A program made the translations under genes and the position numbers. Below, piece by piece: positions 1 to 56,902 of a DNA stretch of 56,902 nucleotides. The stretch comes from an uncultured Bacteroidales bacterium (GTDB taxonomy: Bacteria > Bacteroidota > Bacteroidia > Bacteroidales > Muribaculaceae), in assembly GCA_902777835.1 (NCBI GenBank), contig CACYVC010000019.1, positions 1 to 56,902 of the forward strand. The letters are read 5' to 3'. How positions within the stretch are numbered: the first letter of the stretch is position 1; each line of letters opens with the position of its first letter. The notes beneath the pieces were generated by a model, which was given only the letters and a program-made list of their open reading frames with translations, did not search any database and was not told the DNA's origin.

Positions 1-52
1 TGCTCCGAGGTTAATTGAACATACATATGCAATACAAAATTAATTAATCTCT

Positions 53-76
53 GGGAGACTTCGGTCTCCCTTTTTT
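53..76 (+). terminator. Rho-independent terminator
   Basis: A perfect 7-bp stem (GGGAGAC/GTCTCCC) with a TTCG tetraloop is followed by six T. It must end a + strand transcript whose gene lies left of the window. Nothing recognisable is coded in bases 1-52. Confidence 0.85.
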
Positions 77-107
77 GTTTTTTTGTATTGCCAGTTGATT
101 CAGTAGA

Positions 108-172
108 TGCTATTGAAAGTCAGAATAACTTCTGCGCTTCGCTACGGAAGTTATTTCCGACTTCCAACAGCA
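108..172. repeat. Long imperfect inverted repeat
   Basis: Two arms of 27-28 nt (108-134 and 145-172) are reverse complements apart from a few mismatches and one bulged base. The 10-nt loop carries GCTTCGC, the complement of the GCGAAGC core seen in other intergenic repeats of this window. It lies 38 nt past the stop codon of the minus-strand nuclease gene but has no T-run on either side, so it is not a standard terminator. Confidence 0.7.
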
Positions 173-210
173 CATTATCATATGTGTTTTTTAATTCAAT
201 AAAGAATTAT

Positions 211-1023
211 TTATTGCACTTCGTTTGTGAATATAGAAGTAATAAGCTGAATCTCTCTATTTAATGACGGGATTTCTATCACTTTGTAACTTGTGTACTC
301 AGGGTGCAGCACAACGAGGTGCATAGCACTGATTTTTAGACCATAACATTTCTCAACAATGTGCTTATAGAGATTTTGCTGCAAAGCATAGTGTGCATAG
401 CTACAGTCGGGAATATGCTCTAATCCATTGATGCCATGAATGTCAAACTTATTGGATTTGCATACATTACCATATTCGTCGATTAACGATTTGCTGCGCT
501 TCCAGTCGTAAAATTCAAATGTGCCGTCTTTGCGGCTACAGATTAAGTCGATGGTTCCTGCCATGCCTAGTTCCTCATCAAAGACACGCCACTCAGTACG
601 GAAAGGGGTGAAATCAACATCTTTGACAAATTTAAGAAAATATTCTATCTCTTTGTCGATAGCGATGATTTTATCCACGTGAATGAAGTCTCCATCGAAG
701 GTGAAGCGGCACAGTGGCGCCATATATTCCTCCCCGTTGAGATAGTCCTCAATCTGCTTGTGCAGATGTGTGCCGGCAAAGCTTGCCATCATGCCATTGC
801 ACTGCCACTGCTCCTTGAGCTGTGCAGCAGTGATGGGAGAGGTTTGCGCTTTGCGTTCTGCCCAATAGTCGGTGTCGAAAGGTTTAAAAAACTTGCTATA
901 CACGCTGCTCACTGGAGTGAGCCGTCGCTTGCCATCGAGCAGGTAGATGTGCCCTTCTTCCTGAAACGTGATGCGCTCATCTTGTGGGAAATATAAGTTG
1001 GAACAGTCGAGGTTTCTTATCAT
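211..1023 (-). CDS. PD-(D/E)XK nuclease family protein
   Basis: A 270-residue cytoplasmic protein with the Cas4/RecB-type nuclease signature. A His in GTHLH (84-88) precedes Glu144. GTIDLI supplies Asp159, and FYDWKRSK supplies Asp173 and Lys175 of the (D/E)xK motif. These residues would bind metal for DNA cleavage. There is no signal peptide, helicase domain, or cas or phage gene nearby, so the substrate is unknown. Similar stand-alone proteins are found in phage and in Bacteroidota chromosomes. It lies 19 nt from the permease gene on the same strand, so the two may be co-transcribed. The fold assignment is firm; the biological role is not. Confidence 0.75.
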   Translation of the reverse strand: MIRNLDCSNLYFPQDERITFQEEGHIYLLDGKRRLTPVSSVYSKFFKPFDTDYWAERKAQTSPITAAQLKEQWQCNGMMASFAGTHLHKQIEDYLNGEEYMAPLCRFTFDGDFIHVDKIIAIDKEIEYFLKFVKDVDFTPFRTEWRVFDEELGMAGTIDLICSRKDGTFEFYDWKRSKSLIDEYGNVCKSNKFDIHGINGLEHIPDCSYAHYALQQNLYKHIVEKCYGLKISAMHLVVLHPEYTSYKVIEIPSLNREIQLITSIFTNEVQ

Positions 1024-1042
1024 AAATTCTCGGTACGTTTAT

Positions 1043-2242
1043 CTACTCCTCTTTTTTGGGTAGAATGAGGTTAAGGATGATACCTACTATAGCAGCCAAT
1101 CCTATTCCCGACAGGCTGAAAGAGCCAGCTGTGAGTTCGGCGCCTCCCACTCCAGTTGTGAGCATGAGGCTTGCGATGATGATGTTGCGAGTTTGGCTAA
1201 AATCGACTTTGTTCTTTACAAGACTCTGAATTCCCACAGTGGCGATAGTGCCAAAAAGCATCAGCATGATGCCTCCAAGCACAGCCTGAGGTATGCTCTG
1301 CAAGAAGGCGTTGAGTTTGCCCAGTATTGAGAATGCTATTGCTGCAATTGCAGTGATGCGTATCACTGCAGGCGATGTGACGCGCGTAATCTGCATTGCG
1401 CCAGTCACCTCGCTGTAGGTGGTTACTGGAGGACCTCCAATAAATGCTGCTGCCAGGCATGCGAGACCGTCGCCAAGCATAGTGCGGTGAAGGCCAGGGT
1501 CTTTTATGAAGTCTTTACTGGCAACATTGCTCACCACGTACACGTCGCCCACATGCTCGATGAGGGTGGCGAGGGCGATAGGCATCAGGCACAGAAAAGG
1601 CTGCCAGTCGAAGGCTGGCAAGGTGGGGTGGGCTATGTTTTTAGGAAGGGCAAACCAGGGTGCGCTGGATATTCCAGAGAAATCTACCAGCCCCATCGCC
1701 ATTGCCACTATATAGCCTGCTGCAATGCCTCCCACTACTGGAATGAGCTTAAACATGCCGCGTGCATAAGTGAGGATGCCTATTGATACCACAAGCGAGA
1801 TTATCGCTAGCAGCCAGTTGCTCTTTGACATGTCAACGGCAGTGCCAGCAAGTGACAAACCAATCAGGATGATGACAGGACCCACTACTACTGGCGGGAA
1901 AAGGCGGCTCAGGAAGTCGGTGCCGCGCCATTTGATAAGCGCCGAGGCAATAAAATACACTAATGCCACACCTGCGAAGCCAGTTAGGGTGCCTTCTAGA
2001 CCCCATTGCTTGGAGGCGAGAAGAATAGGTGCTATAAAAGCAAAACTCGACCCGAGAAAGATGGGAACTTTTCCTCGGGTCACTAGATGGAAAATAAGAG
2101 TGCCTATTCCTGCCGAGAACAGCGCCGTGGCAGGATCAAGGCCCACAAGCAGAGGCATCAGCACAGTGGCACCGAATGCCACAAAAAGGAATTGCGCGCC
2201 AACGACCGTCTTGCGAGCGGGAGATAATTTTTTGTTGTCCAT
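1043..2242 (-). CDS. uraA: NCS2 family uracil/xanthine permease
   Basis: A polytopic inner-membrane transporter of about 399 residues in the nucleobase:cation symporter-2 family. The N-terminal segment around QFLFVAFGATVLMPLLVG and the later PPVTTYSEVTGA and RNIIIAS stretches are typical of the family, which imports uracil or xanthine with protons. I prefer the ATG at 2242 (protein begins MDNKKLSP) to the ATG at 2305. The extra 21 residues are not family-like, and a TATTTTTG -7 box lies at 2265-2272, between the two starts. Substrate choice between uracil and xanthine cannot be settled from sequence alone. The protein ends in ILPKKEE. Confidence 0.88.
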   Translation of the reverse strand: MDNKKLSPARKTVVGAQFLFVAFGATVLMPLLVGLDPATALFSAGIGTLIFHLVTRGKVPIFLGSSFAFIAPILLASKQWGLEGTLTGFAGVALVYFIASALIKWRGTDFLSRLFPPVVVGPVIILIGLSLAGTAVDMSKSNWLLAIISLVVSIGILTYARGMFKLIPVVGGIAAGYIVAMAMGLVDFSGISSAPWFALPKNIAHPTLPAFDWQPFLCLMPIALATLIEHVGDVYVVSNVASKDFIKDPGLHRTMLGDGLACLAAAFIGGPPVTTYSEVTGAMQITRVTSPAVIRITAIAAIAFSILGKLNAFLQSIPQAVLGGIMLMLFGTIATVGIQSLVKNKVDFSQTRNIIIASLMLTTGVGGAELTAGSFSLSGIGLAAIVGIILNLILPKKEE

Positions 2243-2264
2243 TTTAGATTTTTCTAAAGTTTGA

Positions 2265-2272
2265 CAAAAATA
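2265..2272 (-). promoter_or_regulatory. -7 box of uracil permease promoter
   Basis: On the minus strand the bases read TATTTTTG, matching the Bacteroidota TAnnTTTG box. This places transcription start just upstream of the ATG at 2242. No well-spaced TTG at -33 is seen. Confidence 0.5.
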
Positions 2273-2329
2273 CTTCCTTTTATCGAAATCACCCAATAAA
2301 AACAAAGAAAGTTATTCACAGAACAACGA

Positions 2330-2450
2330 ATTAAGCAATTGTCTCGAATGAAGCGTCCTGCCCTGACTGAGTGTAGGTGAACAGCTTCTATAAAGGAGCC
2401 GCTATCTCGTCTTTGCCGCAGGTACTAGTGAAATTAATTATGCGAAGAAG
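2330..2450. other. Unexplained GC-richer intergenic segment
   Basis: Between the divergent permease and aroE genes lies about 120 nt visibly richer in G+C than the flanking A/T-rich DNA, with no ORF. Potential pairing includes CCTGC near 2353 with GCAGG near 2418, and a small internal hairpin around AGCTTCTATAAAGGAGC. It could be a structured RNA or leader. I do not recognise it as a known riboswitch, SRP RNA or 6S RNA. Confidence 0.25.
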
Positions 2451-2480
2451 CGTTTTTTGTCAAAAAAGTTCTCAAAAATT

Positions 2481-2510
2481 TTGCTGTGCTATCATTTTTG
2501 ATTAATTTTG
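2481..2510 (+). promoter_or_regulatory. Promoter of aroE
   Basis: TTG at 2481-2483 and TAATTTTG at 2503-2510 are separated by 19 nt, an exact match to the Bacteroidota primary sigma factor consensus. The start codon of aroE is 36 nt downstream. Confidence 0.7.
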
Positions 2511-2545
2511 CGAAATCTTAATAGATTTTTAATATTCTCCACTTT

Positions 2546-3304
2546 ATGTCAGAGCAAAGTAAGATATATGGGTTAATAGGGAAATCGCTCACCCATTCTT
2601 TCTCGATGGATTTCTTTAACCAGAAGTTCATCGCTGAGGAGATTGACGCCAATTATATCAACTTTGAGATTGATGATGTGAGTGACCTGATGTCGGTGTT
2701 GAGTGAGTTCCCCAACATTTATGGCCTTAACGTGACTTCTCCCTATAAGGAGCAAGTGATACCTTTCATGGACGAATTGGATGAGACCGCACAGTTGGTG
2801 GGAGCGGTAAATGTGATTAAGATAATTAAAAATGCTGATGATGGAGTGTTGAAGATGGTGGGTTATAACTCCGATTTCATGGGGTTTAAAAACTCTTTAG
2901 AGCCATCACTCACCCCCGAGATGGATAGAGCGCTGATTCTTGGAACAGGAGGTGCCTGCAAAGCCGTCAAGGCAGTTCTTGACAAGATGGGAATAGCCGT
3001 GAGCGTGGTCTCGCGCAAGAAGTCGGCGCAGACCATCACCTATGAGGAACTCACCAAACAGATGATACATGAGCATAAATTGATAGTCAATACAACCCCT
3101 CTCGGCACTTACCCTCACACCGAAACTTACCCCCTTATTCCTTACCGCTTTATTACCGATGCACATTTGTGCTACGACTTGGTTTATAACCCCAGTGAGA
3201 CGATGTTTATGAAACTTGCAGCAGAGCGTGGCGCAGCAGTAAAGAATGGTCTTGAGATGCTGTTACTCCAGGCGTTTGAGTCTTATAGAATCTGGACAGA
3301 GTGA
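2546..3304 (+). CDS. aroE: Shikimate dehydrogenase
   Basis: Reduces 3-dehydroshikimate to shikimate with NADPH in the aromatic amino acid pathway; cytosolic. At 252 residues it is slightly shorter than the usual 270. The shikimate-binding serines are in KSLTHSFS (13-20), the catalytic Lys68 in NVTSPYKE, Asp110 in YNSD, and the NADP-binding loop is GTGGA at 133-137. The C-terminus (NGLEMLLLQAF) is also family-typical. It has its own consensus promoter, and its stop codon is followed within 1 nt by a heptanucleotide array. No other aro gene is adjacent. Confidence 0.95.
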   Translation: MSEQSKIYGLIGKSLTHSFSMDFFNQKFIAEEIDANYINFEIDDVSDLMSVLSEFPNIYGLNVTSPYKEQVIPFMDELDETAQLVGAVNVIKIIKNADDGVLKMVGYNSDFMGFKNSLEPSLTPEMDRALILGTGGACKAVKAVLDKMGIAVSVVSRKKSAQTITYEELTKQMIHEHKLIVNTTPLGTYPHTETYPLIPYRFITDAHLCYDLVYNPSETMFMKLAAERGAAVKNGLEMLLLQAFESYRIWTE

Positions 3305-3305
3305 T

Positions 3306-3375
3306 AGTTCATAGTTCACAGTTAAGAGTTCATAGTTATTAGTTTTGAGTTTTCAGTTATCAGTTTTGAGTTATC
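3306..3375. repeat. Heptanucleotide array, ten AGTTNNN units
   Basis: Ten consecutive 7-nt units each begin AGTT and differ in the last three bases (CAT, CAC, AAG, CAT, ATT, TTG, TTC, ATC, TTG, ATC). The phase is unbroken for 70 nt. The array begins 2 nt after the aroE stop codon. Confidence 0.9.
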
Positions 3376-3430
3376 CCGTTCCCCGATCCTCGCGAACCCA
3401 GTTTCATCTTCCACGCGCCGTAGGCTCCCA

Positions 3431-3451
3431 CTTAACACTTAACCCTTGATG
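3431..3451. repeat. Short heptanucleotide array at comEC start
   Basis: Three 7-nt units (CTTAACA, CTTAACC, CTTGATG) run into the comEC start codon; the ATG at 3449 is the end of the last unit. Same period as the array 55 nt upstream but a different core. Confidence 0.55.
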
Positions 3452-5518
3452 AGCATATTGTCTCGATTGCCGGTATTGAGATTGCTAATCCCTTTGGTGA
3501 TTGGCATTTTGTTATATAGATATATCTCATGCTTGTGTTTGCCTATTGTGATGGTTGTAATGGCAGTTGTTGCAGCTATTGTTCTCGTGCTTGTAAAAAT
3601 GTCACCTGCTGTGGCACTGAAACTGCGTGCTTTTCACATTATTCCCTTATCGATGTTTATGGTGGCTGTGGGATGGTTTGCGGCTTATGTTGCTGCACCC
3701 CCTGAGTTGGACCTCAAGGCTGTGAATGGAAAAGCAGTGTTGGCAAGAATTGAGTCTATAGACTTTCACGAGAAAAGCATGCAGATGCAAGTGAAATTGC
3801 TGAAACATGTTGATGACAAATTACAACTGAATGGGACTCGTGTCCTCCTATCGACCAAGGGTTGTGATTATGAACTTGCGCCTGGCGATTTGATAGCATT
3901 TTCATTAAATCTGTCGCCTGTCAGGAATTTAGGTAACCCAGATGAGATGGATTATGCATCTTATCTATATCACAACGGCATCCGTTACCGCCAGCATACA
4001 AAATTGGAGTACGTGGTTAAGACTGGCTCATCACCCACGATAAGGACTCGTGCTGAGAACTTGAGACAGACGCTTGAGCACAAGATTTTGAATTCTCCTC
4101 TTGCTTCAGAGACACAAACCATGCTAATCGCCGTACTGCTTGGCAACGACAACTTCATATCGCACGAGGCTCGCGAACATTTCTCTGTAGTAGGAGTGGC
4201 CCATGTGCTTGCTCTTAGTGGCTTGCATATCGCGATTATTACGATGCTGATATGGTTCCTTCTCTTTCCTCTTGACTACCTGCGAGCCAAGAAGCTGCGC
4301 CTGGTATTGACGTTGTTGTTATTGATTGGTTATGATGTTCTCACAGGAATGTCGCCGTCGGTAGTGAGGGCAACTGTGATGATGGCTTTTATGTTTATGG
4401 GCATATTGATCTACCGCAAATCTTCGCCTCTCAATTCTGTGGCAGCAGCGGCACTGGTAATTCTCATCTTCTCGCCAGGGTCGTTGTATAGTGTTGGCTT
4501 CCAATTGAGTTTCATCACAGTGGCTACATTGATTATTTTCTATCAGAATTTTGAGATAAAATACCCCACAAATAGGCTGCTGAAGTATCTTTACTCATTG
4601 TTCTTGACATCGCTTGTGGCAATGCTCTCATCAACAATCTTGACCGCTTATTATTTCAACACATTTTCGTTGATGACCGTACTTGCTAATTTCGTTATTC
4701 TTCCCGTTTTTCCTATCTTTATGACTGTGGGGGCTGTGGTGCTACTATTGATGATGGGGGGCTCGGTGCATTGGCTGAATGGTCTTCTCGACTGGATGAC
4801 GAAGTTTATTAATGGTTCGGTTGAGTGGTTCAGCAGTTGGACTTTTGGGCATAGCAATGTGTATGTCACTTGGGTGGCGGTTGTGATTTACTATGCCATT
4901 CTTGTTTTGCTCATGCTATGGCTTTACCGTCGCAACGTAAGGTGGCTTATGGCAGCGGGAGTATTGCTCGCGATTGGACTAGCTCATAGCATTGTTGTTG
5001 ATGTGAGAACTCCAAAACAAGGAATGGTGATTTTCAACTCTTATAACTCCACGCCAGTACTATATTATAACCACGGCAAGGCGATGCTGTGGGTTCCAGA
5101 TGTGGAGAATGATTTTGATGTGGGGGCTTTCAAACGCCAGCATAAAGCGTTTCTTGCGCACTATCAAATAGATTCGGTAGAGGTAGTGCCTAATTCTGCC
5201 GTGAAATCCATTGAGGGTGGCATCGTCAAGCATCCCTTCGCTCAATTATGCGGCAAGTCGATAGTGGCAGTGGCAAAAGGACGGTGGAAGAACTATGAAT
5301 CTGGCGATAGTGGTGAGGTGAAATTTGATGCTTTGCTAGTGACTAAACAATATCATTCATCAATCGCTAAAGCTATTGAACTGTATGACGTGAAAACCAT
5401 TATCCTCTCAGGCGATATCTATGATGACAACGTTCCAGCACTCGAAAAAGAATGCCAGCAACTAATGATGCCCTATTACAGCATCAAGTCAAGTGGTGCT
5501 TATATAATTAACGAGTGA
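3449..5518 (+). CDS. comEC: ComEC/Rec2 family competence protein
   Basis: A polytopic membrane protein of 689 residues. In other bacteria the family forms the inner-membrane channel for single-stranded DNA uptake. Order of parts: two or three N-terminal helices, a soluble DUF4131-like region (about 85-200), the competence domain with the signature HVLALSGLHIAII (around 252-264), further helices to about residue 520, then a soluble tail of roughly 170 residues. I see no HxHxDH motif in the tail, so it lacks an obvious active metallo-beta-lactamase domain, as is common in Bacteroidota. I chose the ATG at 3449 over the TTG at 3446. A lone comEC does not prove competence. Confidence 0.9.
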   Translation: MSILSRLPVLRLLIPLVIGILLYRYISCLCLPIVMVVMAVVAAIVLVLVKMSPAVALKLRAFHIIPLSMFMVAVGWFAAYVAAPPELDLKAVNGKAVLARIESIDFHEKSMQMQVKLLKHVDDKLQLNGTRVLLSTKGCDYELAPGDLIAFSLNLSPVRNLGNPDEMDYASYLYHNGIRYRQHTKLEYVVKTGSSPTIRTRAENLRQTLEHKILNSPLASETQTMLIAVLLGNDNFISHEAREHFSVVGVAHVLALSGLHIAIITMLIWFLLFPLDYLRAKKLRLVLTLLLLIGYDVLTGMSPSVVRATVMMAFMFMGILIYRKSSPLNSVAAAALVILIFSPGSLYSVGFQLSFITVATLIIFYQNFEIKYPTNRLLKYLYSLFLTSLVAMLSSTILTAYYFNTFSLMTVLANFVILPVFPIFMTVGAVVLLLMMGGSVHWLNGLLDWMTKFINGSVEWFSSWTFGHSNVYVTWVAVVIYYAILVLLMLWLYRRNVRWLMAAGVLLAIGLAHSIVVDVRTPKQGMVIFNSYNSTPVLYYNHGKAMLWVPDVENDFDVGAFKRQHKAFLAHYQIDSVEVVPNSAVKSIEGGIVKHPFAQLCGKSIVAVAKGRWKNYESGDSGEVKFDALLVTKQYHSSIAKAIELYDVKTIILSGDIYDDNVPALEKECQQLMMPYYSIKSSGAYIINE

Positions 5519-5523
5519 AAAGA

Positions 5524-6195
5524 TTATCGTTTCACTCGTCCTGCCGCAAAAAAGTGTTTTACGTAGTATTTGGTTGTAAGGTCGTCTATAACGACGCCTC
5601 GTGACGATGATGCGTGGGCAAATTTGTTATCTTTAAGGTAGATACCAACGTGTGATATTTTTCCGCCATCTCCGTTGTTGAAGAATACTAGGTCGCCTTC
5701 GCGCAGGGCTGACTTGTCGATGGGCTCACAGTTGTTGTAGAACTGAAGTCCACCTCGCCGCTCCAGACTTATGTTATATACGGTAAGGTACAGTTCCATT
5801 ACAAAACCTGAGCAATCAGTGCCCACCTGCTTGGTGTGTCCGCCGCCGCTATATGGTGTCCCTAACCAGCTTTTAATTTCGTTGTAAAGTCTTTTGTTGT
5901 CGTGGCGGCCGAGTTTGATGTCAAGTTTTTTCCATTCCTCGTCAGTGGCGATGGGGCCGTTGTCAACACCTCGGTCGTCATAGAGATTATCATCGTTGGG
6001 TTTAGCCTTTGCCCAGTCACGGTTGTGATTACCGCCCGTGCGCCTCACGGCGCTTGATGTGCGACCACGTTTTGTTGGGTAGCCACTATCATCATCATTG
6101 GCTTGTTTCATCACGCCACACGACACGCTCAACAATGCCAGCAGCAATGCCGATGCGAGAATTAAAATCTTTTTGTAATTTAAAGTGGCGTTCAT
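5524..6195 (-). CDS. NlpC/P60 (C40) peptidoglycan hydrolase lipoprotein
   Basis: A predicted lipoprotein of 223 residues (lipobox LSVSC, Cys26) with a basic, low-complexity linker (about 27-85) and a C-terminal NlpC/P60 domain. The catalytic set is visible: Cys128 in GTDCSGF, His182 in SHVGIY, and His194 in FAHAS. Such enzymes cut the D-Glu to diamino acid bond in peptide stems of peptidoglycan. Length and layout match Bacteroidota Spr/NlpC-like lipoproteins. It converges with comEC, with 5 nt between the stops. A strong hairpin separates it from the DUF5606 gene, so it probably has its own transcript. Confidence 0.9.
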   Translation of the reverse strand: MNATLNYKKILILASALLLALLSVSCGVMKQANDDDSGYPTKRGRTSSAVRRTGGNHNRDWAKAKPNDDNLYDDRGVDNGPIATDEEWKKLDIKLGRHDNKRLYNEIKSWLGTPYSGGGHTKQVGTDCSGFVMELYLTVYNISLERRGGLQFYNNCEPIDKSALREGDLVFFNNGDGGKISHVGIYLKDNKFAHASSSRGVVIDDLTTKYYVKHFFAAGRVKR

Positions 6196-6209
6196 GATAT
6201 TGATTAAAA

Positions 6210-6241
6210 GCGCTAAAGGGAGTGTAAGCCCCCTTTAGCGC
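6210..6241 (-). terminator. Terminator of the alaS-DUF5606 transcript
   Basis: An 11-bp perfect stem (6210-6220 with 6231-6241, GCGCTAAAGGG) with a 10-nt loop lies 8 nt past the DUF5606 stop. On the minus strand it is followed by TTTTAATC. Confidence 0.75.
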
Positions 6242-6249
6242 AGATCGTA

Positions 6250-6690
6250 TTATTCTTCAGTTTTATTATCTTCCTTCTCTTCTTCAGCTTTTTCCTCTTC
6301 TTTTGGCAAGAAGTCGGTCATGCCGCTGTTTATAAGGAGGTTATACCAATTGATAAGTTTCTTGATGTCGGTATTATAAACGCGATCAACGTCAAAATCT
6401 GGAACTATTTCCTTGAAGAATGTTTGGAGAGCATCGGCCTCTTTATATTTAGCAACATCGAGAGGTTTTGCATCGTATTTTGTCTTAATCACTTCAAGAA
6501 TCTCTCCGAGTGGCTTGTCGCCATTTTCAGTGTACATAGAGATGTCACCAAGTGAGATTACTTTATCTCTTGAGTGAGCTGTGCTGCGTTTTTTGTCGGT
6601 AATGTTTTCAACGATAATAATGTTATTTCCGTATTTTACAAGACGGTATAATCCGGGGCGTCCCGAAATAGCTAAGATTTCTTTCAACAT
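6250..6690 (-). CDS. DUF5606 domain-containing protein
   Basis: A cytoplasmic protein of 146 residues matching the Bacteroidota DUF5606 pattern. It opens MLKEILAISGRPGLYRLV, continues with a small beta-rich domain, and has a segment ending DRVYNTDIKKLINWYNLL. The last 20 residues are almost entirely Glu, Lys and Asp, a disordered acidic tail. The function is unknown in the family. It follows alaS by 56 nt on the same strand and a terminator follows it, so it is probably the second gene of an alaS transcript. A link to translation is inferred only from that neighbour. Confidence 0.8.
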   Translation of the reverse strand: MLKEILAISGRPGLYRLVKYGNNIIIVENITDKKRSTAHSRDKVISLGDISMYTENGDKPLGEILEVIKTKYDAKPLDVAKYKEADALQTFFKEIVPDFDVDRVYNTDIKKLINWYNLLINSGMTDFLPKEEEKAEEEKEDNKTEE

Positions 6691-6746
6691 AATTTTATTT
6701 GTAATTAATTTTAATAGATTAATCGTTTTATTTAATTTTAATTGCT

Positions 6747-9362
6747 TTATGCGAGCAATTCAATAATCTTACTGAGTGCATTTTCAAGTCCAGCAACGTT
6801 CTTGCCTCCAGCCTGGGCAAAACCTGGTTGTCCGCCGCCGCCACCTTGAATTAGTTTAGCTGCTTCGCGAATGATTTGTCCAGCGTTTTTGCCCTCCTTA
6901 ACGAGGTCATCGCTAAGCGCGATAGTGAGCATTGGTTTCTCGTTGCTGTGAGTAGCTGCGATAAATGCTACTTGTGGTTGCTTGTCGCTCTTGATAGACA
7001 GTGCAAGGCTCTTGACGATATCGTTATCAAATTCGCCTTGTAACCTGAGAACAGCGATGCCCTCAACCATAGTCGAAGATGCGTATAGCTTCTGCTTGAG
7101 CATCTTAACACGCTCCTTGATAAACTCATCGACTTGCTTGTGTAGATTGGCGTTCTCGCTTATCGACTTATTGATTGCCGCCATCAAGTCGGGAGCATTG
7201 TTGAAAATCTGCTTTATTCCATCGAGGGTGTCTTCTATGTTGTCGATGGCATCCTCCACGTTGGCGGCCGTGATTGCCTCAATGCGGCGTATGCCAGCAG
7301 CGATAGAGCTTTCGCTAACAATCTTTATCATGCCTATGTTGCCAGAGTTAGCAACGTGAGTGCCACCGCACAACTCTACTGAATCGCCATACTTTATGAC
7401 ACGCACCTTGTCGCCATATTTTTCGCCAAAGAGTGCCATAGCACCCATTTCTCGTGCCTCGGCAATAGGAACCTCACGATGCTCCTCGCGTGTGATTGCT
7501 TCACGCACAAGAGCGTTAGCGCAGTGTTCAACTTCACGAATCTCCTCAGGTGTCATCTTCTTGAAGTGCGAGAAGTCGAAGCGCAACGAGTGAGCATCAA
7601 CGTAAGACCCCTTCTGCTCAACATGGGTGCCGAGTACCTGCCTTAACGCATAGTGCAGCAGGTGGGTTGCGGTATGGTTGCAGGCAATAGCCTTGCGAGC
7701 TTCTGTGTCGATTTTTGCTACGAAGGTTGCGCTTGGGTCAGCAGGCAATTTCTTGACGATGTGCACAGGCAGGTTGTTTTCGCGCTTGGTGTCGAGAATC
7801 TCTATCTTCTCGTCGCCATTGACGAGCCAACCTTTGTCGCCTACTTGGCCACCCATTTCGGCATAGAATGGGGTAGTGGCAAGCACTACTTGATAGTACT
7901 CGTTCTTCTTTTGCGCTACATGGCGATAACGCAGTATCTTGGTCTCACATTCGGTGAGGTCGTAGCCAACAAACACTGTTACTCCATCTTGCAATTCCAC
8001 CCAATCGCTGGCTTCAACAGCAGCGGCATTGCGTGCACGCTGTTTCTGTTTTGCCATCTCGGTATCGAACTGCTCCTTGTTGACAGTCATGTTGTTCTCC
8101 TTAAGGATGAGCTCGGTGAGGTCAAGAGGGAAACCATAGGTATCGTAGAGGGTGAACGCAACAGCGCCGTCAATCACTTGTTGGTTATCGGCTTTAGCTT
8201 TGGCGATCACGCCTTCGATCATCTTTATGCCTGTGTCAAGGGTACGTAAGAAAGCATCTTCCTCTTCCTTGATGACGTGCTTGATGAGATCGGCTTGAGC
8301 GGGCAGTTCGGGATAAGCCTCGCCCATCGACTCGATGAGGGTGTCAACGAGTAGGTGCATAAATGCCTCCTTGAATCCTAGGAAGGTATAACCATAGCGC
8401 ACAGCACGACGCAAGATGCGGCGAATCACATAGCCCGCTTTGGCATTGCTTGGCAACTGTCCGTCGGCAATAGAGAAGGCAATGGTACGCACGTGGTCGG
8501 CAACAACGCGCATTGCTACATCGGTGTCGTGGTCTTTGCCATACTCCTTGCCGGCAAGGGTCCCGATGGTCTTAATGAGTGGTTGGAACACGTCGGTGTC
8601 GTAGTTCGATTTCTTGCCTTGCAAAGCCATGCACAGGCGCTCAAAGCCCATACCAGTGTCAATCACCTTGGCTGGGAGAGGTTCGAGGCTGCCGTCAGCC
8701 TTGCGGTTATATTGCATGAACACGAGGTTCCAAATTTCAATTACTTGAGGGTTGTCCTTATTGACGAGTTCGGCGCCTGGAATGGCTGCTTTCTCCTCAT
8801 CGCTACGAAGGTCTATGTGAAGCTCTGAGCAAGGTCCGCAAGGTCCGGTATCGCCCATCTCCCAAAAGTTGTCATGGCGGTTGCCGTTGATGATGTGATC
8901 TTTGGGAAGATGCTTCTCCCAGTAGCCAGCAGCCTCGTTGTCGCGTTCTAGGCCTTCGCTTGGCGAGCCTTCAAACACTGTAGCATACATCATGCTTGGG
9001 TCGAGCTTGAGTACATCTACCAGATATTCCCAGCAAAAGTCTATCGCTTCTTTCTTGAAGTAATCACCAAACGACCAGTTGCCAAGCATCTCAAACATTG
9101 TGTGGTGGTAGGTGTCGTGACCCACCTCCTCAAGGTCGTTGTGCTTGCCACTCACACGCAGGCACTTCTGTGAGTCGGCAACACGTCGCCACTGAGCCTC
9201 TTTGTTGCCTAAGATAATGTCTTTAAACTGGTTCATGCCTGCGTTGGTGAACATAAGGGTAGGGTCGTCCTTAATTACCATTGGTGCCGAAGGCACGATG
9301 TGATGGTCGTGTTCCTCAAAATACTTCTTGAAAGATTCTCTGATTTCTTTAGCTGTCAACAT
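6747..9362 (-). CDS. alaS: Alanyl-tRNA synthetase
   Basis: Charges tRNA-Ala with alanine and clears mischarged Ser/Gly through its editing domain; cytosolic. All parts of a full-length enzyme are present in 871 residues. The class II catalytic core opens [15 protein letters not shown] and contains the motif [11 protein letters not shown]. The tRNA-recognition region follows. The editing-domain zinc ligands are HTATH (563-567) and CGGTH (665-669), and the C-terminal DHHA1 region carries [15 protein letters not shown] promoter-bearing repeat lies 76 nt upstream, and a MerR-type gene diverges from it. Confidence 0.98.
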
Positions 9363-9437
9363 ATTATTTTAAGTGGTTTTTAAGAAATTACCTATTGATT
9401 TCTTGCACAAGTCGCATAAACATTGTAACTTTAGCAC

Positions 9438-9513
9438 GAAAATTAGTGCAAGCCGAATGAAAGACCAAATTTATTTGAGTTTTTCTGAGGCGCAGCCTAA
9501 TTTATCTAAATTT
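9438..9513 (-). repeat. Promoter-bearing repeat, copy A (toward alaS)
   Basis: Most diverged of five copies of one intergenic element. On the minus strand it has a TTG at 9466-9468, a 20-nt spacer ending CGGCTTGCAC, and a -7 box TAATTTTC at 9438-9445. The other end carries the conserved GGCGCAGCCTAATTTATC (9489-9506). It occupies the alaS promoter position within the 348-nt alaS/MerR intergenic region. The rest of that region (9514-9710) is A/T-rich with nothing else recognised. Confidence 0.75.
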
Positions 9514-9710
9514 CGGGCAAAGTTAGTAATTTTGCTTGTAATTTCTATAAGAGACCGCTTAAAAAAATAAAAAACTACGGATTTTTCTGATTGATCTGAT
9601 TTTATAATTCATTGATATTCATAAGTATTTAATCGTTATTGGTTGTCTGAAAAAATTCGTCGATGTAATTATTTGAAATTGTGAGTAATTGTATGAATAA
9701 ATTTGAAATC

Positions 9711-10052
9711 ATGGAAGATAAGCTTAGCAAGAAGTTCTATAAAATAGGAGATGTAGCAGAAATATTGAATATCCCCACTTCCACTTTAAGGTTTTGGGAG
9801 AAGGAGTTTACTGTAATCAAGCCTAAGCGCAATGCAAAGAATATAAGAGTTTATACCGTCAAGGACATCGAATCCATTAAGATGATTTACTATCTTGTGA
9901 AAGAAAAAGGTCTTAAACTGGATGCTGCTCAAGCTATGATTAAGCGCAACCGAGATGGAATATCAAAACAGTTTGAAGTAGTGGAGCGTCTAAAACAAAT
10001 GAGGACACAACTAATTCAGCTCGATAAAGCCCTCTCGTCGTTGAAAGGTTAA
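9711..10052 (+). CDS. MerR family transcriptional regulator
   Basis: A DNA-binding protein of about 113 residues. The MerR winged helix-turn-helix is clear: FYKIGDVAEILNIPTSTLRFWEKEF, then RVYTVKDIESIKMIYYLVKEKGLKLDAA, followed by a short helix for dimerisation. There is no Cys-rich or other ligand-binding C-terminal domain, so the inducer is unknown. Upstream in-frame starts exist at 9681 (GTG) and 9693 (ATG); I prefer 9711 because the protein then opens at the conserved MEDKLSKKFY segment. It diverges from alaS and could act on the shared intergenic region, but that is inference. Confidence 0.88.
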   Translation: MEDKLSKKFYKIGDVAEILNIPTSTLRFWEKEFTVIKPKRNAKNIRVYTVKDIESIKMIYYLVKEKGLKLDAAQAMIKRNRDGISKQFEVVERLKQMRTQLIQLDKALSSLKG

Positions 10053-10136
10053 GAGACACAGCTTGTGGCACCCCGCGTTTTTCTAAATTCTGGTTTACAG
10101 GCATATAACATCTATTCACTTAATAAACCCATCAAA

Positions 10137-11573
10137 ATGAAAAAACCAATACCCTTTATATCTATTCTGCTATCGTTAATTGTAACTACGTTTCCACAAC
10201 AGACAAGTGCTCATGACTTCGAGGTGGATGGCATTTATTACAAAATAAACGGCAACAATGTTACTGTAACTTATAGAGGAAGTTCTTCTGATAGTTATTC
10301 AAACGAATACACTGGTGCCGTGAATATACCATCAACGGTCACCTACAATGGCACTACTTACTCGGTGACTTCGATTGGCAATTCTGCTTTCAGTGGTTGC
10401 AGTGGTTTGACCTCGTTGACCATCCCTAACTCTGTGACTTCGATTGGAGGTGGTGCCTTCTCTGGTTGCAGTGGCTTGACCTCGTTGACCATCCCTAACT
10501 CGGTGACTTCGATTGGCAAACTTGCCTTCTCTTCTTGCATTGGCTTGACCTCGGTGACCATCCCCAACTCTGTGACTTCGATTGGGCAATCTGCCTTCGA
10601 AGGTTGCAGTGGCTTGATATCGGTGACATGGAATGCGAAAAATTGTAGTGATTTTTCAAGTTCGGATTCTGCTCCATTCAGAGGATTAACGGGTATTTCG
10701 TCATTTGTTTTTGGCAACCCCAACTCGGTGACTTCGATTGGCTCAAGTGCCTTCTCTGGTTGCAATGGCTTAATAGAGGTGACTGTCCCCAACTCGGTTA
10801 CTTCGATTAGCGTTGCTGCCTTCTCTGGTTGCAGTGGCTTGATTTCGGTGTCTATCCCTAACTCTGTGAGTTCAATCTCTAATCATTGCTTCAATAATTG
10901 TAGTAGTTTGACCTCGGTGACCATCCCCAACTCGGTGACATCGATTGGCGCCGAGGCCTTCTATGGTTGCAGTGGCTTGACATCGGTGACCATCCCCAAC
11001 TCGGTGACTTCGATTGGCAACTCTGCCTTCGAGTCTTGCAGTGGCTTGACCTCGGTGACCATCCCCAACTCGGTGACTTCAATTCCTAATTATTGCTTCT
11101 ATAATTGCAGTGGCTTGACCTCGGTGACCATAGGCAACTCGGTGACTTCGATTGGTAACTATGCCTTCTATGGTTGCAGTGGCTTGACCTCGGTGACCAT
11201 CCCCAACTCGGTGACTTCGATTGGCGAGAGTGCCTTCTCTGGTTGCAGTGGCTTGACCTCGGTGACTATACCAAACTCGGTGACTTCGATTCCTTATTGT
11301 TGCTTCTATTATTGCAGTGGCTTGACCTCGGTGACCATCCCCAACTCGGTGACTTCGATTGGCAGCTCTGCCTTCGCATCTTGCAGTGGCTTGACTGGCG
11401 AGCTGACCATCCCCAACTCGGTGACTGAGATTGGCAGAGCTGCCTTCAATGGTTGCAGTGGCTTGACCTCGGTGACATGGAATGCGAAAAATTGTAGTGA
11501 TTTTTCAAGTTCGGATTCTGCTCCATTCAGAGGATTAACGGGTATTTCGTCATTTGTTTTTGGCAACCGGTGA
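10137..11573 (+). CDS. BspA-like leucine-rich repeat protein, 5' part of frameshifted gene
   Basis: A secreted protein starting MKKPIPFISILLSLIVTT, a signal peptide cut near SAHDFEVDGIYY. It is then made of 23-residue LRR_5 (Treponema pallidum/BspA type) units of the form GCSGLTSVTIPNSVTSIG. A 33-residue non-LRR module (VTWNAKNCSDFSSSDSAPF...) occurs twice. Reading stops at TGA 11571-11573, within the second module. The + frame resumes in the next ORF, so the two parts form one gene with a 7-nt deletion relative to the repeat copy at 10711-10727. BspA-type proteins act in adhesion and surface display in other Bacteroidales. The ATG at 10065 is too far upstream of the signal peptide to be the start. 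Confidence 0.85.
   Translation: MKKPIPFISILLSLIVTTFPQQTSAHDFEVDGIYYKINGNNVTVTYRGSSSDSYSNEYTGAVNIPSTVTYNGTTYSVTSIGNSAFSGCSGLTSLTIPNSVTSIGGGAFSGCSGLTSLTIPNSVTSIGKLAFSSCIGLTSVTIPNSVTSIGQSAFEGCSGLISVTWNAKNCSDFSSSDSAPFRGLTGISSFVFGNPNSVTSIGSSAFSGCNGLIEVTVPNSVTSISVAAFSGCSGLISVSIPNSVSSISNHCFNNCSSLTSVTIPNSVTSIGAEAFYGCSGLTSVTIPNSVTSIGNSAFESCSGLTSVTIPNSVTSIPNYCFYNCSGLTSVTIGNSVTSIGNYAFYGCSGLTSVTIPNSVTSIGESAFSGCSGLTSVTIPNSVTSIPYCCFYYCSGLTSVTIPNSVTSIGSSAFASCSGLTGELTIPNSVTEIGRAAFNGCSGLTSVTWNAKNCSDFSSSDSAPFRGLTGISSFVFGNR
10370..11469 (+). repeat. 69-nt tandem coding repeats of the LRR gene
   Basis: The 23-codon units are nearly identical in DNA, not only in protein: the stretch GACCTCGGTGACCATCCCC recurs many times without synonymous change. 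Differences cluster in a few codons per unit (SAFESC, YCFYNC, YAFYGC, SAFSGC, CCFYYC, SAFASC). This pattern indicates recent duplication or gene conversion. Confidence 0.85.
10621..10719 (+). repeat. 99-nt exact direct repeat, copy 1
   Basis: Identical base for base to 11470-11568. It encodes the non-LRR module and ends TTGGCAACC. After copy 1 the reading frame continues into the next LRR unit. Confidence 0.9.
11470..11568 (+). repeat. 99-nt exact direct repeat, copy 2
   Basis: Second copy of the 99-nt module. Immediately after it, seven bases present after copy 1 (CCCAACT) are missing, which shifts the frame and creates the TGA at 11571. Confidence 0.9.
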
Positions 11574-11974
11574 CTTCGATTAGAGTACATGCCTTTGAGG
11601 GATGTAGTGGCTTGAAAACATTAATTATAGGAGACAATGTAACAAGCATAGGTGAATCTGCATTTTATAATTGCTCTTTTTTGGAAAATCTTGTCGCATT
11701 GAGAGAAAGACCTATTATAATTAATAGCAGTGTTTTTGAAGGAATCCCTAAAGCAAGTTGTGACCTCCACGTTAGACAAGGCTCAAAAATACGCTACGAG
11801 AATCAGGATGTTTGGAAAGACTTCCTGATAATCCTTGAAGATGCAGAAGACTTTGCAGATGTTGGCGGAGGTAACACTGGCAGTGGTGTTTATGGTGATG
11901 TCAACGGAGACGGCGTGGTTACTGCCGCCGATGTAACAGCTGTTTATGATATCCTGTTAGGCAGCGGAGAATAG
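11570..11974 (+). CDS. BspA-like LRR protein, 3' part with dockerin-like end
   Basis: The continuation of the broken LRR gene in another frame. Two more LRR units (HAFEGCSGLKTLIIGDN, SAFYNCSFLENL) lead into a non-repeat region. A Gly/Asn linker (GGGNTGSG) follows, then a C-terminal calcium-binding dockerin-like half motif, DVNGDGVVTAADV. The 'start' at 11570 is a GTG that is really a valine codon inside the original frame, so independent translation is doubtful. A strong terminator follows at 12033. If the 7-nt loss is an assembly error or reversible, the full protein would be about 614 residues. Confidence 0.7.
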   Translation: MTSIRVHAFEGCSGLKTLIIGDNVTSIGESAFYNCSFLENLVALRERPIIINSSVFEGIPKASCDLHVRQGSKIRYENQDVWKDFLIILEDAEDFADVGGGNTGSGVYGDVNGDGVVTAADVTAVYDILLGSGE

Positions 11975-12000
11975 TTCATGGTTTAGAGTTTGTAGTTGTA
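11973..12000. repeat. Heptanucleotide array overlapping the LRR stop codon
   Basis: Four 7-nt units (AGTTCAT, GGTTTAG, AGTTTGT, AGTTGTA). The first overlaps the TAG stop codon at 11972-11974. Same AGTTNNN family as the array after aroE. Confidence 0.75.
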
Positions 12001-12032
12001 ACGCCTTAAATACTCCGACAACTATTGCATAT

Positions 12033-12070
12033 AAAAAACGCGTCAGCATTTTTTGCTGGCGCGTTTTTTT
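12033..12070 (+). terminator. Terminator of the LRR gene
   Basis: An 11-bp stem (12038-12048 with 12054-12064, one G-T pair) with a five-T loop, preceded by six A and followed by seven T. It could work in both directions. Confidence 0.85.
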
Positions 12071-12109
12071 GTATAGGTTATTGGGTTTGTCGAATTATGC
12101 TATGAAATC

Positions 12110-12145
12110 TTGTGGGGCGCTTCGCTTAAAATTATATTAAAATTG
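12110..12145 (+). repeat. Interspersed GGCGCTTCGCTTAAAATT repeat, copy 1
   Basis: About 36 nt matching the reverse complement of 38010-38047 at nearly every position: TTGTG, a variable base, GGCGCTTCGCTTAAAATT, then a few bases and AAAATTG. It contains the GCGAAGC core on its minus strand. The remainder of 12146-12256 is A/T-rich with no gene. Confidence 0.7.
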
Positions 12146-12256
12146 ATTTGATAATTTCATATTTGCTGGTAACAATTTTTTTGAAAATTTTATATCTAAT
12201 TTTCATTTAATTTTAAGCACGCAGTGCGCCCTTCAAGACGAGAATTTTTTTCTCTC

Positions 12257-12301
12257 AACTCTGAACTCTCCACTCTTCACTCTCCCCTTGCGCGAAGCGC
12301 A
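12257..12301. repeat. Heptamer array plus GCGAAGC mini-hairpin
   Basis: Four NACTCTN heptamers (12257-12284) are followed by the palindromic 13-mer TGCGCGAAGCGCA at 12289-12301. That 13-mer abuts the stop codon of the S9 peptidase (12302-12304, minus strand). The 13-mer has a 5-bp stem and a 3-nt loop. Confidence 0.8.
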
Positions 12302-14557
12302 TTATCTCAAGTCAGGGTTAGTGATGTGGAGCTCTTTCTGTGTTTCGGGCATTGGAGTTTCTTGGCCCTTATTCTCCTCGGCTTTAATTTTGGCTTTTGC
12401 CTCTTGCTCAGCTTTGTAGGCTTTTGCTGCAGGGCTACCAGGTTTCAGCCAAGTGTCGAGCCATTTGAAGAACTCACGATGCCATACCAAGGCGTTCTGT
12501 GGGCGCAAGATCCAGTGGTTCTCTTCGGGGAAGAGCACCATGCGTGATGGGATGCCGCGAATCTGTGCAGCGTTGAATGCCTGGCATGCCTGGGTGAAGA
12601 CGATGCGGTAGTCGAGCTCGCCAGCGGTAATCATGATAGGCGTGTTCCAGTTCTCAACGAAGTTGATAGGATTGGCCTCACGATAGGTCTTTTGGGCATC
12701 GGCATTGTTCTTCTCCCAAACTGGTCCTCCAAGGTCCCATTGTGTGAACCACATCTCCTCGGTCTCAAGGTATTGTGCCTCGAGGTTGAAGATTCCGGCA
12801 TGAGCCAAGAAGCAGGCGAAGGTGTTGTTGTGGTTACCGGCAAGCCAGTAAACAGAGTAGCCTCCGTAGCTTGCGCCCACAGCACCCATGCGGTCACCGT
12901 CGATGTAGGGCTGCTGCTTCATATACTCGGCAGCGCTCATGTAGTCTTTCATGTTCTGACCTCCATAGTCGCGGCTGATTTGAGCGTTCCACTCAGTGCC
13001 AAAGCCTGGCAGACCGCGACGGTTAGGAGCGATTACCACATACCCCTGGCTTGCCATGAGGCGGAAGTTCCAACGATAAGAGAAGAACTGGCTAACTGGC
13101 GACTGAGGACCACCCTCGCAGAAGAAGATTGAAGGATATTTCTTGCTTGCGTCGAAGTCGGGTGGCAGCACTACCCACACTGTCATGTCTTTGCCATCGG
13201 TGGTCTTCACAATCTCTTTCTTGATTGTGATGGGCTTGAGCTGCTTCAAGATTTCGTCATTCACGTGAGAGAGCTGAACAGGTTCTTTGCCCATCTCCAT
13301 GCTGTAAATCTCATTGGGCTCAGCATAGTTGTGGCGCAAAGTAATTACCTTGCCATCCTTCAAAGGAACAATAGCTCCAAAGTCATAGTATTTGTTGTCC
13401 TCCTCATTGCGGTTTACAGGACTGATTGTGTCAACTTGTTGTGTAGCAATGTCGATACGGAACATTGGAATGGTGCCCATGTGGGGGGCAAGGAAATAGA
13501 TGTACTTGCCGTCGGGCGACCATGCGAGGTCGTCGGCGCTGTAGTCCCAGTTCTCGGTGAGGTCTTTCTTTTCTCCACTCTTCATGTCGAGGACGAAGAT
13601 GCGGTTTTTGTCGGCCTCATAGCCATCATGCTCCATCGACAGGAAGGCAAGCTTATCTTTGAAGATGCGTGGGTTGGTGTCATAACCCATCATGCCCTCA
13701 GTGAGGTTCTTGATAGTCTTTCCACTTGCCACGTCATAGAGGTAAAGGTCGCTGTTGGTAGAGAATGCATATTCCTTGCCAGTCTTCTTGCGGCATGTAT
13801 ATATAAGCTGCTTGCTGTCGGCAGTCCATGCAAAAGATTCGATACCTCCCCAAGGAAGCATAGGAGACTCAAATTCGGTGCCCTCAAGAATGTCTTTAGG
13901 ATCTTTAACGACGTTACCAGTAAAGTCAGCAACAAAGGGGTGAGGAACTTCGGTCACCCACTGATCCCAATGCTTGTACATCATGTCATCAATGATGCGG
14001 GCATTGGCTTTGTCGAGTTCGGGATAATGGTCGGTGGGCAAAGTCTTGCCATACTTAACATTGCTAATCATGACAATCTTAGTGCCGTCGGGCGAGATTA
14101 CAAATCCATCCACGCCATTTTCAAGCTCACTAACGGGTTTTCGGCTGCTGCCATCAGCATTCATGACCCAAACCTGAGTCTTTGAGCCTTCCTTTTTAGG
14201 GTCACAATAAAGGAATGCAATCATAGCTCCATCGTTTATCCAAACGGCGTTGTTCTCGCTGCTGGGGGTGTTGGTGAGATTGACCGCAGGAGTCTTTCCG
14301 TCAACATCCATCACCCAGATGTCGCTGTTGCCTTTATTCTCCTTCACATCTTGATAGTTGACATTGAAGAGAATGCGTGTGCCATCGGGCGATACTTGTG
14401 GGTCGCTTACGCGGCCAAGCGCCAATAGTACCTCAGGGGTGAATTGTCCGTCTTTGATTTCAATGGCTAACTTGTTAGCTGCGTCATCAGATTTGCAGGC
14501 AGTTAATGCCATCAAAACCGCTAATGATGCCATAAGTGTTGTTTTAAAACGATTCAT
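12302..14557 (-). CDS. S9 family prolyl oligopeptidase-type peptidase, lipoprotein
   Basis: A predicted lipoprotein (lipobox LTAC, Cys21) of 751 residues. An N-terminal beta-propeller of WD40/TolB-like repeats (VSPDGTRILF, ISPDGTKIVM, WSPDGKYIYF) precedes a C-terminal alpha/beta hydrolase. The catalytic triad is visible: Ser563 in GASYGGYS, Asp649 in GELDYRI, His681 in EENHWI. This layout fits dipeptidyl or acylaminoacyl peptidases of the Bacteroidota periplasm, which trim short peptides. The charged C-terminal tail after residue 715 (Lys/Glu/Ala rich) is unusual. The exact specificity is not readable from sequence. Confidence 0.93.
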   Translation of the reverse strand: MNRFKTTLMASLAVLMALTACKSDDAANKLAIEIKDGQFTPEVLLALGRVSDPQVSPDGTRILFNVNYQDVKENKGNSDIWVMDVDGKTPAVNLTNTPSSENNAVWINDGAMIAFLYCDPKKEGSKTQVWVMNADGSSRKPVSELENGVDGFVISPDGTKIVMISNVKYGKTLPTDHYPELDKANARIIDDMMYKHWDQWVTEVPHPFVADFTGNVVKDPKDILEGTEFESPMLPWGGIESFAWTADSKQLIYTCRKKTGKEYAFSTNSDLYLYDVASGKTIKNLTEGMMGYDTNPRIFKDKLAFLSMEHDGYEADKNRIFVLDMKSGEKKDLTENWDYSADDLAWSPDGKYIYFLAPHMGTIPMFRIDIATQQVDTISPVNRNEEDNKYYDFGAIVPLKDGKVITLRHNYAEPNEIYSMEMGKEPVQLSHVNDEILKQLKPITIKKEIVKTTDGKDMTVWVVLPPDFDASKKYPSIFFCEGGPQSPVSQFFSYRWNFRLMASQGYVVIAPNRRGLPGFGTEWNAQISRDYGGQNMKDYMSAAEYMKQQPYIDGDRMGAVGASYGGYSVYWLAGNHNNTFACFLAHAGIFNLEAQYLETEEMWFTQWDLGGPVWEKNNADAQKTYREANPINFVENWNTPIMITAGELDYRIVFTQACQAFNAAQIRGIPSRMVLFPEENHWILRPQNALVWHREFFKWLDTWLKPGSPAAKAYKAEQEAKAKIKAEENKGQETPMPETQKELHITNPDLR

Positions 14558-14617
14558 AAAAGATAGTTGTTAATGTGATTGATATTTGTTTTTTATGATT
14601 ATGTGCGTAATAACTTG

Positions 14618-14654
14618 CAAAATTAGCGAAAAATATTGATTTTCCGCTAATTTT
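14618..14654 (-). promoter_or_regulatory. S9 peptidase -7 box within an inverted repeat
   Basis: On the minus strand TAATTTTG (14618-14625) lies 61 nt before the S9 start. The box is part of a hairpin: AAAATTAGCG at 14619-14628 pairs with CGCTAATTTT at 14645-14654. The inverted repeat could be an operator or the terminator of the upstream TonB receptor gene. Confidence 0.4.
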
Positions 14655-14695
14655 ATGAGATGTTTTTTTGATGTTCTTTATTTTTATGTCATTTT

Positions 14696-16786
14696 CTACA
14701 GTCTGAATCCTATTCCAAAATAGATGCTGCGAGGAAGAGAAGGGCCATAGATATAGGCACTGTCGCGTTCTGGGCCTTGGTCGAGATCTTTTTGGAACTG
14801 ATTAAAGATGTTAATCATGCCAGCATTAAGATTCATCTGAATTCTCTTGGCAATGTTAAAGTTGTAAGACAGCTTCATGCTCATGTCCCAGAAAGTAGGG
14901 GTGTTGACCTCAACATCCACAGGAGTGCCGCTGCTCTCATAATGCTGGACAAGCATGCTGCCAGTGCAAGTGCCAGTAATGTTAATATCGAAGTTGTTGA
15001 CGGGTGTCACTTTGATGTTGCAATAACCATAGGCATTTGGTGTGCGGAACATTTTTCTTTGGGGTGCTACATTGTCGCTCCATTGCTCGGCCTCGTTGTA
15101 GCGGCTGCGCTGGAAGGTGGCACCCATCTCAAGGTCAACAATGCGTGAGAACATGAAATCGAGAGTTGTGGAAAGCCCCATCACTTTTGCTCCACTGCCA
15201 TTGTAGCGCTCAATGATGGTGCAGCCCTGCGGGTCAATAATCTCGGTTTCTCTCTCGGCAAACACATTAGTTAATGATGTGTAGAAACCCTCAATCATCC
15301 AGTTGAAGTTGAATGTCTCAAACGAATGATACCCATTGGCCGACAATGTGAAAGTGCGGCTTCGCTCCTCTTTCAATCCATCGGCTAGATGAATCTTGAA
15401 TCGGTTGCCTGCTGCCATCTCGATGTGCATTTCCTCGTCAAAAATCTGTGGAGCACGGAATCCTTCACCATAGGTGGCACGTAGTGTAATCTGCTTAGAT
15501 GGACTGTAACGGAGGTTGACACGCGGGCTGAAAATGGCGTGCTTCACAAGGTTATGCTTGTCGATGCGGGCTCCAATCAAGAAACTCCACATTTCATTTT
15601 TCCATTCGTTTTGAAGATAACCGCTTGTAATGTGGGTTGATTGTTTTGTCTCAAAATTATAGCCCAGGGCAATGTCTCTTAAGCGGTCGTTGTTGTATTC
15701 AAAACCAATGGTGAGTTGTGCTGGCAGGAACAATAACTTGTCGAAGCTGTATCGACCTAATGTTCCAAGCATCCAAGTGAGGTCGGTGGTCCGACTAAAG
15801 TAGAGAGACGCATCAGGATCTGGATCTTCGTCGGTGCCATAGCCACCTGTGTAGCTGTGACGGTTGATTGATGCTATAGCTGCATAAACATCGTAATGCC
15901 ACTTGTGGTCATAACTTGTCCATTCCCAAGAAAGATTGGCATTGTGCATGTTGTGGCGAGCCTGCTCGCAGATGTTGGCGTTTTCGGGTCTCTCATGCAT
16001 CTTGTTTCCACCGCGGCGGTTATCGTGCATGAAATAGTATGTAAGAGCCAATTGCGAACGGGCACTGGGTTTGTAAAACATCTTGGTTCCAATGGTTTGG
16101 ATGTTCAAGCGTGGAAGGGTAGTGTATCCGTCATTGGTGTGGCTATAGCCTTGACGATAGCGGTTATTGGCAAAGACTGTTATGCCTTTAGTGATCTCAT
16201 CGTCGATTAAAGAAGCATTAAATGATGTGTTGTTATCAAATGTGTTGCCACACCCAATGGAGGTTAAAGTGTGGCTTGCTTCAACACTGTTGCTCGAAGG
16301 GGTTCGGGTGATGATGTTTATGGTTCCTGCAACCGACGATGCGCCATAGAGAGCAGAACCACCGCCTCGCATCACCTCAATCTGATTAATCATGCACGAA
16401 GGCAGCTGCTCAATGCCATAGAGATTGCTCACCGCCGAGAACACAGGTCTTGAATCAATGAGGATTTGAGAATAATGGCCATCAAGACCGTTGATTCGCG
16501 CCTGCTTGTATCCGCAGTTGCTGCAGTCGTCTTCGATGCGCACTCCAGGCTGGAACGATAACGCGTCGCCAACACAAGCAGCATTCACTGCATTGAGCAA
16601 ACGGCGTCCAGTAACTTGAATCATGGCTGGTGCCAATCGCTGCAGTGTGGCTGTGTGGTTGGCGGTTATTACAACATTGCCCAAATGAACCGACTCGAGC
16701 GAGTCTTCACTTTCTTGAGCATATATATTTATATTGATAATGGTTGCTATGACAAATGTCATAACAACAAATATGAATCTTTTCAT
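14696..16786 (-). CDS. TonB-dependent outer membrane receptor
   Basis: A receptor of 696 residues with a signal peptide (cut near IYAQES), a plug domain (about 35-160; the sequence GSALYGASSVAGTINIIT is diagnostic) and a 22-strand barrel ending in aromatic-rich strands (YFGIGFRL). It lacks the N-terminal carboxypeptidase-like extension and has no SusD partner, so a glycan-uptake role is unlikely; an ion or cofactor is more likely. The plug carries a Cys pair, Cys88 and Cys91, in DDCSNCGYKQARINGL. The gene upstream encodes a His/Cys-rich secreted protein and is probably co-transcribed. Together these suggest metal uptake, which remains inference. Confidence 0.9.
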   Translation of the reverse strand: MKRFIFVVMTFVIATIININIYAQESEDSLESVHLGNVVITANHTATLQRLAPAMIQVTGRRLLNAVNAACVGDALSFQPGVRIEDDCSNCGYKQARINGLDGHYSQILIDSRPVFSAVSNLYGIEQLPSCMINQIEVMRGGGSALYGASSVAGTINIITRTPSSNSVEASHTLTSIGCGNTFDNNTSFNASLIDDEITKGITVFANNRYRQGYSHTNDGYTTLPRLNIQTIGTKMFYKPSARSQLALTYYFMHDNRRGGNKMHERPENANICEQARHNMHNANLSWEWTSYDHKWHYDVYAAIASINRHSYTGGYGTDEDPDPDASLYFSRTTDLTWMLGTLGRYSFDKLLFLPAQLTIGFEYNNDRLRDIALGYNFETKQSTHITSGYLQNEWKNEMWSFLIGARIDKHNLVKHAIFSPRVNLRYSPSKQITLRATYGEGFRAPQIFDEEMHIEMAAGNRFKIHLADGLKEERSRTFTLSANGYHSFETFNFNWMIEGFYTSLTNVFAERETEIIDPQGCTIIERYNGSGAKVMGLSTTLDFMFSRIVDLEMGATFQRSRYNEAEQWSDNVAPQRKMFRTPNAYGYCNIKVTPVNNFDINITGTCTGSMLVQHYESSGTPVDVEVNTPTFWDMSMKLSYNFNIAKRIQMNLNAGMINIFNQFQKDLDQGPERDSAYIYGPSLPRSIYFGIGFRL

Positions 16787-16845
16787 GTATTTGATTGTTA
16801 GTGTTTTTTAGTTTTAATTCTTAATCTAGAATGGAGATATAGAGA

Positions 16846-17199
16846 TTATACTAAAAACACTGGAGGTGCCCGTGATTGCCTGTGGCCAGGTGTTATAGCG
16901 GGCAATGAGAATGTTTCTTGGCATTCGATAGAACAAACACTTTGCTGCAATGACCACAGTGTGGCTGATTGTAATGTAAACTGTTGATTGCTACTAATTT
17001 GGCACAAAAGACATGGGTGCATGTGATAATGCTCAACACTTATGTGACTATAGTGCTTAACATGGTGAGCGCACATGTCGCAGTATTCTTCATTAGAAAG
17101 CACTTTTTGTGGCTCATGGATATGAACCGCATTTATGGCTTGCATTGATAGCATTATTGCCAACAAGAGCCAAATGTATGTCTTTTGATGTGATTTCAT
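16846..17199 (-). CDS. Small secreted or anchored His/Cys-rich protein
   Basis: A protein of 117 residues with an N-terminal hydrophobic segment (8-24) followed by candidate metal ligands: HIHEP (26-30), CDMC (40-43), AHHVKHYSH (44-52), EHYHMHPCLLC (56-66) and a later Cys89/Cys93 pair. The end GHRQSRAPPVF recalls the RAPP-type tail of small proteins encoded beside TonB metal receptors (DUF2946-like); that similarity is from memory and not proven. It lies 59 nt upstream of the TonB receptor gene on the same strand. Likely role: periplasmic or surface metal binding or sensing. Confidence 0.65.
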   Translation of the reverse strand: MKSHQKTYIWLLLAIMLSMQAINAVHIHEPQKVLSNEEYCDMCAHHVKHYSHISVEHYHMHPCLLCQISSNQQFTLQSATLWSLQQSVCSIECQETFSLPAITPGHRQSRAPPVFLV

Positions 17200-17212
17200 G
17201 AATAAATCGCTA

Positions 17213-17220
17213 CAAAGTTA
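17213..17220 (-). promoter_or_regulatory. -7 box upstream of the His/Cys-rich gene
   Basis: TAACTTTG on the minus strand, 13 nt before the start codon, implying a very short leader for the small protein/TonB receptor transcript. No TTG at the usual -33 spacing. Confidence 0.45.
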
Positions 17221-17339
17221 TTGTTTTTTGATGAAAAGACGCTCATTTTTCTTAAAAAAATAAAATTATGATAGAATATACGGAAAACTTGTATATATTT
17301 GCACAAATATTCAATAATTGCGAATAAAAATACGATTAA

Positions 17340-18704
17340 ATGGAAAGAAAAAAGTTTTTATTAAATGAGAATGACATTCCCCAAGCATGGTATAATGTTA
17401 TTCCTGACATGGCGCAGAAGCCAGCTCCTCTAATCCACCCAGCAACAAAACAACCCCTGAAAGCCGAAGATCTTTATCCGATCTTCTCGAAAGCTGCTTC
17501 AGAGCAGGAACTTAACACCACCGATAGTTGGATTGAGATTCCAGAAGCGGTGAGGGAGATGTATCGCATTTGGCGACCAACGCCGTTAGTTAGAGCAACT
17601 GGTTTGGAAAAACTTCTAGACACTCCAGCACACATATATTTTAAGAATGAGAGTGTGAGCCCAGTTGGTTCACACAAGCTCAACTCAGCTTTGGCGCAGG
17701 CATACTATTGCAAACAGGAGGGCGTGACCAACATCACAACCGAGACAGGAGCGGGACAATGGGGCGCTGCCTTGTCACTTGCAGCCAAACACTTTGGACT
17801 GGAGCTTGCCGTGTATATGGTAAAGATTTCATATAACCAGAAGCCATATCGCCGTTCGATGATGCAGACCTATGGCGCAGAAGTCATCTCCTCGCCAAGC
17901 ATGTCAACCAAAGCGGGAAGAAAGATAATAACTGATAATCCTACTTATCAAGGTTCTCTAGGAACTGCCATCAGTGAAGCTGTGGAACTTGCCATTAGCA
18001 CTCCAAACTGCAAATATGTGCTTGGTTCGGTGCTTAATCATGTTGCGCTTCATCAAACTGTTATTGGACTAGAGGCCGAGAAGCAGATGGCTATGGCCGA
18101 AGAATATCCTGATGTGGTTATAGCATGTTTTGGTGGCGGTAGCAACTTCGCTGGTTTGTCATTTCCTTTCTTAAGGCATAAACTAAACGGAGAAACCCCA
18201 GACACTCGCTTTATCGCTGCCGAGCCAGCTTCGTGCCCGAAGTTGACACGAGGCGTGTTCCAGTATGACTTTGGCGATGAAGCTGGATATACTCCGTTGA
18301 TTCCTATGTACACTCTTGGTCATAACTTCTGCCCAGCCAACATTCACGCTGGTGGACTCCGCTATCATGGTGGCGGCGCGATAATCAGCCAGCTGAAACA
18401 TGATAACATTATTGATGCCGTAGATATTCCTCAACTTGAGTCATTCAAAGCAGCAACTATGTTTGCTCGCAGTGAGGGTATTATCCCTGCCCCCGAGTCG
18501 TCGCACGCTATTGCGGCAACCATCAACGAAGCGCTCAAATGTAAGGTTAGCGGTGAGAAAAAGACGATACTCTTTAATCTTTCGGGTCACGGCTTGATTG
18601 ATATGGCAGCCTACGACCGTTATTTTGCAAATGACTTGACAAACTATGAAGTTACTGCCGAGGATATAGCAAAAACAACCAAAGATTTAGAAAAACTGCT
18701 TTGA
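17340..18704 (+). CDS. TrpB2-type tryptophan synthase beta-like enzyme
   Basis: A PLP enzyme of 454 residues, longer than canonical TrpB (about 400) and typical of the TrpB2 branch. Lys113 in GSHKLN is the expected Schiff-base lysine. ETGAGQWG and the phosphate-binding loop FGGGSNF are also present. TrpB2 can join indole and serine into tryptophan and often acts without TrpA. No trpA or other trp gene is nearby, so it may salvage indole. A TATATTTG -7 box lies at 17294-17301. It diverges from the His/Cys-rich gene. Confidence 0.93.
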   Translation: MERKKFLLNENDIPQAWYNVIPDMAQKPAPLIHPATKQPLKAEDLYPIFSKAASEQELNTTDSWIEIPEAVREMYRIWRPTPLVRATGLEKLLDTPAHIYFKNESVSPVGSHKLNSALAQAYYCKQEGVTNITTETGAGQWGAALSLAAKHFGLELAVYMVKISYNQKPYRRSMMQTYGAEVISSPSMSTKAGRKIITDNPTYQGSLGTAISEAVELAISTPNCKYVLGSVLNHVALHQTVIGLEAEKQMAMAEEYPDVVIACFGGGSNFAGLSFPFLRHKLNGETPDTRFIAAEPASCPKLTRGVFQYDFGDEAGYTPLIPMYTLGHNFCPANIHAGGLRYHGGGAIISQLKHDNIIDAVDIPQLESFKAATMFARSEGIIPAPESSHAIAATINEALKCKVSGEKKTILFNLSGHGLIDMAAYDRYFANDLTNYEVTAEDIAKTTKDLEKLL

Positions 18705-18735
18705 CACATTGTTAATAACTTTCCTGTTTTTAATG

Positions 18736-18765
18736 TTGATATTGATATAGAATTATATATCTTTG
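18736..18765 (+). promoter_or_regulatory. Promoter of tdk, nearly leaderless
   Basis: TTG (18736-18738), 19-nt spacer, TATCTTTG (18758-18765). The start codon begins only 8 nt after the -7 box, so the 5' leader would be a few nucleotides or absent. Confidence 0.65.
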
Positions 18766-18773
18766 CGGTTGCT

Positions 18774-19403
18774 ATGAACGGACGAGGAAAGTTATATTTC
18801 AAATACGGAACTATGGGTTCGGCAAAGACTGCTTTGTTGCTCACTCAAGCCTATAATTTTGAGGAGCGTGGACTTAAGTACTTGTGCATGAAACCCATCA
18901 TCGACAACCGTGAGAAAGAGAACGTGATACGCTCCCGCATCGGCATAGAGCGTGAGTGCAGTTGGATTTATCGAGAGATGAATATCTACGAGTACTTAAG
19001 CGAGCTTTATGAGAGCAGCTTGGTGGTCAAGGATTGGATTCTCATTGATGAAGCACAGTTCCTGAGTGAGGAGCAGATCGACCAGCTGGCGCGCATCGTT
19101 GATGACTATGGCACTAATGTGGTGTGTTACGGATTGCGCACCGACTTCCAGTCACATCTTTTTGATGGCTCAAGGCGCCTGTTTGAGATTGCTGACTCGA
19201 TAGAGGAGATTAAATCCACATGTGCCTGTGGTCGTAAGACTAGCATTAATGCCCGCATTGATGCCCAAGGCAACATTGTTACCGATGGCAACCAAGTTGA
19301 GATTGGTGGCGATGACCGCTACGTGGCGTTGTGCCGCAGCTGCTGGCGCAACAAGCGCATAGAGAGCGCTGAGCGTAATTCTCTGAAGTTCAAGAGCGAA
19401 TAA
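18774..19403 (+). CDS. tdk: Thymidine kinase
   Basis: Phosphorylates thymidine to dTMP with ATP in pyrimidine salvage; cytosolic. The 209 residues match the type II (TK1-like) family. There is a P-loop GTMGSAKT (12-19), a Walker B-like DEAQF (92-96), and a zinc ribbon made by Cys150/Cys152 (CAC) and Cys187/Cys190 (CRSC). The P-loop uses Thr-Met-Gly-Ser where many relatives have Pro-Met-Phe-Ser. A consensus promoter stands almost directly on the start codon. It is followed by a hairpin that also serves the convergent gene. Confidence 0.93.
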   Translation: MNGRGKLYFKYGTMGSAKTALLLTQAYNFEERGLKYLCMKPIIDNREKENVIRSRIGIERECSWIYREMNIYEYLSELYESSLVVKDWILIDEAQFLSEEQIDQLARIVDDYGTNVVCYGLRTDFQSHLFDGSRRLFEIADSIEEIKSTCACGRKTSINARIDAQGNIVTDGNQVEIGGDDRYVALCRSCWRNKRIESAERNSLKFKSE

Positions 19404-19419
19404 AGTTTATTTAATAAAG

Positions 19420-19459
19420 ACTGCGGCTTGTGGTGATTGGTGTCATCGCAAGCCGCAGT
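19420..19459. terminator. Terminator hairpin between tdk and a convergent gene
   Basis: An 11-bp perfect stem (ACTGCGGCTTG at 19420-19430 with 19449-19459) closes an 18-nt loop and is followed by a weakly T-rich tract. It is placed to serve both converging genes. Confidence 0.65.
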
Positions 19460-19477
19460 TGCTTTGTTGCTTCTTGT

Positions 19478-19828
19478 TTACTTGTTCTTGTCAGGGTCAA
19501 ACATTTTGTTAATTACCCAGTTGACAACAGAGAGGATAATGCTGAAAAGTACTGCAGCCCCGAAACCATCGACATGGAAATATGGTTCTCCAATTATCTT
19601 TGCACAGAGCAGAACCATCAAGCCGTTAATGACCAATAAGAAAAGTCCCAAAGTGACAATCGTAACGGGTATCGACAAAAATTTAATAATAGGTTTGATG
19701 AAGGTGTTTATGGCACCTAATACCACTGCCACAACGGCAGCAACCCACCATGGTTCGATGTGAACGCTATCCATGATCAATGCTGTGGTAAGAACAGCGA
19801 CAGTCGAAAGAATTAGTCTTGCAAGCAT
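19478..19828 (-). CDS. Phage holin family (PF04020-like) small membrane protein
   Basis: A protein of 116 residues with four predicted membrane helices. The segment GAINTFIKPIIKFLSIPVTIVTLG is the hallmark of the family formerly called mycobacteriophage-type holin (PF04020). These proteins are common single-copy chromosomal genes in Bacteroidota and no phage gene is present here, so a lysis role is not implied. The function is unknown. The short basic tail (DPDKNK) faces the cytoplasm if both ends are inside. Confidence 0.8.
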   Translation of the reverse strand: MLARLILSTVAVLTTALIMDSVHIEPWWVAAVVAVVLGAINTFIKPIIKFLSIPVTIVTLGLFLLVINGLMVLLCAKIIGEPYFHVDGFGAAVLFSIILSVVNWVINKMFDPDKNK

Positions 19829-19891
19829 AGGGTAGAATAGTTATAAGTCTTAAATGAGCATTTTAATTTGGTAACTCGTTAAATAATCAAA

Positions 19892-20941
19892 TTAATTATT
19901 TATCGTCATTTCGCCGCAGATGTCACGCTGAAGGTATTTTTTAACTTGATTCGTAGTCATGCCTTTGCCAAAGAGATACATCATCTTGGTAATGGCTGCC
20001 TCACTGGTAATGTCGTTGCCACTGATGACTCCTGCTTTAGCCAGAGTGTTACCAGTATCGTATAGGCTGCTGTTAACTGAGCCATTGCCGCATTGAGTTA
20101 CGTTCAAGATTACGATGCCACGTTTAATGGCTTCTGCTATTGGTTTTGTGAACCATTCCCCGCTTGGGCTGTTGCCTGCACCATAGGTTTTAAGGACAAT
20201 GCCTTTCACCGATGGAGTGTTGAGTTGGTATTCCAGCATCTCTTTTGTTAGACCAGGATGCAGGACAATGACCATCACATTAGGGTCCATAGTATCGTGG
20301 ACGATAAGCGGGCGGTTGTGGTCGGAGCGATATAAAACCTTCTCGCGGTATGTTATGTCGAGCCCGATGTTGGCAAGTTCGGGATAGTTGTTGCTCATGA
20401 AGGCGTTGAAGTTGTCGGCGCTCACCTTAGAACTTCGGTTGCCGCGCAGCAGGTGGTTCTCAAAGAGAATAGCAACCTCATTGATCATAGCCTCTCCGTG
20501 AGAGTTGCGGGCAGCAGCAATTTGTAGGGCGGTGAGCAGATTTTCCTCTCCATCGGTGCGTACCTCGCCAATGGGTAGCTGAGAACCTGTTATGATAACT
20601 GGTTTATCAAGGTTTTCAAGCATAAAGCTCAATGCCGAGGCTGTGTAGGCCATAGTATCAGTGCCGTGAAGCACCACAAAACCGTCATAATTGTCGTAAT
20701 TTGCCTCCACCTCTTTAGCAATCATGCTCCAGTGCGATGGATTCATGTTGCTGCTGTCGATGGGTGGGTTGAATTGTATATTTCCTATCTCGTAGTCAAG
20801 TTTCTTGATTTTAGGCACGTTGTCGATAAGGTGGCTGAAGTCGAATGGCTTGAGGACTTTGCTCACGGGGTCCTCAATCATGCCAATGGTTCCACCTGTG
20901 TAGATTATCAGGATTTTTGGTTTAGCGTTGTTCTTAATCAT
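19892..20941 (-). CDS. ansA: Type I (cytoplasmic) L-asparaginase
   Basis: Hydrolyses asparagine to aspartate and ammonia. The protein of 349 residues has no signal peptide, which points to the cytoplasmic type. The two threonine motifs of the family are present: YTGGTIGMI near residue 14 and HGTDTMAYTAS near residue 89, giving the two catalytic Thr residues plus the Lys/Asp pair. The C-terminal domain contains TYGAGNSP. It lies 40 nt downstream of the first esterase gene on the same strand, so some co-transcription is possible, but nothing functional ties them. Confidence 0.93.
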   Translation of the reverse strand: MIKNNAKPKILIIYTGGTIGMIEDPVSKVLKPFDFSHLIDNVPKIKKLDYEIGNIQFNPPIDSSNMNPSHWSMIAKEVEANYDNYDGFVVLHGTDTMAYTASALSFMLENLDKPVIITGSQLPIGEVRTDGEENLLTALQIAAARNSHGEAMINEVAILFENHLLRGNRSSKVSADNFNAFMSNNYPELANIGLDITYREKVLYRSDHNRPLIVHDTMDPNVMVIVLHPGLTKEMLEYQLNTPSVKGIVLKTYGAGNSPSGEWFTKPIAEAIKRGIVILNVTQCGNGSVNSSLYDTGNTLAKAGVISGNDITSEAAITKMMYLFGKGMTTNQVKKYLQRDICGEMTINN

Positions 20942-20981
20942 AGCGAATATAGTAATAGAAAGTAGTTAAATAATAACAGTG

Positions 20982-21932
20982 TCAACGATCTCCCATCTCT
21001 ATCATGTGGATGCGATTGGAGAATGAATTAAGGTGCTGTTTGAGCGATTCCACCCAGTAATCCCATGAGTGACGACCGGGGCGCTCGCTGTATTCATGCT
21101 TAATCTTGCGCTCCTTTAAGGCGGCGTGTAGAGCACGGTTATCCTTAATGAAGATGTCTTTTAATCCGTCATCGATGATAATGAACTGTTCATTTTCATT
21201 CTTGAGAGTTGGAACTAAGTTTATCACTGAGTGACTCTTCCATGACGCTTCGTTATCGTCATATTTTCCTAATCGTTTGTCGATTTTGTAGTGGTCTTTG
21301 ATGGCTGTTATATCAACACCGCCGCTCATGCTGCCACACATGCCGTAGATGTCAGGGTGTCGCCAAGCGAGCCACAGGGCTCCGTGACCTCCCATGCTCA
21401 GGCCTGTAATAGCGCGGTGCTTGCGGTCGTTAATTGTGCGGTAGTTGCTTTCGATATAGTTTCTCAGTTCTTGAGAGACATAGGTCTCAAACTGATAACT
21501 TGGGTCAATAGGGGAGTCAAAATACCAACTGTCCTGCCCGTCGGGACATACGATAATAAAACCGTATTGATTGGCATGTTTTGTGAGGTCAACGTGATTC
21601 TGCCAAGCCATGTAATCGTCGCTGTATCCATGCAGCAGATACAGCACTGGATAGGTCGTGGTTTTATCTTTAAAATACTGTTCTGGGAGGACGACAAGAT
21701 TAGAAATGCATCTTCCCATCTTCTCGCTTTTCATCTCAACAACTTGAAGTTGAGTGTTATTGTTGGTCTCTGGTTTGGAAGTAGGACGGCCAGCTTTGTT
21801 ATTAGTAGCCTTTTTTGTTGTTTTGACCTTTGGTTCCGACGCTTGTGAGCTATTCTCGTTTGCCTTGCAACTAATGCAGCACGTGGCAAAGAGAACAATG
21901 CAAGCCAATATTTTGACGAATTGAAGTTTCAT
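20982..21932 (-). CDS. Esterase D-like alpha/beta hydrolase, lipoprotein (esterase 1)
   Basis: A predicted lipoprotein (lipobox CISC, Cys22) of 316 residues with a Thr/Asn/Lys linker before a hydrolase of the esterase-D/antigen-85 group. Ser179 in GLSMGGHGA is the nucleophile and His288 in PGRHSWDYW the base, with the acid near Asp254-Asp259. Such secreted enzymes often act as feruloyl, acetylxylan or other carbohydrate esterases, but the substrate is not readable and no polysaccharide locus is nearby. It is a paralog of the next gene upstream; the two share long identical stretches (DGQDSWYFDSPIDP). A heptamer array lies just before its start codon. Confidence 0.85.
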   Translation of the reverse strand: MKLQFVKILACIVLFATCCISCKANENSSQASEPKVKTTKKATNNKAGRPTSKPETNNNTQLQVVEMKSEKMGRCISNLVVLPEQYFKDKTTTYPVLYLLHGYSDDYMAWQNHVDLTKHANQYGFIIVCPDGQDSWYFDSPIDPSYQFETYVSQELRNYIESNYRTINDRKHRAITGLSMGGHGALWLAWRHPDIYGMCGSMSGGVDITAIKDHYKIDKRLGKYDDNEASWKSHSVINLVPTLKNENEQFIIIDDGLKDIFIKDNRALHAALKERKIKHEYSERPGRHSWDYWVESLKQHLNSFSNRIHMIEMGDR

Positions 21933-21937
21933 AACTT

Positions 21938-21958
21938 TCGTTTATCGTTTTTCGTTTA
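21938..21958. repeat. Heptanucleotide array, three TCGTTTN units
   Basis: TCGTTTA, TCGTTTT and TCGTTTA, starting 6 nt upstream of the esterase 1 start codon. Same family as the long array at 52342. Confidence 0.6.
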
Positions 21959-22021
21959 TTGAAGATAGTGTTGTGAGTAGATGCAATGCAATCTCTATCC
22001 CCTCACCTTTAAGCCTAAACT

Positions 22022-22034
22022 TGCGCGAAGCGCA
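22022..22034. repeat. GCGAAGC mini-hairpin after esterase 2
   Basis: TGCGCGAAGCGCA, identical to the copies at 12289 and 23023. It lies 4 nt past the stop codon of esterase 2 (minus strand). Confidence 0.8.
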
Positions 22035-22038
22035 CCAA

Positions 22039-22938
22039 TCACTTCACTCCACTATTGAATGCTTTATGGAAAAACAGCACTTGATAATCGAGGGCATTAA
22101 CCCAGTAATTCCAATTGTGCGCACCTGGCCTGACGATATAGTCGTGAGGTATGCCCTGCTTGTCGAGGGCCTCATGGAGAGCGTTGTTCTCATTGATGAA
22201 AATGTCTTTGTTTCCATCGTCAATTATGATGTTCTGACCTGGCACAAGTGTGGAAACAAGATTTGTGACCGAATGTTCACGCCACACGTCCTTGTTGCTC
22301 TCGTAGTCTCCTAGCCTTTCATTGATTTTCCATTTGTTGGGAAAGTTATAGATGTCAACACCACCACTCATGCTGCCGCAGGAGCCATATATCTCAGGAT
22401 GACGCCATGCCAGCCATAGTGCACCATGCCCACCCATGCTGAGTCCTGTTATTGCACGGTACTTGGGATGATTGAGAGTGCGGTAATGTGTCTCGATATA
22501 GCTTCGCAACTCTTGGGTGACATAGGTCTCGAATTGGAAGGTGGGGTCGATAGGGGAGTCGAAGTACCAACTGTCTTGCCCGTCGGGGCACACAAAAATG
22601 ACACTGTATTGTGATGCAAGTGAGCGCAGGTCGGCTTTTCGAGGCCAGTCGCGATAACTACCCCAAGCTCCATGCAGGAGGTAAATAACTGGAAACGCTT
22701 GGTATCGGTATTCTTTTTGAGAGTATTGAGCTGGCAAAACTACGGTGTTCTTTATGCTTCGCCCCATCTTGTTACTCATTACTTCGATGGTATCTACCAC
22801 GTCGAGTTTCTTCTCGGCATTGGCGATTGCCTGGTCATAGATTTCAGGAACTGGTGGTGTCACTTTTTGTGCATTGCTTGTGCCGAAGCACATAGCAACT
22901 ATAGCAATGACAATTTGGAGTTTGATGGTTGTTTTCAT
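22039..22938 (-). CDS. Esterase D-like alpha/beta hydrolase, secreted (esterase 2)
   Basis: A protein of 299 residues with a signal peptide cut after SNAQ (no lipobox) and the same fold as esterase 1. Ser167 is in GLSMGGHGA, and a His lies in PGAHNWNYW near the end. The pair arose by tandem duplication, then one copy became a lipoprotein and the other a soluble secreted form. It is about 100 nt upstream of esterase 1 in the same direction. The shared motif DGQDSWYFDSPIDP before the nucleophile likely shapes the acyl pocket. The substrate is unknown. Confidence 0.85.
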   Translation of the reverse strand: MKTTIKLQIVIAIVAMCFGTSNAQKVTPPVPEIYDQAIANAEKKLDVVDTIEVMSNKMGRSIKNTVVLPAQYSQKEYRYQAFPVIYLLHGAWGSYRDWPRKADLRSLASQYSVIFVCPDGQDSWYFDSPIDPTFQFETYVTQELRSYIETHYRTLNHPKYRAITGLSMGGHGALWLAWRHPEIYGSCGSMSGGVDIYNFPNKWKINERLGDYESNKDVWREHSVTNLVSTLVPGQNIIIDDGNKDIFINENNALHEALDKQGIPHDYIVRPGAHNWNYWVNALDYQVLFFHKAFNSGVK

Positions 22939-23022
22939 TTTACTATTAGTATTTTGTTTTTCGTCAATCTTTTATAGATGAAAGTGGAACGACTCTAAAC
23001 TTTCACATCTAACTACAAAACT

Positions 23023-23035
23023 TGCGCGAAGCGCA
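23023..23035. repeat. GCGAAGC mini-hairpin after tadA
   Basis: TGCGCGAAGCGCA directly abuts the tadA stop codon (23036-23038, minus strand). Beyond it a hairpin (GATGAAAGT near 22977 with ACTTTCACATC near 22999) may end the tadA transcript. Confidence 0.8.
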
Positions 23036-23482
23036 CTATCGTTTTTTCTTGAAAAAGTCGGTCATCAGTTTGGAGCATTGCTCCTCGAGAACTCCAGCGG
23101 TTACTGAGGTCTTCTTGTGGAAGGGGCTGTCGCAAAAGCAGTGGTAGCCACGCTTGTCGTCGGTCGCTCCATACACGATGCGTGAAATCTGGCTCCAGCC
23201 GAGGGCTCCAGCGCACATTAGGCAAGGCTCTACAGTAACATACAGCGTGCAGTCCTTGAGATATTTTCCTCCGAGGGTGCCTTGTGCGGCTGTGATGGCT
23301 TGCATCTCGGCATGAGCAGTGACGTCGGTGAGCGTCTCGGTGAGGTTGTGTCCTCGAGCTATCACACGGCCTTGACTCACAATAACAGCGCCGATGGGCA
23401 CCTCGTCACGTTTTTGTGCTTCAAGTGCCTCGTTCAATGCCAATTGCATGAATCTCTCATCGTCGTTGATAGGTGAAGCCAT
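23036..23482 (-). CDS. tadA: tRNA adenosine(34) deaminase
   Basis: Converts A34 to inosine in the tRNA-Arg(ACG) wobble position. The protein of 148 residues has the cytidine/deoxycytidylate deaminase zinc site: His57 and Glu59 in HAEMQ, then Cys87 and Cys90 in PCLMC. The tail residues FFKKKR match TadA ends in the phylum. Guanine deaminase relatives lack this tail, so tadA is the better call. It is cytosolic and single-gene; neighbours on both sides are unrelated secreted proteins. Confidence 0.92.
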   Translation of the reverse strand: MASPINDDERFMQLALNEALEAQKRDEVPIGAVIVSQGRVIARGHNLTETLTDVTAHAEMQAITAAQGTLGGKYLKDCTLYVTVEPCLMCAGALGWSQISRIVYGATDDKRGYHCFCDSPFHKKTSVTAGVLEEQCSKLMTDFFKKKR

Positions 23483-23522
23483 AATTTCTTTTGTAGTTTA
23501 GGTTGAGGAATTATAAAAGATT

Positions 23523-23550
23523 GTGCATTGAGTATTATGAATTATGCATT
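23523..23550. repeat. Heptanucleotide array, four NNGNATT-like units
   Basis: GTGCATT, GAGTATT, ATGAATT and ATGCATT in register. The last unit touches the stop codon of the LRR gene on the minus strand. The GTGCATT unit is the one repeated inside the RsmF-like gene. Confidence 0.6.
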
Positions 23551-24710
23551 TAAATAAATATCTTCTTTACGTAGCTCCCAACCTTTACTATATAAACCCT
23601 GTTGCGAGGCAAGTCTATAACTTGCGAGTCACTTGAGATACGCTGGTAATAGAGCTTGCCGCTCATGTCCCACACGCTGGTCCACTTCATATAGGTGTCG
23701 GTATAGATATATATAGTGCCAAAGTGTGCAACTATGATGGGCTCAGGCTCTATAGGGAATGCGTCATCAATGAGTTGCTCAATGCCGGTTGTCTTTTCCA
23801 CAGTGACGTTGAACGGGTCGCTGTCGAACATTAACGAGGTTGGAACAATGGTGTAATTGGTATTGTGGTCCAAGGCGGGAAGATAGAAATGGTTAGCCGA
23901 TGTAACAGCTACGAGTTCATCGTTCTCGTCATAAATCTTGTAAGCGAGATTATTGCCGAGGGTGATTTTCTTCCAGTCTTGATTATAGGACTCGCCGTTA
24001 AATTCCATAGTGGGGTAGAAGTCATCGCTGGGGAATAGTGTGAAAGTGTCAACGTTGCCCCACACGGTATCGTCGCTGTAAGAGTCGATGGTTTCGTCGT
24101 CGGCAACAACGAGATCAACGCCATGCACTCCGCCAAAGGTGTTGTCGCCCAGCGTGATTGGCGCTTCGGTAGCGGCGCTGTATATTTCATAGAGGTTATG
24201 GCAACCGTCAAACGCGTAGTCGTCGATATATTTCAGCGAGGCAGGCAGCATCACGGTGTGAAGCATCGCGCAGTCTTGGAATGCGCCTTCTCCAATGTCT
24301 TTAATGCCCTCAGAAAGAACTATGTTTACAAGGCTAGTACCCGTGAAGCAGTGGTCGGGAATCTCTTTAAGATCAAGAGGTAGCGTTACATCGCTCAAAT
24401 CGGTGGCGAATGCAAAGGCGTTTTCTTCGATACGACTTACTGAATTGGGAATGACGACTTCTGTCACTTTAGAGTGAGCAAAAGCACCCTCTGCGATAGC
24501 GACAACTCGATAATTCTCTCCATCATAGTTTACCGTGCTCGGGATGATGTAAATGCCTTCATAGGCATTAAGGCCATCAATAATATTTTGGTCCACAGCC
24601 ACTTCGTGGTGATGGCCAGTGAGGCTATAGACAATGCCTCCACTAACAAAATCACCTGCCCAAGTGCTGATGGATAGAATAGTAAATAATAATGTAAAAA
24701 TGTATCTCAT
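23550..24710 (-). CDS. BspA-like LRR protein with type IX-like C-terminal domain
   Basis: A secreted protein of 386 residues with a signal peptide (cut near STWAGDF) and about six LRR_5 units between residues 50 and 200 (VTEVVIPNSVSRIEENAFAF and similar). A non-repeat region follows, then a C-terminal segment ending WDMSGKLYYQ...YIVKVGSYVKKIFI. That end resembles type IX secretion (Por) sorting domains, so the protein may be exported across the outer membrane and anchored. The units are not identical at DNA level, unlike the gene at 10137. A promoter-bearing repeat (copy B) lies 34 nt upstream. Confidence 0.85.
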   Translation of the reverse strand: MRYIFTLLFTILSISTWAGDFVSGGIVYSLTGHHHEVAVDQNIIDGLNAYEGIYIIPSTVNYDGENYRVVAIAEGAFAHSKVTEVVIPNSVSRIEENAFAFATDLSDVTLPLDLKEIPDHCFTGTSLVNIVLSEGIKDIGEGAFQDCAMLHTVMLPASLKYIDDYAFDGCHNLYEIYSAATEAPITLGDNTFGGVHGVDLVVADDETIDSYSDDTVWGNVDTFTLFPSDDFYPTMEFNGESYNQDWKKITLGNNLAYKIYDENDELVAVTSANHFYLPALDHNTNYTIVPTSLMFDSDPFNVTVEKTTGIEQLIDDAFPIEPEPIIVAHFGTIYIYTDTYMKWTSVWDMSGKLYYQRISSDSQVIDLPRNRVYIVKVGSYVKKIFI

Positions 24711-24744
24711 CTCTATTGAAGTAGCAAATTTTGATTTTAACTTA

Positions 24745-24838
24745 CAAAGTTAGTGCAAACCGAGAGAAATACAAAATGAAAATCAAAGTTTTTCATTTTT
24801 ATTTCCTAGAAGTAGCCTAATTTATCTAAAATTAGTGC
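24745..24838 (-). repeat. Promoter-bearing repeat, copy B (toward the LRR gene)
   Basis: On the minus strand: TTG (24772-24774), the 19-nt spacer TATTTCTCTCGGTTTGCAC, and TAACTTTG (24745-24752). The element body has a hairpin of A-rich and T-rich arms and ends in AGCCTAATTTATCTAAAATT. It is oriented so that its promoter drives the LRR gene at 24710. Confidence 0.8.
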
Positions 24839-24866
24839 AAAATTCTTGATATGTCTAACTCTAACC

Positions 24867-25658
24867 TTAAATATTGCTCTGCCTTTGCCTTACTGCTTCA
24901 AAAAGAAGGATGGCAGTGGAGACCGAGACGTTAAGGGAGTCGAGTTGTCCTTGCATTGGTATGCGTATGTGTGCAGTGGCGGCTTCTCGCCAGGCGTTAG
25001 TGAGACCTGTTGCCTCAGTGCCCATTACAATTGCTGTGGCGCCACGCATGGGGGTGTCGTAATAGGGTTCACTGTCTTGAAGTTGGGCTGTAAGGATGCT
25101 GATGTTGTTGTCTTTAAGGAAACTGATACATTCGTCGCTTGTGCATGCCACACAAGGAACAGTGAAAATGGCGCCAATAGAGCTGCGTATTAGGTTAGGG
25201 TTGTAGAGGTCGGTCAATGGGTCACACACGATGACAGAGGTGGCATGTGCAGCGTCGGCACTGCGTAGCACAGCCCCGATGTTACCTGGTTTCTCCACTC
25301 CCTCGAGCACAACGATGAGTGGGTTGTCGCCTAGACTGATGTCGCTCAGCGCCAGTTGGCGTGGCTGCACGATTGCCATCACTCCTTCGGTAGAACCACG
25401 ATAGGCAATCTTGTCATAGACCTGAGGAGTGACTTCCACCATCTCGGCTTTTGCGACGTTCAGGTTGCCAATGCTGAATAAGGCCGGGCAGTAAATCACC
25501 GTTTCTACCTTAAAACCAGCGTTGATGCAATGCTGCAGTTCTCGTGCTCCTTCAACGACGATGAGTTGCTCGCTGCGACGCAGCTGCGCCTTTTGCTGCA
25601 GCGCCATTAAGTGCTTGATGCGTGGGTTTTGGGTGCTTGTAATGCGAAGAATGTCCAT
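24867..25658 (-). CDS. TrmH/SpoU (SPOUT) family RNA 2'-O-methyltransferase
   Basis: A protein of 263 residues starting MDILRITSTQNPRIKHL. An N-terminal substrate-binding domain of the L30e-like type (about 1-90) precedes a SPOUT knot with all three motifs: EGVEKPGNIGAVLRSADA, IVMGTEATGL and IPMQGQLDSLNVSVSTAIL. It transfers a methyl group from SAM to a ribose 2'-OH of rRNA or tRNA; which nucleotide is not clear. I reject the upstream start at 25730 because the extra 24 residues fall inside promoter repeat copy C. Only 20 nt separate the -7 box from the ATG. Confidence 0.9.
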   Translation of the reverse strand: MDILRITSTQNPRIKHLMALQQKAQLRRSEQLIVVEGARELQHCINAGFKVETVIYCPALFSIGNLNVAKAEMVEVTPQVYDKIAYRGSTEGVMAIVQPRQLALSDISLGDNPLIVVLEGVEKPGNIGAVLRSADAAHATSVIVCDPLTDLYNPNLIRSSIGAIFTVPCVACTSDECISFLKDNNISILTAQLQDSEPYYDTPMRGATAIVMGTEATGLTNAWREAATAHIRIPMQGQLDSLNVSVSTAILLFEAVRQRQSNI

Positions 25659-25678
25659 TTTGCTTTGATGATTTTTTA

Positions 25679-25759
25679 CAAAATTAGTGCAAACCGAGAG
25701 AAATACAAAATGAAAATCAAAGTTTTTCATTTTATTTGCGAGGTGCAGCCTAATATATC
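25679..25759 (-). repeat. Promoter-bearing repeat, copy C (toward the SPOUT gene)
   Basis: On the minus strand: TTG (25706-25708), spacer identical to copy B, and TAATTTTG (25679-25686). The internal hairpin arms are 25701-25716 and 25723-25737. Its far end joins copy D, sharing the AAAATTAGTGCAA segment. Confidence 0.85.
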
Positions 25760-25852
25760 TAAAATTAGTGCAAGTCGAGAGCAGAACAAAACAATAAACT
25801 AAGTTTTTTTATTTTTTATGCCTAGGCGCAGCCAATTTATCTAAAAATAGTT
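25760..25852 (-). repeat. Promoter-bearing repeat, copy D (tandem with C)
   Basis: Diverged copy in tandem with C. TTG is at 25787-25789, the spacer of 19 nt ends CGACTTGCAC, and the -7 position reads TAATTTTA (25760-25767). Its right end (GGCGCAGCCAATTTATC) leads into a separate + strand -7 box. Confidence 0.7.
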
Positions 25853-25860
25853 TAACTTTG
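25853..25860 (+). promoter_or_regulatory. -7 box for the lipoprotein gene at 25891
   Basis: TAACTTTG at the right edge of repeat copy D, 30 nt before the ATG at 25891. It also argues against the GTG-type start at 25858. Confidence 0.5.
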
Positions 25861-25890
25861 CCGAGTATTAACACTAAAACAATTTATGAT

Positions 25891-26409
25891 ATGAAAAAGA
25901 TCTCATTTTTATCTTTAGCGCTGATTTGCTGCGTTTTCATGGGATTGTCGCTCACTGCCTGCGGTGATGACGAACCAATTATTTCTAACAATGTGCAGAA
26001 AACCGAGTTGACCACTCCTCTTTTCATGTATGAGAAACCCAGCACCGATTTCGTAAGTGCAATTACCAATGGCTTTACTTTCTGGTCGTTTAGCGATAAC
26101 AAGGCTGCCGAGTGCTCTATTGTGCTTGTTAATACTAAACCTCATCTTCGTTGCAATCGTTATGAGGAAAGCTGGAGTCTTGCCGACGGAAGACTTAACA
26201 TTGGCAGCAGCAACTTCACTATTACTAAGATTGATGCTTTAGGAGTTAAGGCCTATTTGTTTGGAAATAAAACCTATTTTGCTTCCAACATGAGTGTGCT
26301 AGGTGTCAAAGCCGAAGATCTCTTTACTAAAGGCTTTACTAAAGAGCGCCTGTGGCAAGTTATTAATAAGGCAAATGCTTCTGGTAATTTTGAGCCACTG
26401 AGTGAATGA
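25891..26409 (+). CDS. Hypothetical lipoprotein
   Basis: A protein of 172 residues with a clear lipoprotein signal (MKKISFLSLALICCVFMG, lipobox LTAC before GDDEP). The mature part is mostly beta-rich. I recognise no domain. It may be one of the many small calycin-like lipoproteins of the phylum, but that is a guess. Upstream candidate starts overlap the promoter box, so 25891 is preferred. A terminator follows 57 nt after the stop. Three 8-nt repeats (TGAGTGAA, TGAGTTAA, TGAGTTAA) straddle the stop codon. Confidence 0.75.
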   Translation: MKKISFLSLALICCVFMGLSLTACGDDEPIISNNVQKTELTTPLFMYEKPSTDFVSAITNGFTFWSFSDNKAAECSIVLVNTKPHLRCNRYEESWSLADGRLNIGSSNFTITKIDALGVKAYLFGNKTYFASNMSVLGVKAEDLFTKGFTKERLWQVINKANASGNFEPLSE

Positions 26410-26465
26410 GTTAATGAGTTAAAGAGGCTATAGATGCCAGATTCCGATTTTTTATCATTTGATTT

Positions 26466-26497
26466 AAAGCTATCACACTTACTGTGGTAGCTTTTTT
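26466..26497 (+). terminator. Terminator of the lipoprotein gene
   Basis: A stem of AAAGCTATCACA with TGTGGTAGCTTT (one wobble pair), a 5-nt loop, and a T-run. Confidence 0.8.
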
Positions 26498-26605
26498 CAT
26501 TGTGTCAATAACTAAAATTCTTAAAAAAATGTAATTTTTTATCGTTTTTTCATTGTTATTTATATCTTTGCAGTCCTGCTATGGAAACATGACGGAAAAC
26601 GAGTA

Positions 26606-27622
26606 ATGAATTTAAAGAGTAAAATACAATCAATTAAGTTGGGTTGGGCATTGGTTATGTGCCTTGTGTTGGCGTGCGTGGGCACTCCGTCATGGGCAAT
26701 TACTGCACCTGAGGATCCCGCGATTTACAGTTTTGCTCTTGATGATCCCTCTTTTCCTAAAGATACTGTAGATGCTCAACTTAGGGCTTTGAGCGCCGAG
26801 GCATGGATTATGATTGATGCCGAAACTGGCACCGAGCTTAGCAGCAAGAATCCCGACAAACGCATGTATCCCGCTAGCCTGACAAAGATGATGACCTGCA
26901 TCCTGGCATGTGAGAGCGGGCGCCTGTCCGAGATAGTCACAATCAGCGCTGCAGCCGCCGCTACCGAGTACGGCAATGTTAGGAAGGGCGAGAAATATGT
27001 GCTTCGCGACTTGTTGTATCGCGCTATGCTTCCTAGCGACAATGGTGCAGCTTATGCGATAGGAGAGTTCCTTGCTGCTCCCGATTCAGTGCCTTTTGCC
27101 GACCTTATGAACAAAAAGGCAAGGGAGCTGGGTATGAAAAACACACATTTTGTAAATGCTCATGGTCTGCCCAATGAGAATCATTACACAACTGCTCGCG
27201 ACATGATGAAGTTGGAGCAGTATTGCATGGAAAATAAAGACTTTGCTGAGATAGTTTCCAACTCCACTCGCGATATCACCACAACAACAGGCAAAAAGAT
27301 ACACCTTAAAAGCACCAATCGCCTCTTTGGCCGATATGATGGCTGCATTGGTGTTAAGACCGGCACCACACGCGCAGCAGGTGGGTGCTTGGCGTCGGCC
27401 GTGGTGCGTGATGGGGTGAAGCTCTATCTTGTGCTGCTCAAGTGCACACCAGCGCGTCAGCGCACCGATGAGTCGATAGTTCTTTATGACAAGGGCTTTG
27501 AGATGATGAAGACCATTGCTGCAAAGAAGAAGAAAAAGCAGCGTGAGAGTCGTGGCAACGTGCCTCGCCCCAAGAAAAATGTTTATAATCATCATGAAGT
27601 GCCTTCGCCCAAGAAGAAATAG
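26606..27622 (+). CDS. D-alanyl-D-alanine carboxypeptidase (PBP5/DacF-like)
   Basis: An S11-family penicillin-binding protein of 338 residues that removes the terminal D-Ala of peptidoglycan stem peptides in the periplasm. Motifs: Ser91-x-x-Lys94 in ASLTKM, Ser144-Asp-Asn146 in LPSDNGA, and Lys251-Thr-Gly in VKTGTT. A signal peptide is cut near SWAIT. The C-terminus is a Lys-rich tail (KKKKKQRESR) rather than the usual amphipathic anchor and PBP5 C-terminal domain, so membrane attachment would differ. A TATCTTTG -7 box at 26563-26570 supports the start. Confidence 0.93.
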   Translation: MNLKSKIQSIKLGWALVMCLVLACVGTPSWAITAPEDPAIYSFALDDPSFPKDTVDAQLRALSAEAWIMIDAETGTELSSKNPDKRMYPASLTKMMTCILACESGRLSEIVTISAAAAATEYGNVRKGEKYVLRDLLYRAMLPSDNGAAYAIGEFLAAPDSVPFADLMNKKARELGMKNTHFVNAHGLPNENHYTTARDMMKLEQYCMENKDFAEIVSNSTRDITTTTGKKIHLKSTNRLFGRYDGCIGVKTGTTRAAGGCLASAVVRDGVKLYLVLLKCTPARQRTDESIVLYDKGFEMMKTIAAKKKKKQRESRGNVPRPKKNVYNHHEVPSPKKK

Positions 27623-27667
27623 TTGAGGCTGGAGTGCTAGAGTCACCCTTTTTTGCGATTAAAATAA

Positions 27668-28060
27668 TCAGAATTGTGGCACAGGCTGCAATTCTCTTTG
27701 TTTATTATTGCCGCTTTTCTTCTTGCTCTTGTCTTTAGAGGATTTTTTCTCCTTCTTTTTTGACGATTGTGACGACGATTTCTTATCCTTTTTATCTTTG
27801 TCGTTGCTGTTCTTCTTGCCCTTTTTGTTGCTTTTTTTCTTGTCCTTTTTGTCGTCTTTGTTCTTCTCTCGAGGCTTGCTCTTCTCAGCTTTCTCTACAT
27901 ATTCGTTCAGGCTCTTGGCGTCTTGTGAGTTTACATCGCTTGACGAGCATTTCCTCTCAATAGCAACAGCAACGAGCAGCACCACAATAAACAGCGCTAC
28001 GATCCATGCACCCGCGCGTTCTTGCTTTGACATCGAGAAGAAATCAGAGAGTTTGCCCAT
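27668..28060 (-). CDS. Single-pass membrane protein with long Lys/Ser-rich tail
   Basis: A protein of 130 residues. The first 20 are cytoplasmic-like, followed by one membrane helix (AGAWIVALFIVVLLVAVAIE, about 16-35) and then about 90 residues composed mostly of Lys, Ser, Asp and Asn. The tail is certainly disordered. Related small proteins with this N-terminus (FFSMSKQERAG) are found in Bacteroidales beside other genes, where the tail varies. Function unknown; a very basic periplasmic tail could touch peptidoglycan or LPS, but this is speculation. It converges with the carboxypeptidase gene. Confidence 0.7.
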   Translation of the reverse strand: MGKLSDFFSMSKQERAGAWIVALFIVVLLVAVAIERKCSSSDVNSQDAKSLNEYVEKAEKSKPREKNKDDKKDKKKSNKKGKKNSNDKDKKDKKSSSQSSKKKEKKSSKDKSKKKSGNNKQRELQPVPQF

Positions 28061-28272
28061 TTTATTATTTTTTTATGTGCTTTTTATACTGCAAAAATAT
28101 TAATTATTGCACAAACCGTCAAGCGGGTTTTGACTATAAGCTTATTTTTCTTCCAAAAAAATAAAAAATTAGGCTAAAATGATAACTGTTAGGAGAAAAA
28201 TGATTATTTTTGTGGGCTTTTATTCCATTGTGGATAGATTGCCTTAATTCAAATATTGACCATTAACATATA

Positions 28273-28767
28273 ATGAAGAGAATTTTAAATATAATTCCTG
28301 CGGGAACATTTTCGATAATTGCGACAGTGCTAGTTGTTTATTTGCTACTTATGCCATCTGCCGATGTGGAAAATTCGTGGCTGTCGTGGTTTAAATTCAA
28401 GAATTCAGATAAGGTTGCTCATTTCTTATTGTTTTTTTTCTTGAACCTGACCTATCTTTATGATTACTCTAAATATAGGAATCCTCACCACACAAACCTT
28501 AATATAGAGCTGGCACTCACAGTTTTTGCAGCGATGCTTGGACTGCTCACAGAGTCTTGCCAGCTTGCAATGGATGCGGGTCGTGATTTTAGCGAGTTTG
28601 ATATTATTGCCGATGCGCTTGGAGCATTCGCCGCTTTAGGGGCGATGCGCTGGTTTGGGGGGCATGTGCTACGCAAATATGTGTTTGAGCGCCGTCGCCA
28701 TCGTCATCACCGTCGCCACCATCACCACCATTCAGAATCATCGGGTGAGGCTTCTCAGAATGGATAG
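28273..28767 (+). CDS. VanZ family membrane protein with His-rich tail
   Basis: A protein of 164 residues with four membrane helices. The conserved VanZ features are the DKVAHFLLFF segment near 45-54, and SEFDIIADALGAFAA near 107-121. The last 35 residues are Arg/His-rich, including five His in a row, and are likely cytoplasmic. VanZ-like proteins have unclear functions; some alter glycopeptide resistance. A TATTTTTG -7 box lies at 28205-28212. The gene's 3' end overlaps the convergent tamA-like gene by 13 nt. Confidence 0.85.
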   Translation: MKRILNIIPAGTFSIIATVLVVYLLLMPSADVENSWLSWFKFKNSDKVAHFLLFFFLNLTYLYDYSKYRNPHHTNLNIELALTVFAAMLGLLTESCQLAMDAGRDFSEFDIIADALGAFAALGAMRWFGGHVLRKYVFERRRHRHHRRHHHHHSESSGEASQNG

Positions 28768-31061
28768 CCGATGGCGATATGGAACGCTAGTCCATCTCCA
28801 AACTTTGGAATGTTGAAATATCCCTTTTTACCGGTGTCATAGGGCGCGTGCAGGGCAATGCCAAGGTCGGCGCGCAGGACTATCATGTCCATGTCAAATC
28901 TCAATCCCACACCAGTGTTGAGCGCCAGTTCCTTAAAGAAGTTCTTGCCATTGAGCTTGCCGCCTGGTCGGAAGGAATCTTCTTTCAGCAGCCACACGTT
29001 ACCAGCATCAATAAATACAGCGCCTTTCAAATAACCGAATAATGGCAGTCGATACTCTAAGTTAGTCTCAAACTTGAATGTGCCAGTCTGGTCATAGTAA
29101 GAATTTCTGTCAAGAATTTGCGGTCGATAGCTTCCTGGACCTACCGACCTCACGGCAAAGCCGCGAAGAGAGTTGGAGCCGCCTATGTGGAATTGTTCCA
29201 TGTAGGGCACCTCTTCGGAGTTGCCGTAGGCATGTGCAGCACCAACGAAAACCCTCGCCACCAATTTGTGCTCTCCAAAAAGAAATCTCGTCCATACCAA
29301 TTGCGTGTGGGCTTTAATGAATTGCGAGAAATAAGTGTAAAGGATGTGCATGTCGCCTTTCTCTACCCCACATGCTTTCCAAATCAGGTAGCACAGGTTG
29401 CCAGCTTCGGAGACTGTGGTTGACCACACGAGGTTGTTTTTGCCAAAGGAGCGGTCAAGGGTATAGGTGTAACTCATTTGCGGGATGAAAACATCATCGA
29501 AACTTTGTGCTATGGCTCGGTTGTCGAAATATGCCGAGTCAAAAGCAACAGTGGTGCTCAGCAGGTTGGAGTAGGTTAACTTAAATGGGGTGAGTTTGTG
29601 CTGAGAGTATTTTCTGGAGTGCCATTCCCACGTCATGTCGGCACTCACGCGAGCCATTTTGAAGAAGTTGGGGCGATTCATGAAACCACCGCCTATTGAG
29701 AACTTTGTCCAGTTGGTATATCGCCTTGCTCTATCGATAAATTTAGGAGCAATGAGCCTAGGGATGGATAACCCAATATCGAGACCCACTTCGTAGCTGT
29801 TGAAGTCGGAACTCTTGTAGGCATTTCCTTTGCCCGTTTGCCATTCGTAAGAAGCGGTCAAGTCGGCGCTAAGTTGCTCTGCACCTCCAAAAATGTTCTT
29901 GTGCTTGATTCCAAGTCCAAGCCCTGGCCCGATAAAGCTGGATGTTTTAGTTGTAGCCTTTGCCTCCACTTTCAGCTCAAGTGGCTTGTCGAGGGTGCAT
30001 GTGATGTCAAGGTCGATGAGCCCATAGCCATTTGCAAGAATCGTGTCGCGAGGCACTGCTTGGATGTTGATGTTGCTGAAGATGCCAGTTCGAGCGAGAT
30101 ACATCTGAATCAAGTCCATGTTTCCCACGCGGAAAGGTCGTCCTTTTCTTCCTCTAATACACGAGTTAATCAAGTTGTCGCTTATGTGGACAGGCTGCAT
30201 CTTTATTATTGTGCAGTATTTTGCTACAACCGTATCGGGTATGCCTCCCATCATTTGATCGTCAACCCTTACAGTGATATTATTGGACAGAAACCTTGTG
30301 TAGGCTTGATTGGGGATATTTGCCGATTTTATGAGCTGCATGTTTATGACACCTTTCTGAGTCACGCTGTCGGCAAGATATTCTATATACTCAGGTCTGA
30401 AGAAATAGTAGCCTCTGTTTCGTAGTTGGTTGGCGATGTCAATTCTCACGTTATTGAGCGAGTCAAGGCAATATCTGCTTCCTGTCTTGAAGTATTTGTT
30501 GTTACGAGCCACCGAGTCGATGACATTGGTTAGAGGATTGTCTTCGTTGATGTAAGAGATATCACCTAAAGTGTAAGGGGCTCTCACATTAACTTCGTAG
30601 GTGATTTTTGCTTTTTTCTTATTCTTGTCGCTATAGTTTAGTGAATATGATGACTGAGAGTCGAAATAGCCGTTGCTCTTTAGCAACTCATTGATCATAT
30701 TGACGCGTGTCTCGGGGCGGACGCGGCTGATGAGCACGGGCTTTGCTACGAGCTTCTTGTATAGCCAGCCTTTAAGGCCTTTGGAGTTTTCGTCCCAGTG
30801 GTTATATACCCAAAGACCAATGGGGAATGGTGAGCGTATGTATGGTGAATAGAGAGGGTTGTTGGGCTTTACATTAACAGCAGAGAAGATAAGGTCTTTC
30901 ACGTTGGGGTCAATCTTGATGCTGTCGGGCTGGTTATATTGAATGGTTTTGACTCCTGTATAAAGCACCTCTCCCTCGCCGAGCCTGCTGGTAGTAGAGC
31001 AAGCGGTGAAGATTGCCATCAATGAGAGAAAAGTCAATATTTTAGTAAAGTATCTTATCAT
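28755..31061 (-). CDS. tamA: TamA/BamA-like outer membrane protein, lipoprotein
   Basis: An outer-membrane Omp85 protein of 768 residues with a lipobox (FTAC, Cys21), as is typical of the Bacteroidota TamA-like lineage. POTRA-like repeats fill about residues 35-360, and the surface-antigen barrel follows. The barrel carries the conserved FHIGGSNSLRGF segment (the GxxxRGF-type motif) and ends in FHIAIGYPF with a terminal aromatic. It lies 12 nt downstream of tamB in the same direction, so the two form an operon. The pair is thought to move lipids or assemble proteins between inner and outer membrane. Confidence 0.92.
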   Translation of the reverse strand: MIRYFTKILTFLSLMAIFTACSTTSRLGEGEVLYTGVKTIQYNQPDSIKIDPNVKDLIFSAVNVKPNNPLYSPYIRSPFPIGLWVYNHWDENSKGLKGWLYKKLVAKPVLISRVRPETRVNMINELLKSNGYFDSQSSYSLNYSDKNKKKAKITYEVNVRAPYTLGDISYINEDNPLTNVIDSVARNNKYFKTGSRYCLDSLNNVRIDIANQLRNRGYYFFRPEYIEYLADSVTQKGVINMQLIKSANIPNQAYTRFLSNNITVRVDDQMMGGIPDTVVAKYCTIIKMQPVHISDNLINSCIRGRKGRPFRVGNMDLIQMYLARTGIFSNINIQAVPRDTILANGYGLIDLDITCTLDKPLELKVEAKATTKTSSFIGPGLGLGIKHKNIFGGAEQLSADLTASYEWQTGKGNAYKSSDFNSYEVGLDIGLSIPRLIAPKFIDRARRYTNWTKFSIGGGFMNRPNFFKMARVSADMTWEWHSRKYSQHKLTPFKLTYSNLLSTTVAFDSAYFDNRAIAQSFDDVFIPQMSYTYTLDRSFGKNNLVWSTTVSEAGNLCYLIWKACGVEKGDMHILYTYFSQFIKAHTQLVWTRFLFGEHKLVARVFVGAAHAYGNSEEVPYMEQFHIGGSNSLRGFAVRSVGPGSYRPQILDRNSYYDQTGTFKFETNLEYRLPLFGYLKGAVFIDAGNVWLLKEDSFRPGGKLNGKNFFKELALNTGVGLRFDMDMIVLRADLGIALHAPYDTGKKGYFNIPKFGDGLAFHIAIGYPF

Positions 31062-31073
31062 CTTGCTGAGAAA

Positions 31074-34000
31074 TTACTGTTTAGAATTGGTGCTTGCTGG
31101 TTTTGGCGAGTTGTCGGTATTGACACCTTGTTGAAGGTCGTTTTCTTGTTGCGGCTCTTCTTTTTTAGACTTATACTTCCACTTGAACAGGTCTTTTAAT
31201 GATGACAGCTTGTGTTTCATCACGAAACTGATTCCTGTTACTGTCACTTCACCTTCAAGGATACTTTCCAGGCCTCTATGCCTGAATAGCCTGAGGTATC
31301 TTGTGCCAGTAGGATTGAGAAGGTACTCAAACGAGATGTCACTTATAAGGTTTTGTGAGAAGTTCTGCTCGCTCGTCGCCTCGGTGGAGTATTCACCTCC
31401 CACAGCAATCTTGAATCTCTCTCCAAACAATGTTTTCGACAACCGGTAGCTGTAGCTGGTTTCTAGCCTGCTGCCTTTTTGAGTTCCTTCATATTGGTTG
31501 ATGCCAAACGAGAGGTCAACACCCTTTAGATTGTTGGCAGTCCAGTTGTTTATTTGAGATTGCAAGAACGAGAAGAGCGCACCAGTCGTTGAGAAGTCGC
31601 CAGTGGGCATTGAACCAGAGTAGGAGTTGTAAAGAAGCAGGTTGATGGCAGTTTGTGAACGTTGTGTTTCGGTCAAGGTTTGCAGCTCGCTCTCCACTGT
31701 GGCGTCGTTCTTTGCTTCCAGGTCAATCTTGAGGTCGATGTTGCTGAGGGTGTTCTTGAGCTCAGCTATGATGTCGAAGTCAACGAGCCTCGAGCCACTG
31801 CCGTTGGTGTTGTTCACGCTGGTTCTAACGCTATTGGTTGCTTTTAGGTTGAGCTGCGGGTTGAGCATTTCGCCGTTCCAAGTTAGGCTGCTTCCTTCCA
31901 CAAGGTTGAAGATCTTTTGGCTGATTACTGGTGGAGTGTATCTAACAACGCCCGAGGAGATGGTGTAAGTTCCTGAGAGGTGGTCTTTACCTGCAAAGTC
32001 GAGTAGGTATCTAAGACTTCCTGAGCCATCAACCGAAACCCTGTCTTTTCCTTCGGGTTGTAGGAATGCGTTGATTTTTGCGCCTTTCTCCACGTCGATG
32101 TTTACAAGAACATTAAGTGCCGAAGGCGTTGTTCCGCCAGTGATGATGGTCTCGTTGAGCCACGTGGTGTCGTTGGGATTGATAAATGTTACCATTCCTT
32201 CTGTGGCGCTGTTGTTTACTATCGAGTTTATGTCGTCTTGCATCACGTAGGTGATGTTAGAGCCTGCTAGCAGTTTTGCATCTGCATTGACAGCAGTGAG
32301 ATTGTTTCGTGACCTGACGCTGCCATCAATGTCGATGAAACCATTACCAAAAATTTCAGAGAAGCGCTTTTGAGTGCTACCGAAGAATTGTATGTTTTTG
32401 CCTTTAATGTCAAGGTCCATCTTGATGTCATCAAACGACCTGAAATCTACCGAGCCATTGAGTCTCGCTGCGTTGTTGTTGAGTCCAAAGATTTCGTAGT
32501 TGTCAAATTCAATAACATTGTCGTTGATGTCGATTTGCTTTTCCGACAGGCGCAATGAACTGCCATATCTAGGCAGTTTCACATAGGCGGTATCGCTCAC
32601 GAGGAAGCCATTCACAAGTGGGTTGTCGAGTGAGCCGTCAACCGTGAGCTCACCATTGGCAAAGCCATCGAGCATAACCATTCTTCCTGGAATAAGAGGA
32701 GATATCTTTCTTATCGGGAACTTGTTGAGATCAACTTTCACGTTCAATGGGCTTGTTGCCGTGCTGTCGTTAAGAGCGCCATAGGCAACGGCAACATCCG
32801 AGCCGTCGATATTGAGATTGGCGGTGATGTTGGTGCTTGATGTTCGTGGGTCGATAGTGAGATTGGTTTTCATCTTGAAATCGCCCTCTGGCATACGGTT
32901 GTAAGTGAATTTGCGCAGCTCGAGTTCTCCATCACCTTCAAAGTTGCGACCGTCGTAGGAGAGTGCAATATCAGCATCCATGATACCCGATACCGACTCT
33001 AGCGAAGGCACAATATTTGTCCACTCCTCGATTCTGAAGTTCTTGATGTTGGCAAGTATGTTTTGCTTCCCTGCTACCTGTATCGGGTCGGTTTTAAGAG
33101 AAATGAGGCTAGAGTCTCTTTCAAGGGTTATATCGGCCTCAAGTCGCTTTTCGCCAAAGTCAAGTTTCACATAGTTCTCGTCATTGAGGTTCCATTGCTT
33201 GTAGGCAATGATTGGCTGATGGGGCATGATGTTGGCCGAGATGATGGAGTCTTGAATTAAAGCGTTAATTCCCAAGTGATACCCCGTCTCTTTGTCAATG
33301 TTCTTTTGGCTGAGGAGCATATTCATATTCGAGCCCTTTGCCGAGCCGGCAATATCCACTTGAGCCATATCGTCCCATGACCCTTTTTTGTTTTCCATGT
33401 GCAAGTTGTAGCCAATCGTCTTATCTACTTCCACGATGTTGAAAACCAGTTGGTCAATGACATGAGAGCCATATCCCAGATTATTGGCCATGGCATGAGC
33501 GTTGAGCGTGGAGTCCTTGCTTATGTCGGCCTGCAAATCCCTGAAGTCGATGTCCCATTTTCCCACGTAACGTTGAATGACACCTCTGGGGCCCATCTTC
33601 ATTTTCAGGTTGAACTGCGGCACCTCATCGGCGATTTCATTCACGTTAAGGTCAACCTTCTTGTATTGACGTTTTGCTATCTCGATGCACCGGTCAAACC
33701 CCTTCATCAAATCATTTACGCTGTGAGGAGAGTTGAAATCGACATAATTGCTCTGCTCATTGAAACTAAATGATGATGAATTGTTGTTGAAGTCGAATGC
33801 GACATCGGCTTTCTCGGTGTAGAAGCGCTCGTCATCAATAGTCCAATTCAGTTCATCAAGCGACATGGTGCCTTGATATTCATTGGTCTTGAGGTTGAAT
33901 TGCCCATGCATCTCGATGTCGCCGCTTCCGTTGCATGGCACATCCATTATGTTTAATGCCTGCAAGTCTAGATCTCGGATGTTGCCTTTGAGGTTGACGT

Positions 34001-36200
34001 TGTAGGTGTCGCCGTTTATTGTGCCATTCACGTCGGCATACACGTCGCAGTTGGGATTTGCCGAATTGATGTGGCCCTCAAAAGCATTCCCGTCGAGAGT
34101 GACATTGCCTTGCAGGTCTTTATAAGTCTTATTGTTGAAAACCACGCTCTGGAGGTCGATGTCGGCATTGATGCGGGTGCTGGGGTTGAGCATGTCAAAT
34201 TTTTGACCTTTGGCTTTAACTGCTGCTGTGAGGCTGCCCACTCCCAGCTGTGGAGCAATCTCCTGCACTGGGAAGGCGTTGAAAGTGGCGTCGATGTCAT
34301 ATTTCTCGGTCTTCGGGTCAAAACTTCCCCGTGCCGCCATGCTACCGCGATTGCGAGCATTGACTTTAGCGTCGAAGTTTGTGCCGTTGAGTTTCACGTC
34401 GGCATCGTAGTTGCGGTAGTGCTTGCCGGCATAGTCGATATCGTCGAGGTTGATTCGTGCATTTACCGCTGTGTTGTTGCCCAGGAAGTCAAATCCATGC
34501 CCATCGGCCTTGATGTGAGCGCTCACGTTGTTGACATCGAGCTGTGGCACCAGTTTCTTTACTGGCAACGACCTTGCTGTAGCATCAACTGTGTATCGGT
34601 CGTTGCCGAGTTCATAACTTCCTTTACCCACAAGGCTGCCGCCAGATTTCAGTTTCATGTCGATGTTTCCGGCAATCGACTTGGGGTTATATTTGATGTT
34701 GCCCTTGAGGTTCATGGGCACCACATTCACTTGCTTCTGTAGGTCTTTGTTGAGGAACTCATTCTTGGCAAAATCTATATTGTCGATATTGGCATCAAGG
34801 TTTACATCAGCCTGCATTTTAGAAGGATCAGTGATGTTCTTAATGTTTCCGTCAACTTTAGACTTTACAAAACCGGGGATTTGCAGTTCGCCGTTCTTTA
34901 TGTCAAGGTCGCGGGTGTTGCCCTCAAACTCACCTTTCACCTTTATGGGATGATTCTTGGGTATGAATTTTGTGGCGCCAGCCAGCGATGGCATCACCGA
35001 GCCGATTTCCCTCAGGTCAACAGTAGCATCGGTGGTTACGTTCATGCTTCCTGTGGGATTCTTGTCAAAGATGCTCATATCCACCTTGCCGTCAAGGTCG
35101 ATTGTGCTGTTCTTGGTCTTGACGGAGAAGTCTTTAACTTGAATGTCTTGCGGACTCACATCCACTTTGCCGTGAGCATCAGCAATCTCCAAACCACCAC
35201 GTTCTTTGGCCTTGAGTTCCTTGATGGGCACAGAGACGATGCTTCCTCTGTTGTAGAAGTCAGTGACAGTAAAATCGAGGTCGCTCACTTCCACATGGCT
35301 CATGTCAAGGCCGCTGCCAGGAGTTTTGCCTTTCTCGGCATAGATGGCGTGACCGCCTTTCATCGTGAGCGTGTCGGCTCGCACGGTCCAAGGCACTGTG
35401 TCGCTCGGATCTTCAGGTTTAGGAGGAGTAGGGTAAAGCTTGTCGTAAGTGGCAGCCACACGCTCATTAGGATAGACATACTTGCAATCGATGCTGTCAA
35501 CCTTTAGCGAGCGGGCGTCCACGGTGTGAAGTCCGGTATCCACACATCCGTCTTTAAGCTCAGCTCTGGCAAGGTGTGCATCCATCCTGTGGATAGTGGG
35601 TTCCATTACCATGGAGTAATCCACGTCGTTGAGTACTAGTCGTTGGGCTTCTATCCTCCATGGCTTGGACTTGGTGGTGTCGCCGTCGTGATATGACTTA
35701 TGTGAATATAGTGCAAGCTGCACCTTGCCACCTGTGAGTTCTCCATCGAGCACGTTGATTTTGCGATTGTCGAGGTCAATGTGGCTTCCTGTTAACTTGC
35801 AGTGCTTTACGTCGGCACGCAGCAGCATCGACGCATCGTCGCTCACAAGACGGTACTTGCCTTCCTCTAGTTCGGCTCCATCAATCTCAAAGCGCTTGTC
35901 AAGCAGTGGTTTAACGGCTACACTGGCAGTGAAATTCTTGGCAACTATCATCGTGTCGCCATGCTCGTCGAGCAATGCCATGTCATCGAGGGATATGTCG
36001 AGTGGGAACTTAACGAGGATTCTGCCAATGCTCAAGTCCATTCCCGTCTTTTCCTTTACATAGTGGCAGGCGATGTCTTTGGCCTTGTTCTGAACCCAGG
36101 GAATGTACAGCAGGAAAGGCAGCGCTATGATTAGCACCAGCAGAATGCCGAGTATCCACTTCAGCGTCTTCCAAATCCTATTTTTAACTGTCTTTCCCAA
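31074..36200 (-). CDS. tamB: Translocation and assembly module protein TamB
   Basis: At 1708 residues this is the longest gene of the window. A single N-terminal membrane helix (about 13-33) is followed by a long run of beta-taco/AsmA-like repeats (for example the VDGSLDNPLVNGFL and VDARARSLP-type segments). The C-terminal DUF490 (TamB) domain holds LLYNSYSGSMP and the conserved SFGINQYEG...GSRLETSYSYRL region. These proteins form a hydrophobic groove spanning the periplasm for lipid transfer to the outer membrane. The C-terminus is a Gln/Asn/Lys-rich tail. It is the first gene of the tamB-tamA operon. Confidence 0.93.
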   Translation of the reverse strand: MGKTVKNRIWKTLKWILGILLVLIIALPFLLYIPWVQNKAKDIACHYVKEKTGMDLSIGRILVKFPLDISLDDMALLDEHGDTMIVAKNFTASVAVKPLLDKRFEIDGAELEEGKYRLVSDDASMLLRADVKHCKLTGSHIDLDNRKINVLDGELTGGKVQLALYSHKSYHDGDTTKSKPWRIEAQRLVLNDVDYSMVMEPTIHRMDAHLARAELKDGCVDTGLHTVDARSLKVDSIDCKYVYPNERVAATYDKLYPTPPKPEDPSDTVPWTVRADTLTMKGGHAIYAEKGKTPGSGLDMSHVEVSDLDFTVTDFYNRGSIVSVPIKELKAKERGGLEIADAHGKVDVSPQDIQVKDFSVKTKNSTIDLDGKVDMSIFDKNPTGSMNVTTDATVDLREIGSVMPSLAGATKFIPKNHPIKVKGEFEGNTRDLDIKNGELQIPGFVKSKVDGNIKNITDPSKMQADVNLDANIDNIDFAKNEFLNKDLQKQVNVVPMNLKGNIKYNPKSIAGNIDMKLKSGGSLVGKGSYELGNDRYTVDATARSLPVKKLVPQLDVNNVSAHIKADGHGFDFLGNNTAVNARINLDDIDYAGKHYRNYDADVKLNGTNFDAKVNARNRGSMAARGSFDPKTEKYDIDATFNAFPVQEIAPQLGVGSLTAAVKAKGQKFDMLNPSTRINADIDLQSVVFNNKTYKDLQGNVTLDGNAFEGHINSANPNCDVYADVNGTINGDTYNVNLKGNIRDLDLQALNIMDVPCNGSGDIEMHGQFNLKTNEYQGTMSLDELNWTIDDERFYTEKADVAFDFNNNSSSFSFNEQSNYVDFNSPHSVNDLMKGFDRCIEIAKRQYKKVDLNVNEIADEVPQFNLKMKMGPRGVIQRYVGKWDIDFRDLQADISKDSTLNAHAMANNLGYGSHVIDQLVFNIVEVDKTIGYNLHMENKKGSWDDMAQVDIAGSAKGSNMNMLLSQKNIDKETGYHLGINALIQDSIISANIMPHQPIIAYKQWNLNDENYVKLDFGEKRLEADITLERDSSLISLKTDPIQVAGKQNILANIKNFRIEEWTNIVPSLESVSGIMDADIALSYDGRNFEGDGELELRKFTYNRMPEGDFKMKTNLTIDPRTSSTNITANLNIDGSDVAVAYGALNDSTATSPLNVKVDLNKFPIRKISPLIPGRMVMLDGFANGELTVDGSLDNPLVNGFLVSDTAYVKLPRYGSSLRLSEKQIDINDNVIEFDNYEIFGLNNNAARLNGSVDFRSFDDIKMDLDIKGKNIQFFGSTQKRFSEIFGNGFIDIDGSVRSRNNLTAVNADAKLLAGSNITYVMQDDINSIVNNSATEGMVTFINPNDTTWLNETIITGGTTPSALNVLVNIDVEKGAKINAFLQPEGKDRVSVDGSGSLRYLLDFAGKDHLSGTYTISSGVVRYTPPVISQKIFNLVEGSSLTWNGEMLNPQLNLKATNSVRTSVNNTNGSGSRLVDFDIIAELKNTLSNIDLKIDLEAKNDATVESELQTLTETQRSQTAINLLLYNSYSGSMPTGDFSTTGALFSFLQSQINNWTANNLKGVDLSFGINQYEGTQKGSRLETSYSYRLSKTLFGERFKIAVGGEYSTEATSEQNFSQNLISDISFEYLLNPTGTRYLRLFRHRGLESILEGEVTVTGISFVMKHKLSSLKDLFKWKYKSKKEEPQQENDLQQGVNTDNSPKPASTNSKQ

Positions 36201-36302
36201 GTTAATGTGCTAAAATTTTGCAACTTATGCTTATGACACCAACAAAAAAGATGCCAATAAACCTAATTTAAAATACAAAAATAAGAAAAAACTTTGAAAA
36301 CC

Positions 36303-36337
36303 ACCTACTTTTTTCAATGAAAAAGGTGTTTTTTTAG
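36303..36337. terminator. Possible terminator after the RsmF-like gene
   Basis: An interrupted stem of CACC...TTTTT with AAAAAGGTG lies between the 3' end of the RsmF-like gene and the tamB start. It is followed by T-rich tracts on both strands. Confidence 0.35.
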
Positions 36338-36359
36338 TTTTTTGAATGGATTTTCAGAC

Positions 36360-36395
36360 CAGTCGAACCTGTCAGACTAGTCCGACTAGTCCGAC
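36360..36395. repeat. Nonanucleotide array at the 3' end of the RsmF-like gene
   Basis: Four 9-nt units (CAGTCGAAC, CTGTCAGAC, TAGTCCGAC, TAGTCCGAC). The RsmF-like reading frame ends inside the array at 36372-36374, so its last residues VGLVGLV are encoded by the repeat. Confidence 0.75.
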
Positions 36396-37814
36396 CTGGG
36401 GTTTATCAGGCAGATGCGAGCTCAAGATGCGCCAAGATTTTGGGTAGAGATTATTGGCGCGGTTGCCTAAGTTGTTGACGAAGCCTAAAATGGCATTCTG
36501 GTAAGTAATCAATATATATCCTCGTGGAGCGTTAATGGTGATAGATTCACCTCGCAGATAGGCTATTGCAGTGAGGTAATCTACTTCGCATTTCTCGAAA
36601 GCACCATCTCGCAAGAGAGGCGACATAGCAAGATGGTGAGATGGAACGATTTTGTTGCCTTTAATGGTTCCAATCTCTAAGTTTAAGCCTTTAATTATAT
36701 GCAATTTATTAATGCTGACTATTGTATCTTTTATATATTTGCTAGTTGCAATAATATTGCCATTTTGCTCGCTTATTTCATAATTGCCGTTAAGCCATGT
36801 TGCCACTTTTTTGGGAACTATGGATGTAGCGTTTTGCTTTGGTTTTTTAGCGCCTGCGGCGCGTGAATGGTGGAAAGTGGAAGGTGGAAGGCGGAAGGCG
36901 GATTGTGCATTGTGCATTGTGCATTGTGCATTGTGCATTTTCCTGAGCACACATAAGAAAAGCCCCTCTCCACGCGTTTTGTGTGGCATAAAACGATAAC
37001 ATGGTATATTGTTTCCTGAGAGCTCGCCAGTTATGTTCCAAGACTGTTCATTAGGAATCTCTACAAAGTTGGCTCCTAGTTCGTTGGCTATATAAAGTGC
37101 CATTCTCTCGTTTTCGTCGAGGTTATAGGTGCAGGTGCTGTAGATGAGCAGACCGCCAGGCTTGAGGGCGGGCCATATGTCGTTGAGAATTTCACGTTGC
37201 CGCGCAGCGCATTGTTGTACCAGCTGTGGCGACCATTGAGCGACTGCTTCCTCATCCTTGCGGAACATGCCCTCGCCACTGCAGGGCACATCGGCTGCAA
37301 TGACGTCGAAAGCGTTTTCTAGCATACCGAGAACTCGTGGCGCGTCGTTGGTGACCACGCAGCTGTCGATGCCCCACTTTATGATGTTCTCGCGAAGGAC
37401 TTGCGCCCGCGGCGTAACTATCTCATTAGCAACGACGATGCTCCCTTGCGGCAGAGCTTGGAGAGTGGCTGTGGTCTTGCCCCCTGGCGCTGCGCACAGG
37501 TCAAGATAGGTGACAGGCTTACCAACAAGGCTTTTAATGACATGGTAGATGAACATTGACGAGGCGTCCTGCACATAGTAGCTACCAGCATGGAAATGCG
37601 GGTCGAAGGTGAACTGTGGTCGCTCTCTCAAATAGGCACCCATCTCGCACCAGGGGACACGCTCAAGTGAGGCTGGCGGCAAAAAGCCTTTGCAGTTGTT
37701 GAATCTCACCGATGTGACAGGCTCATTGTCCTCAATCGCCTGCAGCATAGCCCTTGCCTCGTCGCCAGGCAGCAACGAATTGATTTGCTCAATGAAGTGC
37801 TCGTTCAAATTCAT
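36372..37814 (-). CDS. RsmF-like 16S rRNA (cytosine-C5) methyltransferase
   Basis: A protein of 480 residues in the RsmB/RsmF (NOL1/NOP2/Sun) family, which methylates C5 of a cytosine in rRNA. The SAM motif LDLCAAPGGKTT (105-116) and both cysteines are present: Cys178 in DVPCSGE and the nucleophile Cys228 in YSTCTYN. A C-terminal RsmF-type domain follows after a linker. Two non-conserved inserts are encoded by simple repeats: residues about 292-322 (MHNAQCT repeated, then a GC hairpin) and the last seven residues. The promoter repeat copy E puts the -7 box only 4 nt from the ATG, implying a leaderless mRNA. Confidence 0.9.
   Translation of the reverse strand: MNLNEHFIEQINSLLPGDEARAMLQAIEDNEPVTSVRFNNCKGFLPPASLERVPWCEMGAYLRERPQFTFDPHFHAGSYYVQDASSMFIYHVIKSLVGKPVTYLDLCAAPGGKTTATLQALPQGSIVVANEIVTPRAQVLRENIIKWGIDSCVVTNDAPRVLGMLENAFDVIAADVPCSGEGMFRKDEEAVAQWSPQLVQQCAARQREILNDIWPALKPGGLLIYSTCTYNLDENERMALYIANELGANFVEIPNEQSWNITGELSGNNIPCYRFMPHKTRGEGLFLCVLRKMHNAQCTMHNAQSAFRLPPSTFHHSRAAGAKKPKQNATSIVPKKVATWLNGNYEISEQNGNIIATSKYIKDTIVSINKLHIIKGLNLEIGTIKGNKIVPSHHLAMSPLLRDGAFEKCEVDYLTAIAYLRGESITINAPRGYILITYQNAILGFVNNLGNRANNLYPKSWRILSSHLPDKPQVGLVGLV
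36850..36939. repeat. Heptamer array plus GC mini-hairpin inside a coding gene
   Basis: Ten 7-nt units in register (GTGGAAA, GTGGAAG twice, GCGGAAG, GCGGATT, then GTGCATT five times) span 36870-36939. Next to them, at 36850-36862, is the hairpin GCGCCTGCGGCGC (5-bp stem, 3-nt loop). The whole block is read in frame within the RsmF-like gene. Confidence 0.9.
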
Positions 37815-37818
37815 AGTG

Positions 37819-37909
37819 CAAAATTAGTGCAAGCCGAGTGAAATACAAAATCAAAGACGATGTTTTTGATTTTTATTTCCAAGGCGCCGCATAATTTATT
37901 CAAAATTAG
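37819..37909 (-). repeat. Promoter-bearing repeat, copy E (toward the RsmF-like gene)
   Basis: On the minus strand: TTG (37846-37848), the 19-nt spacer TATTTCACTCGGCTTGCAC, and TAATTTTG (37819-37826). Four bases later comes the start codon of the RsmF-like gene. The hairpin arms here read CAAAATCAAA and TTTTTGATTTT, with a compensatory change relative to copies B and C. Confidence 0.85.
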
Positions 37910-37920
37910 TTAAAAGCTAT

Positions 37921-37944
37921 CAGTTGTCAGTTATCAGTTGTCAG
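37921..37944. repeat. Heptanucleotide array, CAGTTRT units
   Basis: CAGTTGT, CAGTTAT and CAGTTGT, then CAG. It lies 12 nt beyond promoter repeat copy E, in the 360-nt intergenic region between the RsmF-like and nucleotidase genes. Confidence 0.65.
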
Positions 37945-38009
37945 ATCTTTTCGTTAGACGCTCGAAGTGCTTTAATTTCCACTCCGGACTGGAAAAAGTG
38001 ACCAATATG

Positions 38010-38047
38010 CAATTTTAAGTCAAATTTTAAGCGAAGCGCCTCACAAA
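38010..38047 (-). repeat. Interspersed GGCGCTTCGCTTAAAATT repeat, copy 2
   Basis: Opposite-orientation copy of the 12110-12145 repeat, with a GCGAAGC core at 38031-38037. The remaining 38048-38174 holds only a weak promoter-like TAATTTCG near 38138. Confidence 0.7.
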
Positions 38048-38174
38048 CGGAAAAAGAAGACAGAAGACGATCGATTCTCTTTATATAAAAAATGCAAAAA
38101 AATGTGGATTGTTGAAGTGCGTAAGGAATAAAATTTGTAATTTCGTAAAATTATTAATTCTAAACAAAAGCTAT

Positions 38175-39695
38175 ATGAAAAAGTTCTCAAAAATTATTCT
38201 TGCAATTGCGCTTGCGATTATTGCTATACCTAATGTTCAGGCCGATCACTTGATAGTGATTAGCGCTAACGACACACATAGCCAAATTGAGCCAAGTGGC
38301 GACCTTGGAGGTATATATAGGCATCGCGCCGCAATGGATGAGATTCGTCGCAACAACAAGAACGTGATTGCCGTTCATGCAGGTGATGCAGTGCAAGGCA
38401 CTCTCTATTTCTCGCTCTTTAGAGGTGATGTGGAGTATGCCGCAATCGACACTTTAGGCTATGACATGATTATTCTGGGCAACCATGAGTTTGACAATGG
38501 CATTGATGAACTTGCAGAGCATTATAAGAAAATCAAAGCAGTGAAACTGTCGGCAAACTATGATTTCAGCAACACACCACTTGCCGATGTGCTTCAACCT
38601 TACAGCATACGCACCGTAGATGGTAAGCGCATAGGATTCTTTGGCATCAACGTTGATCCTAAGGGACTTATCAGCGACGACAAATACAAAGGCATGGTAT
38701 ATCTCGACAACGCCGTGGTGGCCGATGCCACTGCCAAATTCCTCAAGGAGGTGCAGAAAGTGGATTTCACTGTGATGATTTCTCACATTGGATATTATCC
38801 TGAGGCAGTTGGGCTTGTGGGCGATTCAATCATTGCCACCAAATCGCACTACATCGATATGATAGTTGGAAGTCACACTCACACTCTTCTTGAGCCTGGC
38901 GACCCACGCACTAAGGTTAAGAATGCCGACGGCAAGATTATCACCATTGGCCAGAATGGTAAGTCCGGCAAATATATCGGCACTTACGATATCAACCTCG
39001 ATGACTTCAGTGTTGAGTATGGCCAATTGAAGCTCGACAAGAGATTTGACACTAAGGCCGATTATCCCGCAATGAAGGCATGGCTTGCTCCATATAAATA
39101 CAAGGTTGACAGTGTGATGAATAATGTGCTTGGCACATCGGCTCGCAAGATGAAAGAGGGCAGCATAGCATCTCAAAACTGGCTATGCGATGCAGTGATG
39201 GAGATGATGCCAGGTATCACAGGCATTAAGAAACTTGATGGCGTGATTATGAACAAGGGCGGCATTCGTCAGTCTATGCCTCAAGGCAATGTGACCGAGG
39301 GCTTGATAGGCTCAATGTTCCCCTTCGACAACCGATTTGTTGTTGTTGAAGTGCAAGGAAGCGACTTGCTCGAGGCTCTACGTGTAATGGCGACTCGTGG
39401 CGGAGATGCCCTAAGTAAGGAGTTTTATGTGGAATATAAAGGCGAGAAAGAGAATGTAAAGATTACCACAGCAAAGCTCAACGGCAAGAAGATAGACCCT
39501 AAAAAGAAATACTTGATTGGCACCATCGACTACCTTGCCAATGGTGGCGACCACATGGAAGTTCTAGGTAAGGGCACACGTCCATTTGTTGACACCGTTC
39601 CTTACGGCGAACACATGAAGAACTACATTAAAGTGCTTACTAAGTCGGGGCGTGTGGTTGATGCCAACGATACTCCTCGCATGATACAGAAATAA
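38175..39695 (+). CDS. Bifunctional metallophosphatase/5'-nucleotidase (UshA-like)
   Basis: A secreted protein of 506 residues with a signal peptide (cut near VQADHL). An N-terminal calcineurin-like phosphatase domain has metal ligands in NDTHSQ (Asp33, His35), HAGD (Asp71), GNHEFD (102-107) and GSHTH. A C-terminal 5'-nucleotidase domain begins near 320. It releases phosphate from nucleotides in the periplasm. In several Bacteroidota the two domains are separate adjacent genes; here they are joined. I rejected the start at 38109 because it would put 22 residues before the signal peptide. Confidence 0.92.
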   Translation: MKKFSKIILAIALAIIAIPNVQADHLIVISANDTHSQIEPSGDLGGIYRHRAAMDEIRRNNKNVIAVHAGDAVQGTLYFSLFRGDVEYAAIDTLGYDMIILGNHEFDNGIDELAEHYKKIKAVKLSANYDFSNTPLADVLQPYSIRTVDGKRIGFFGINVDPKGLISDDKYKGMVYLDNAVVADATAKFLKEVQKVDFTVMISHIGYYPEAVGLVGDSIIATKSHYIDMIVGSHTHTLLEPGDPRTKVKNADGKIITIGQNGKSGKYIGTYDINLDDFSVEYGQLKLDKRFDTKADYPAMKAWLAPYKYKVDSVMNNVLGTSARKMKEGSIASQNWLCDAVMEMMPGITGIKKLDGVIMNKGGIRQSMPQGNVTEGLIGSMFPFDNRFVVVEVQGSDLLEALRVMATRGGDALSKEFYVEYKGEKENVKITTAKLNGKKIDPKKKYLIGTIDYLANGGDHMEVLGKGTRPFVDTVPYGEHMKNYIKVLTKSGRVVDANDTPRMIQK

Positions 39696-39757
39696 TCTAA
39701 TAATCAATGTCCTCCTTCATTTAGAAGGGGGGCATATTAATTTAGTACTTAAGAATA

Positions 39758-42736
39758 ATGATTGTGAAAAAACACCATCAGTCACTACTGCTTACGCTTG
39801 CTGTTCTCTTGTTTGGATTGCAGCAAGCATTGGCAGTTACTCCTTCCATTCTCAACCGTGTTGACCCCCAAAAGATGGAGTTATGGGTTGAAGCCACTTA
39901 TTTAAAAATGTCGCCTCAAGAGCGCATATCACAAATCATGATAATGGCCATCAATCCTGGCGAGGGTGATGTAAGTAAATCCGTAGTGAAGAGATACGTA
40001 GATACTTACAAGGTAGGTGGCTTGATTTATGAGAGAAGTGATATTGCCACTCAAGCCGATTTAACCAATTATGCGCAGTCGTTGTCGTCGATACCGCTGA
40101 TGATTACCCTTGATGCCGAGTGGGGCCTAACGATGCGTCTTAAAGACGCTCCAGTGTTTCCTCGCAACTTGCTTTTGGGCGGAGTGAATGACGACAAGTT
40201 GCTCTATGAATATGGCAAGGAGGTGGCAAGAGAATGCCGATTGATGGGGGTGCATGTCAATTTCGCTCCTGTCCTCGACGTGCTAGATCGTGAAGGCTCT
40301 GTTGTGCGTACTCGCTCATTTGGCTTTAGCCCCGAAGTTGTAGCACGTCATGGCGTGGCATTTGCCAAGGGGTTGGAAGATGGGGGAGTGCTGTCCACCG
40401 CAAAGCATTTTCCTGGTCATGGCTCAACGGCTGCCGATTCGCACAAAGAACTGCCGTTTGTCGACAAGTCGTTCAAAGAGATGCGAATGTATGACTTGGT
40501 GCCCTTCGACAGCTATGTTAAAGCAGGTCTTGGAGGAATGCTCACGGCGCACATTGATGTGGCATTCTTAGACGATGGAATCACTCCATGCTCGATGTCG
40601 AATGCTTGTGTGGAAGGATTGCTAAAGCGTGATTTGGGTTTTGAGGGCTTGATTTTCACCGATGCTCTTGACATGGAAGGAGCTAAGTCGATACCTGGTG
40701 ACCCTTGTGTGAATGCCATCTTGGCAGGTAATGATGTGCTGCTTATGCCTCGCGACATTGAGGCGAGCATTAACGCTGTGATGGCTGCCATTGAAGACGG
40801 CACCATCAGTTGGCATGACATAGAGACTCGTTGCAAGAAGATGCTGCGATATAAATATGCTCTAGGGATAATTGATAATGCTAAAACTCCCATTGATGTC
40901 GATAAAGTTGCAAGTAAGATTAATACTGAATATGCTCAAGACCTAAACCGACGGCTTATTGCTGCAGCGGTTACAGTGGCAGTGAACAAAGACCACATAT
41001 TGCCCATTAAGAAAGTTGAGGACGGTAATATTCATCTGTTATCGCTCGGCGTGAGCGATATGTTCCAAAAACGCTGCTCTAGTTATGCTAACATAAAATT
41101 GAGCAATTCACCTTTAGCAATAAATGCCGATAAGAGCCAACTGATTATTGCCATTGGCGATGAGGTCTATATTAGCGAAGCAATGGCAGCGGCCAAGAGG
41201 AGCAAGCACGTGACACTGGTTGTTCTTGACGCACCTGAGAAGATTACCCATTATGCCGACTTGCTGACCGATAGCAATGTAGATGCTGTGGTTTTAGGGT
41301 ATGGCAACGATGAGGTGTGGCAAGACTATGCTGCACAGACGGTGTTTGGTGGCAGTGCTGCCGAAGGCGTCTTGCCAGTGACTGTGAAGTCGAAGGCAAA
41401 CAATAAGGTGCTCCGAGCTGGAGATGGCGTGAAATATGCTGCTACACGATTGGGCTACACCTTGCCCGTTGAAGTGGGCTTTAATGACAAATTATTGTCA
41501 AAGATAGATTCAATTTGCAACTATGGCATCAGTCAGAAAGCATTCCCTGGGTGTCAAGTGATGGTGGTCCGTCATGGCAAGGTGGTAGTTGACCGTTCCT
41601 ACGGAGAGATAAACTTTGATTCAGGAATCCCAGTGACCGAAAACACGCTCTTTGGGCTAGCATCGGTATCTAAGGCCTCAGGCACGTTAAGTGGAATCAT
41701 GAAACTCTATGATGAGGGTAAGATTAAACTTGATGAGCCAGCTAGCAAATATATAGCGGGCTTGAGAGATACCGATAAGAGCGACCTCACATTCCGACAA
41801 CTGCTATATCACGAGACTGGAATGCAGCCCTCGTTAAGCATGTGGGATATGATGTTTGACCCAACTACTTACAGCGGAGATTTAATCACTAAAAATCCCA
41901 CAGATGTCAACACTATCAAAGTGATGAAAAATGCCTACGGGAATAAGGATGCGAAACTGCGCACCGATATCCTCGCCACTGAGCGCTCCAAAGAGTTTAA
42001 CATTGCAATCGCCGATGGCATATATGGCGGCAAGGTGACATATGATTCAATAATGACACGCATATATCACTCTAAGTTGCGCCCCAATAAGAATTATTGT
42101 TATAGTTGCCTTAACTTCTGTTTGCTAGCAAATGCTTTGCAAAACATCACTCATGCCGAACTTGATACTTATGTTGACAAGAACATATTTGGCAAACTTG
42201 GTTCATATCACACAACCTATCGACCATTAAACAAATATCCTCCTGAGCAGATTGCATACACTGAGGTAGATACATATCTCCGCAAGCAGCATGTTCATGG
42301 CTATGTTCATGATGAGTTGGCTGCTTTCTCTGGGGGCGTGCAAGGAAACGCTGGTTTGTTCTCTAATGCCAATGACCTTGCTAAACTCTTCCAGATGTGG
42401 CTAAATGGCGGAGTGTATGGTGGCGAAACATATTACAAGAAATTAACAGTCGATACCTTCCTCAAGTCGAAAAGCACTAACTCACATCGTGGCTTAGGCT
42501 TTGACAAACCAAACCTCAAAAACAAAGACGCGTCTAGCACTTGTGATGAGGCGACCGCCGAAACAGTTGGACACACTGGATTCACCGGCACTTGTTACTG
42601 GATAGACCCTAAGAACGACATGATTTACATCTTCTTGAGCAATCGCGTGTGCCCCACTCGTGACAATCCCGCATTCTCGCGCGTTAGCGCACGCTCACAC
42701 ATCCACACACTGCTTTATAATTCGATAGTAGAATAA
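39758..42736 (+). CDS. GH3 beta-N-acetylhexosaminidase fused to a beta-lactamase-type serine hydrolase
   Basis: A secreted protein of 992 residues with a signal peptide (cut near QALAV). The N-terminal GH3 domain is NagZ-like: KHFPGHG (216-222), the His-Asp pair in STAADSH, and the nucleophile Asp302 in TDALDM. After a GH3 C-terminal-like domain (about 400-545), a class C/PBP-type hydrolase begins near 575, with Ser636-x-x-Lys639 in ASVSKA and a C-terminal HTGFTGT box. The pairing suggests combined trimming of peptidoglycan sugar and peptide. This fusion is known in Bacteroidota. Its neighbours (nucleotidase 62 nt upstream, TlpA-like gene 21 nt downstream) may be in one transcript. Confidence 0.92.
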   Translation: MIVKKHHQSLLLTLAVLLFGLQQALAVTPSILNRVDPQKMELWVEATYLKMSPQERISQIMIMAINPGEGDVSKSVVKRYVDTYKVGGLIYERSDIATQADLTNYAQSLSSIPLMITLDAEWGLTMRLKDAPVFPRNLLLGGVNDDKLLYEYGKEVARECRLMGVHVNFAPVLDVLDREGSVVRTRSFGFSPEVVARHGVAFAKGLEDGGVLSTAKHFPGHGSTAADSHKELPFVDKSFKEMRMYDLVPFDSYVKAGLGGMLTAHIDVAFLDDGITPCSMSNACVEGLLKRDLGFEGLIFTDALDMEGAKSIPGDPCVNAILAGNDVLLMPRDIEASINAVMAAIEDGTISWHDIETRCKKMLRYKYALGIIDNAKTPIDVDKVASKINTEYAQDLNRRLIAAAVTVAVNKDHILPIKKVEDGNIHLLSLGVSDMFQKRCSSYANIKLSNSPLAINADKSQLIIAIGDEVYISEAMAAAKRSKHVTLVVLDAPEKITHYADLLTDSNVDAVVLGYGNDEVWQDYAAQTVFGGSAAEGVLPVTVKSKANNKVLRAGDGVKYAATRLGYTLPVEVGFNDKLLSKIDSICNYGISQKAFPGCQVMVVRHGKVVVDRSYGEINFDSGIPVTENTLFGLASVSKASGTLSGIMKLYDEGKIKLDEPASKYIAGLRDTDKSDLTFRQLLYHETGMQPSLSMWDMMFDPTTYSGDLITKNPTDVNTIKVMKNAYGNKDAKLRTDILATERSKEFNIAIADGIYGGKVTYDSIMTRIYHSKLRPNKNYCYSCLNFCLLANALQNITHAELDTYVDKNIFGKLGSYHTTYRPLNKYPPEQIAYTEVDTYLRKQHVHGYVHDELAAFSGGVQGNAGLFSNANDLAKLFQMWLNGGVYGGETYYKKLTVDTFLKSKSTNSHRGLGFDKPNLKNKDASSTCDEATAETVGHTGFTGTCYWIDPKNDMIYIFLSNRVCPTRDNPAFSRVSARSHIHTLLYNSIVE

Positions 42737-42757
42737 TTCTCAAAAACTGCCAGCCAA

Positions 42758-43837
42758 ATGAAGAATCTATCGATGTTGCTTTTTTTAGCGTTTTCTGTTG
42801 CATTATTGTCATGCACCAGTGAATATAAACTTACTGTGTACTTTCCGAACCATGACTTTGATGGCAAAAGAGCTTATTTGACCAACTATGACACAGGCGA
42901 CACTATCGACAGTGAAATTGTTCTTGAGAAGCAGCTGATTCTTGACGGTAATGTCGATAGCGCTTATTTCGCTCGATTGCTTTTTGAGAATAATCGATTG
43001 GACCTTGTTATAGAAAAGGGAGAAATTGAAGTGGAGTGGGGCGATGAGCTTAAAATCTCGGGCTCTGTACTTAACGAGAAGTTTAAGGGCATAGTTAAGC
43101 AACTCGACAAGTTTGAGCAAGAGTGGCAGAGAATTGCGCTAGCAAAACAGAATAATGAAATTACCGATGCTGAGGCGCAGCAGCGCGAAGACAATCGCAA
43201 GACTAATTTGCTCAATAGTTTGTTTAATTATTATCTTGCCAATAAAGATAACCCTTTGGGAGAATGGGCTTTTACACAGTATGTGATTGAAGGTGATTTC
43301 ACTCCTTCAGAGTTGGAGTTGGTACTGAAAAAAGTGCCCGAAAGGTACAGAAGCCTAAAACGAGTGCAGAAGGCAGTAACCAATGCTGCTGCACGAGAGG
43401 AAACCAGCGTAGGCAAGCGATATTTAGATTTCACTGTAAAAACCAGCGATGGCAACGTTGAGAAATTATCACAGTTTGCTGGTGATGGAGTGAATTACAC
43501 GTTGATATATTTCTGGGCTAGCTGGTGCGCTTCGTGCCAAAAGGAGATAACAAGTCCTTTGGCTTATCTTTATGATGAATATAAGGATAATGGTCTTAGG
43601 ATTATTGGTGTGGCAGTGTGGGATAACGCTACCGATATGCAAAAAACAATTCAGGAACTTTCTATACCCTGGCACGTGATGGCTTCTGGAGATAAACTTA
43701 GCGAACCAGCCGATATTTATGGAATCTCGGGCATACCTTATGCTATTTTGATTTCCCCAGAGGGCACTGTTGTTGCTCGTGGCTTGAATGGTGACGCTTT
43801 AATTGAGACGGTAGAGGCATTTTTAAATGGCAAATAA
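42758..43837 (+). CDS. TlpA-like thioredoxin-fold lipoprotein with DUF4369 domain
   Basis: A predicted lipoprotein (lipobox LLSC, Cys19) of 359 residues. A DUF4369-like beta domain (about 22-115) and a helical linker precede a thioredoxin domain with WASWCASC (Cys257 and Cys260) and the cis-Pro loop GIPYAIL. This layout is typical of Bacteroidota periplasmic disulfide reductases or thiol-disulfide carriers. The redox partner is unknown. It starts 21 nt after the GH3 fusion gene, consistent with an operon. Confidence 0.92.
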   Translation: MKNLSMLLFLAFSVALLSCTSEYKLTVYFPNHDFDGKRAYLTNYDTGDTIDSEIVLEKQLILDGNVDSAYFARLLFENNRLDLVIEKGEIEVEWGDELKISGSVLNEKFKGIVKQLDKFEQEWQRIALAKQNNEITDAEAQQREDNRKTNLLNSLFNYYLANKDNPLGEWAFTQYVIEGDFTPSELELVLKKVPERYRSLKRVQKAVTNAAAREETSVGKRYLDFTVKTSDGNVEKLSQFAGDGVNYTLIYFWASWCASCQKEITSPLAYLYDEYKDNGLRIIGVAVWDNATDMQKTIQELSIPWHVMASGDKLSEPADIYGISGIPYAILISPEGTVVARGLNGDALIETVEAFLNGK

Positions 43838-43901
43838 TTGTCTTAAAGCCTTATAAAAATTGTTATGGTGATAAAAAATGATGTTTTTTTGTCATTGCCT
43901 C

Positions 43902-43932
43902 TTGCCTTTTTTTGAATAATTATATAATTTTG
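43902..43932 (+). promoter_or_regulatory. Promoter of the lipoprotein gene at 43982
   Basis: TTG (43902-43904), 20-nt spacer, TAATTTTG (43925-43932). It directly precedes the ATG at 43934, which therefore cannot be the translation start; the next in-frame ATG at 43982 is. Confidence 0.6.
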
Positions 43933-43981
43933 CATGCGTTTTTGTAAAAACAAATATTTACATTATAAAACTAGTATTGAA

Positions 43982-44752
43982 ATGAGAAAAATTATTTATC
44001 TGTTAACGTTCACACTTGCGATCGTTAATATTTCATGTGCGTCATTGTTCTCACCGCCCAATGGCGTGTGCACTTGTACTTGCGCTGCATGTATTAATTG
44101 CACAGGCAAGCATCATGTTGCTCTCACCGCCGAACAAATAGCTAGACAAGATTCCCTTAATGCTGTGAAAAAGTTGCGCGCGGCCGAGCTTGACTCTTTG
44201 CTTAATATGGACTATTCGTTGGTTCATTACGAGGTTTCAGGTCCTGAACCCTATAAATGGGATCCCAATGAGGTGATTACAACACCACAAGACGTTTTAA
44301 TGGAAATGTTTAAGACTGGCACGCCTACTACTGGCGGTGACACTGAGTATATACTAAAGGGTATCAATAGCAATTATAAGATTAACGATGTTTATTTCTA
44401 CTTCAACACTACAGATGGCATTCCTGAGCCGTTAAGATTAGTGGTACATTTCTATGCCGACGATCAAATTAACTTCAGTAAACTACTTTTCAATCTTGAT
44501 GGTTTTAAATATGAATATGTGCCTACCAACATTAAACGCACCAACGATGACATATTTTATTCAGAAAGATTTGACAATGCAATGAATGAGCAGTCACGTG
44601 ATATAGTGGCTGGATTAGCACATTGCGATTATGCCGAGGTGTTGCTGGTAAGTGAACATGGTGTTAGCCACCGCATATACTTCAGTGATAAACAGCTCAA
44701 GCACTTTAAAGAGACTTATGAGCTCTATCGTCTGATGGGTGGTAAGTTATAA
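43982..44752 (+). CDS. Hypothetical lipoprotein with Cys-rich N-terminus
   Basis: A protein of 256 residues with a lipoprotein signal (MRKIIYLLTFTLAIVNISC). Right after the lipid Cys comes a cluster of cysteines in GVCTCTCAACINCTGKHH, which may bind metal or be oxidised. The rest is soluble and unrecognised. A terminator follows 20 nt after the stop. No neighbour hints at function. The upstream ATG at 43934 is excluded by the promoter. Confidence 0.75.
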   Translation: MRKIIYLLTFTLAIVNISCASLFSPPNGVCTCTCAACINCTGKHHVALTAEQIARQDSLNAVKKLRAAELDSLLNMDYSLVHYEVSGPEPYKWDPNEVITTPQDVLMEMFKTGTPTTGGDTEYILKGINSNYKINDVYFYFNTTDGIPEPLRLVVHFYADDQINFSKLLFNLDGFKYEYVPTNIKRTNDDIFYSERFDNAMNEQSRDIVAGLAHCDYAEVLLVSEHGVSHRIYFSDKQLKHFKETYELYRLMGGKL

Positions 44753-44771
44753 GGCTTGATACTATCTACAT

Positions 44772-44818
44772 AAAAACAAATCGGGGATGTGGAATTCCAC
44801 ACCCTCGATTTGTTTTTT
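44772..44818. terminator. Bidirectional terminator
   Basis: A long stem (AAAAACAAATCG with CGATTTGTTTTT) closed by the perfect palindrome TGTGGAATTCCACA, with A and T tracts on both sides. It lies between converging genes. Confidence 0.85.
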
Positions 44819-44846
44819 AGATAAACCTCAAAAATGGATTGTCAAA

Positions 44847-45056
44847 TTAGATCAAAGTAACCTCTATCTGCTTGCCTTCTTCATCTGAAGCTACGTTAAC
44901 TTTACCTTCACGGGCGAGCCAACCAATAGCAGCAAAAATTTCTTTCTCTTTAAGTTTGGTTACTTTCTTCAAACCTTTCATGTCTTGGGTTCCATTAGCC
45001 TCGTTCAGTGAATTCCAAACCGCGCCAGCCCACAGACCAATTGTTTCAACGTTCAT
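44847..45056 (-). CDS. Small winged helix-turn-helix protein (DUF2582)
   Basis: A protein of 69 residues covering one winged helix-turn-helix domain of the DUF2582 family (PF10771-like): IGLWAGAVWNSLNEANGTQ, KLKEKEIFAAIGWLAREGKVNV. There is no other domain. The family is common in Bacteroidales; targets are unknown. It diverges from rsgA, with 183 nt of A/T-rich DNA between them. Confidence 0.8.
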   Translation of the reverse strand: MNVETIGLWAGAVWNSLNEANGTQDMKGLKKVTKLKEKEIFAAIGWLAREGKVNVASDEEGKQIEVTLI

Positions 45057-45185
45057 AATAAATTAATTTATGTAAAACTTATTGTTTGTAATAACGGTGC
45101 AAAGTTATATGTTTTATAACATATAGTCAAAACTATCAGCTAAATATTTGTTTTATATTGTCTGCAATCGTTTTACATTACATAG

Positions 45186-45216
45186 TTGTAATTCTCAAGA
45201 AAAATGACTATTTTTG
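45186..45216 (+). promoter_or_regulatory. Promoter of rsgA
   Basis: TTG (45186-45188), 20-nt spacer, TATTTTTG (45209-45216), 23 nt before the start codon. Confidence 0.55.
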
Positions 45217-45239
45217 TGCCATAATTACAATTTTTCATA

Positions 45240-46184
45240 ATGCAACAGGGGTTAGTGATAAAAAATACTGGCAGTTGGTATATAGTGCGTGTCGACGATG
45301 GCACTGAGCGCAACTGCAAAATCAAGGGAAATCTGCGACTAAAAGGTTTCAGATGCACTAATCCTGTGGCTGTTGGCGACAGAGTGGAGATAGAGGTCAA
45401 GGAGGATGGCACAGCGTTCATTCGCTCTATACTTCCTCGTCGCAACTATATTATTAGGCGAGCTAGCAACCTTTCGAGAGAGTTTCAGATTTTGGCTGCA
45501 AATATCGACATGGCAGTGCTAGTGGTGACACTTGTTAACCCCGAGACAAGCACAGTGTTTATAGACCGTTTTCTTGCAACTGCCGAGGCCTATAATGTTC
45601 CCGTAACTATTGTCTTCAACAAAATAGACTTGCTCACTGCACCTGAGGATAGCGAGTTGCTCGATGCTATCTTATATTTATATAGGAGTATAGGCTACAC
45701 GGTTGTGCCTATGTCGGTAGCCACAGGTGAAGGCTTAGACTCATTGCGAGAGCAATTAAGGGGCAAGACGGTGTTGTTAAGCGGCAATTCGGGAGTAGGG
45801 AAGAGCTCTATCATAAACCTGTTAGTGCCAGGCGCCAAACTCAAAGTAGGCGACATCTCAGAAGTTCATCACACCGGTATGCACACTACCACCTTCAGCG
45901 AGATGCTCGATATTCCTGGTGATGATGCGGGCCATATCATCGACACCCCTGGAGTGAAAGGATTCGGCACTATCGACTTTGAGAAGAGCGAGATTGCACA
46001 CTATTTCCCCGAGATTTTCAAGGTTTCAAAGGATTGCAGATATAACAACTGCACTCACACTCACGAGCCAGGTTGTGCTGTTCGCGAAGCAGTAGAGCAA
46101 AGCCTCATCAGCCAGTCGCGTTACAACAGCTATTTGAGTATTATGGAAGACAGCAATCCTGACAAATATCGCAAGCCGTTTTAA
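45240..46184 (+). CDS. rsgA: Ribosome small subunit-dependent GTPase A
   Basis: A circularly permuted GTPase of 314 residues that helps mature the 30S subunit. An N-terminal OB-fold (about 1-70) is followed by a G domain with [14 protein letters not shown] and DTPG in permuted order, then a C-terminal zinc knuckle [14 protein letters not shown]. Length and motif order match the family. It has its own consensus promoter and terminator, so it is likely monocistronic. Confidence 0.96.
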
Positions 46185-46228
46185 CCCAAATCGGTCATTA
46201 GGCGACGACATGTTATTGTGTATAATAA

Positions 46229-46262
46229 AAAATGCTAAAGGAGGTTTGGCCTTTAGCATTTT
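46229..46262 (+). terminator. Terminator of rsgA
   Basis: A 13-bp stem (AAAATGCTAAAGG with CCTTTAGCATTTT) and an 8-nt loop; the T-run is part of the stem end. The rest of the intergenic DNA to 46485 is A/T-rich and shows nothing else. Confidence 0.75.
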
Positions 46263-46485
46263 GAGCGTTATGTCACGTTTCCCAACGATCAACGCCCCAT
46301 TGATGAAAAAAATAGTGATTACTTTTATTGATTTGCCTTATGTGTTATTATTACATCGCAAAAATAAAATAAAAAAAATAATCTTGCAAGCGTGTTTCAA
46401 TTAATCGCCCTATTACAATTATTAATGTTTAAAATACTTCAACAAGATAATTTGGAGTTGCAATATTCTACCAGTAATACGTGTA

Positions 46486-49221
46486 TTAATACCATTGCAC
46501 ACCATTGCTGAAGCTGGAATGTTTGTCATATTTGAAGTCGCTCAAGATGCTTGACTTGACAGCTATGTGGAAATTGTAGGACTTATAAGGACCTACTGGA
46601 ACAAAGCTGGCGCTCATCACGAAACAGTGCATCTCACGACTAATAGAGCAGTTCATATAGGCAATCTTGTGAGTGTCGAAATTATAGCTGCCCGAGAAAT
46701 TTATGTTCCAGTTCTTAGTGGGACGAATATTACCGTTGAAGCTGAGGTTATGGGTGAACTTGCCCTTGTACTCCATTTTTTCATAATCAAACGCGCCATA
46801 TCCATAGTTTAACGAATAGTTGATGGTCAAGCTCCATGGGCATTCCCATTTCATGTAACCATCAGGCCGCAAAGGGATATCGCTACCCTCAGCATTCCCG
46901 CTGCCACTATTTTCGTTGCCAGACGTATTTCTGCCTGGATTTTTTTGTGCGTTGTCATCAGACTTGTTTTTGCGTCCAAATAGTTTTTTAAAAGTATCAT
47001 TGTTGAAGGTGTAGGAAAATGAGGTTCCGGTGCTCGCCAATCGTCCCCAACCGCCGCCATGGAAGAGTCGCAGCTTGTTGATGCGCACTGGGTTGCCATA
47101 TTCGTTTAATCCATATTTATAAACGTCCCAGGTTGCCGAAAGGTTAAGATTGAAGCTTTTGGTGAGTCGCAGCAATATTGAGGTCTGGAGATTACTCCAT
47201 CGTAGTGAGTCGGCGCCAAAGTTATATGACTGCGACAAAGTGAGATTCTCAATCAATGAGATTTTCTTATAACCCGTGCTATCATTGTCACTCTTGACCT
47301 TTGCTTCGAGGTTGTTGGCTATTGTATAGGTGATAATGCCATTTTTGCCACTACTTGGCTGACCATACACTCCATGCTGGAAATAAGGATATTTGACATC
47401 ACGAACAGCACCTTGAGCATCGGTATAGGAATAATTGCCAAAATATCCCCAGAACTTGGAACCAAAGTCAGGCGAAGCCGAGAAGGTCACAGTGGGTGTA
47501 ATCACATGTCTAACCATTTGCAGCTTGTCGCCCATGAACTTCAGAGGCTTATAGAAACCATAGAGCTTGGTGCTCAGCGATACCGATGCCGAGAAGTCAA
47601 ACAGGTTGTAAAAACTGTAGGTTGTGTCTTTCACCACAGCACTTGCATTAGGGTCCCACGACTGTTTGATTTTGCTTGTGTACATGCGGTCGTTAAGAGT
47701 AATGTTGGGAGTGATGTTTATATATTTAAACACATTGAAAGTGGCTGAGATAGGCATTGAGTGCGAAAATCCGTTTCTCCAATCTTTCACGAGGTTCTTA
47801 TGGAAGAACTCCTTCTCCTTTGCAGTGAGTGAGTTCTGGAATCTACCTGAATAGGAAATCTTAATCTTCTCGTACCACCGCTCGGCACCAACAGCCTTTT
47901 TGCGCTTGAAGGGAGTAATTTGAGCCATGGTGATGGTAAAATTGGGGAATGACACAGTGACAGTAGAGTCAGACGAGCGTTGCGACACGCTCGCTGTTGC
48001 CGAGATGCTCCACTTGGAATTAGGGATGTTATAGGACCAGTTGATTGTAGAACTCTTGGTGTTCTCGGTGAACGTGTTGCTATAATAGTCGGTAAGGTTA
48101 TTGCGTGAATAACCACTAGTCGCAAAGTTCACACTTGCCGACAGCTGCATGTTGGGGTTGGCTTTTGGGTTTTGGGTGTGGCTCCACTGTAAAGAGAAGT
48201 TGTGCGCTTTGTAATAGTCGGGATCGCCTTTGTCGCCAGTGATAGTGGTGATGTAGCTCGCGCTGAAGCGCCCTGAGAATTTGTAGCGCTTGTTGTAATT
48301 AGACTGCGCTGTCACGCCCCATGAGCCGCGCGTGTAAATCTCGCCTGTTAGTGCCAGGTCAAGATATTGTCCTAAGGCAAAATAGTAACCACCATTACGC
48401 AGATAGAAACCGCGGTTGTAGTCCTCGCCAAATGTAGGTACCAGAATACCGCTTGAATACTTGTTGGTGAATGGGAAGAAGGCAAACGGCACCGCAAGTG
48501 GCAGAGGCAGATCCTCAAGCACCATGTAGGCAGGTCCCGTTATCACATTCTTCTTAGGCCGCATTTTTGCCTTGGTGATCTGGAAATAGAAGTGTGGATG
48601 CTCATGGTTGTCGCAGGTGGTGTAACGGCCATCCTTGATGTGATACTCATCGTCTTCATGTTTCTTGGTGATGCCCCCCGTGAGATAACCATCGCCCTGT
48701 TCGGTGATGATGTCGGTAATGAGGCCCTTCTTGGTCTTGAAGTTAAAGGCCATAATCTTCGACTTATACTCACCACTAGGGTCGGTAAACACTGGTGTGC
48801 CTTGCAGGTCACCAATGGAGTCGGGGACACCAACAGCATGAACAACATTGCTCTCCATGTTCATTGTTATCGACGATGCGGTGAGCTTAATGTCATCATA
48901 ATTGACCTCACTGCTGCCATAGAAGCGCAAATCGTTGCGGCCAAAGAGGACCACCGAGTCTTTAGAAGAGAACTTCACAATATTGTCAAGATCAATCGCC
49001 CTCGTCTTCTTGAAGCGTGCAGTGTCACGAGTTGCCGTAATGCTGTCTCTGCTGGCCGTAGCTAAACTGTCTCTGCTAGCCATTGTGAGACTATCTCTAG
49101 CTATATGAGGTCTAAGCCTTACTGACCCAGAAGACTGCTGTTGCGCCCACACATGAGTTGTAGCAATCGACATGACTGCCACAATAAGCAATAACAATAT
49201 TTTGAGACGGCTTCTTCTCAC
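46486..49221 (-). CDS. lptD: LPS-assembly protein LptD family
   Basis: An outer membrane protein of 911 residues with a signal peptide (cut near VWAQQQ). An OstA/LptA-like beta-jellyroll (about 50-210; SKDSVVLFGRNDLRFYG) precedes a large barrel. It places lipopolysaccharide in the outer leaflet. The barrel contains an Asn/Ser/Gly-rich insert (NPGRNTSGNENSGSGNAEGS, about 762-790) that is probably a surface loop. It ends in SSFSNGVQWY. A TAATTTTG -7 box on the minus strand lies about 30 nt before the start. Bacteroidota LptD is usually near this length. Confidence 0.85.
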   Translation of the reverse strand: MRRSRLKILLLLIVAVMSIATTHVWAQQQSSGSVRLRPHIARDSLTMASRDSLATASRDSITATRDTARFKKTRAIDLDNIVKFSSKDSVVLFGRNDLRFYGSSEVNYDDIKLTASSITMNMESNVVHAVGVPDSIGDLQGTPVFTDPSGEYKSKIMAFNFKTKKGLITDIITEQGDGYLTGGITKKHEDDEYHIKDGRYTTCDNHEHPHFYFQITKAKMRPKKNVITGPAYMVLEDLPLPLAVPFAFFPFTNKYSSGILVPTFGEDYNRGFYLRNGGYYFALGQYLDLALTGEIYTRGSWGVTAQSNYNKRYKFSGRFSASYITTITGDKGDPDYYKAHNFSLQWSHTQNPKANPNMQLSASVNFATSGYSRNNLTDYYSNTFTENTKSSTINWSYNIPNSKWSISATASVSQRSSDSTVTVSFPNFTITMAQITPFKRKKAVGAERWYEKIKISYSGRFQNSLTAKEKEFFHKNLVKDWRNGFSHSMPISATFNVFKYINITPNITLNDRMYTSKIKQSWDPNASAVVKDTTYSFYNLFDFSASVSLSTKLYGFYKPLKFMGDKLQMVRHVITPTVTFSASPDFGSKFWGYFGNYSYTDAQGAVRDVKYPYFQHGVYGQPSSGKNGIITYTIANNLEAKVKSDNDSTGYKKISLIENLTLSQSYNFGADSLRWSNLQTSILLRLTKSFNLNLSATWDVYKYGLNEYGNPVRINKLRLFHGGGWGRLASTGTSFSYTFNNDTFKKLFGRKNKSDDNAQKNPGRNTSGNENSGSGNAEGSDIPLRPDGYMKWECPWSLTINYSLNYGYGAFDYEKMEYKGKFTHNLSFNGNIRPTKNWNINFSGSYNFDTHKIAYMNCSISREMHCFVMSASFVPVGPYKSYNFHIAVKSSILSDFKYDKHSSFSNGVQWY

Positions 49222-49333
49222 TTAAAAGTCATTAATTGTCAAAATAACTTACAAAATTAATCATTTCTGCCGATATACTCGCAACATTGACAAATATTAA
49301 ACTTTTTAAATGCTTTCTCCAGAAAATTCAGTT

Positions 49334-49900
49334 TTATAGTTTAGAATAATCTGGTGCGCCAAAAAGGGCGAACATCTCATCAAAGCGAGCAATGGTCTCT
49401 TTGTCATATTTCATGAGTTTTCCACGGGCCACATCTACAGTGCGAATGGCTTCAGGATGTGATTTGCTGAAAAACTTGTCGGCATAGCACACAATCTTCT
49501 CTTCGATGCTCAGAGGTAGCAATTCACGATGAGGCAATGGAAGGTGCTGAGTCTCTATCTCTTTGATGGAAAGTCCTGTGCCTGTGTGGCGCTCACACAC
49601 CAGAGCATGCCTGAATAGGCCTATATTATCGAGCATAGCACGCCCCAAGATGCCGTGACGAATGTAGGGTTCTGTGCCATGACAGTAAATGCCTGGAGCG
49701 TCGGTGTGAATGATGCCTATGTCGTGAAGCATTGCCGCTTCTACAACAAAGTCGATGTCAACAGGAACATGGTTCTCGACCATGCGTTGAGCGAATTGCC
49801 GTGACAATTCAGCTACCTGTGTGCTGTGCTTGATGAGCAATTTACATAGGTCGCTGTCGGCATCATAGAAGCGGTATATAATAGAATATGTGTCAATCAT
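49334..49900 (-). CDS. HD domain phosphohydrolase
   Basis: A cytoplasmic protein of 188 residues. HD-superfamily metal ligands are visible: His in LLIKHSTQVAEL, the HD pair in AAMLHDIGII, and a later Asp in CYADKFF. This is a compact metal-dependent phosphohydrolase. It may act on a nucleotide; no partner gene suggests which. The intergenic region before it holds a short heptamer array and a hairpin. Confidence 0.85.
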   Translation of the reverse strand: MIDTYSIIYRFYDADSDLCKLLIKHSTQVAELSRQFAQRMVENHVPVDIDFVVEAAMLHDIGIIHTDAPGIYCHGTEPYIRHGILGRAMLDNIGLFRHALVCERHTGTGLSIKEIETQHLPLPHRELLPLSIEEKIVCYADKFFSKSHPEAIRTVDVARGKLMKYDKETIARFDEMFALFGAPDYSKL

Positions 49901-49967
49901 AATATAGTTGAGTAGTCAAAGAGCACAAGTTTTGAACATTATTAATTATAAATTGAAAAAGATTATT

Positions 49968-49988
49968 GTGCATTAAGCATTATGCTTT
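49968..49988. repeat. Short heptanucleotide array, GTGCATT family
   Basis: GTGCATT, AAGCATT and ATGCTTT in register, in the 164-nt gap between ilvE and the HD gene. Same family as the array inside the RsmF-like gene. Confidence 0.45.
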
Positions 49989-49997
49989 TAACAAAGA

Positions 49998-50032
49998 GTG
50001 CCACATCTTACATATTTTGGAAGATGCGACAC
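49998..50032 (-). terminator. Possible terminator of ilvE
   Basis: A stem of GTG..CATCTT with AAGATG..CAC and an 11-nt loop, 32 nt past the ilvE stop; on the minus strand it is followed by CTCTTTGTT. Confidence 0.4.
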
Positions 50033-50064
50033 ACCTTAATTTTGTTTGGGTTTAGTTGTTGCGT

Positions 50065-51093
50065 TTAGTCGAGCACTGTGTTCCAGCCATGAGTGTCCTC
50101 AATGTCACCCTTCTGGATGCCTTGGAGGCGCTTGTAAAGCTCGGTAACAACGGGACCAGGATTGCCATCTTTAGAGATGACATAGGTCTTGTCGTTGTCA
50201 TAGTCATAAATTTCACTCAGTGGCGAGCAAACTGCTGCAGTTCCGCACTCGGCTGCCTCGTCAACCTCGGCAAGCTCCTCGATGGGAATAGGACGGCACT
50301 CTACCTCAAGCCCCATGTCCTTAGCAATCTGCTGAAGGCTCATATTGGTGATTGATGGCAGGATAGATCCGCTCTTTGGAGTGATGTATTTGTTACCCTT
50401 GATAGCAAAGAAGTTGGCAGGACCGCACTCGTCCAGATATTTCTTCTCTTTGGGGTCAAGGAAGAGCACTGCTGAGAAACCATTCTCCTGAGCACGAGCT
50501 GTTGCGCCCATACCACAAGCGTAGTTGCCACCAACTTTCCAGCGGCCGGTGCCACAAGGTGCTGCACGGTCATACTCGCGATAGACAACAACCTTGGTTG
50601 GCTTGAAGCCTTCGGGGAAGTAAGGGCCAACTGGGGTAACGAAGATAATGAGTGTATATTCGTCGGCAGGCTTAACACCAACTCTTGCCTCGGTACCAAT
50701 CTCTACAGGACGGATATAGAGAGAACTGCCACTCTCGTAGGGGGGGATGAAACGCTCATTGAGTTTCACTGCCTTTTTTACCATTTCCAAGAAAAGTTCT
50801 TCGGGTACGGGAGCCATTTTAATACCTTTTGCGCTGTTGATAAGGCGCTGGGCATTGGCCTCGGGACGGAAGATGCGAATTTTGCCGTCTTTGCCTCTAA
50901 AGGCCTTGAGACCCTCAAAGATTTCTTGACCATAATGCAGGCAGGTGGCTGCGATGTGAATGTTTACAAATTCAGAATCGCTAACTTCAATTTCGCCCCA
51001 TTTGCCGTCTTTGTAGGTGCAACGCACATTATAGTCGGCCTTCAGATAACCAAAAGGCAGGCTACTCCAATTAATGTTCTCTAAGTTTGTCAT
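50065..51093 (-). CDS. ilvE: Branched-chain amino acid aminotransferase
   Basis: A fold-type IV PLP transaminase of 342 residues catalysing the last step of Leu, Ile and Val synthesis. Lys186 in RWKVGGNYACG is the PLP lysine. The stretch LHYGQEIFEGLKAFR (52-66) and the C-terminal GTAAVCSPLSEI (phosphate cup) are family-typical. It is the eukaryotic-like type II length, usual in this phylum. No other ilv gene is adjacent. Cytosolic. Confidence 0.95.
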   Translation of the reverse strand: MTNLENINWSSLPFGYLKADYNVRCTYKDGKWGEIEVSDSEFVNIHIAATCLHYGQEIFEGLKAFRGKDGKIRIFRPEANAQRLINSAKGIKMAPVPEELFLEMVKKAVKLNERFIPPYESGSSLYIRPVEIGTEARVGVKPADEYTLIIFVTPVGPYFPEGFKPTKVVVYREYDRAAPCGTGRWKVGGNYACGMGATARAQENGFSAVLFLDPKEKKYLDECGPANFFAIKGNKYITPKSGSILPSITNMSLQQIAKDMGLEVECRPIPIEELAEVDEAAECGTAAVCSPLSEIYDYDNDKTYVISKDGNPGPVVTELYKRLQGIQKGDIEDTHGWNTVLD

Positions 51094-51172
51094 AATTTAG
51101 TAATTGTGTATTAAAAAGTTATATCATTTGATAGTACATAAATCTCAAAAAAGCTTGCTCGATACGAGAATC

Positions 51173-51499
51173 CTAAATCGCTACTTTCTGGGTTATGTTT
51201 CCAGCTTTTACCATATAGATTCCACGGTTAAGGCGCAGTTCCGATGTGCCTGGTGGCAGTGTCGCTTGCGACACCAGTTGACCAAGAATGGTGAACACCT
51301 TCACCTGTATCGTGTGCTGAGTTTTAATTGTGATAGCTCCGCTGCGCTGATAGATCTCGATGCCGTCGCTTGAGCGGGAATCGGTGACGCTACGGCCTTG
51401 AGGCTCGCCACTGATCTCGCGCCATTGGACTTTGCCGCTCGCTGCAGCACTTGTCGCCAGAGCGATGACAAGGGTTAATATCGCTATAAATTTCCTCAT
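51173..51499 (-). CDS. Tiny secreted protein consisting mostly of a type IX-like C-terminal domain
   Basis: A protein of 108 residues: a signal peptide (cut near AAASGK), about 20 residues of unrecognised sequence, and then what looks like a complete type IX secretion sorting domain (VKVFTILGQLVSQATLPPG, then GIYMVKAGNITQKVAI). Normally this domain sits at the end of a large passenger. Here there is almost no passenger, and the start is supported by a TATTTTTG -7 box about 20 nt upstream. It may be a remnant of a larger gene or a genuine small secreted protein. Confidence 0.75.
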   Translation of the reverse strand: MRKFIAILTLVIALATSAAASGKVQWREISGEPQGRSVTDSRSSDGIEIYQRSGAITIKTQHTIQVKVFTILGQLVSQATLPPGTSELRLNRGIYMVKAGNITQKVAI

Positions 51500-51699
51500 T
51501 ACGTCAACAAGCTATCTTCGTGCAAAAATACTATATTCTTGGGAAACAAAAAAAACTATTGTGGTATTTTTTCATATTATTGCTTAAAAATTGTCAATAA
51601 TGCTGTTTTAAAGAGCAAAACGCACAAAAACAACCCATATAATACCCTTTATTCTATACAGCAAATTACAAATTGAAAGCAATGTTGACGGCATAAAAT

Positions 51700-52338
51700 T
51701 CAAATATATGGATTGTAAATCTTCTCGTCTCCAACCGTTGTTGTGTCGCCATGTCCTGGTGCTATGACGGTGTCGGTGGGCAGTGTCAATATTTTGGTCT
51801 TAATGACGTCAATCAGTTGAGAGAAGGATCCCCCGGGCAAGTCGGTTCGCCCTATGCTGCTTTGGAAAATTACATCGCCAGTGACCACTACTTCGCTGTC
51901 GGGGAAATAAAACGAGAGGGACCCAGGCGAATGTCCTGGCGTTTCGAGTACCTTGATGTCCTCTCCAGCAAGAGTGATAATGTCGCCCTCAGCTAGAGTG
52001 TTGTCGATAGATAGGGGTGTTGAGTCGATTTTCAATCCAAAACGCTGAGCCTGCAGTGGCATGCTCTGGGCAATGACTGCCTCATCCGCACCTGCCTCGA
52101 TTTCAACACCATAGCGCTGGGCGAGCCATTTGGCGCCACAGGCATGGTCGATGTGGCAATGGGTGAGCAGAATGTGCTTCACTGTAAGCTTATTGCCGTC
52201 GATGAAAGAGGAGATCATCTCCCGCTCGCTGTCGAGCATCATTCCTGGATCGATGACAATGCACTCGCCGCCTGGCGCGCTCCACAAGATGTAGCAGTTC
52301 ATGCCAAAGGGATTCATTGTGAATCGGGATATCTTCAT
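51700..52338 (-). CDS. MBL-fold metallo-hydrolase (glyoxalase II-like)
   Basis: A cytoplasmic hydrolase of 212 residues with the full metal site: His60, His62, Asp64 and His65 in THCHIDHACG, His in TPGHSPGS, Asp in VTGDVIF and His in APGHGD. It is shorter than true glyoxalase II (about 250) and lacks its C-terminal domain, so it belongs to the general group of MBL hydrolases (YcbL-like). Substrate unknown. A 7-nt repeat array begins 4 nt upstream of its start codon. Confidence 0.9.
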   Translation of the reverse strand: MKISRFTMNPFGMNCYILWSAPGGECIVIDPGMMLDSEREMISSFIDGNKLTVKHILLTHCHIDHACGAKWLAQRYGVEIEAGADEAVIAQSMPLQAQRFGLKIDSTPLSIDNTLAEGDIITLAGEDIKVLETPGHSPGSLSFYFPDSEVVVTGDVIFQSSIGRTDLPGGSFSQLIDVIKTKILTLPTDTVIAPGHGDTTTVGDEKIYNPYI

Positions 52339-52341
52339 GTT

Positions 52342-52626
52342 TCGTTTTTCGTTTATCGTTGGTCGTTTATCGTTTATTGGTAGAAAGTGGAAGGAGGAAA
52401 GTGGAACGAAGTTCGTTTTTTGTAATACGTTTATCTGTTATCGTTTTTCGTTTATCGTTGGTCGTTTATCGTTTATTGGTGGAAAGTGGAAGGAGAAAGT
52501 GGAACGAAGTTCGTTTTTTGTTACATGTTTATCTGTTATCGTTTTTCGTATACAACTGTGAACTCTGAACTATAAACTCTGAACTATAAACTGTAATCCT
52601 ATTCCTCGTTCCTCGTTTTTCGTTGA
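52342..52626. repeat. Compound heptamer region with a tandem ~99-nt duplication
   Basis: Nearly the whole gap between the MBL gene and rsmG is repeat. Two tandem copies (52342-52440 and 52441-52538) and a short start of a third differ at a few positions. Each copy contains TCGTTNN heptamers, then GTGGAAG-like units. The region continues with five AACTNNN heptamers (52561-52595) and three TCGTTNN units (52606-52626). No credible gene is present. Confidence 0.9.
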
Positions 52627-52638
52627 CTATAAAGGGGG

Positions 52639-53262
52639 TCAATAGATTGGATAATAAACTATTTTCTTGGTTTTGAAGAAGTCTTCCTTGAAATAGCTGC
52701 TTATATCATCTACAATAGCCTCTTTCTTGTAGGGAGCTAGCTCTTGCTCTAGGTCGCCGCCTTTGAGGCATAGCAGACCGTTGGGTAGGGCATTATGACT
52801 GTCGTGGTTGATAAAGCGGCGTACAAGCTTTAGCATATCGCCCATCGGCATCACGGCGCGGCTCACCACGAAGTGGAACTTGCCTTTCACCTCAAGCACG
52901 TCGCCATGCTGAAAGGTGACATTGGTGAGTCCGGCCTGTTCGGCAATGTCCTGCGCCACACGCAGTTTCTTGCCCACACGGTCAACCAAGTGGAATGTTA
53001 CCTCGGGATAATAAATGGCAAGCGGGAGTCCAGGGAGCCCTCCACCAGTGCCTAGGTCCATAACCTTTGTCATGGGCATAAACTTCAAAAACTTGACCAG
53101 CGCGAGTGAATGCAGAAGGTGGTTAACTTCGAGATTGCCGATGTCTTTGCGGGAAATCACGTTTATCTTCTCGTTCCACTCGGGATAGAGCCGCATGAGC
53201 AGTTCAAATTGCTGCAGCTGGCGTTCGCTTAACTCGGGAAAGTAACTTTTTATAATGTCCAT
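52639..53262 (-). CDS. rsmG: 16S rRNA (guanine(527)-N7)-methyltransferase
   Basis: A cytosolic methyltransferase of 207 residues that modifies G527 of 16S rRNA. The SAM-binding motif is DLGTGGGLPGLPLAI near 71-85, and FHVVSRAV-like residues appear as FHFVVSRAVMP. Length is normal for the family. It starts 9 nt after the DUF3298 gene ends, in the same direction, so they are probably co-transcribed. Confidence 0.95.
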   Translation of the reverse strand: MDIIKSYFPELSERQLQQFELLMRLYPEWNEKINVISRKDIGNLEVNHLLHSLALVKFLKFMPMTKVMDLGTGGGLPGLPLAIYYPEVTFHLVDRVGKKLRVAQDIAEQAGLTNVTFQHGDVLEVKGKFHFVVSRAVMPMGDMLKLVRRFINHDSHNALPNGLLCLKGGDLEQELAPYKKEAIVDDISSYFKEDFFKTKKIVYYPIY

Positions 53263-53271
53263 TGAAAAAAA

Positions 53272-54108
53272 TTAAATGCGGTTTAGCGCAGAGTCTTCAC
53301 ATTTGAAACGCATCAGTTCCTCGAAGGGCAGCAATAACGTGGTCTCGCCCACAGCAGGAACAGCAATGACACCTGGCACGAAACCCCAAGTGATACCCTT
53401 GTCGCTGAAGTAGAAATTGTCGGTAATCACAAGATTTTGGAGATTGAAATACCCCAAATCGTTTAATTCATCATCATCTTTAACGCCTTCTTGCTCCATA
53501 AGCTTGGACTTGAGCATCTGGGTGACCTGCTGCTCACTTCCGTTGAGGAACAAATCGTTGTGAGTCATCTTTTTCATCGACAACAGGTCGAGATTCACGT
53601 AACGATGTGAAACCGAGGCCTGATTATTGTTTTTCTTTACAGACTTCTCACAGCAGAACGAGAGCAGGTCATTATTGTTATAAACATTGGTTATCCTTAC
53701 TGTTATCTCAAAATTGTCGATATCTATATCGTCGTAATCTTCCTCGTTATAGGCGTTGTCGCTTGTAATCTGGATTGGCGAATTTTGGGTGATTATCGAC
53801 TTGGCGTAATGGTCCAGGGCAGCTTTAATGTCGCTCACATCGCTGGAGGCATTGAGCACCGATTTGCAGAACAATTCTTTCAACTTAAGGGTGCTCTCGC
53901 TGTCTTTATACTCATTAGGATAAGTGATTTCGACTCTTGTCTTGATTTTGCACAACTCCCCATTGCTTTTCTTAAAGGCATCTTCTACGACGATTGAGTC
54001 ATTGGCAAGCGCCACCTCATTCTTGCCTTTGCATGAGCTAGCGGCAAGCGTTATGAGCATAAGCAGCAAAATTGTAGCAATTAATGGTTTCTTATGGTTC
54101 ATAGTCAA
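53272..54108 (-). CDS. DUF3298-type lipoprotein
   Basis: A predicted lipoprotein (lipobox ASSC, Cys26) of 278 residues. The end of the protein, GFVPGVIAVPAVGETTLLLPFEEL, is characteristic of the DUF3298/RsiV-like domain; the part before it resembles the DUF4163 partner (CCEKSVKKNNNQASVSHRYVNLDL). Such proteins bind ligands at the cell surface in other phyla; here the function is unknown. Another possible start lies 6 nt downstream (MNHKK). It is the first gene of a likely pair with rsmG. Confidence 0.82.
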   Translation of the reverse strand: MTMNHKKPLIATILLLMLITLAASSCKGKNEVALANDSIVVEDAFKKSNGELCKIKTRVEITYPNEYKDSESTLKLKELFCKSVLNASSDVSDIKAALDHYAKSIITQNSPIQITSDNAYNEEDYDDIDIDNFEITVRITNVYNNNDLLSFCCEKSVKKNNNQASVSHRYVNLDLLSMKKMTHNDLFLNGSEQQVTQMLKSKLMEQEGVKDDDELNDLGYFNLQNLVITDNFYFSDKGITWGFVPGVIAVPAVGETTLLLPFEELMRFKCEDSALNRI

Positions 54109-54322
54109 TGATACTCTCTTTGTTTCGAATAAAATGCTCTAGCTCGCAAAGTTTTGAACAAGCTCAACTAAGACTCACTAAAACACATTTTTTAGACCGC
54201 TAAAGTATAAAAAAAATTGTTAATAACGAAATAATAAGCTCAATAATCTACATTTTTGCCAAAAAATGCACTACATTTGCCAAGAAAACTGTTAATAACT
54301 CATTAAAACACACATAAAAATT

Positions 54323-54874
54323 ATGAAAACTCTGTTGAAATCGATAGCGATAATTGCACTAGTGGCAATGTTTGGAATAAATGCAAACGCCCAATCGGCA
54401 TGTGTTGATAAAGTTGCGGAACTCGACGATGTATATTGCTTCAATATGCCAGAATTTATGATAAAAGGCATTGAAAAACTTGGTGGCAACGATATCCTAA
54501 AAGCCACTCCAATTCCCACTGGCATTCTTAAGAAGGTGAAGAATATTCAGTTTGTTTCCACAAGCAAGAAGAAAGCGGTGAAGAAGGCCCAAAAAATTCT
54601 CAAAGACCTTGATGATACTCGTAAATATCAGGTAATCTTCCGTTCTAGTTCCAATAAAACAGAGAAAGTCGCCATTTATGCTTATCCAGCTCGAAGCGAA
54701 CGCTTTAACGAAGTGGTGCTGCTTATTAACGAGCACGACCGTCAGCTTACTCTCTTCCAGCTCATTGGCGACTTCAGCATGGAAGATGTCAACGACATAG
54801 AGGAAGAACTCAATGATGATAAAACTAAGGACAACGACGAAGATCTTATCATCATAGATGCCAGCAAGCACTAA
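54323..54874 (+). CDS. DUF4252 domain-containing protein
   Basis: A secreted protein of 183 residues with a signal peptide (cut after NANAQ). The mature part (MPEFMIKGIEKLGG, LLINEHDRQLTLFQLIGDFSMEDV) matches the DUF4252 family of Bacteroidota, whose function is unknown. Members are often lipoproteins; this one has no lipobox. The tail is acidic (NDDKTKDNDEDL). A TACATTTG box at 54272-54279 is a likely -7 site, and a terminator follows. Confidence 0.8.
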   Translation: MKTLLKSIAIIALVAMFGINANAQSACVDKVAELDDVYCFNMPEFMIKGIEKLGGNDILKATPIPTGILKKVKNIQFVSTSKKKAVKKAQKILKDLDDTRKYQVIFRSSSNKTEKVAIYAYPARSERFNEVVLLINEHDRQLTLFQLIGDFSMEDVNDIEEELNDDKTKDNDEDLIIIDASKH

Positions 54875-54924
54875 TGCTTGTGACAAGTCCTTTACTGCGA
54901 ACCGACTCTCAATAAACACACAAA

Positions 54925-54955
54925 ATCGCCTGACAGATATCTCTGCCAGGCGATT
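54925..54955. terminator. Terminator between convergent genes
   Basis: AATCGCCTG (54925-54933) pairs with CAGGCGATT (54947-54955), extended inside by CAGA/TCTG. Confidence 0.7.
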
Positions 54956-54987
54956 GATGTTATTGCTTGTGAAAATAATGGTGTATG

Positions 54988-56628
54988 TTAGCGAATCACT
55001 TTGTTGGTAACGACCTTGCCGCTCTTGTAGGTTGTGCAGATGATATTAACGCCTTCCTGCATGCGATTTACGCGTCGGCCATCAATGGTGTAAATCTCGG
55101 TAGAGAGAATCTCCTCGCTACTGTTGATCTCATTGATTGCGTCCATACTGTCGTTGATGGCAACACACATGACAAACATGCCACCATCGTCGGCTTTTCC
55201 ATAATCGGGTTCTTGGGTGTAGAATATATAAGCGTGCTTGGCGTCATAGACAACAGAGAAGCCGCTTGACTTGAAGTTGTCCTCACAAATCTGCTTACTC
55301 CATACTGTTTCGCCCTCATCACTTAGCTTTACTACCATAAAGTTGGCTCCATTCCAGCTGGTGCAGCTGCCATAGAGCACTACCCATCCGCCATCGACTG
55401 GAATCACCTTGACGGGCTTATATCCCCATGAGCTGGTGGTCTCCAACGTGCGTCCATACATGTAGTCATCCTCCCAGCAATAGAAGTTGTTGTCATCAAC
55501 CACGTTAACATTCATGCGATACTCCGATGCCGAGTAAGCATATTCCCAAGCAACGAGGGCACGGTCTTCCTTCACGCCCATGGCAGCTGGGCCAGCGTCG
55601 CCGTCAATGTTTCCAGCCAGAGTGACAGGATCAATGGCAAAGACTCCTTGAGGATACAGGAAGTTCATTACTTGATATCCGTAGAAATCACTCAAAACCC
55701 TATAAGTCAACATTAGTACGCCATAATCATCAACAGCAGTGATGGGTGTGGCAACATATTGCCCGGTGCTTATCGCCCTCTGTTCAATTACGATAGGCTC
55801 ACCCCATGCGTTTGTCAAGTCGGCATCAAGCAACTGAGCTTCTAAACCAAGGGCTTTGCTTTCATACACGAGATATATCTTGCCCTCGGCCGATGGCTGC
55901 ATGACGAGTATCTTAGAATTATTCTCTTTTGGCGCATCATTTGCAACAGTGCCATCATCGTTGAAGTTATAAATCAACCATTTGCTCTCAGTAACAAGGA
56001 CAGAATCAGGCATATTGGGGTTCCAAGGCGAGGGAGTCCAGTTGTCCTCGTTAGCTTTTTCCATAAAATACTCAGTGTGATTTACTGCGGCGTAGATGTT
56101 GTTGTCACTTACGCACATCACGGGTGCAATGTCTTCTACCGACAGTGCATTCTCGTGAAGCTGTCCTGCAGGGAACAGAATGCCATCTGCTGGCCACACT
56201 GGCTCGCCTTGCTGAGTGTAGCGATAGAGGTAGGTCTCTGCGCGCTCCTCAGTGGGGTCATTGCGGATGTCGGTATAAGCCAGAAGAATATCGCCATTAG
56301 GCGCCAAAGTGAGTGCATAGTCGGTAGTCCAAGTACGAGTTCGCTTGTCGCACACCACAATGCCTTCGTCGCCAAACATGGCATTGCCTTGAGCATCAAA
56401 AACCTGCAAATGAAGCTGATAGGAGAAAACGTTGTTGATTCTCTCGCCTCTGAGCCAGCTCAGGATAATCTTACCGTCATCGGTTCTGATGGTCTTCATC
56501 TGTATTTGACCGTTTGTGCCTTCTGCATCGAGGCGCGTCGCTTCGGTATCGCTGGGTTCCCAGTTCGCCATCATAGTGCCTGCGCACAACAGCATCATAG
56601 CTAATGTGAAGAATTTTTTCATACGCAT
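54988..56628 (-). CDS. Secreted protein with type IX-like C-terminal domain
   Basis: A protein of 546 residues with a signal peptide (cut near TMMANW). The body is beta-rich with several repeated patterns of the kind GDILLAYTD, GVLMLTYRV and GWVVLYGS, suggestive of a beta-propeller. The C-terminus (IYTIDGRRVNRMQEGVNIICTTYKSGKVVTNKVIR in outline) resembles a type IX sorting domain. No catalytic motif is evident. It is likely exported to the cell surface. Nearest neighbours give no functional hint. Confidence 0.78.
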   Translation of the reverse strand: MRMKKFFTLAMMLLCAGTMMANWEPSDTEATRLDAEGTNGQIQMKTIRTDDGKIILSWLRGERINNVFSYQLHLQVFDAQGNAMFGDEGIVVCDKRTRTWTTDYALTLAPNGDILLAYTDIRNDPTEERAETYLYRYTQQGEPVWPADGILFPAGQLHENALSVEDIAPVMCVSDNNIYAAVNHTEYFMEKANEDNWTPSPWNPNMPDSVLVTESKWLIYNFNDDGTVANDAPKENNSKILVMQPSAEGKIYLVYESKALGLEAQLLDADLTNAWGEPIVIEQRAISTGQYVATPITAVDDYGVLMLTYRVLSDFYGYQVMNFLYPQGVFAIDPVTLAGNIDGDAGPAAMGVKEDRALVAWEYAYSASEYRMNVNVVDDNNFYCWEDDYMYGRTLETTSSWGYKPVKVIPVDGGWVVLYGSCTSWNGANFMVVKLSDEGETVWSKQICEDNFKSSGFSVVYDAKHAYIFYTQEPDYGKADDGGMFVMCVAINDSMDAINEINSSEEILSTEIYTIDGRRVNRMQEGVNIICTTYKSGKVVTNKVIR

Positions 56629-56806
56629 CAGTTTTTAAATGTTAAACATAATTATTATTAAAGTAATTCTCTTTTCATGAATTAATGGTATTATCGTGCA
56701 AATATAATACTTTTTTTATAATTATGCACGTTGAAGTTTATTTTATTTTGTTTTTTTTTATAATATATGCATATTATGCAAAATGTTTGATATCATTATT
56801 ATGAAA

Positions 56807-56883
56807 GAGGGTGTGTCATAATAGGCTTATGTCAGATCCTCTTTAAAAATAAACCGCCTGAGAATGCGATATGTCTCAGGCGG
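56807..56883. other. Possible mobile element end with terminator hairpin
   Basis: GAGGGTGTGTCATAAT at 56807-56822 looks like a transposon terminal repeat, and 31 nt later a 10-bp stem (CCGCCTGAGA with TCTCAGGCGG, 56854-56883) is followed by T-rich DNA. A leftward-reading gene may end just beyond the window. Low confidence because the rest lies outside. Bases 56629-56806 are A/T-rich and empty. Confidence 0.3.
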
Positions 56884-56902
56884 CTTGTTTTTGTGTTTTT
56901 TC

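Follow-up and report, generated by a model that had tools for sequence, protein, structure and literature searches.

The window analysed here, a stretch of 56,902 nucleotides from an uncultured Bacteroidales bacterium, carries five copies (A to E) of a short repeat, all on the minus strand. Copy A (9439..9507, E 6.9e-12), which belongs to a short subtype of 69 bp, lies upstream of alaS, the gene of alanyl-tRNA synthetase (6747..9362, minus strand, PF01411). Its -7-like box TAATTTTC (9438..9445) stands 75 nt from the gene and is separated by a spacer of 20 nt from a -33-like TTTG (9466..9469); the final C of this box is a host base, as in several element-free alleles. An intact native alaS -7 box, TAACTTTG, is found upstream of the insertion (9518..9525, minus strand) and likewise in element-free orthologues, e.g. 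L167 and L179. Copy B (24746..24827, 82 bp, E 1.4e-20), for which an element-free allele exists (L200), has the -7 box TAACTTTG (24745..24752) with TTTG at 24772-24775, and the gene of a BspA-type leucine-rich-repeat protein (23550..24710, minus strand, PF13306) lies 34 nt 3' of this box. Copies C (25680..25760, 81 bp, E 8.1e-20) and D (25761..25842, 82 bp, E 2.8e-17) form a tandem and abut exactly. C, the gene-proximal member, has the box TAATTTTG (25679..25686, TTTG at 25706-25709), and the start of a SpoU-family RNA methyltransferase gene (24867..25658, minus strand, PF00588) lies 20 nt past it; D, the upstream member, has the -7-like box TAATTTTA (25760..25767, TTTG at 25787-25790). Both element-free and filled alleles of the SpoU locus occur in relatives. 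Copy E (37820..37901, 82 bp, E 8.1e-20; element-free alleles L227 and L228) has the box TAATTTTG (37819..37826, TTTG at 37846-37849), 4 nt before the ATG of rsmF, which encodes a 16S rRNA methyltransferase (36372..37814, minus strand, PF01189, PF17125, PF13636). Matches to alaS and rsmF were obtained in 93 and 91 of 101 genus genomes, respectively.

Direct reading and alignment confirmed the five positions given in an earlier note on this DNA, together with its description of a TTG and a 19-20 nt spacer: TTTG precedes the box by 19 nt in B, C, D and E and by 20 nt in A. The box itself is present in all five copies as claimed, but its sequence had to be corrected to the forms given above, and its last base is not the element's own: the empty alleles show that the host, or the following unit, contributes it. 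Four of the five copies face a gene start and D is internal to the tandem, as had been described. When aligned, the five sites have in common a 5' end similar to RGATAAATTAGGC and a 3' end similar to CTCGGYTTGCACTAATTTT, and the core between these ends varies. The palindrome, the split native -7 boxes and the order-wide spread described below were absent from the earlier note. Rfam gave no match at gathering score within the window.

Hairpin and predicted promoter anatomy

The copies are imperfect palindromes whose stems covary. Compared with their shuffled versions, B and E fold clearly better and C and A do so more weakly; D folds no better than its shuffles, which counts against this structure. 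The inner stem of 3 bp takes the forms ACC/GGT, GCC/GGC, GTT/AAC and others among 153 distinct copies of the genus type, and its three positions are paired in 141, 135 and 135 copies, compared to 116, 106 and 114 after shuffling; the core hairpin of genus-type copies reaches a mean z of 3.5 against base shuffles. In 70 copies from many genera, a 12-pair structure has 94.9% of its cells paired versus 77.0% when shuffled, with a covariation score of 0.455 compared to 0.149 for shuffles and no more than 0.078 for slid arms. By one covariation measure, the number of further pair types, the same 70 copies do not exceed their shuffles (15 vs 15.5). The left arm begins about 4 nt inside the junction (R-GATA) and the right arm extends to the junction, so that the terminal inverted repeats expected at both ends of a MITE are lacking.

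The Bacteroidota sigma-ABfr consensus, as given in PMC7366714, comprises TAnnTTTG at -7 and TTTG near -33, and the element copies conform to it in both box and -33 motif. Their 3' end reads TAnnTTT, and the next host base, usually G, completes the -7 box. The assignment to the Bacteroidota promoter consensus made in the earlier note holds well beyond the window: TAnnTTTG is kept in 80 of 88 copies from other genera (88 of 106 matches, the 18 weakest being left out), mostly as TATCTTTG (47/88), TATATTTG (20/88) and TATTTTTG (11/88), and TAATTTTG occurs in 131 of 181 rows of the genus set, a count that takes in tandem-internal rows and some false ones. A TTG is found at the right spacing in 139 of the 153 genus-type copies and near the expected spacing in 55 of 77 copies from other genera. 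In the long subtype 83 of 89 copies have it and 14 of 89 have the mirror CAA on the opposite arm; such an asymmetry is not required by the hairpin alone. The asymmetry is weak in the short subtype (56/64 vs 42/64 for the mirror), which counts against the promoter reading. Overall, the element looks like a ready-made promoter as judged from its motifs.

The two n positions of TAnnTTTG vary jointly with the opposite arm across genera. The arm/box combinations are AT/AT in 144, GA/TC in 33, TA/TA in 17 and AA/TT in 12 of 230 copies, a set that includes 77 of the 88 other-genus copies, those left after duplicates and rows without a left-arm anchor were dropped, which may favour pairing. The mismatched combination AA/TC, seen in 11 of the 230, counts against strict pairing. 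Since the box positions change with the opposite arm, the -7 box and the hairpin co-evolve as if they were a single object.

Element-free alleles, insertion sites and tandems

Comparison of orthologous regions yielded element-free alleles in relatives at eight loci. Nine of 25 rows were kept, with left-flank identities of 55/60, 52/60 and 52/60 (both alaS), 57/60, 51/60, 48/58, 50/60, 35/45 and 19/24; the rows dropped were eight self-matches (false elements, several of them in coding sequence), L153 (right side only) and seven array-internal repeats or poor alignments. At all eight loci the junction lies after TTT or TTTT; on the filled side this is true by construction, and the independent evidence is the element-free allele, which aligns gapless across the junction. 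At the SpoU locus, the element-free G081 reads TTACTTTTGTAAAAAA and the filled G086 reads TTACTTTT, element, GTAAAAAATC; at rsmF, the element-free G096 reads TACTTTTGCACTATG and the window CTAATTTT, element, GCACTATG. At both loci a native -7 box is cut before its G (TACTTTT^G in each case) and is rebuilt by the element end. A third box is split in L146 compared to L106 (TAAATTTG), and a fourth candidate, L161 versus L112, is ambiguous within its T-run. A clear split of a canonical TAnnTTTG was thus found in only three of the eight element-free alleles, which counts against the reading proposed below, as does the C that follows the tract at alaS and L040. At alaS the element lies 10 nt downstream of the surviving native box, at ATTTT^CG; the other junctions are AGTTTT^CGG (L040 vs L132, 93% identity over the aligned stretch), GAATTTT^G (L301 vs L200) and TATTTTT^A (L197 vs L209). 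The alaS point is occupied by different core subtypes or by a tandem in G000, G096, G104, G086 and G118, which points to repeated insertion there. Among non-tandem left flanks ending in TTT, 14 of 27 read TAnnTTT, compared to 91 of 880 intergenic TTT sites of the window (p 9e-8); it counts against this enrichment that some of the TAnTTTT left flanks may be what is left of older copies. The element is short, non-coding and multi-copy, as MITEs are, and its element-free alleles attest past mobility.

Copies are also found within the 3' ends of other copies, where they abut as tandems. Nine of 17 adjacent pairs have similarities of 0.61-0.83, near the random-pair mean of 0.71, and probably arose by serial insertion; the other eight pairs reach at least 0.95, which indicates that duplication also builds arrays and counts against serial insertion as their only source.

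These results suggest that the repeat is probably a short non-autonomous mobile element carrying a complete, predicted Bacteroidota housekeeping promoter. One strand folds into a long hairpin that holds the -33 TTG in its 3' half and finishes, at the 3' end, with the -7 box as TAnnTTT, after which a base of the target follows, normally G. In the mechanism that we propose, insertion would occur directly after a T-tract, and sometimes a -7 box already present would be entered (TAnnTTT^G). This older box would be left on the far side, and the element end would rebuild a box at an unchanged distance from the gene; start site and leader should therefore stay as they were, and all upstream sequence would be new. 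The net outcome would be promoter replacement: at several genes the element landed inside an existing promoter and may therefore have taken over their switching-on. By this reading transcription would start from the element, and native promoters would be replaced rather than supplemented. As its own 3' end again offers TAnnTTT^G, the element can itself be a target, giving tandem arrays in which the newest copy would lie nearest the gene and older ones would decay.

The element was presumably moved by a hairpin-recognising recombinase, possibly a single-strand recombinase of the HUH type, an assignment that we make tentatively. Elements of the IS200/IS605 type have subterminal hairpins and insert 3' of a short fixed target without duplicating it. 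The hairpin and the TTT(T)^ target would be compatible with such a mode; Y1 counts link no enzyme to the element. The same element could also be moved by a DDE transposase with a short target duplication of the TTTT type, as an ordinary MITE would be; this is compatible with a mobile promoter, and we regard it as possible rather than probable. TTTT indeed stands on both sides of the element, where it is indistinguishable from element sequence, and an unusual base is common to both flanks in AGTTTT (C11:44127) and GATTTT (G086 alaS). Matches between left and right are more frequent than in shuffles at three of eight positions (p 0.0045-0.0105; 0.047 at a fourth), but this coupling is weak and its 111 rows include some false elements. 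Also at odds with a DDE transposase, the ends are offset by about 4 nt instead of forming symmetrical terminal inverted repeats, and TAnnTTT hardly changes on the right, in contrast to the variable left side.

Copy number, orientation and distribution

The earlier note had proposed a profile search of the genome and its relatives. With a covariance model built from the five window copies, 44 copies were detected at E<=2.5e-6 in the genome of 2.89 Mb; as 150 of 1263 candidates were scored, this number is a lower bound. Members of the family are about 67-90 bp long. Eleven weaker matches (E 0.02-0.81) comprise seven reverse-strand shadows of the same palindromes and four partial copies. The genome contains the 14-nt 3' end TTGCACTAATTTTG 51 times at no more than one mismatch, compared to 2 for the reversed pattern, and the 5' end 40 times versus 0. 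The five-copy repeat is therefore confirmed as real, with an occurrence far above chance.

Genes were called with a home-made program that had been trained on the window, and none of the 44 copies falls within one. Four precede another copy and 35 of the other 40 face a gene on their strand (p 1.4e-6 against 50:50). Five copies have no gene ahead on their strand and two of these keep an intact TAATTTTG; these five count against the promoter reading, as do the nine of 35 gene-facing copies whose box is over 100 nt away from the called start. In relatives, 91 copies face a gene and one does not, in a set that is biased because it was fetched via the intact 3' end and that leaves outside the count five copies without a called neighbour; 16 more are tandem-internal. 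In other genera (15 genomes, 9 genera) 55 copies face a gene and six do not, with 17 copies lacking a called neighbour outside this count; three of the six belong to G320, share longer flanks and apparently multiplied within a larger repeat. The orientation towards adjacent genes reported for the window thus extends to all three sets, and copies face gene starts instead of lying at 3' ends or in random orientation, the arrangement that would have spoken against it. The 35 own downstream genes, 32 of which have a Pfam match at E<=0.001 (one below the family cut-off), have no common functional theme. They include alanyl- and class I tRNA synthetase genes, tgt, efp, mreB, trigger factor, rsmF and genes of an RNB-domain protein, an RlmL-like methylase, sugar-nucleotide enzymes, TonB receptors and BspA proteins.

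Orientation also bears on a selfish REP- or MITE-like palindrome limited to intergenic sites, whose promoter-like ends would be by-products of a T-rich target and whose orientation would result from selection against disruption. We consider this explanation unlikely: harmlessness needs no near-uniform orientation (35/40, 91/92 and 55/61), the long subtype keeps its TTG on the promoter arm and not on the mirror, and the box covaries with the arm yet remains TAnnTTTG in 80 of 88 copies. Such a palindrome would nevertheless fit copies that are palindromic, intergenic, multi-copy and tandem, the T-tract at the junction of every element-free allele examined and the short-subtype TTG that is almost as common on the mirror arm. 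A shared operator or regulon element, evolved gene by gene and not mobile, would suit the conserved body with its promoter and the often short gene distance, but is highly improbable in view of presence and absence against orthologous element-free alleles, different subtypes at one site, unlike copies in tandem and the lack of a functional theme. The earlier note had left the choice between a dispersed element and a shared control site; the former is supported and the latter disfavoured, because empty alleles are gapless, tandem units are unlike, alaS subtypes differ and cores vary with their pairing kept.

Within the genus, 91 of 101 genomes have matches, the own genome included, and 47 of 48 high-quality ones do; the relatives' genomes are MAGs and, among the 80 of 115 listed, many come from rumen or gut. 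In the order, a model from 79 copies with 15 candidates scored per genome matched 22 of 295 genomes, the own included (21 of 294 others), in 14 of 184 genera; three listed genomes from other genera of the same family gave no match among 15 candidates scored each. Across the phylum, a broader model (R3; 11 candidates scored per genome) matched 3 of 392 genomes, the own included, all of the same order. Viral carriers were rejected, since the genus-type 3' end has no exact match among viral contigs. A wider reading, which we hold to be evenly poised, is an order-wide mobile class with the core promoter as its preferred target. Such an element would split the -7 box between TTT and G and restore it from its own end, so that it could replace promoters of essential genes without shifting the start and could later be overwritten by the next copy.

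Relation to known elements and candidate mobilisers

We found no published description of this element in the openly licensed literature. CREE of Neisseria are likewise short, mobile and present in many copies, with inverted repeats, lie mostly 5' of genes (71 of 113 copies in FA1090, PMC2649163) and can supply promoters (PMC2649163, PMC10969869). Their target is TA or CA (PMC2649163), whereas the present element enters at TTT(T)^, sometimes in a -7 box; it also differs by its lack of symmetrical terminal repeats, its Bacteroidota promoter grammar and a host in another phylum. REP and REPIN sequences with their RAYT (TnpA-REP) are dispersed hairpins as well, and PMC6006769 describes a REP transposase subclass, 2.6, mostly of Bacteroidetes and flanked by unusual structures. 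The accessible parts of these sources describe no promoter role for them, unlike the element here with its 67-90 bp and built-in predicted promoter; the REP tag GTAG or CGTC (PMC3733652) is absent from it, its ends reading RGATAAATTAGG / CTAATTTT, and no RAYT linked to the copies was found at the loci examined. BrickBuilt of Porphyromonas gingivalis is MITE-like and intergenic, is active as a promoter in E. coli reporters and is likened to putative mobile promoters (PMC4596501). It differs in its 23-nt direct repeats, 19 copies discussed, bidirectional promoters and TSDs of varying length, and the accessible part of PMC4596501 describes no -7 box targeting. Putative mobile promoters (Matus-Garcia 2012; van Passel 2014, as cited in PMC8049555) resemble the present element in the idea that a promoter can spread as mobile DNA. 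Two features seem new: the target, in some cases a core promoter box that is then rebuilt from the element end, and the way in which hairpin and box co-evolve across genera. Promoters are usually viewed as evolving base by base; here whole ones appear to be swapped by a targeted mobile unit, and the apparent swaps concern housekeeping genes of gut and rumen bacteria. If true, this would explain a repeat class in Bacteroidales genomes, provide natural pairs of filled and element-free alleles for measuring the effect of promoter replacement, and define a portable promoter with co-evolving hairpin and -7 box.

Two further candidates were examined and rejected. Selection for the promoter half was sought as unequal decay, and right-only and left-only remnants were not clearly unequal by eye. 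A Y1 transposase (PF01797) was considered as the mobiliser; its counts are uncorrelated with copy number (rho -0.01 in 48 high-quality genomes, best 42 candidates scored per genome) and co-location is scarce, with an element copy at none of three own Y1 loci and inside the fetched flanks of one of the 30 best-scoring genus loci. No RAYT-type gene was found beside elements at these 3 own and 30 best genus loci. Of the 101 genus genomes, 92 have a Y1_Tnp match, and all nine Y1-less genomes carry elements. At 27 of the 30 best genus loci the predicted protein has YIxNQ followed by HH, and these loci match, by motif, subclass 1.2 of PMC6006769.

Distance from box to start codon

The gap between the -7-like box at the 3′ end of the element and the start codon is often only 4-10 nt, both in the source genome and in the fetched loci L051-L165, as illustrated in the window by the copy upstream of rsmF (37814-37826, minus strand). 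It is exactly 4 nt for 5 of the 35 gene-facing copies of the source genome, and at most 10 nt for 24 of the 91 gene-facing copies in relatives, a set biased by retrieval through an intact 3′ end. Such short gaps are predicted from the sequence to yield leaderless or nearly leaderless mRNAs. In B. thetaiotaomicron, 5′ UTRs under 10 nt are reported to account for only about 3.7% (PMC7366714).

Possibly overwritten units, longer repeats and mobile DNA

Lone element 3′ ends lie directly upstream of intact copies at three source-genome sites (C19:24827-24840, C2:1583-1596 and C10:64112-64125). They resemble final remnants of earlier units that a more recent insertion has overwritten. In G320, a genome of another genus, the element seems to have multiplied as part of a longer repeat; seven copies (loci L353-L358) have common flanks on either side.

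The other-genus type of the element also matched nine unannotated faecal phage records (MT835991.1 and eight others), with at least 80% of the query covered in eight of them, and one plasmid, OY726013.1 (Phocaeicola massiliensis). Window copy E (37820-37901, minus strand) matched no plasmid. The source genome encodes two Y1-transposase-like proteins, both extended by a long C-terminal region: one at L049 (C9:3014), in an open frame of 365 aa with motifs DHLH/YIHDNP, and one at L050 (C3:38109), in a frame of 360 aa with motifs DHFH/YIVDNP. Their fetched flanks contained no element copies.

Other repeat types in relatives

Further array types occur in relatives (L154:1000-1400, L066, L072, L103 and L152). 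Their units start with CGAAATTAGG and share the 3′ end of the element, and small additional hairpins, e.g. GCGCTTCGCGC, separate some of them. A distinct repeat, about 73 bp long (CTCGCCCCTGCGGGGCTCGCGATGC...) and arranged in tandem, was observed in L061 (about 6230-6420, reverse-complement coordinates), its copies terminating in or near TTTGCACTAATTTT, the same end as that of the element.
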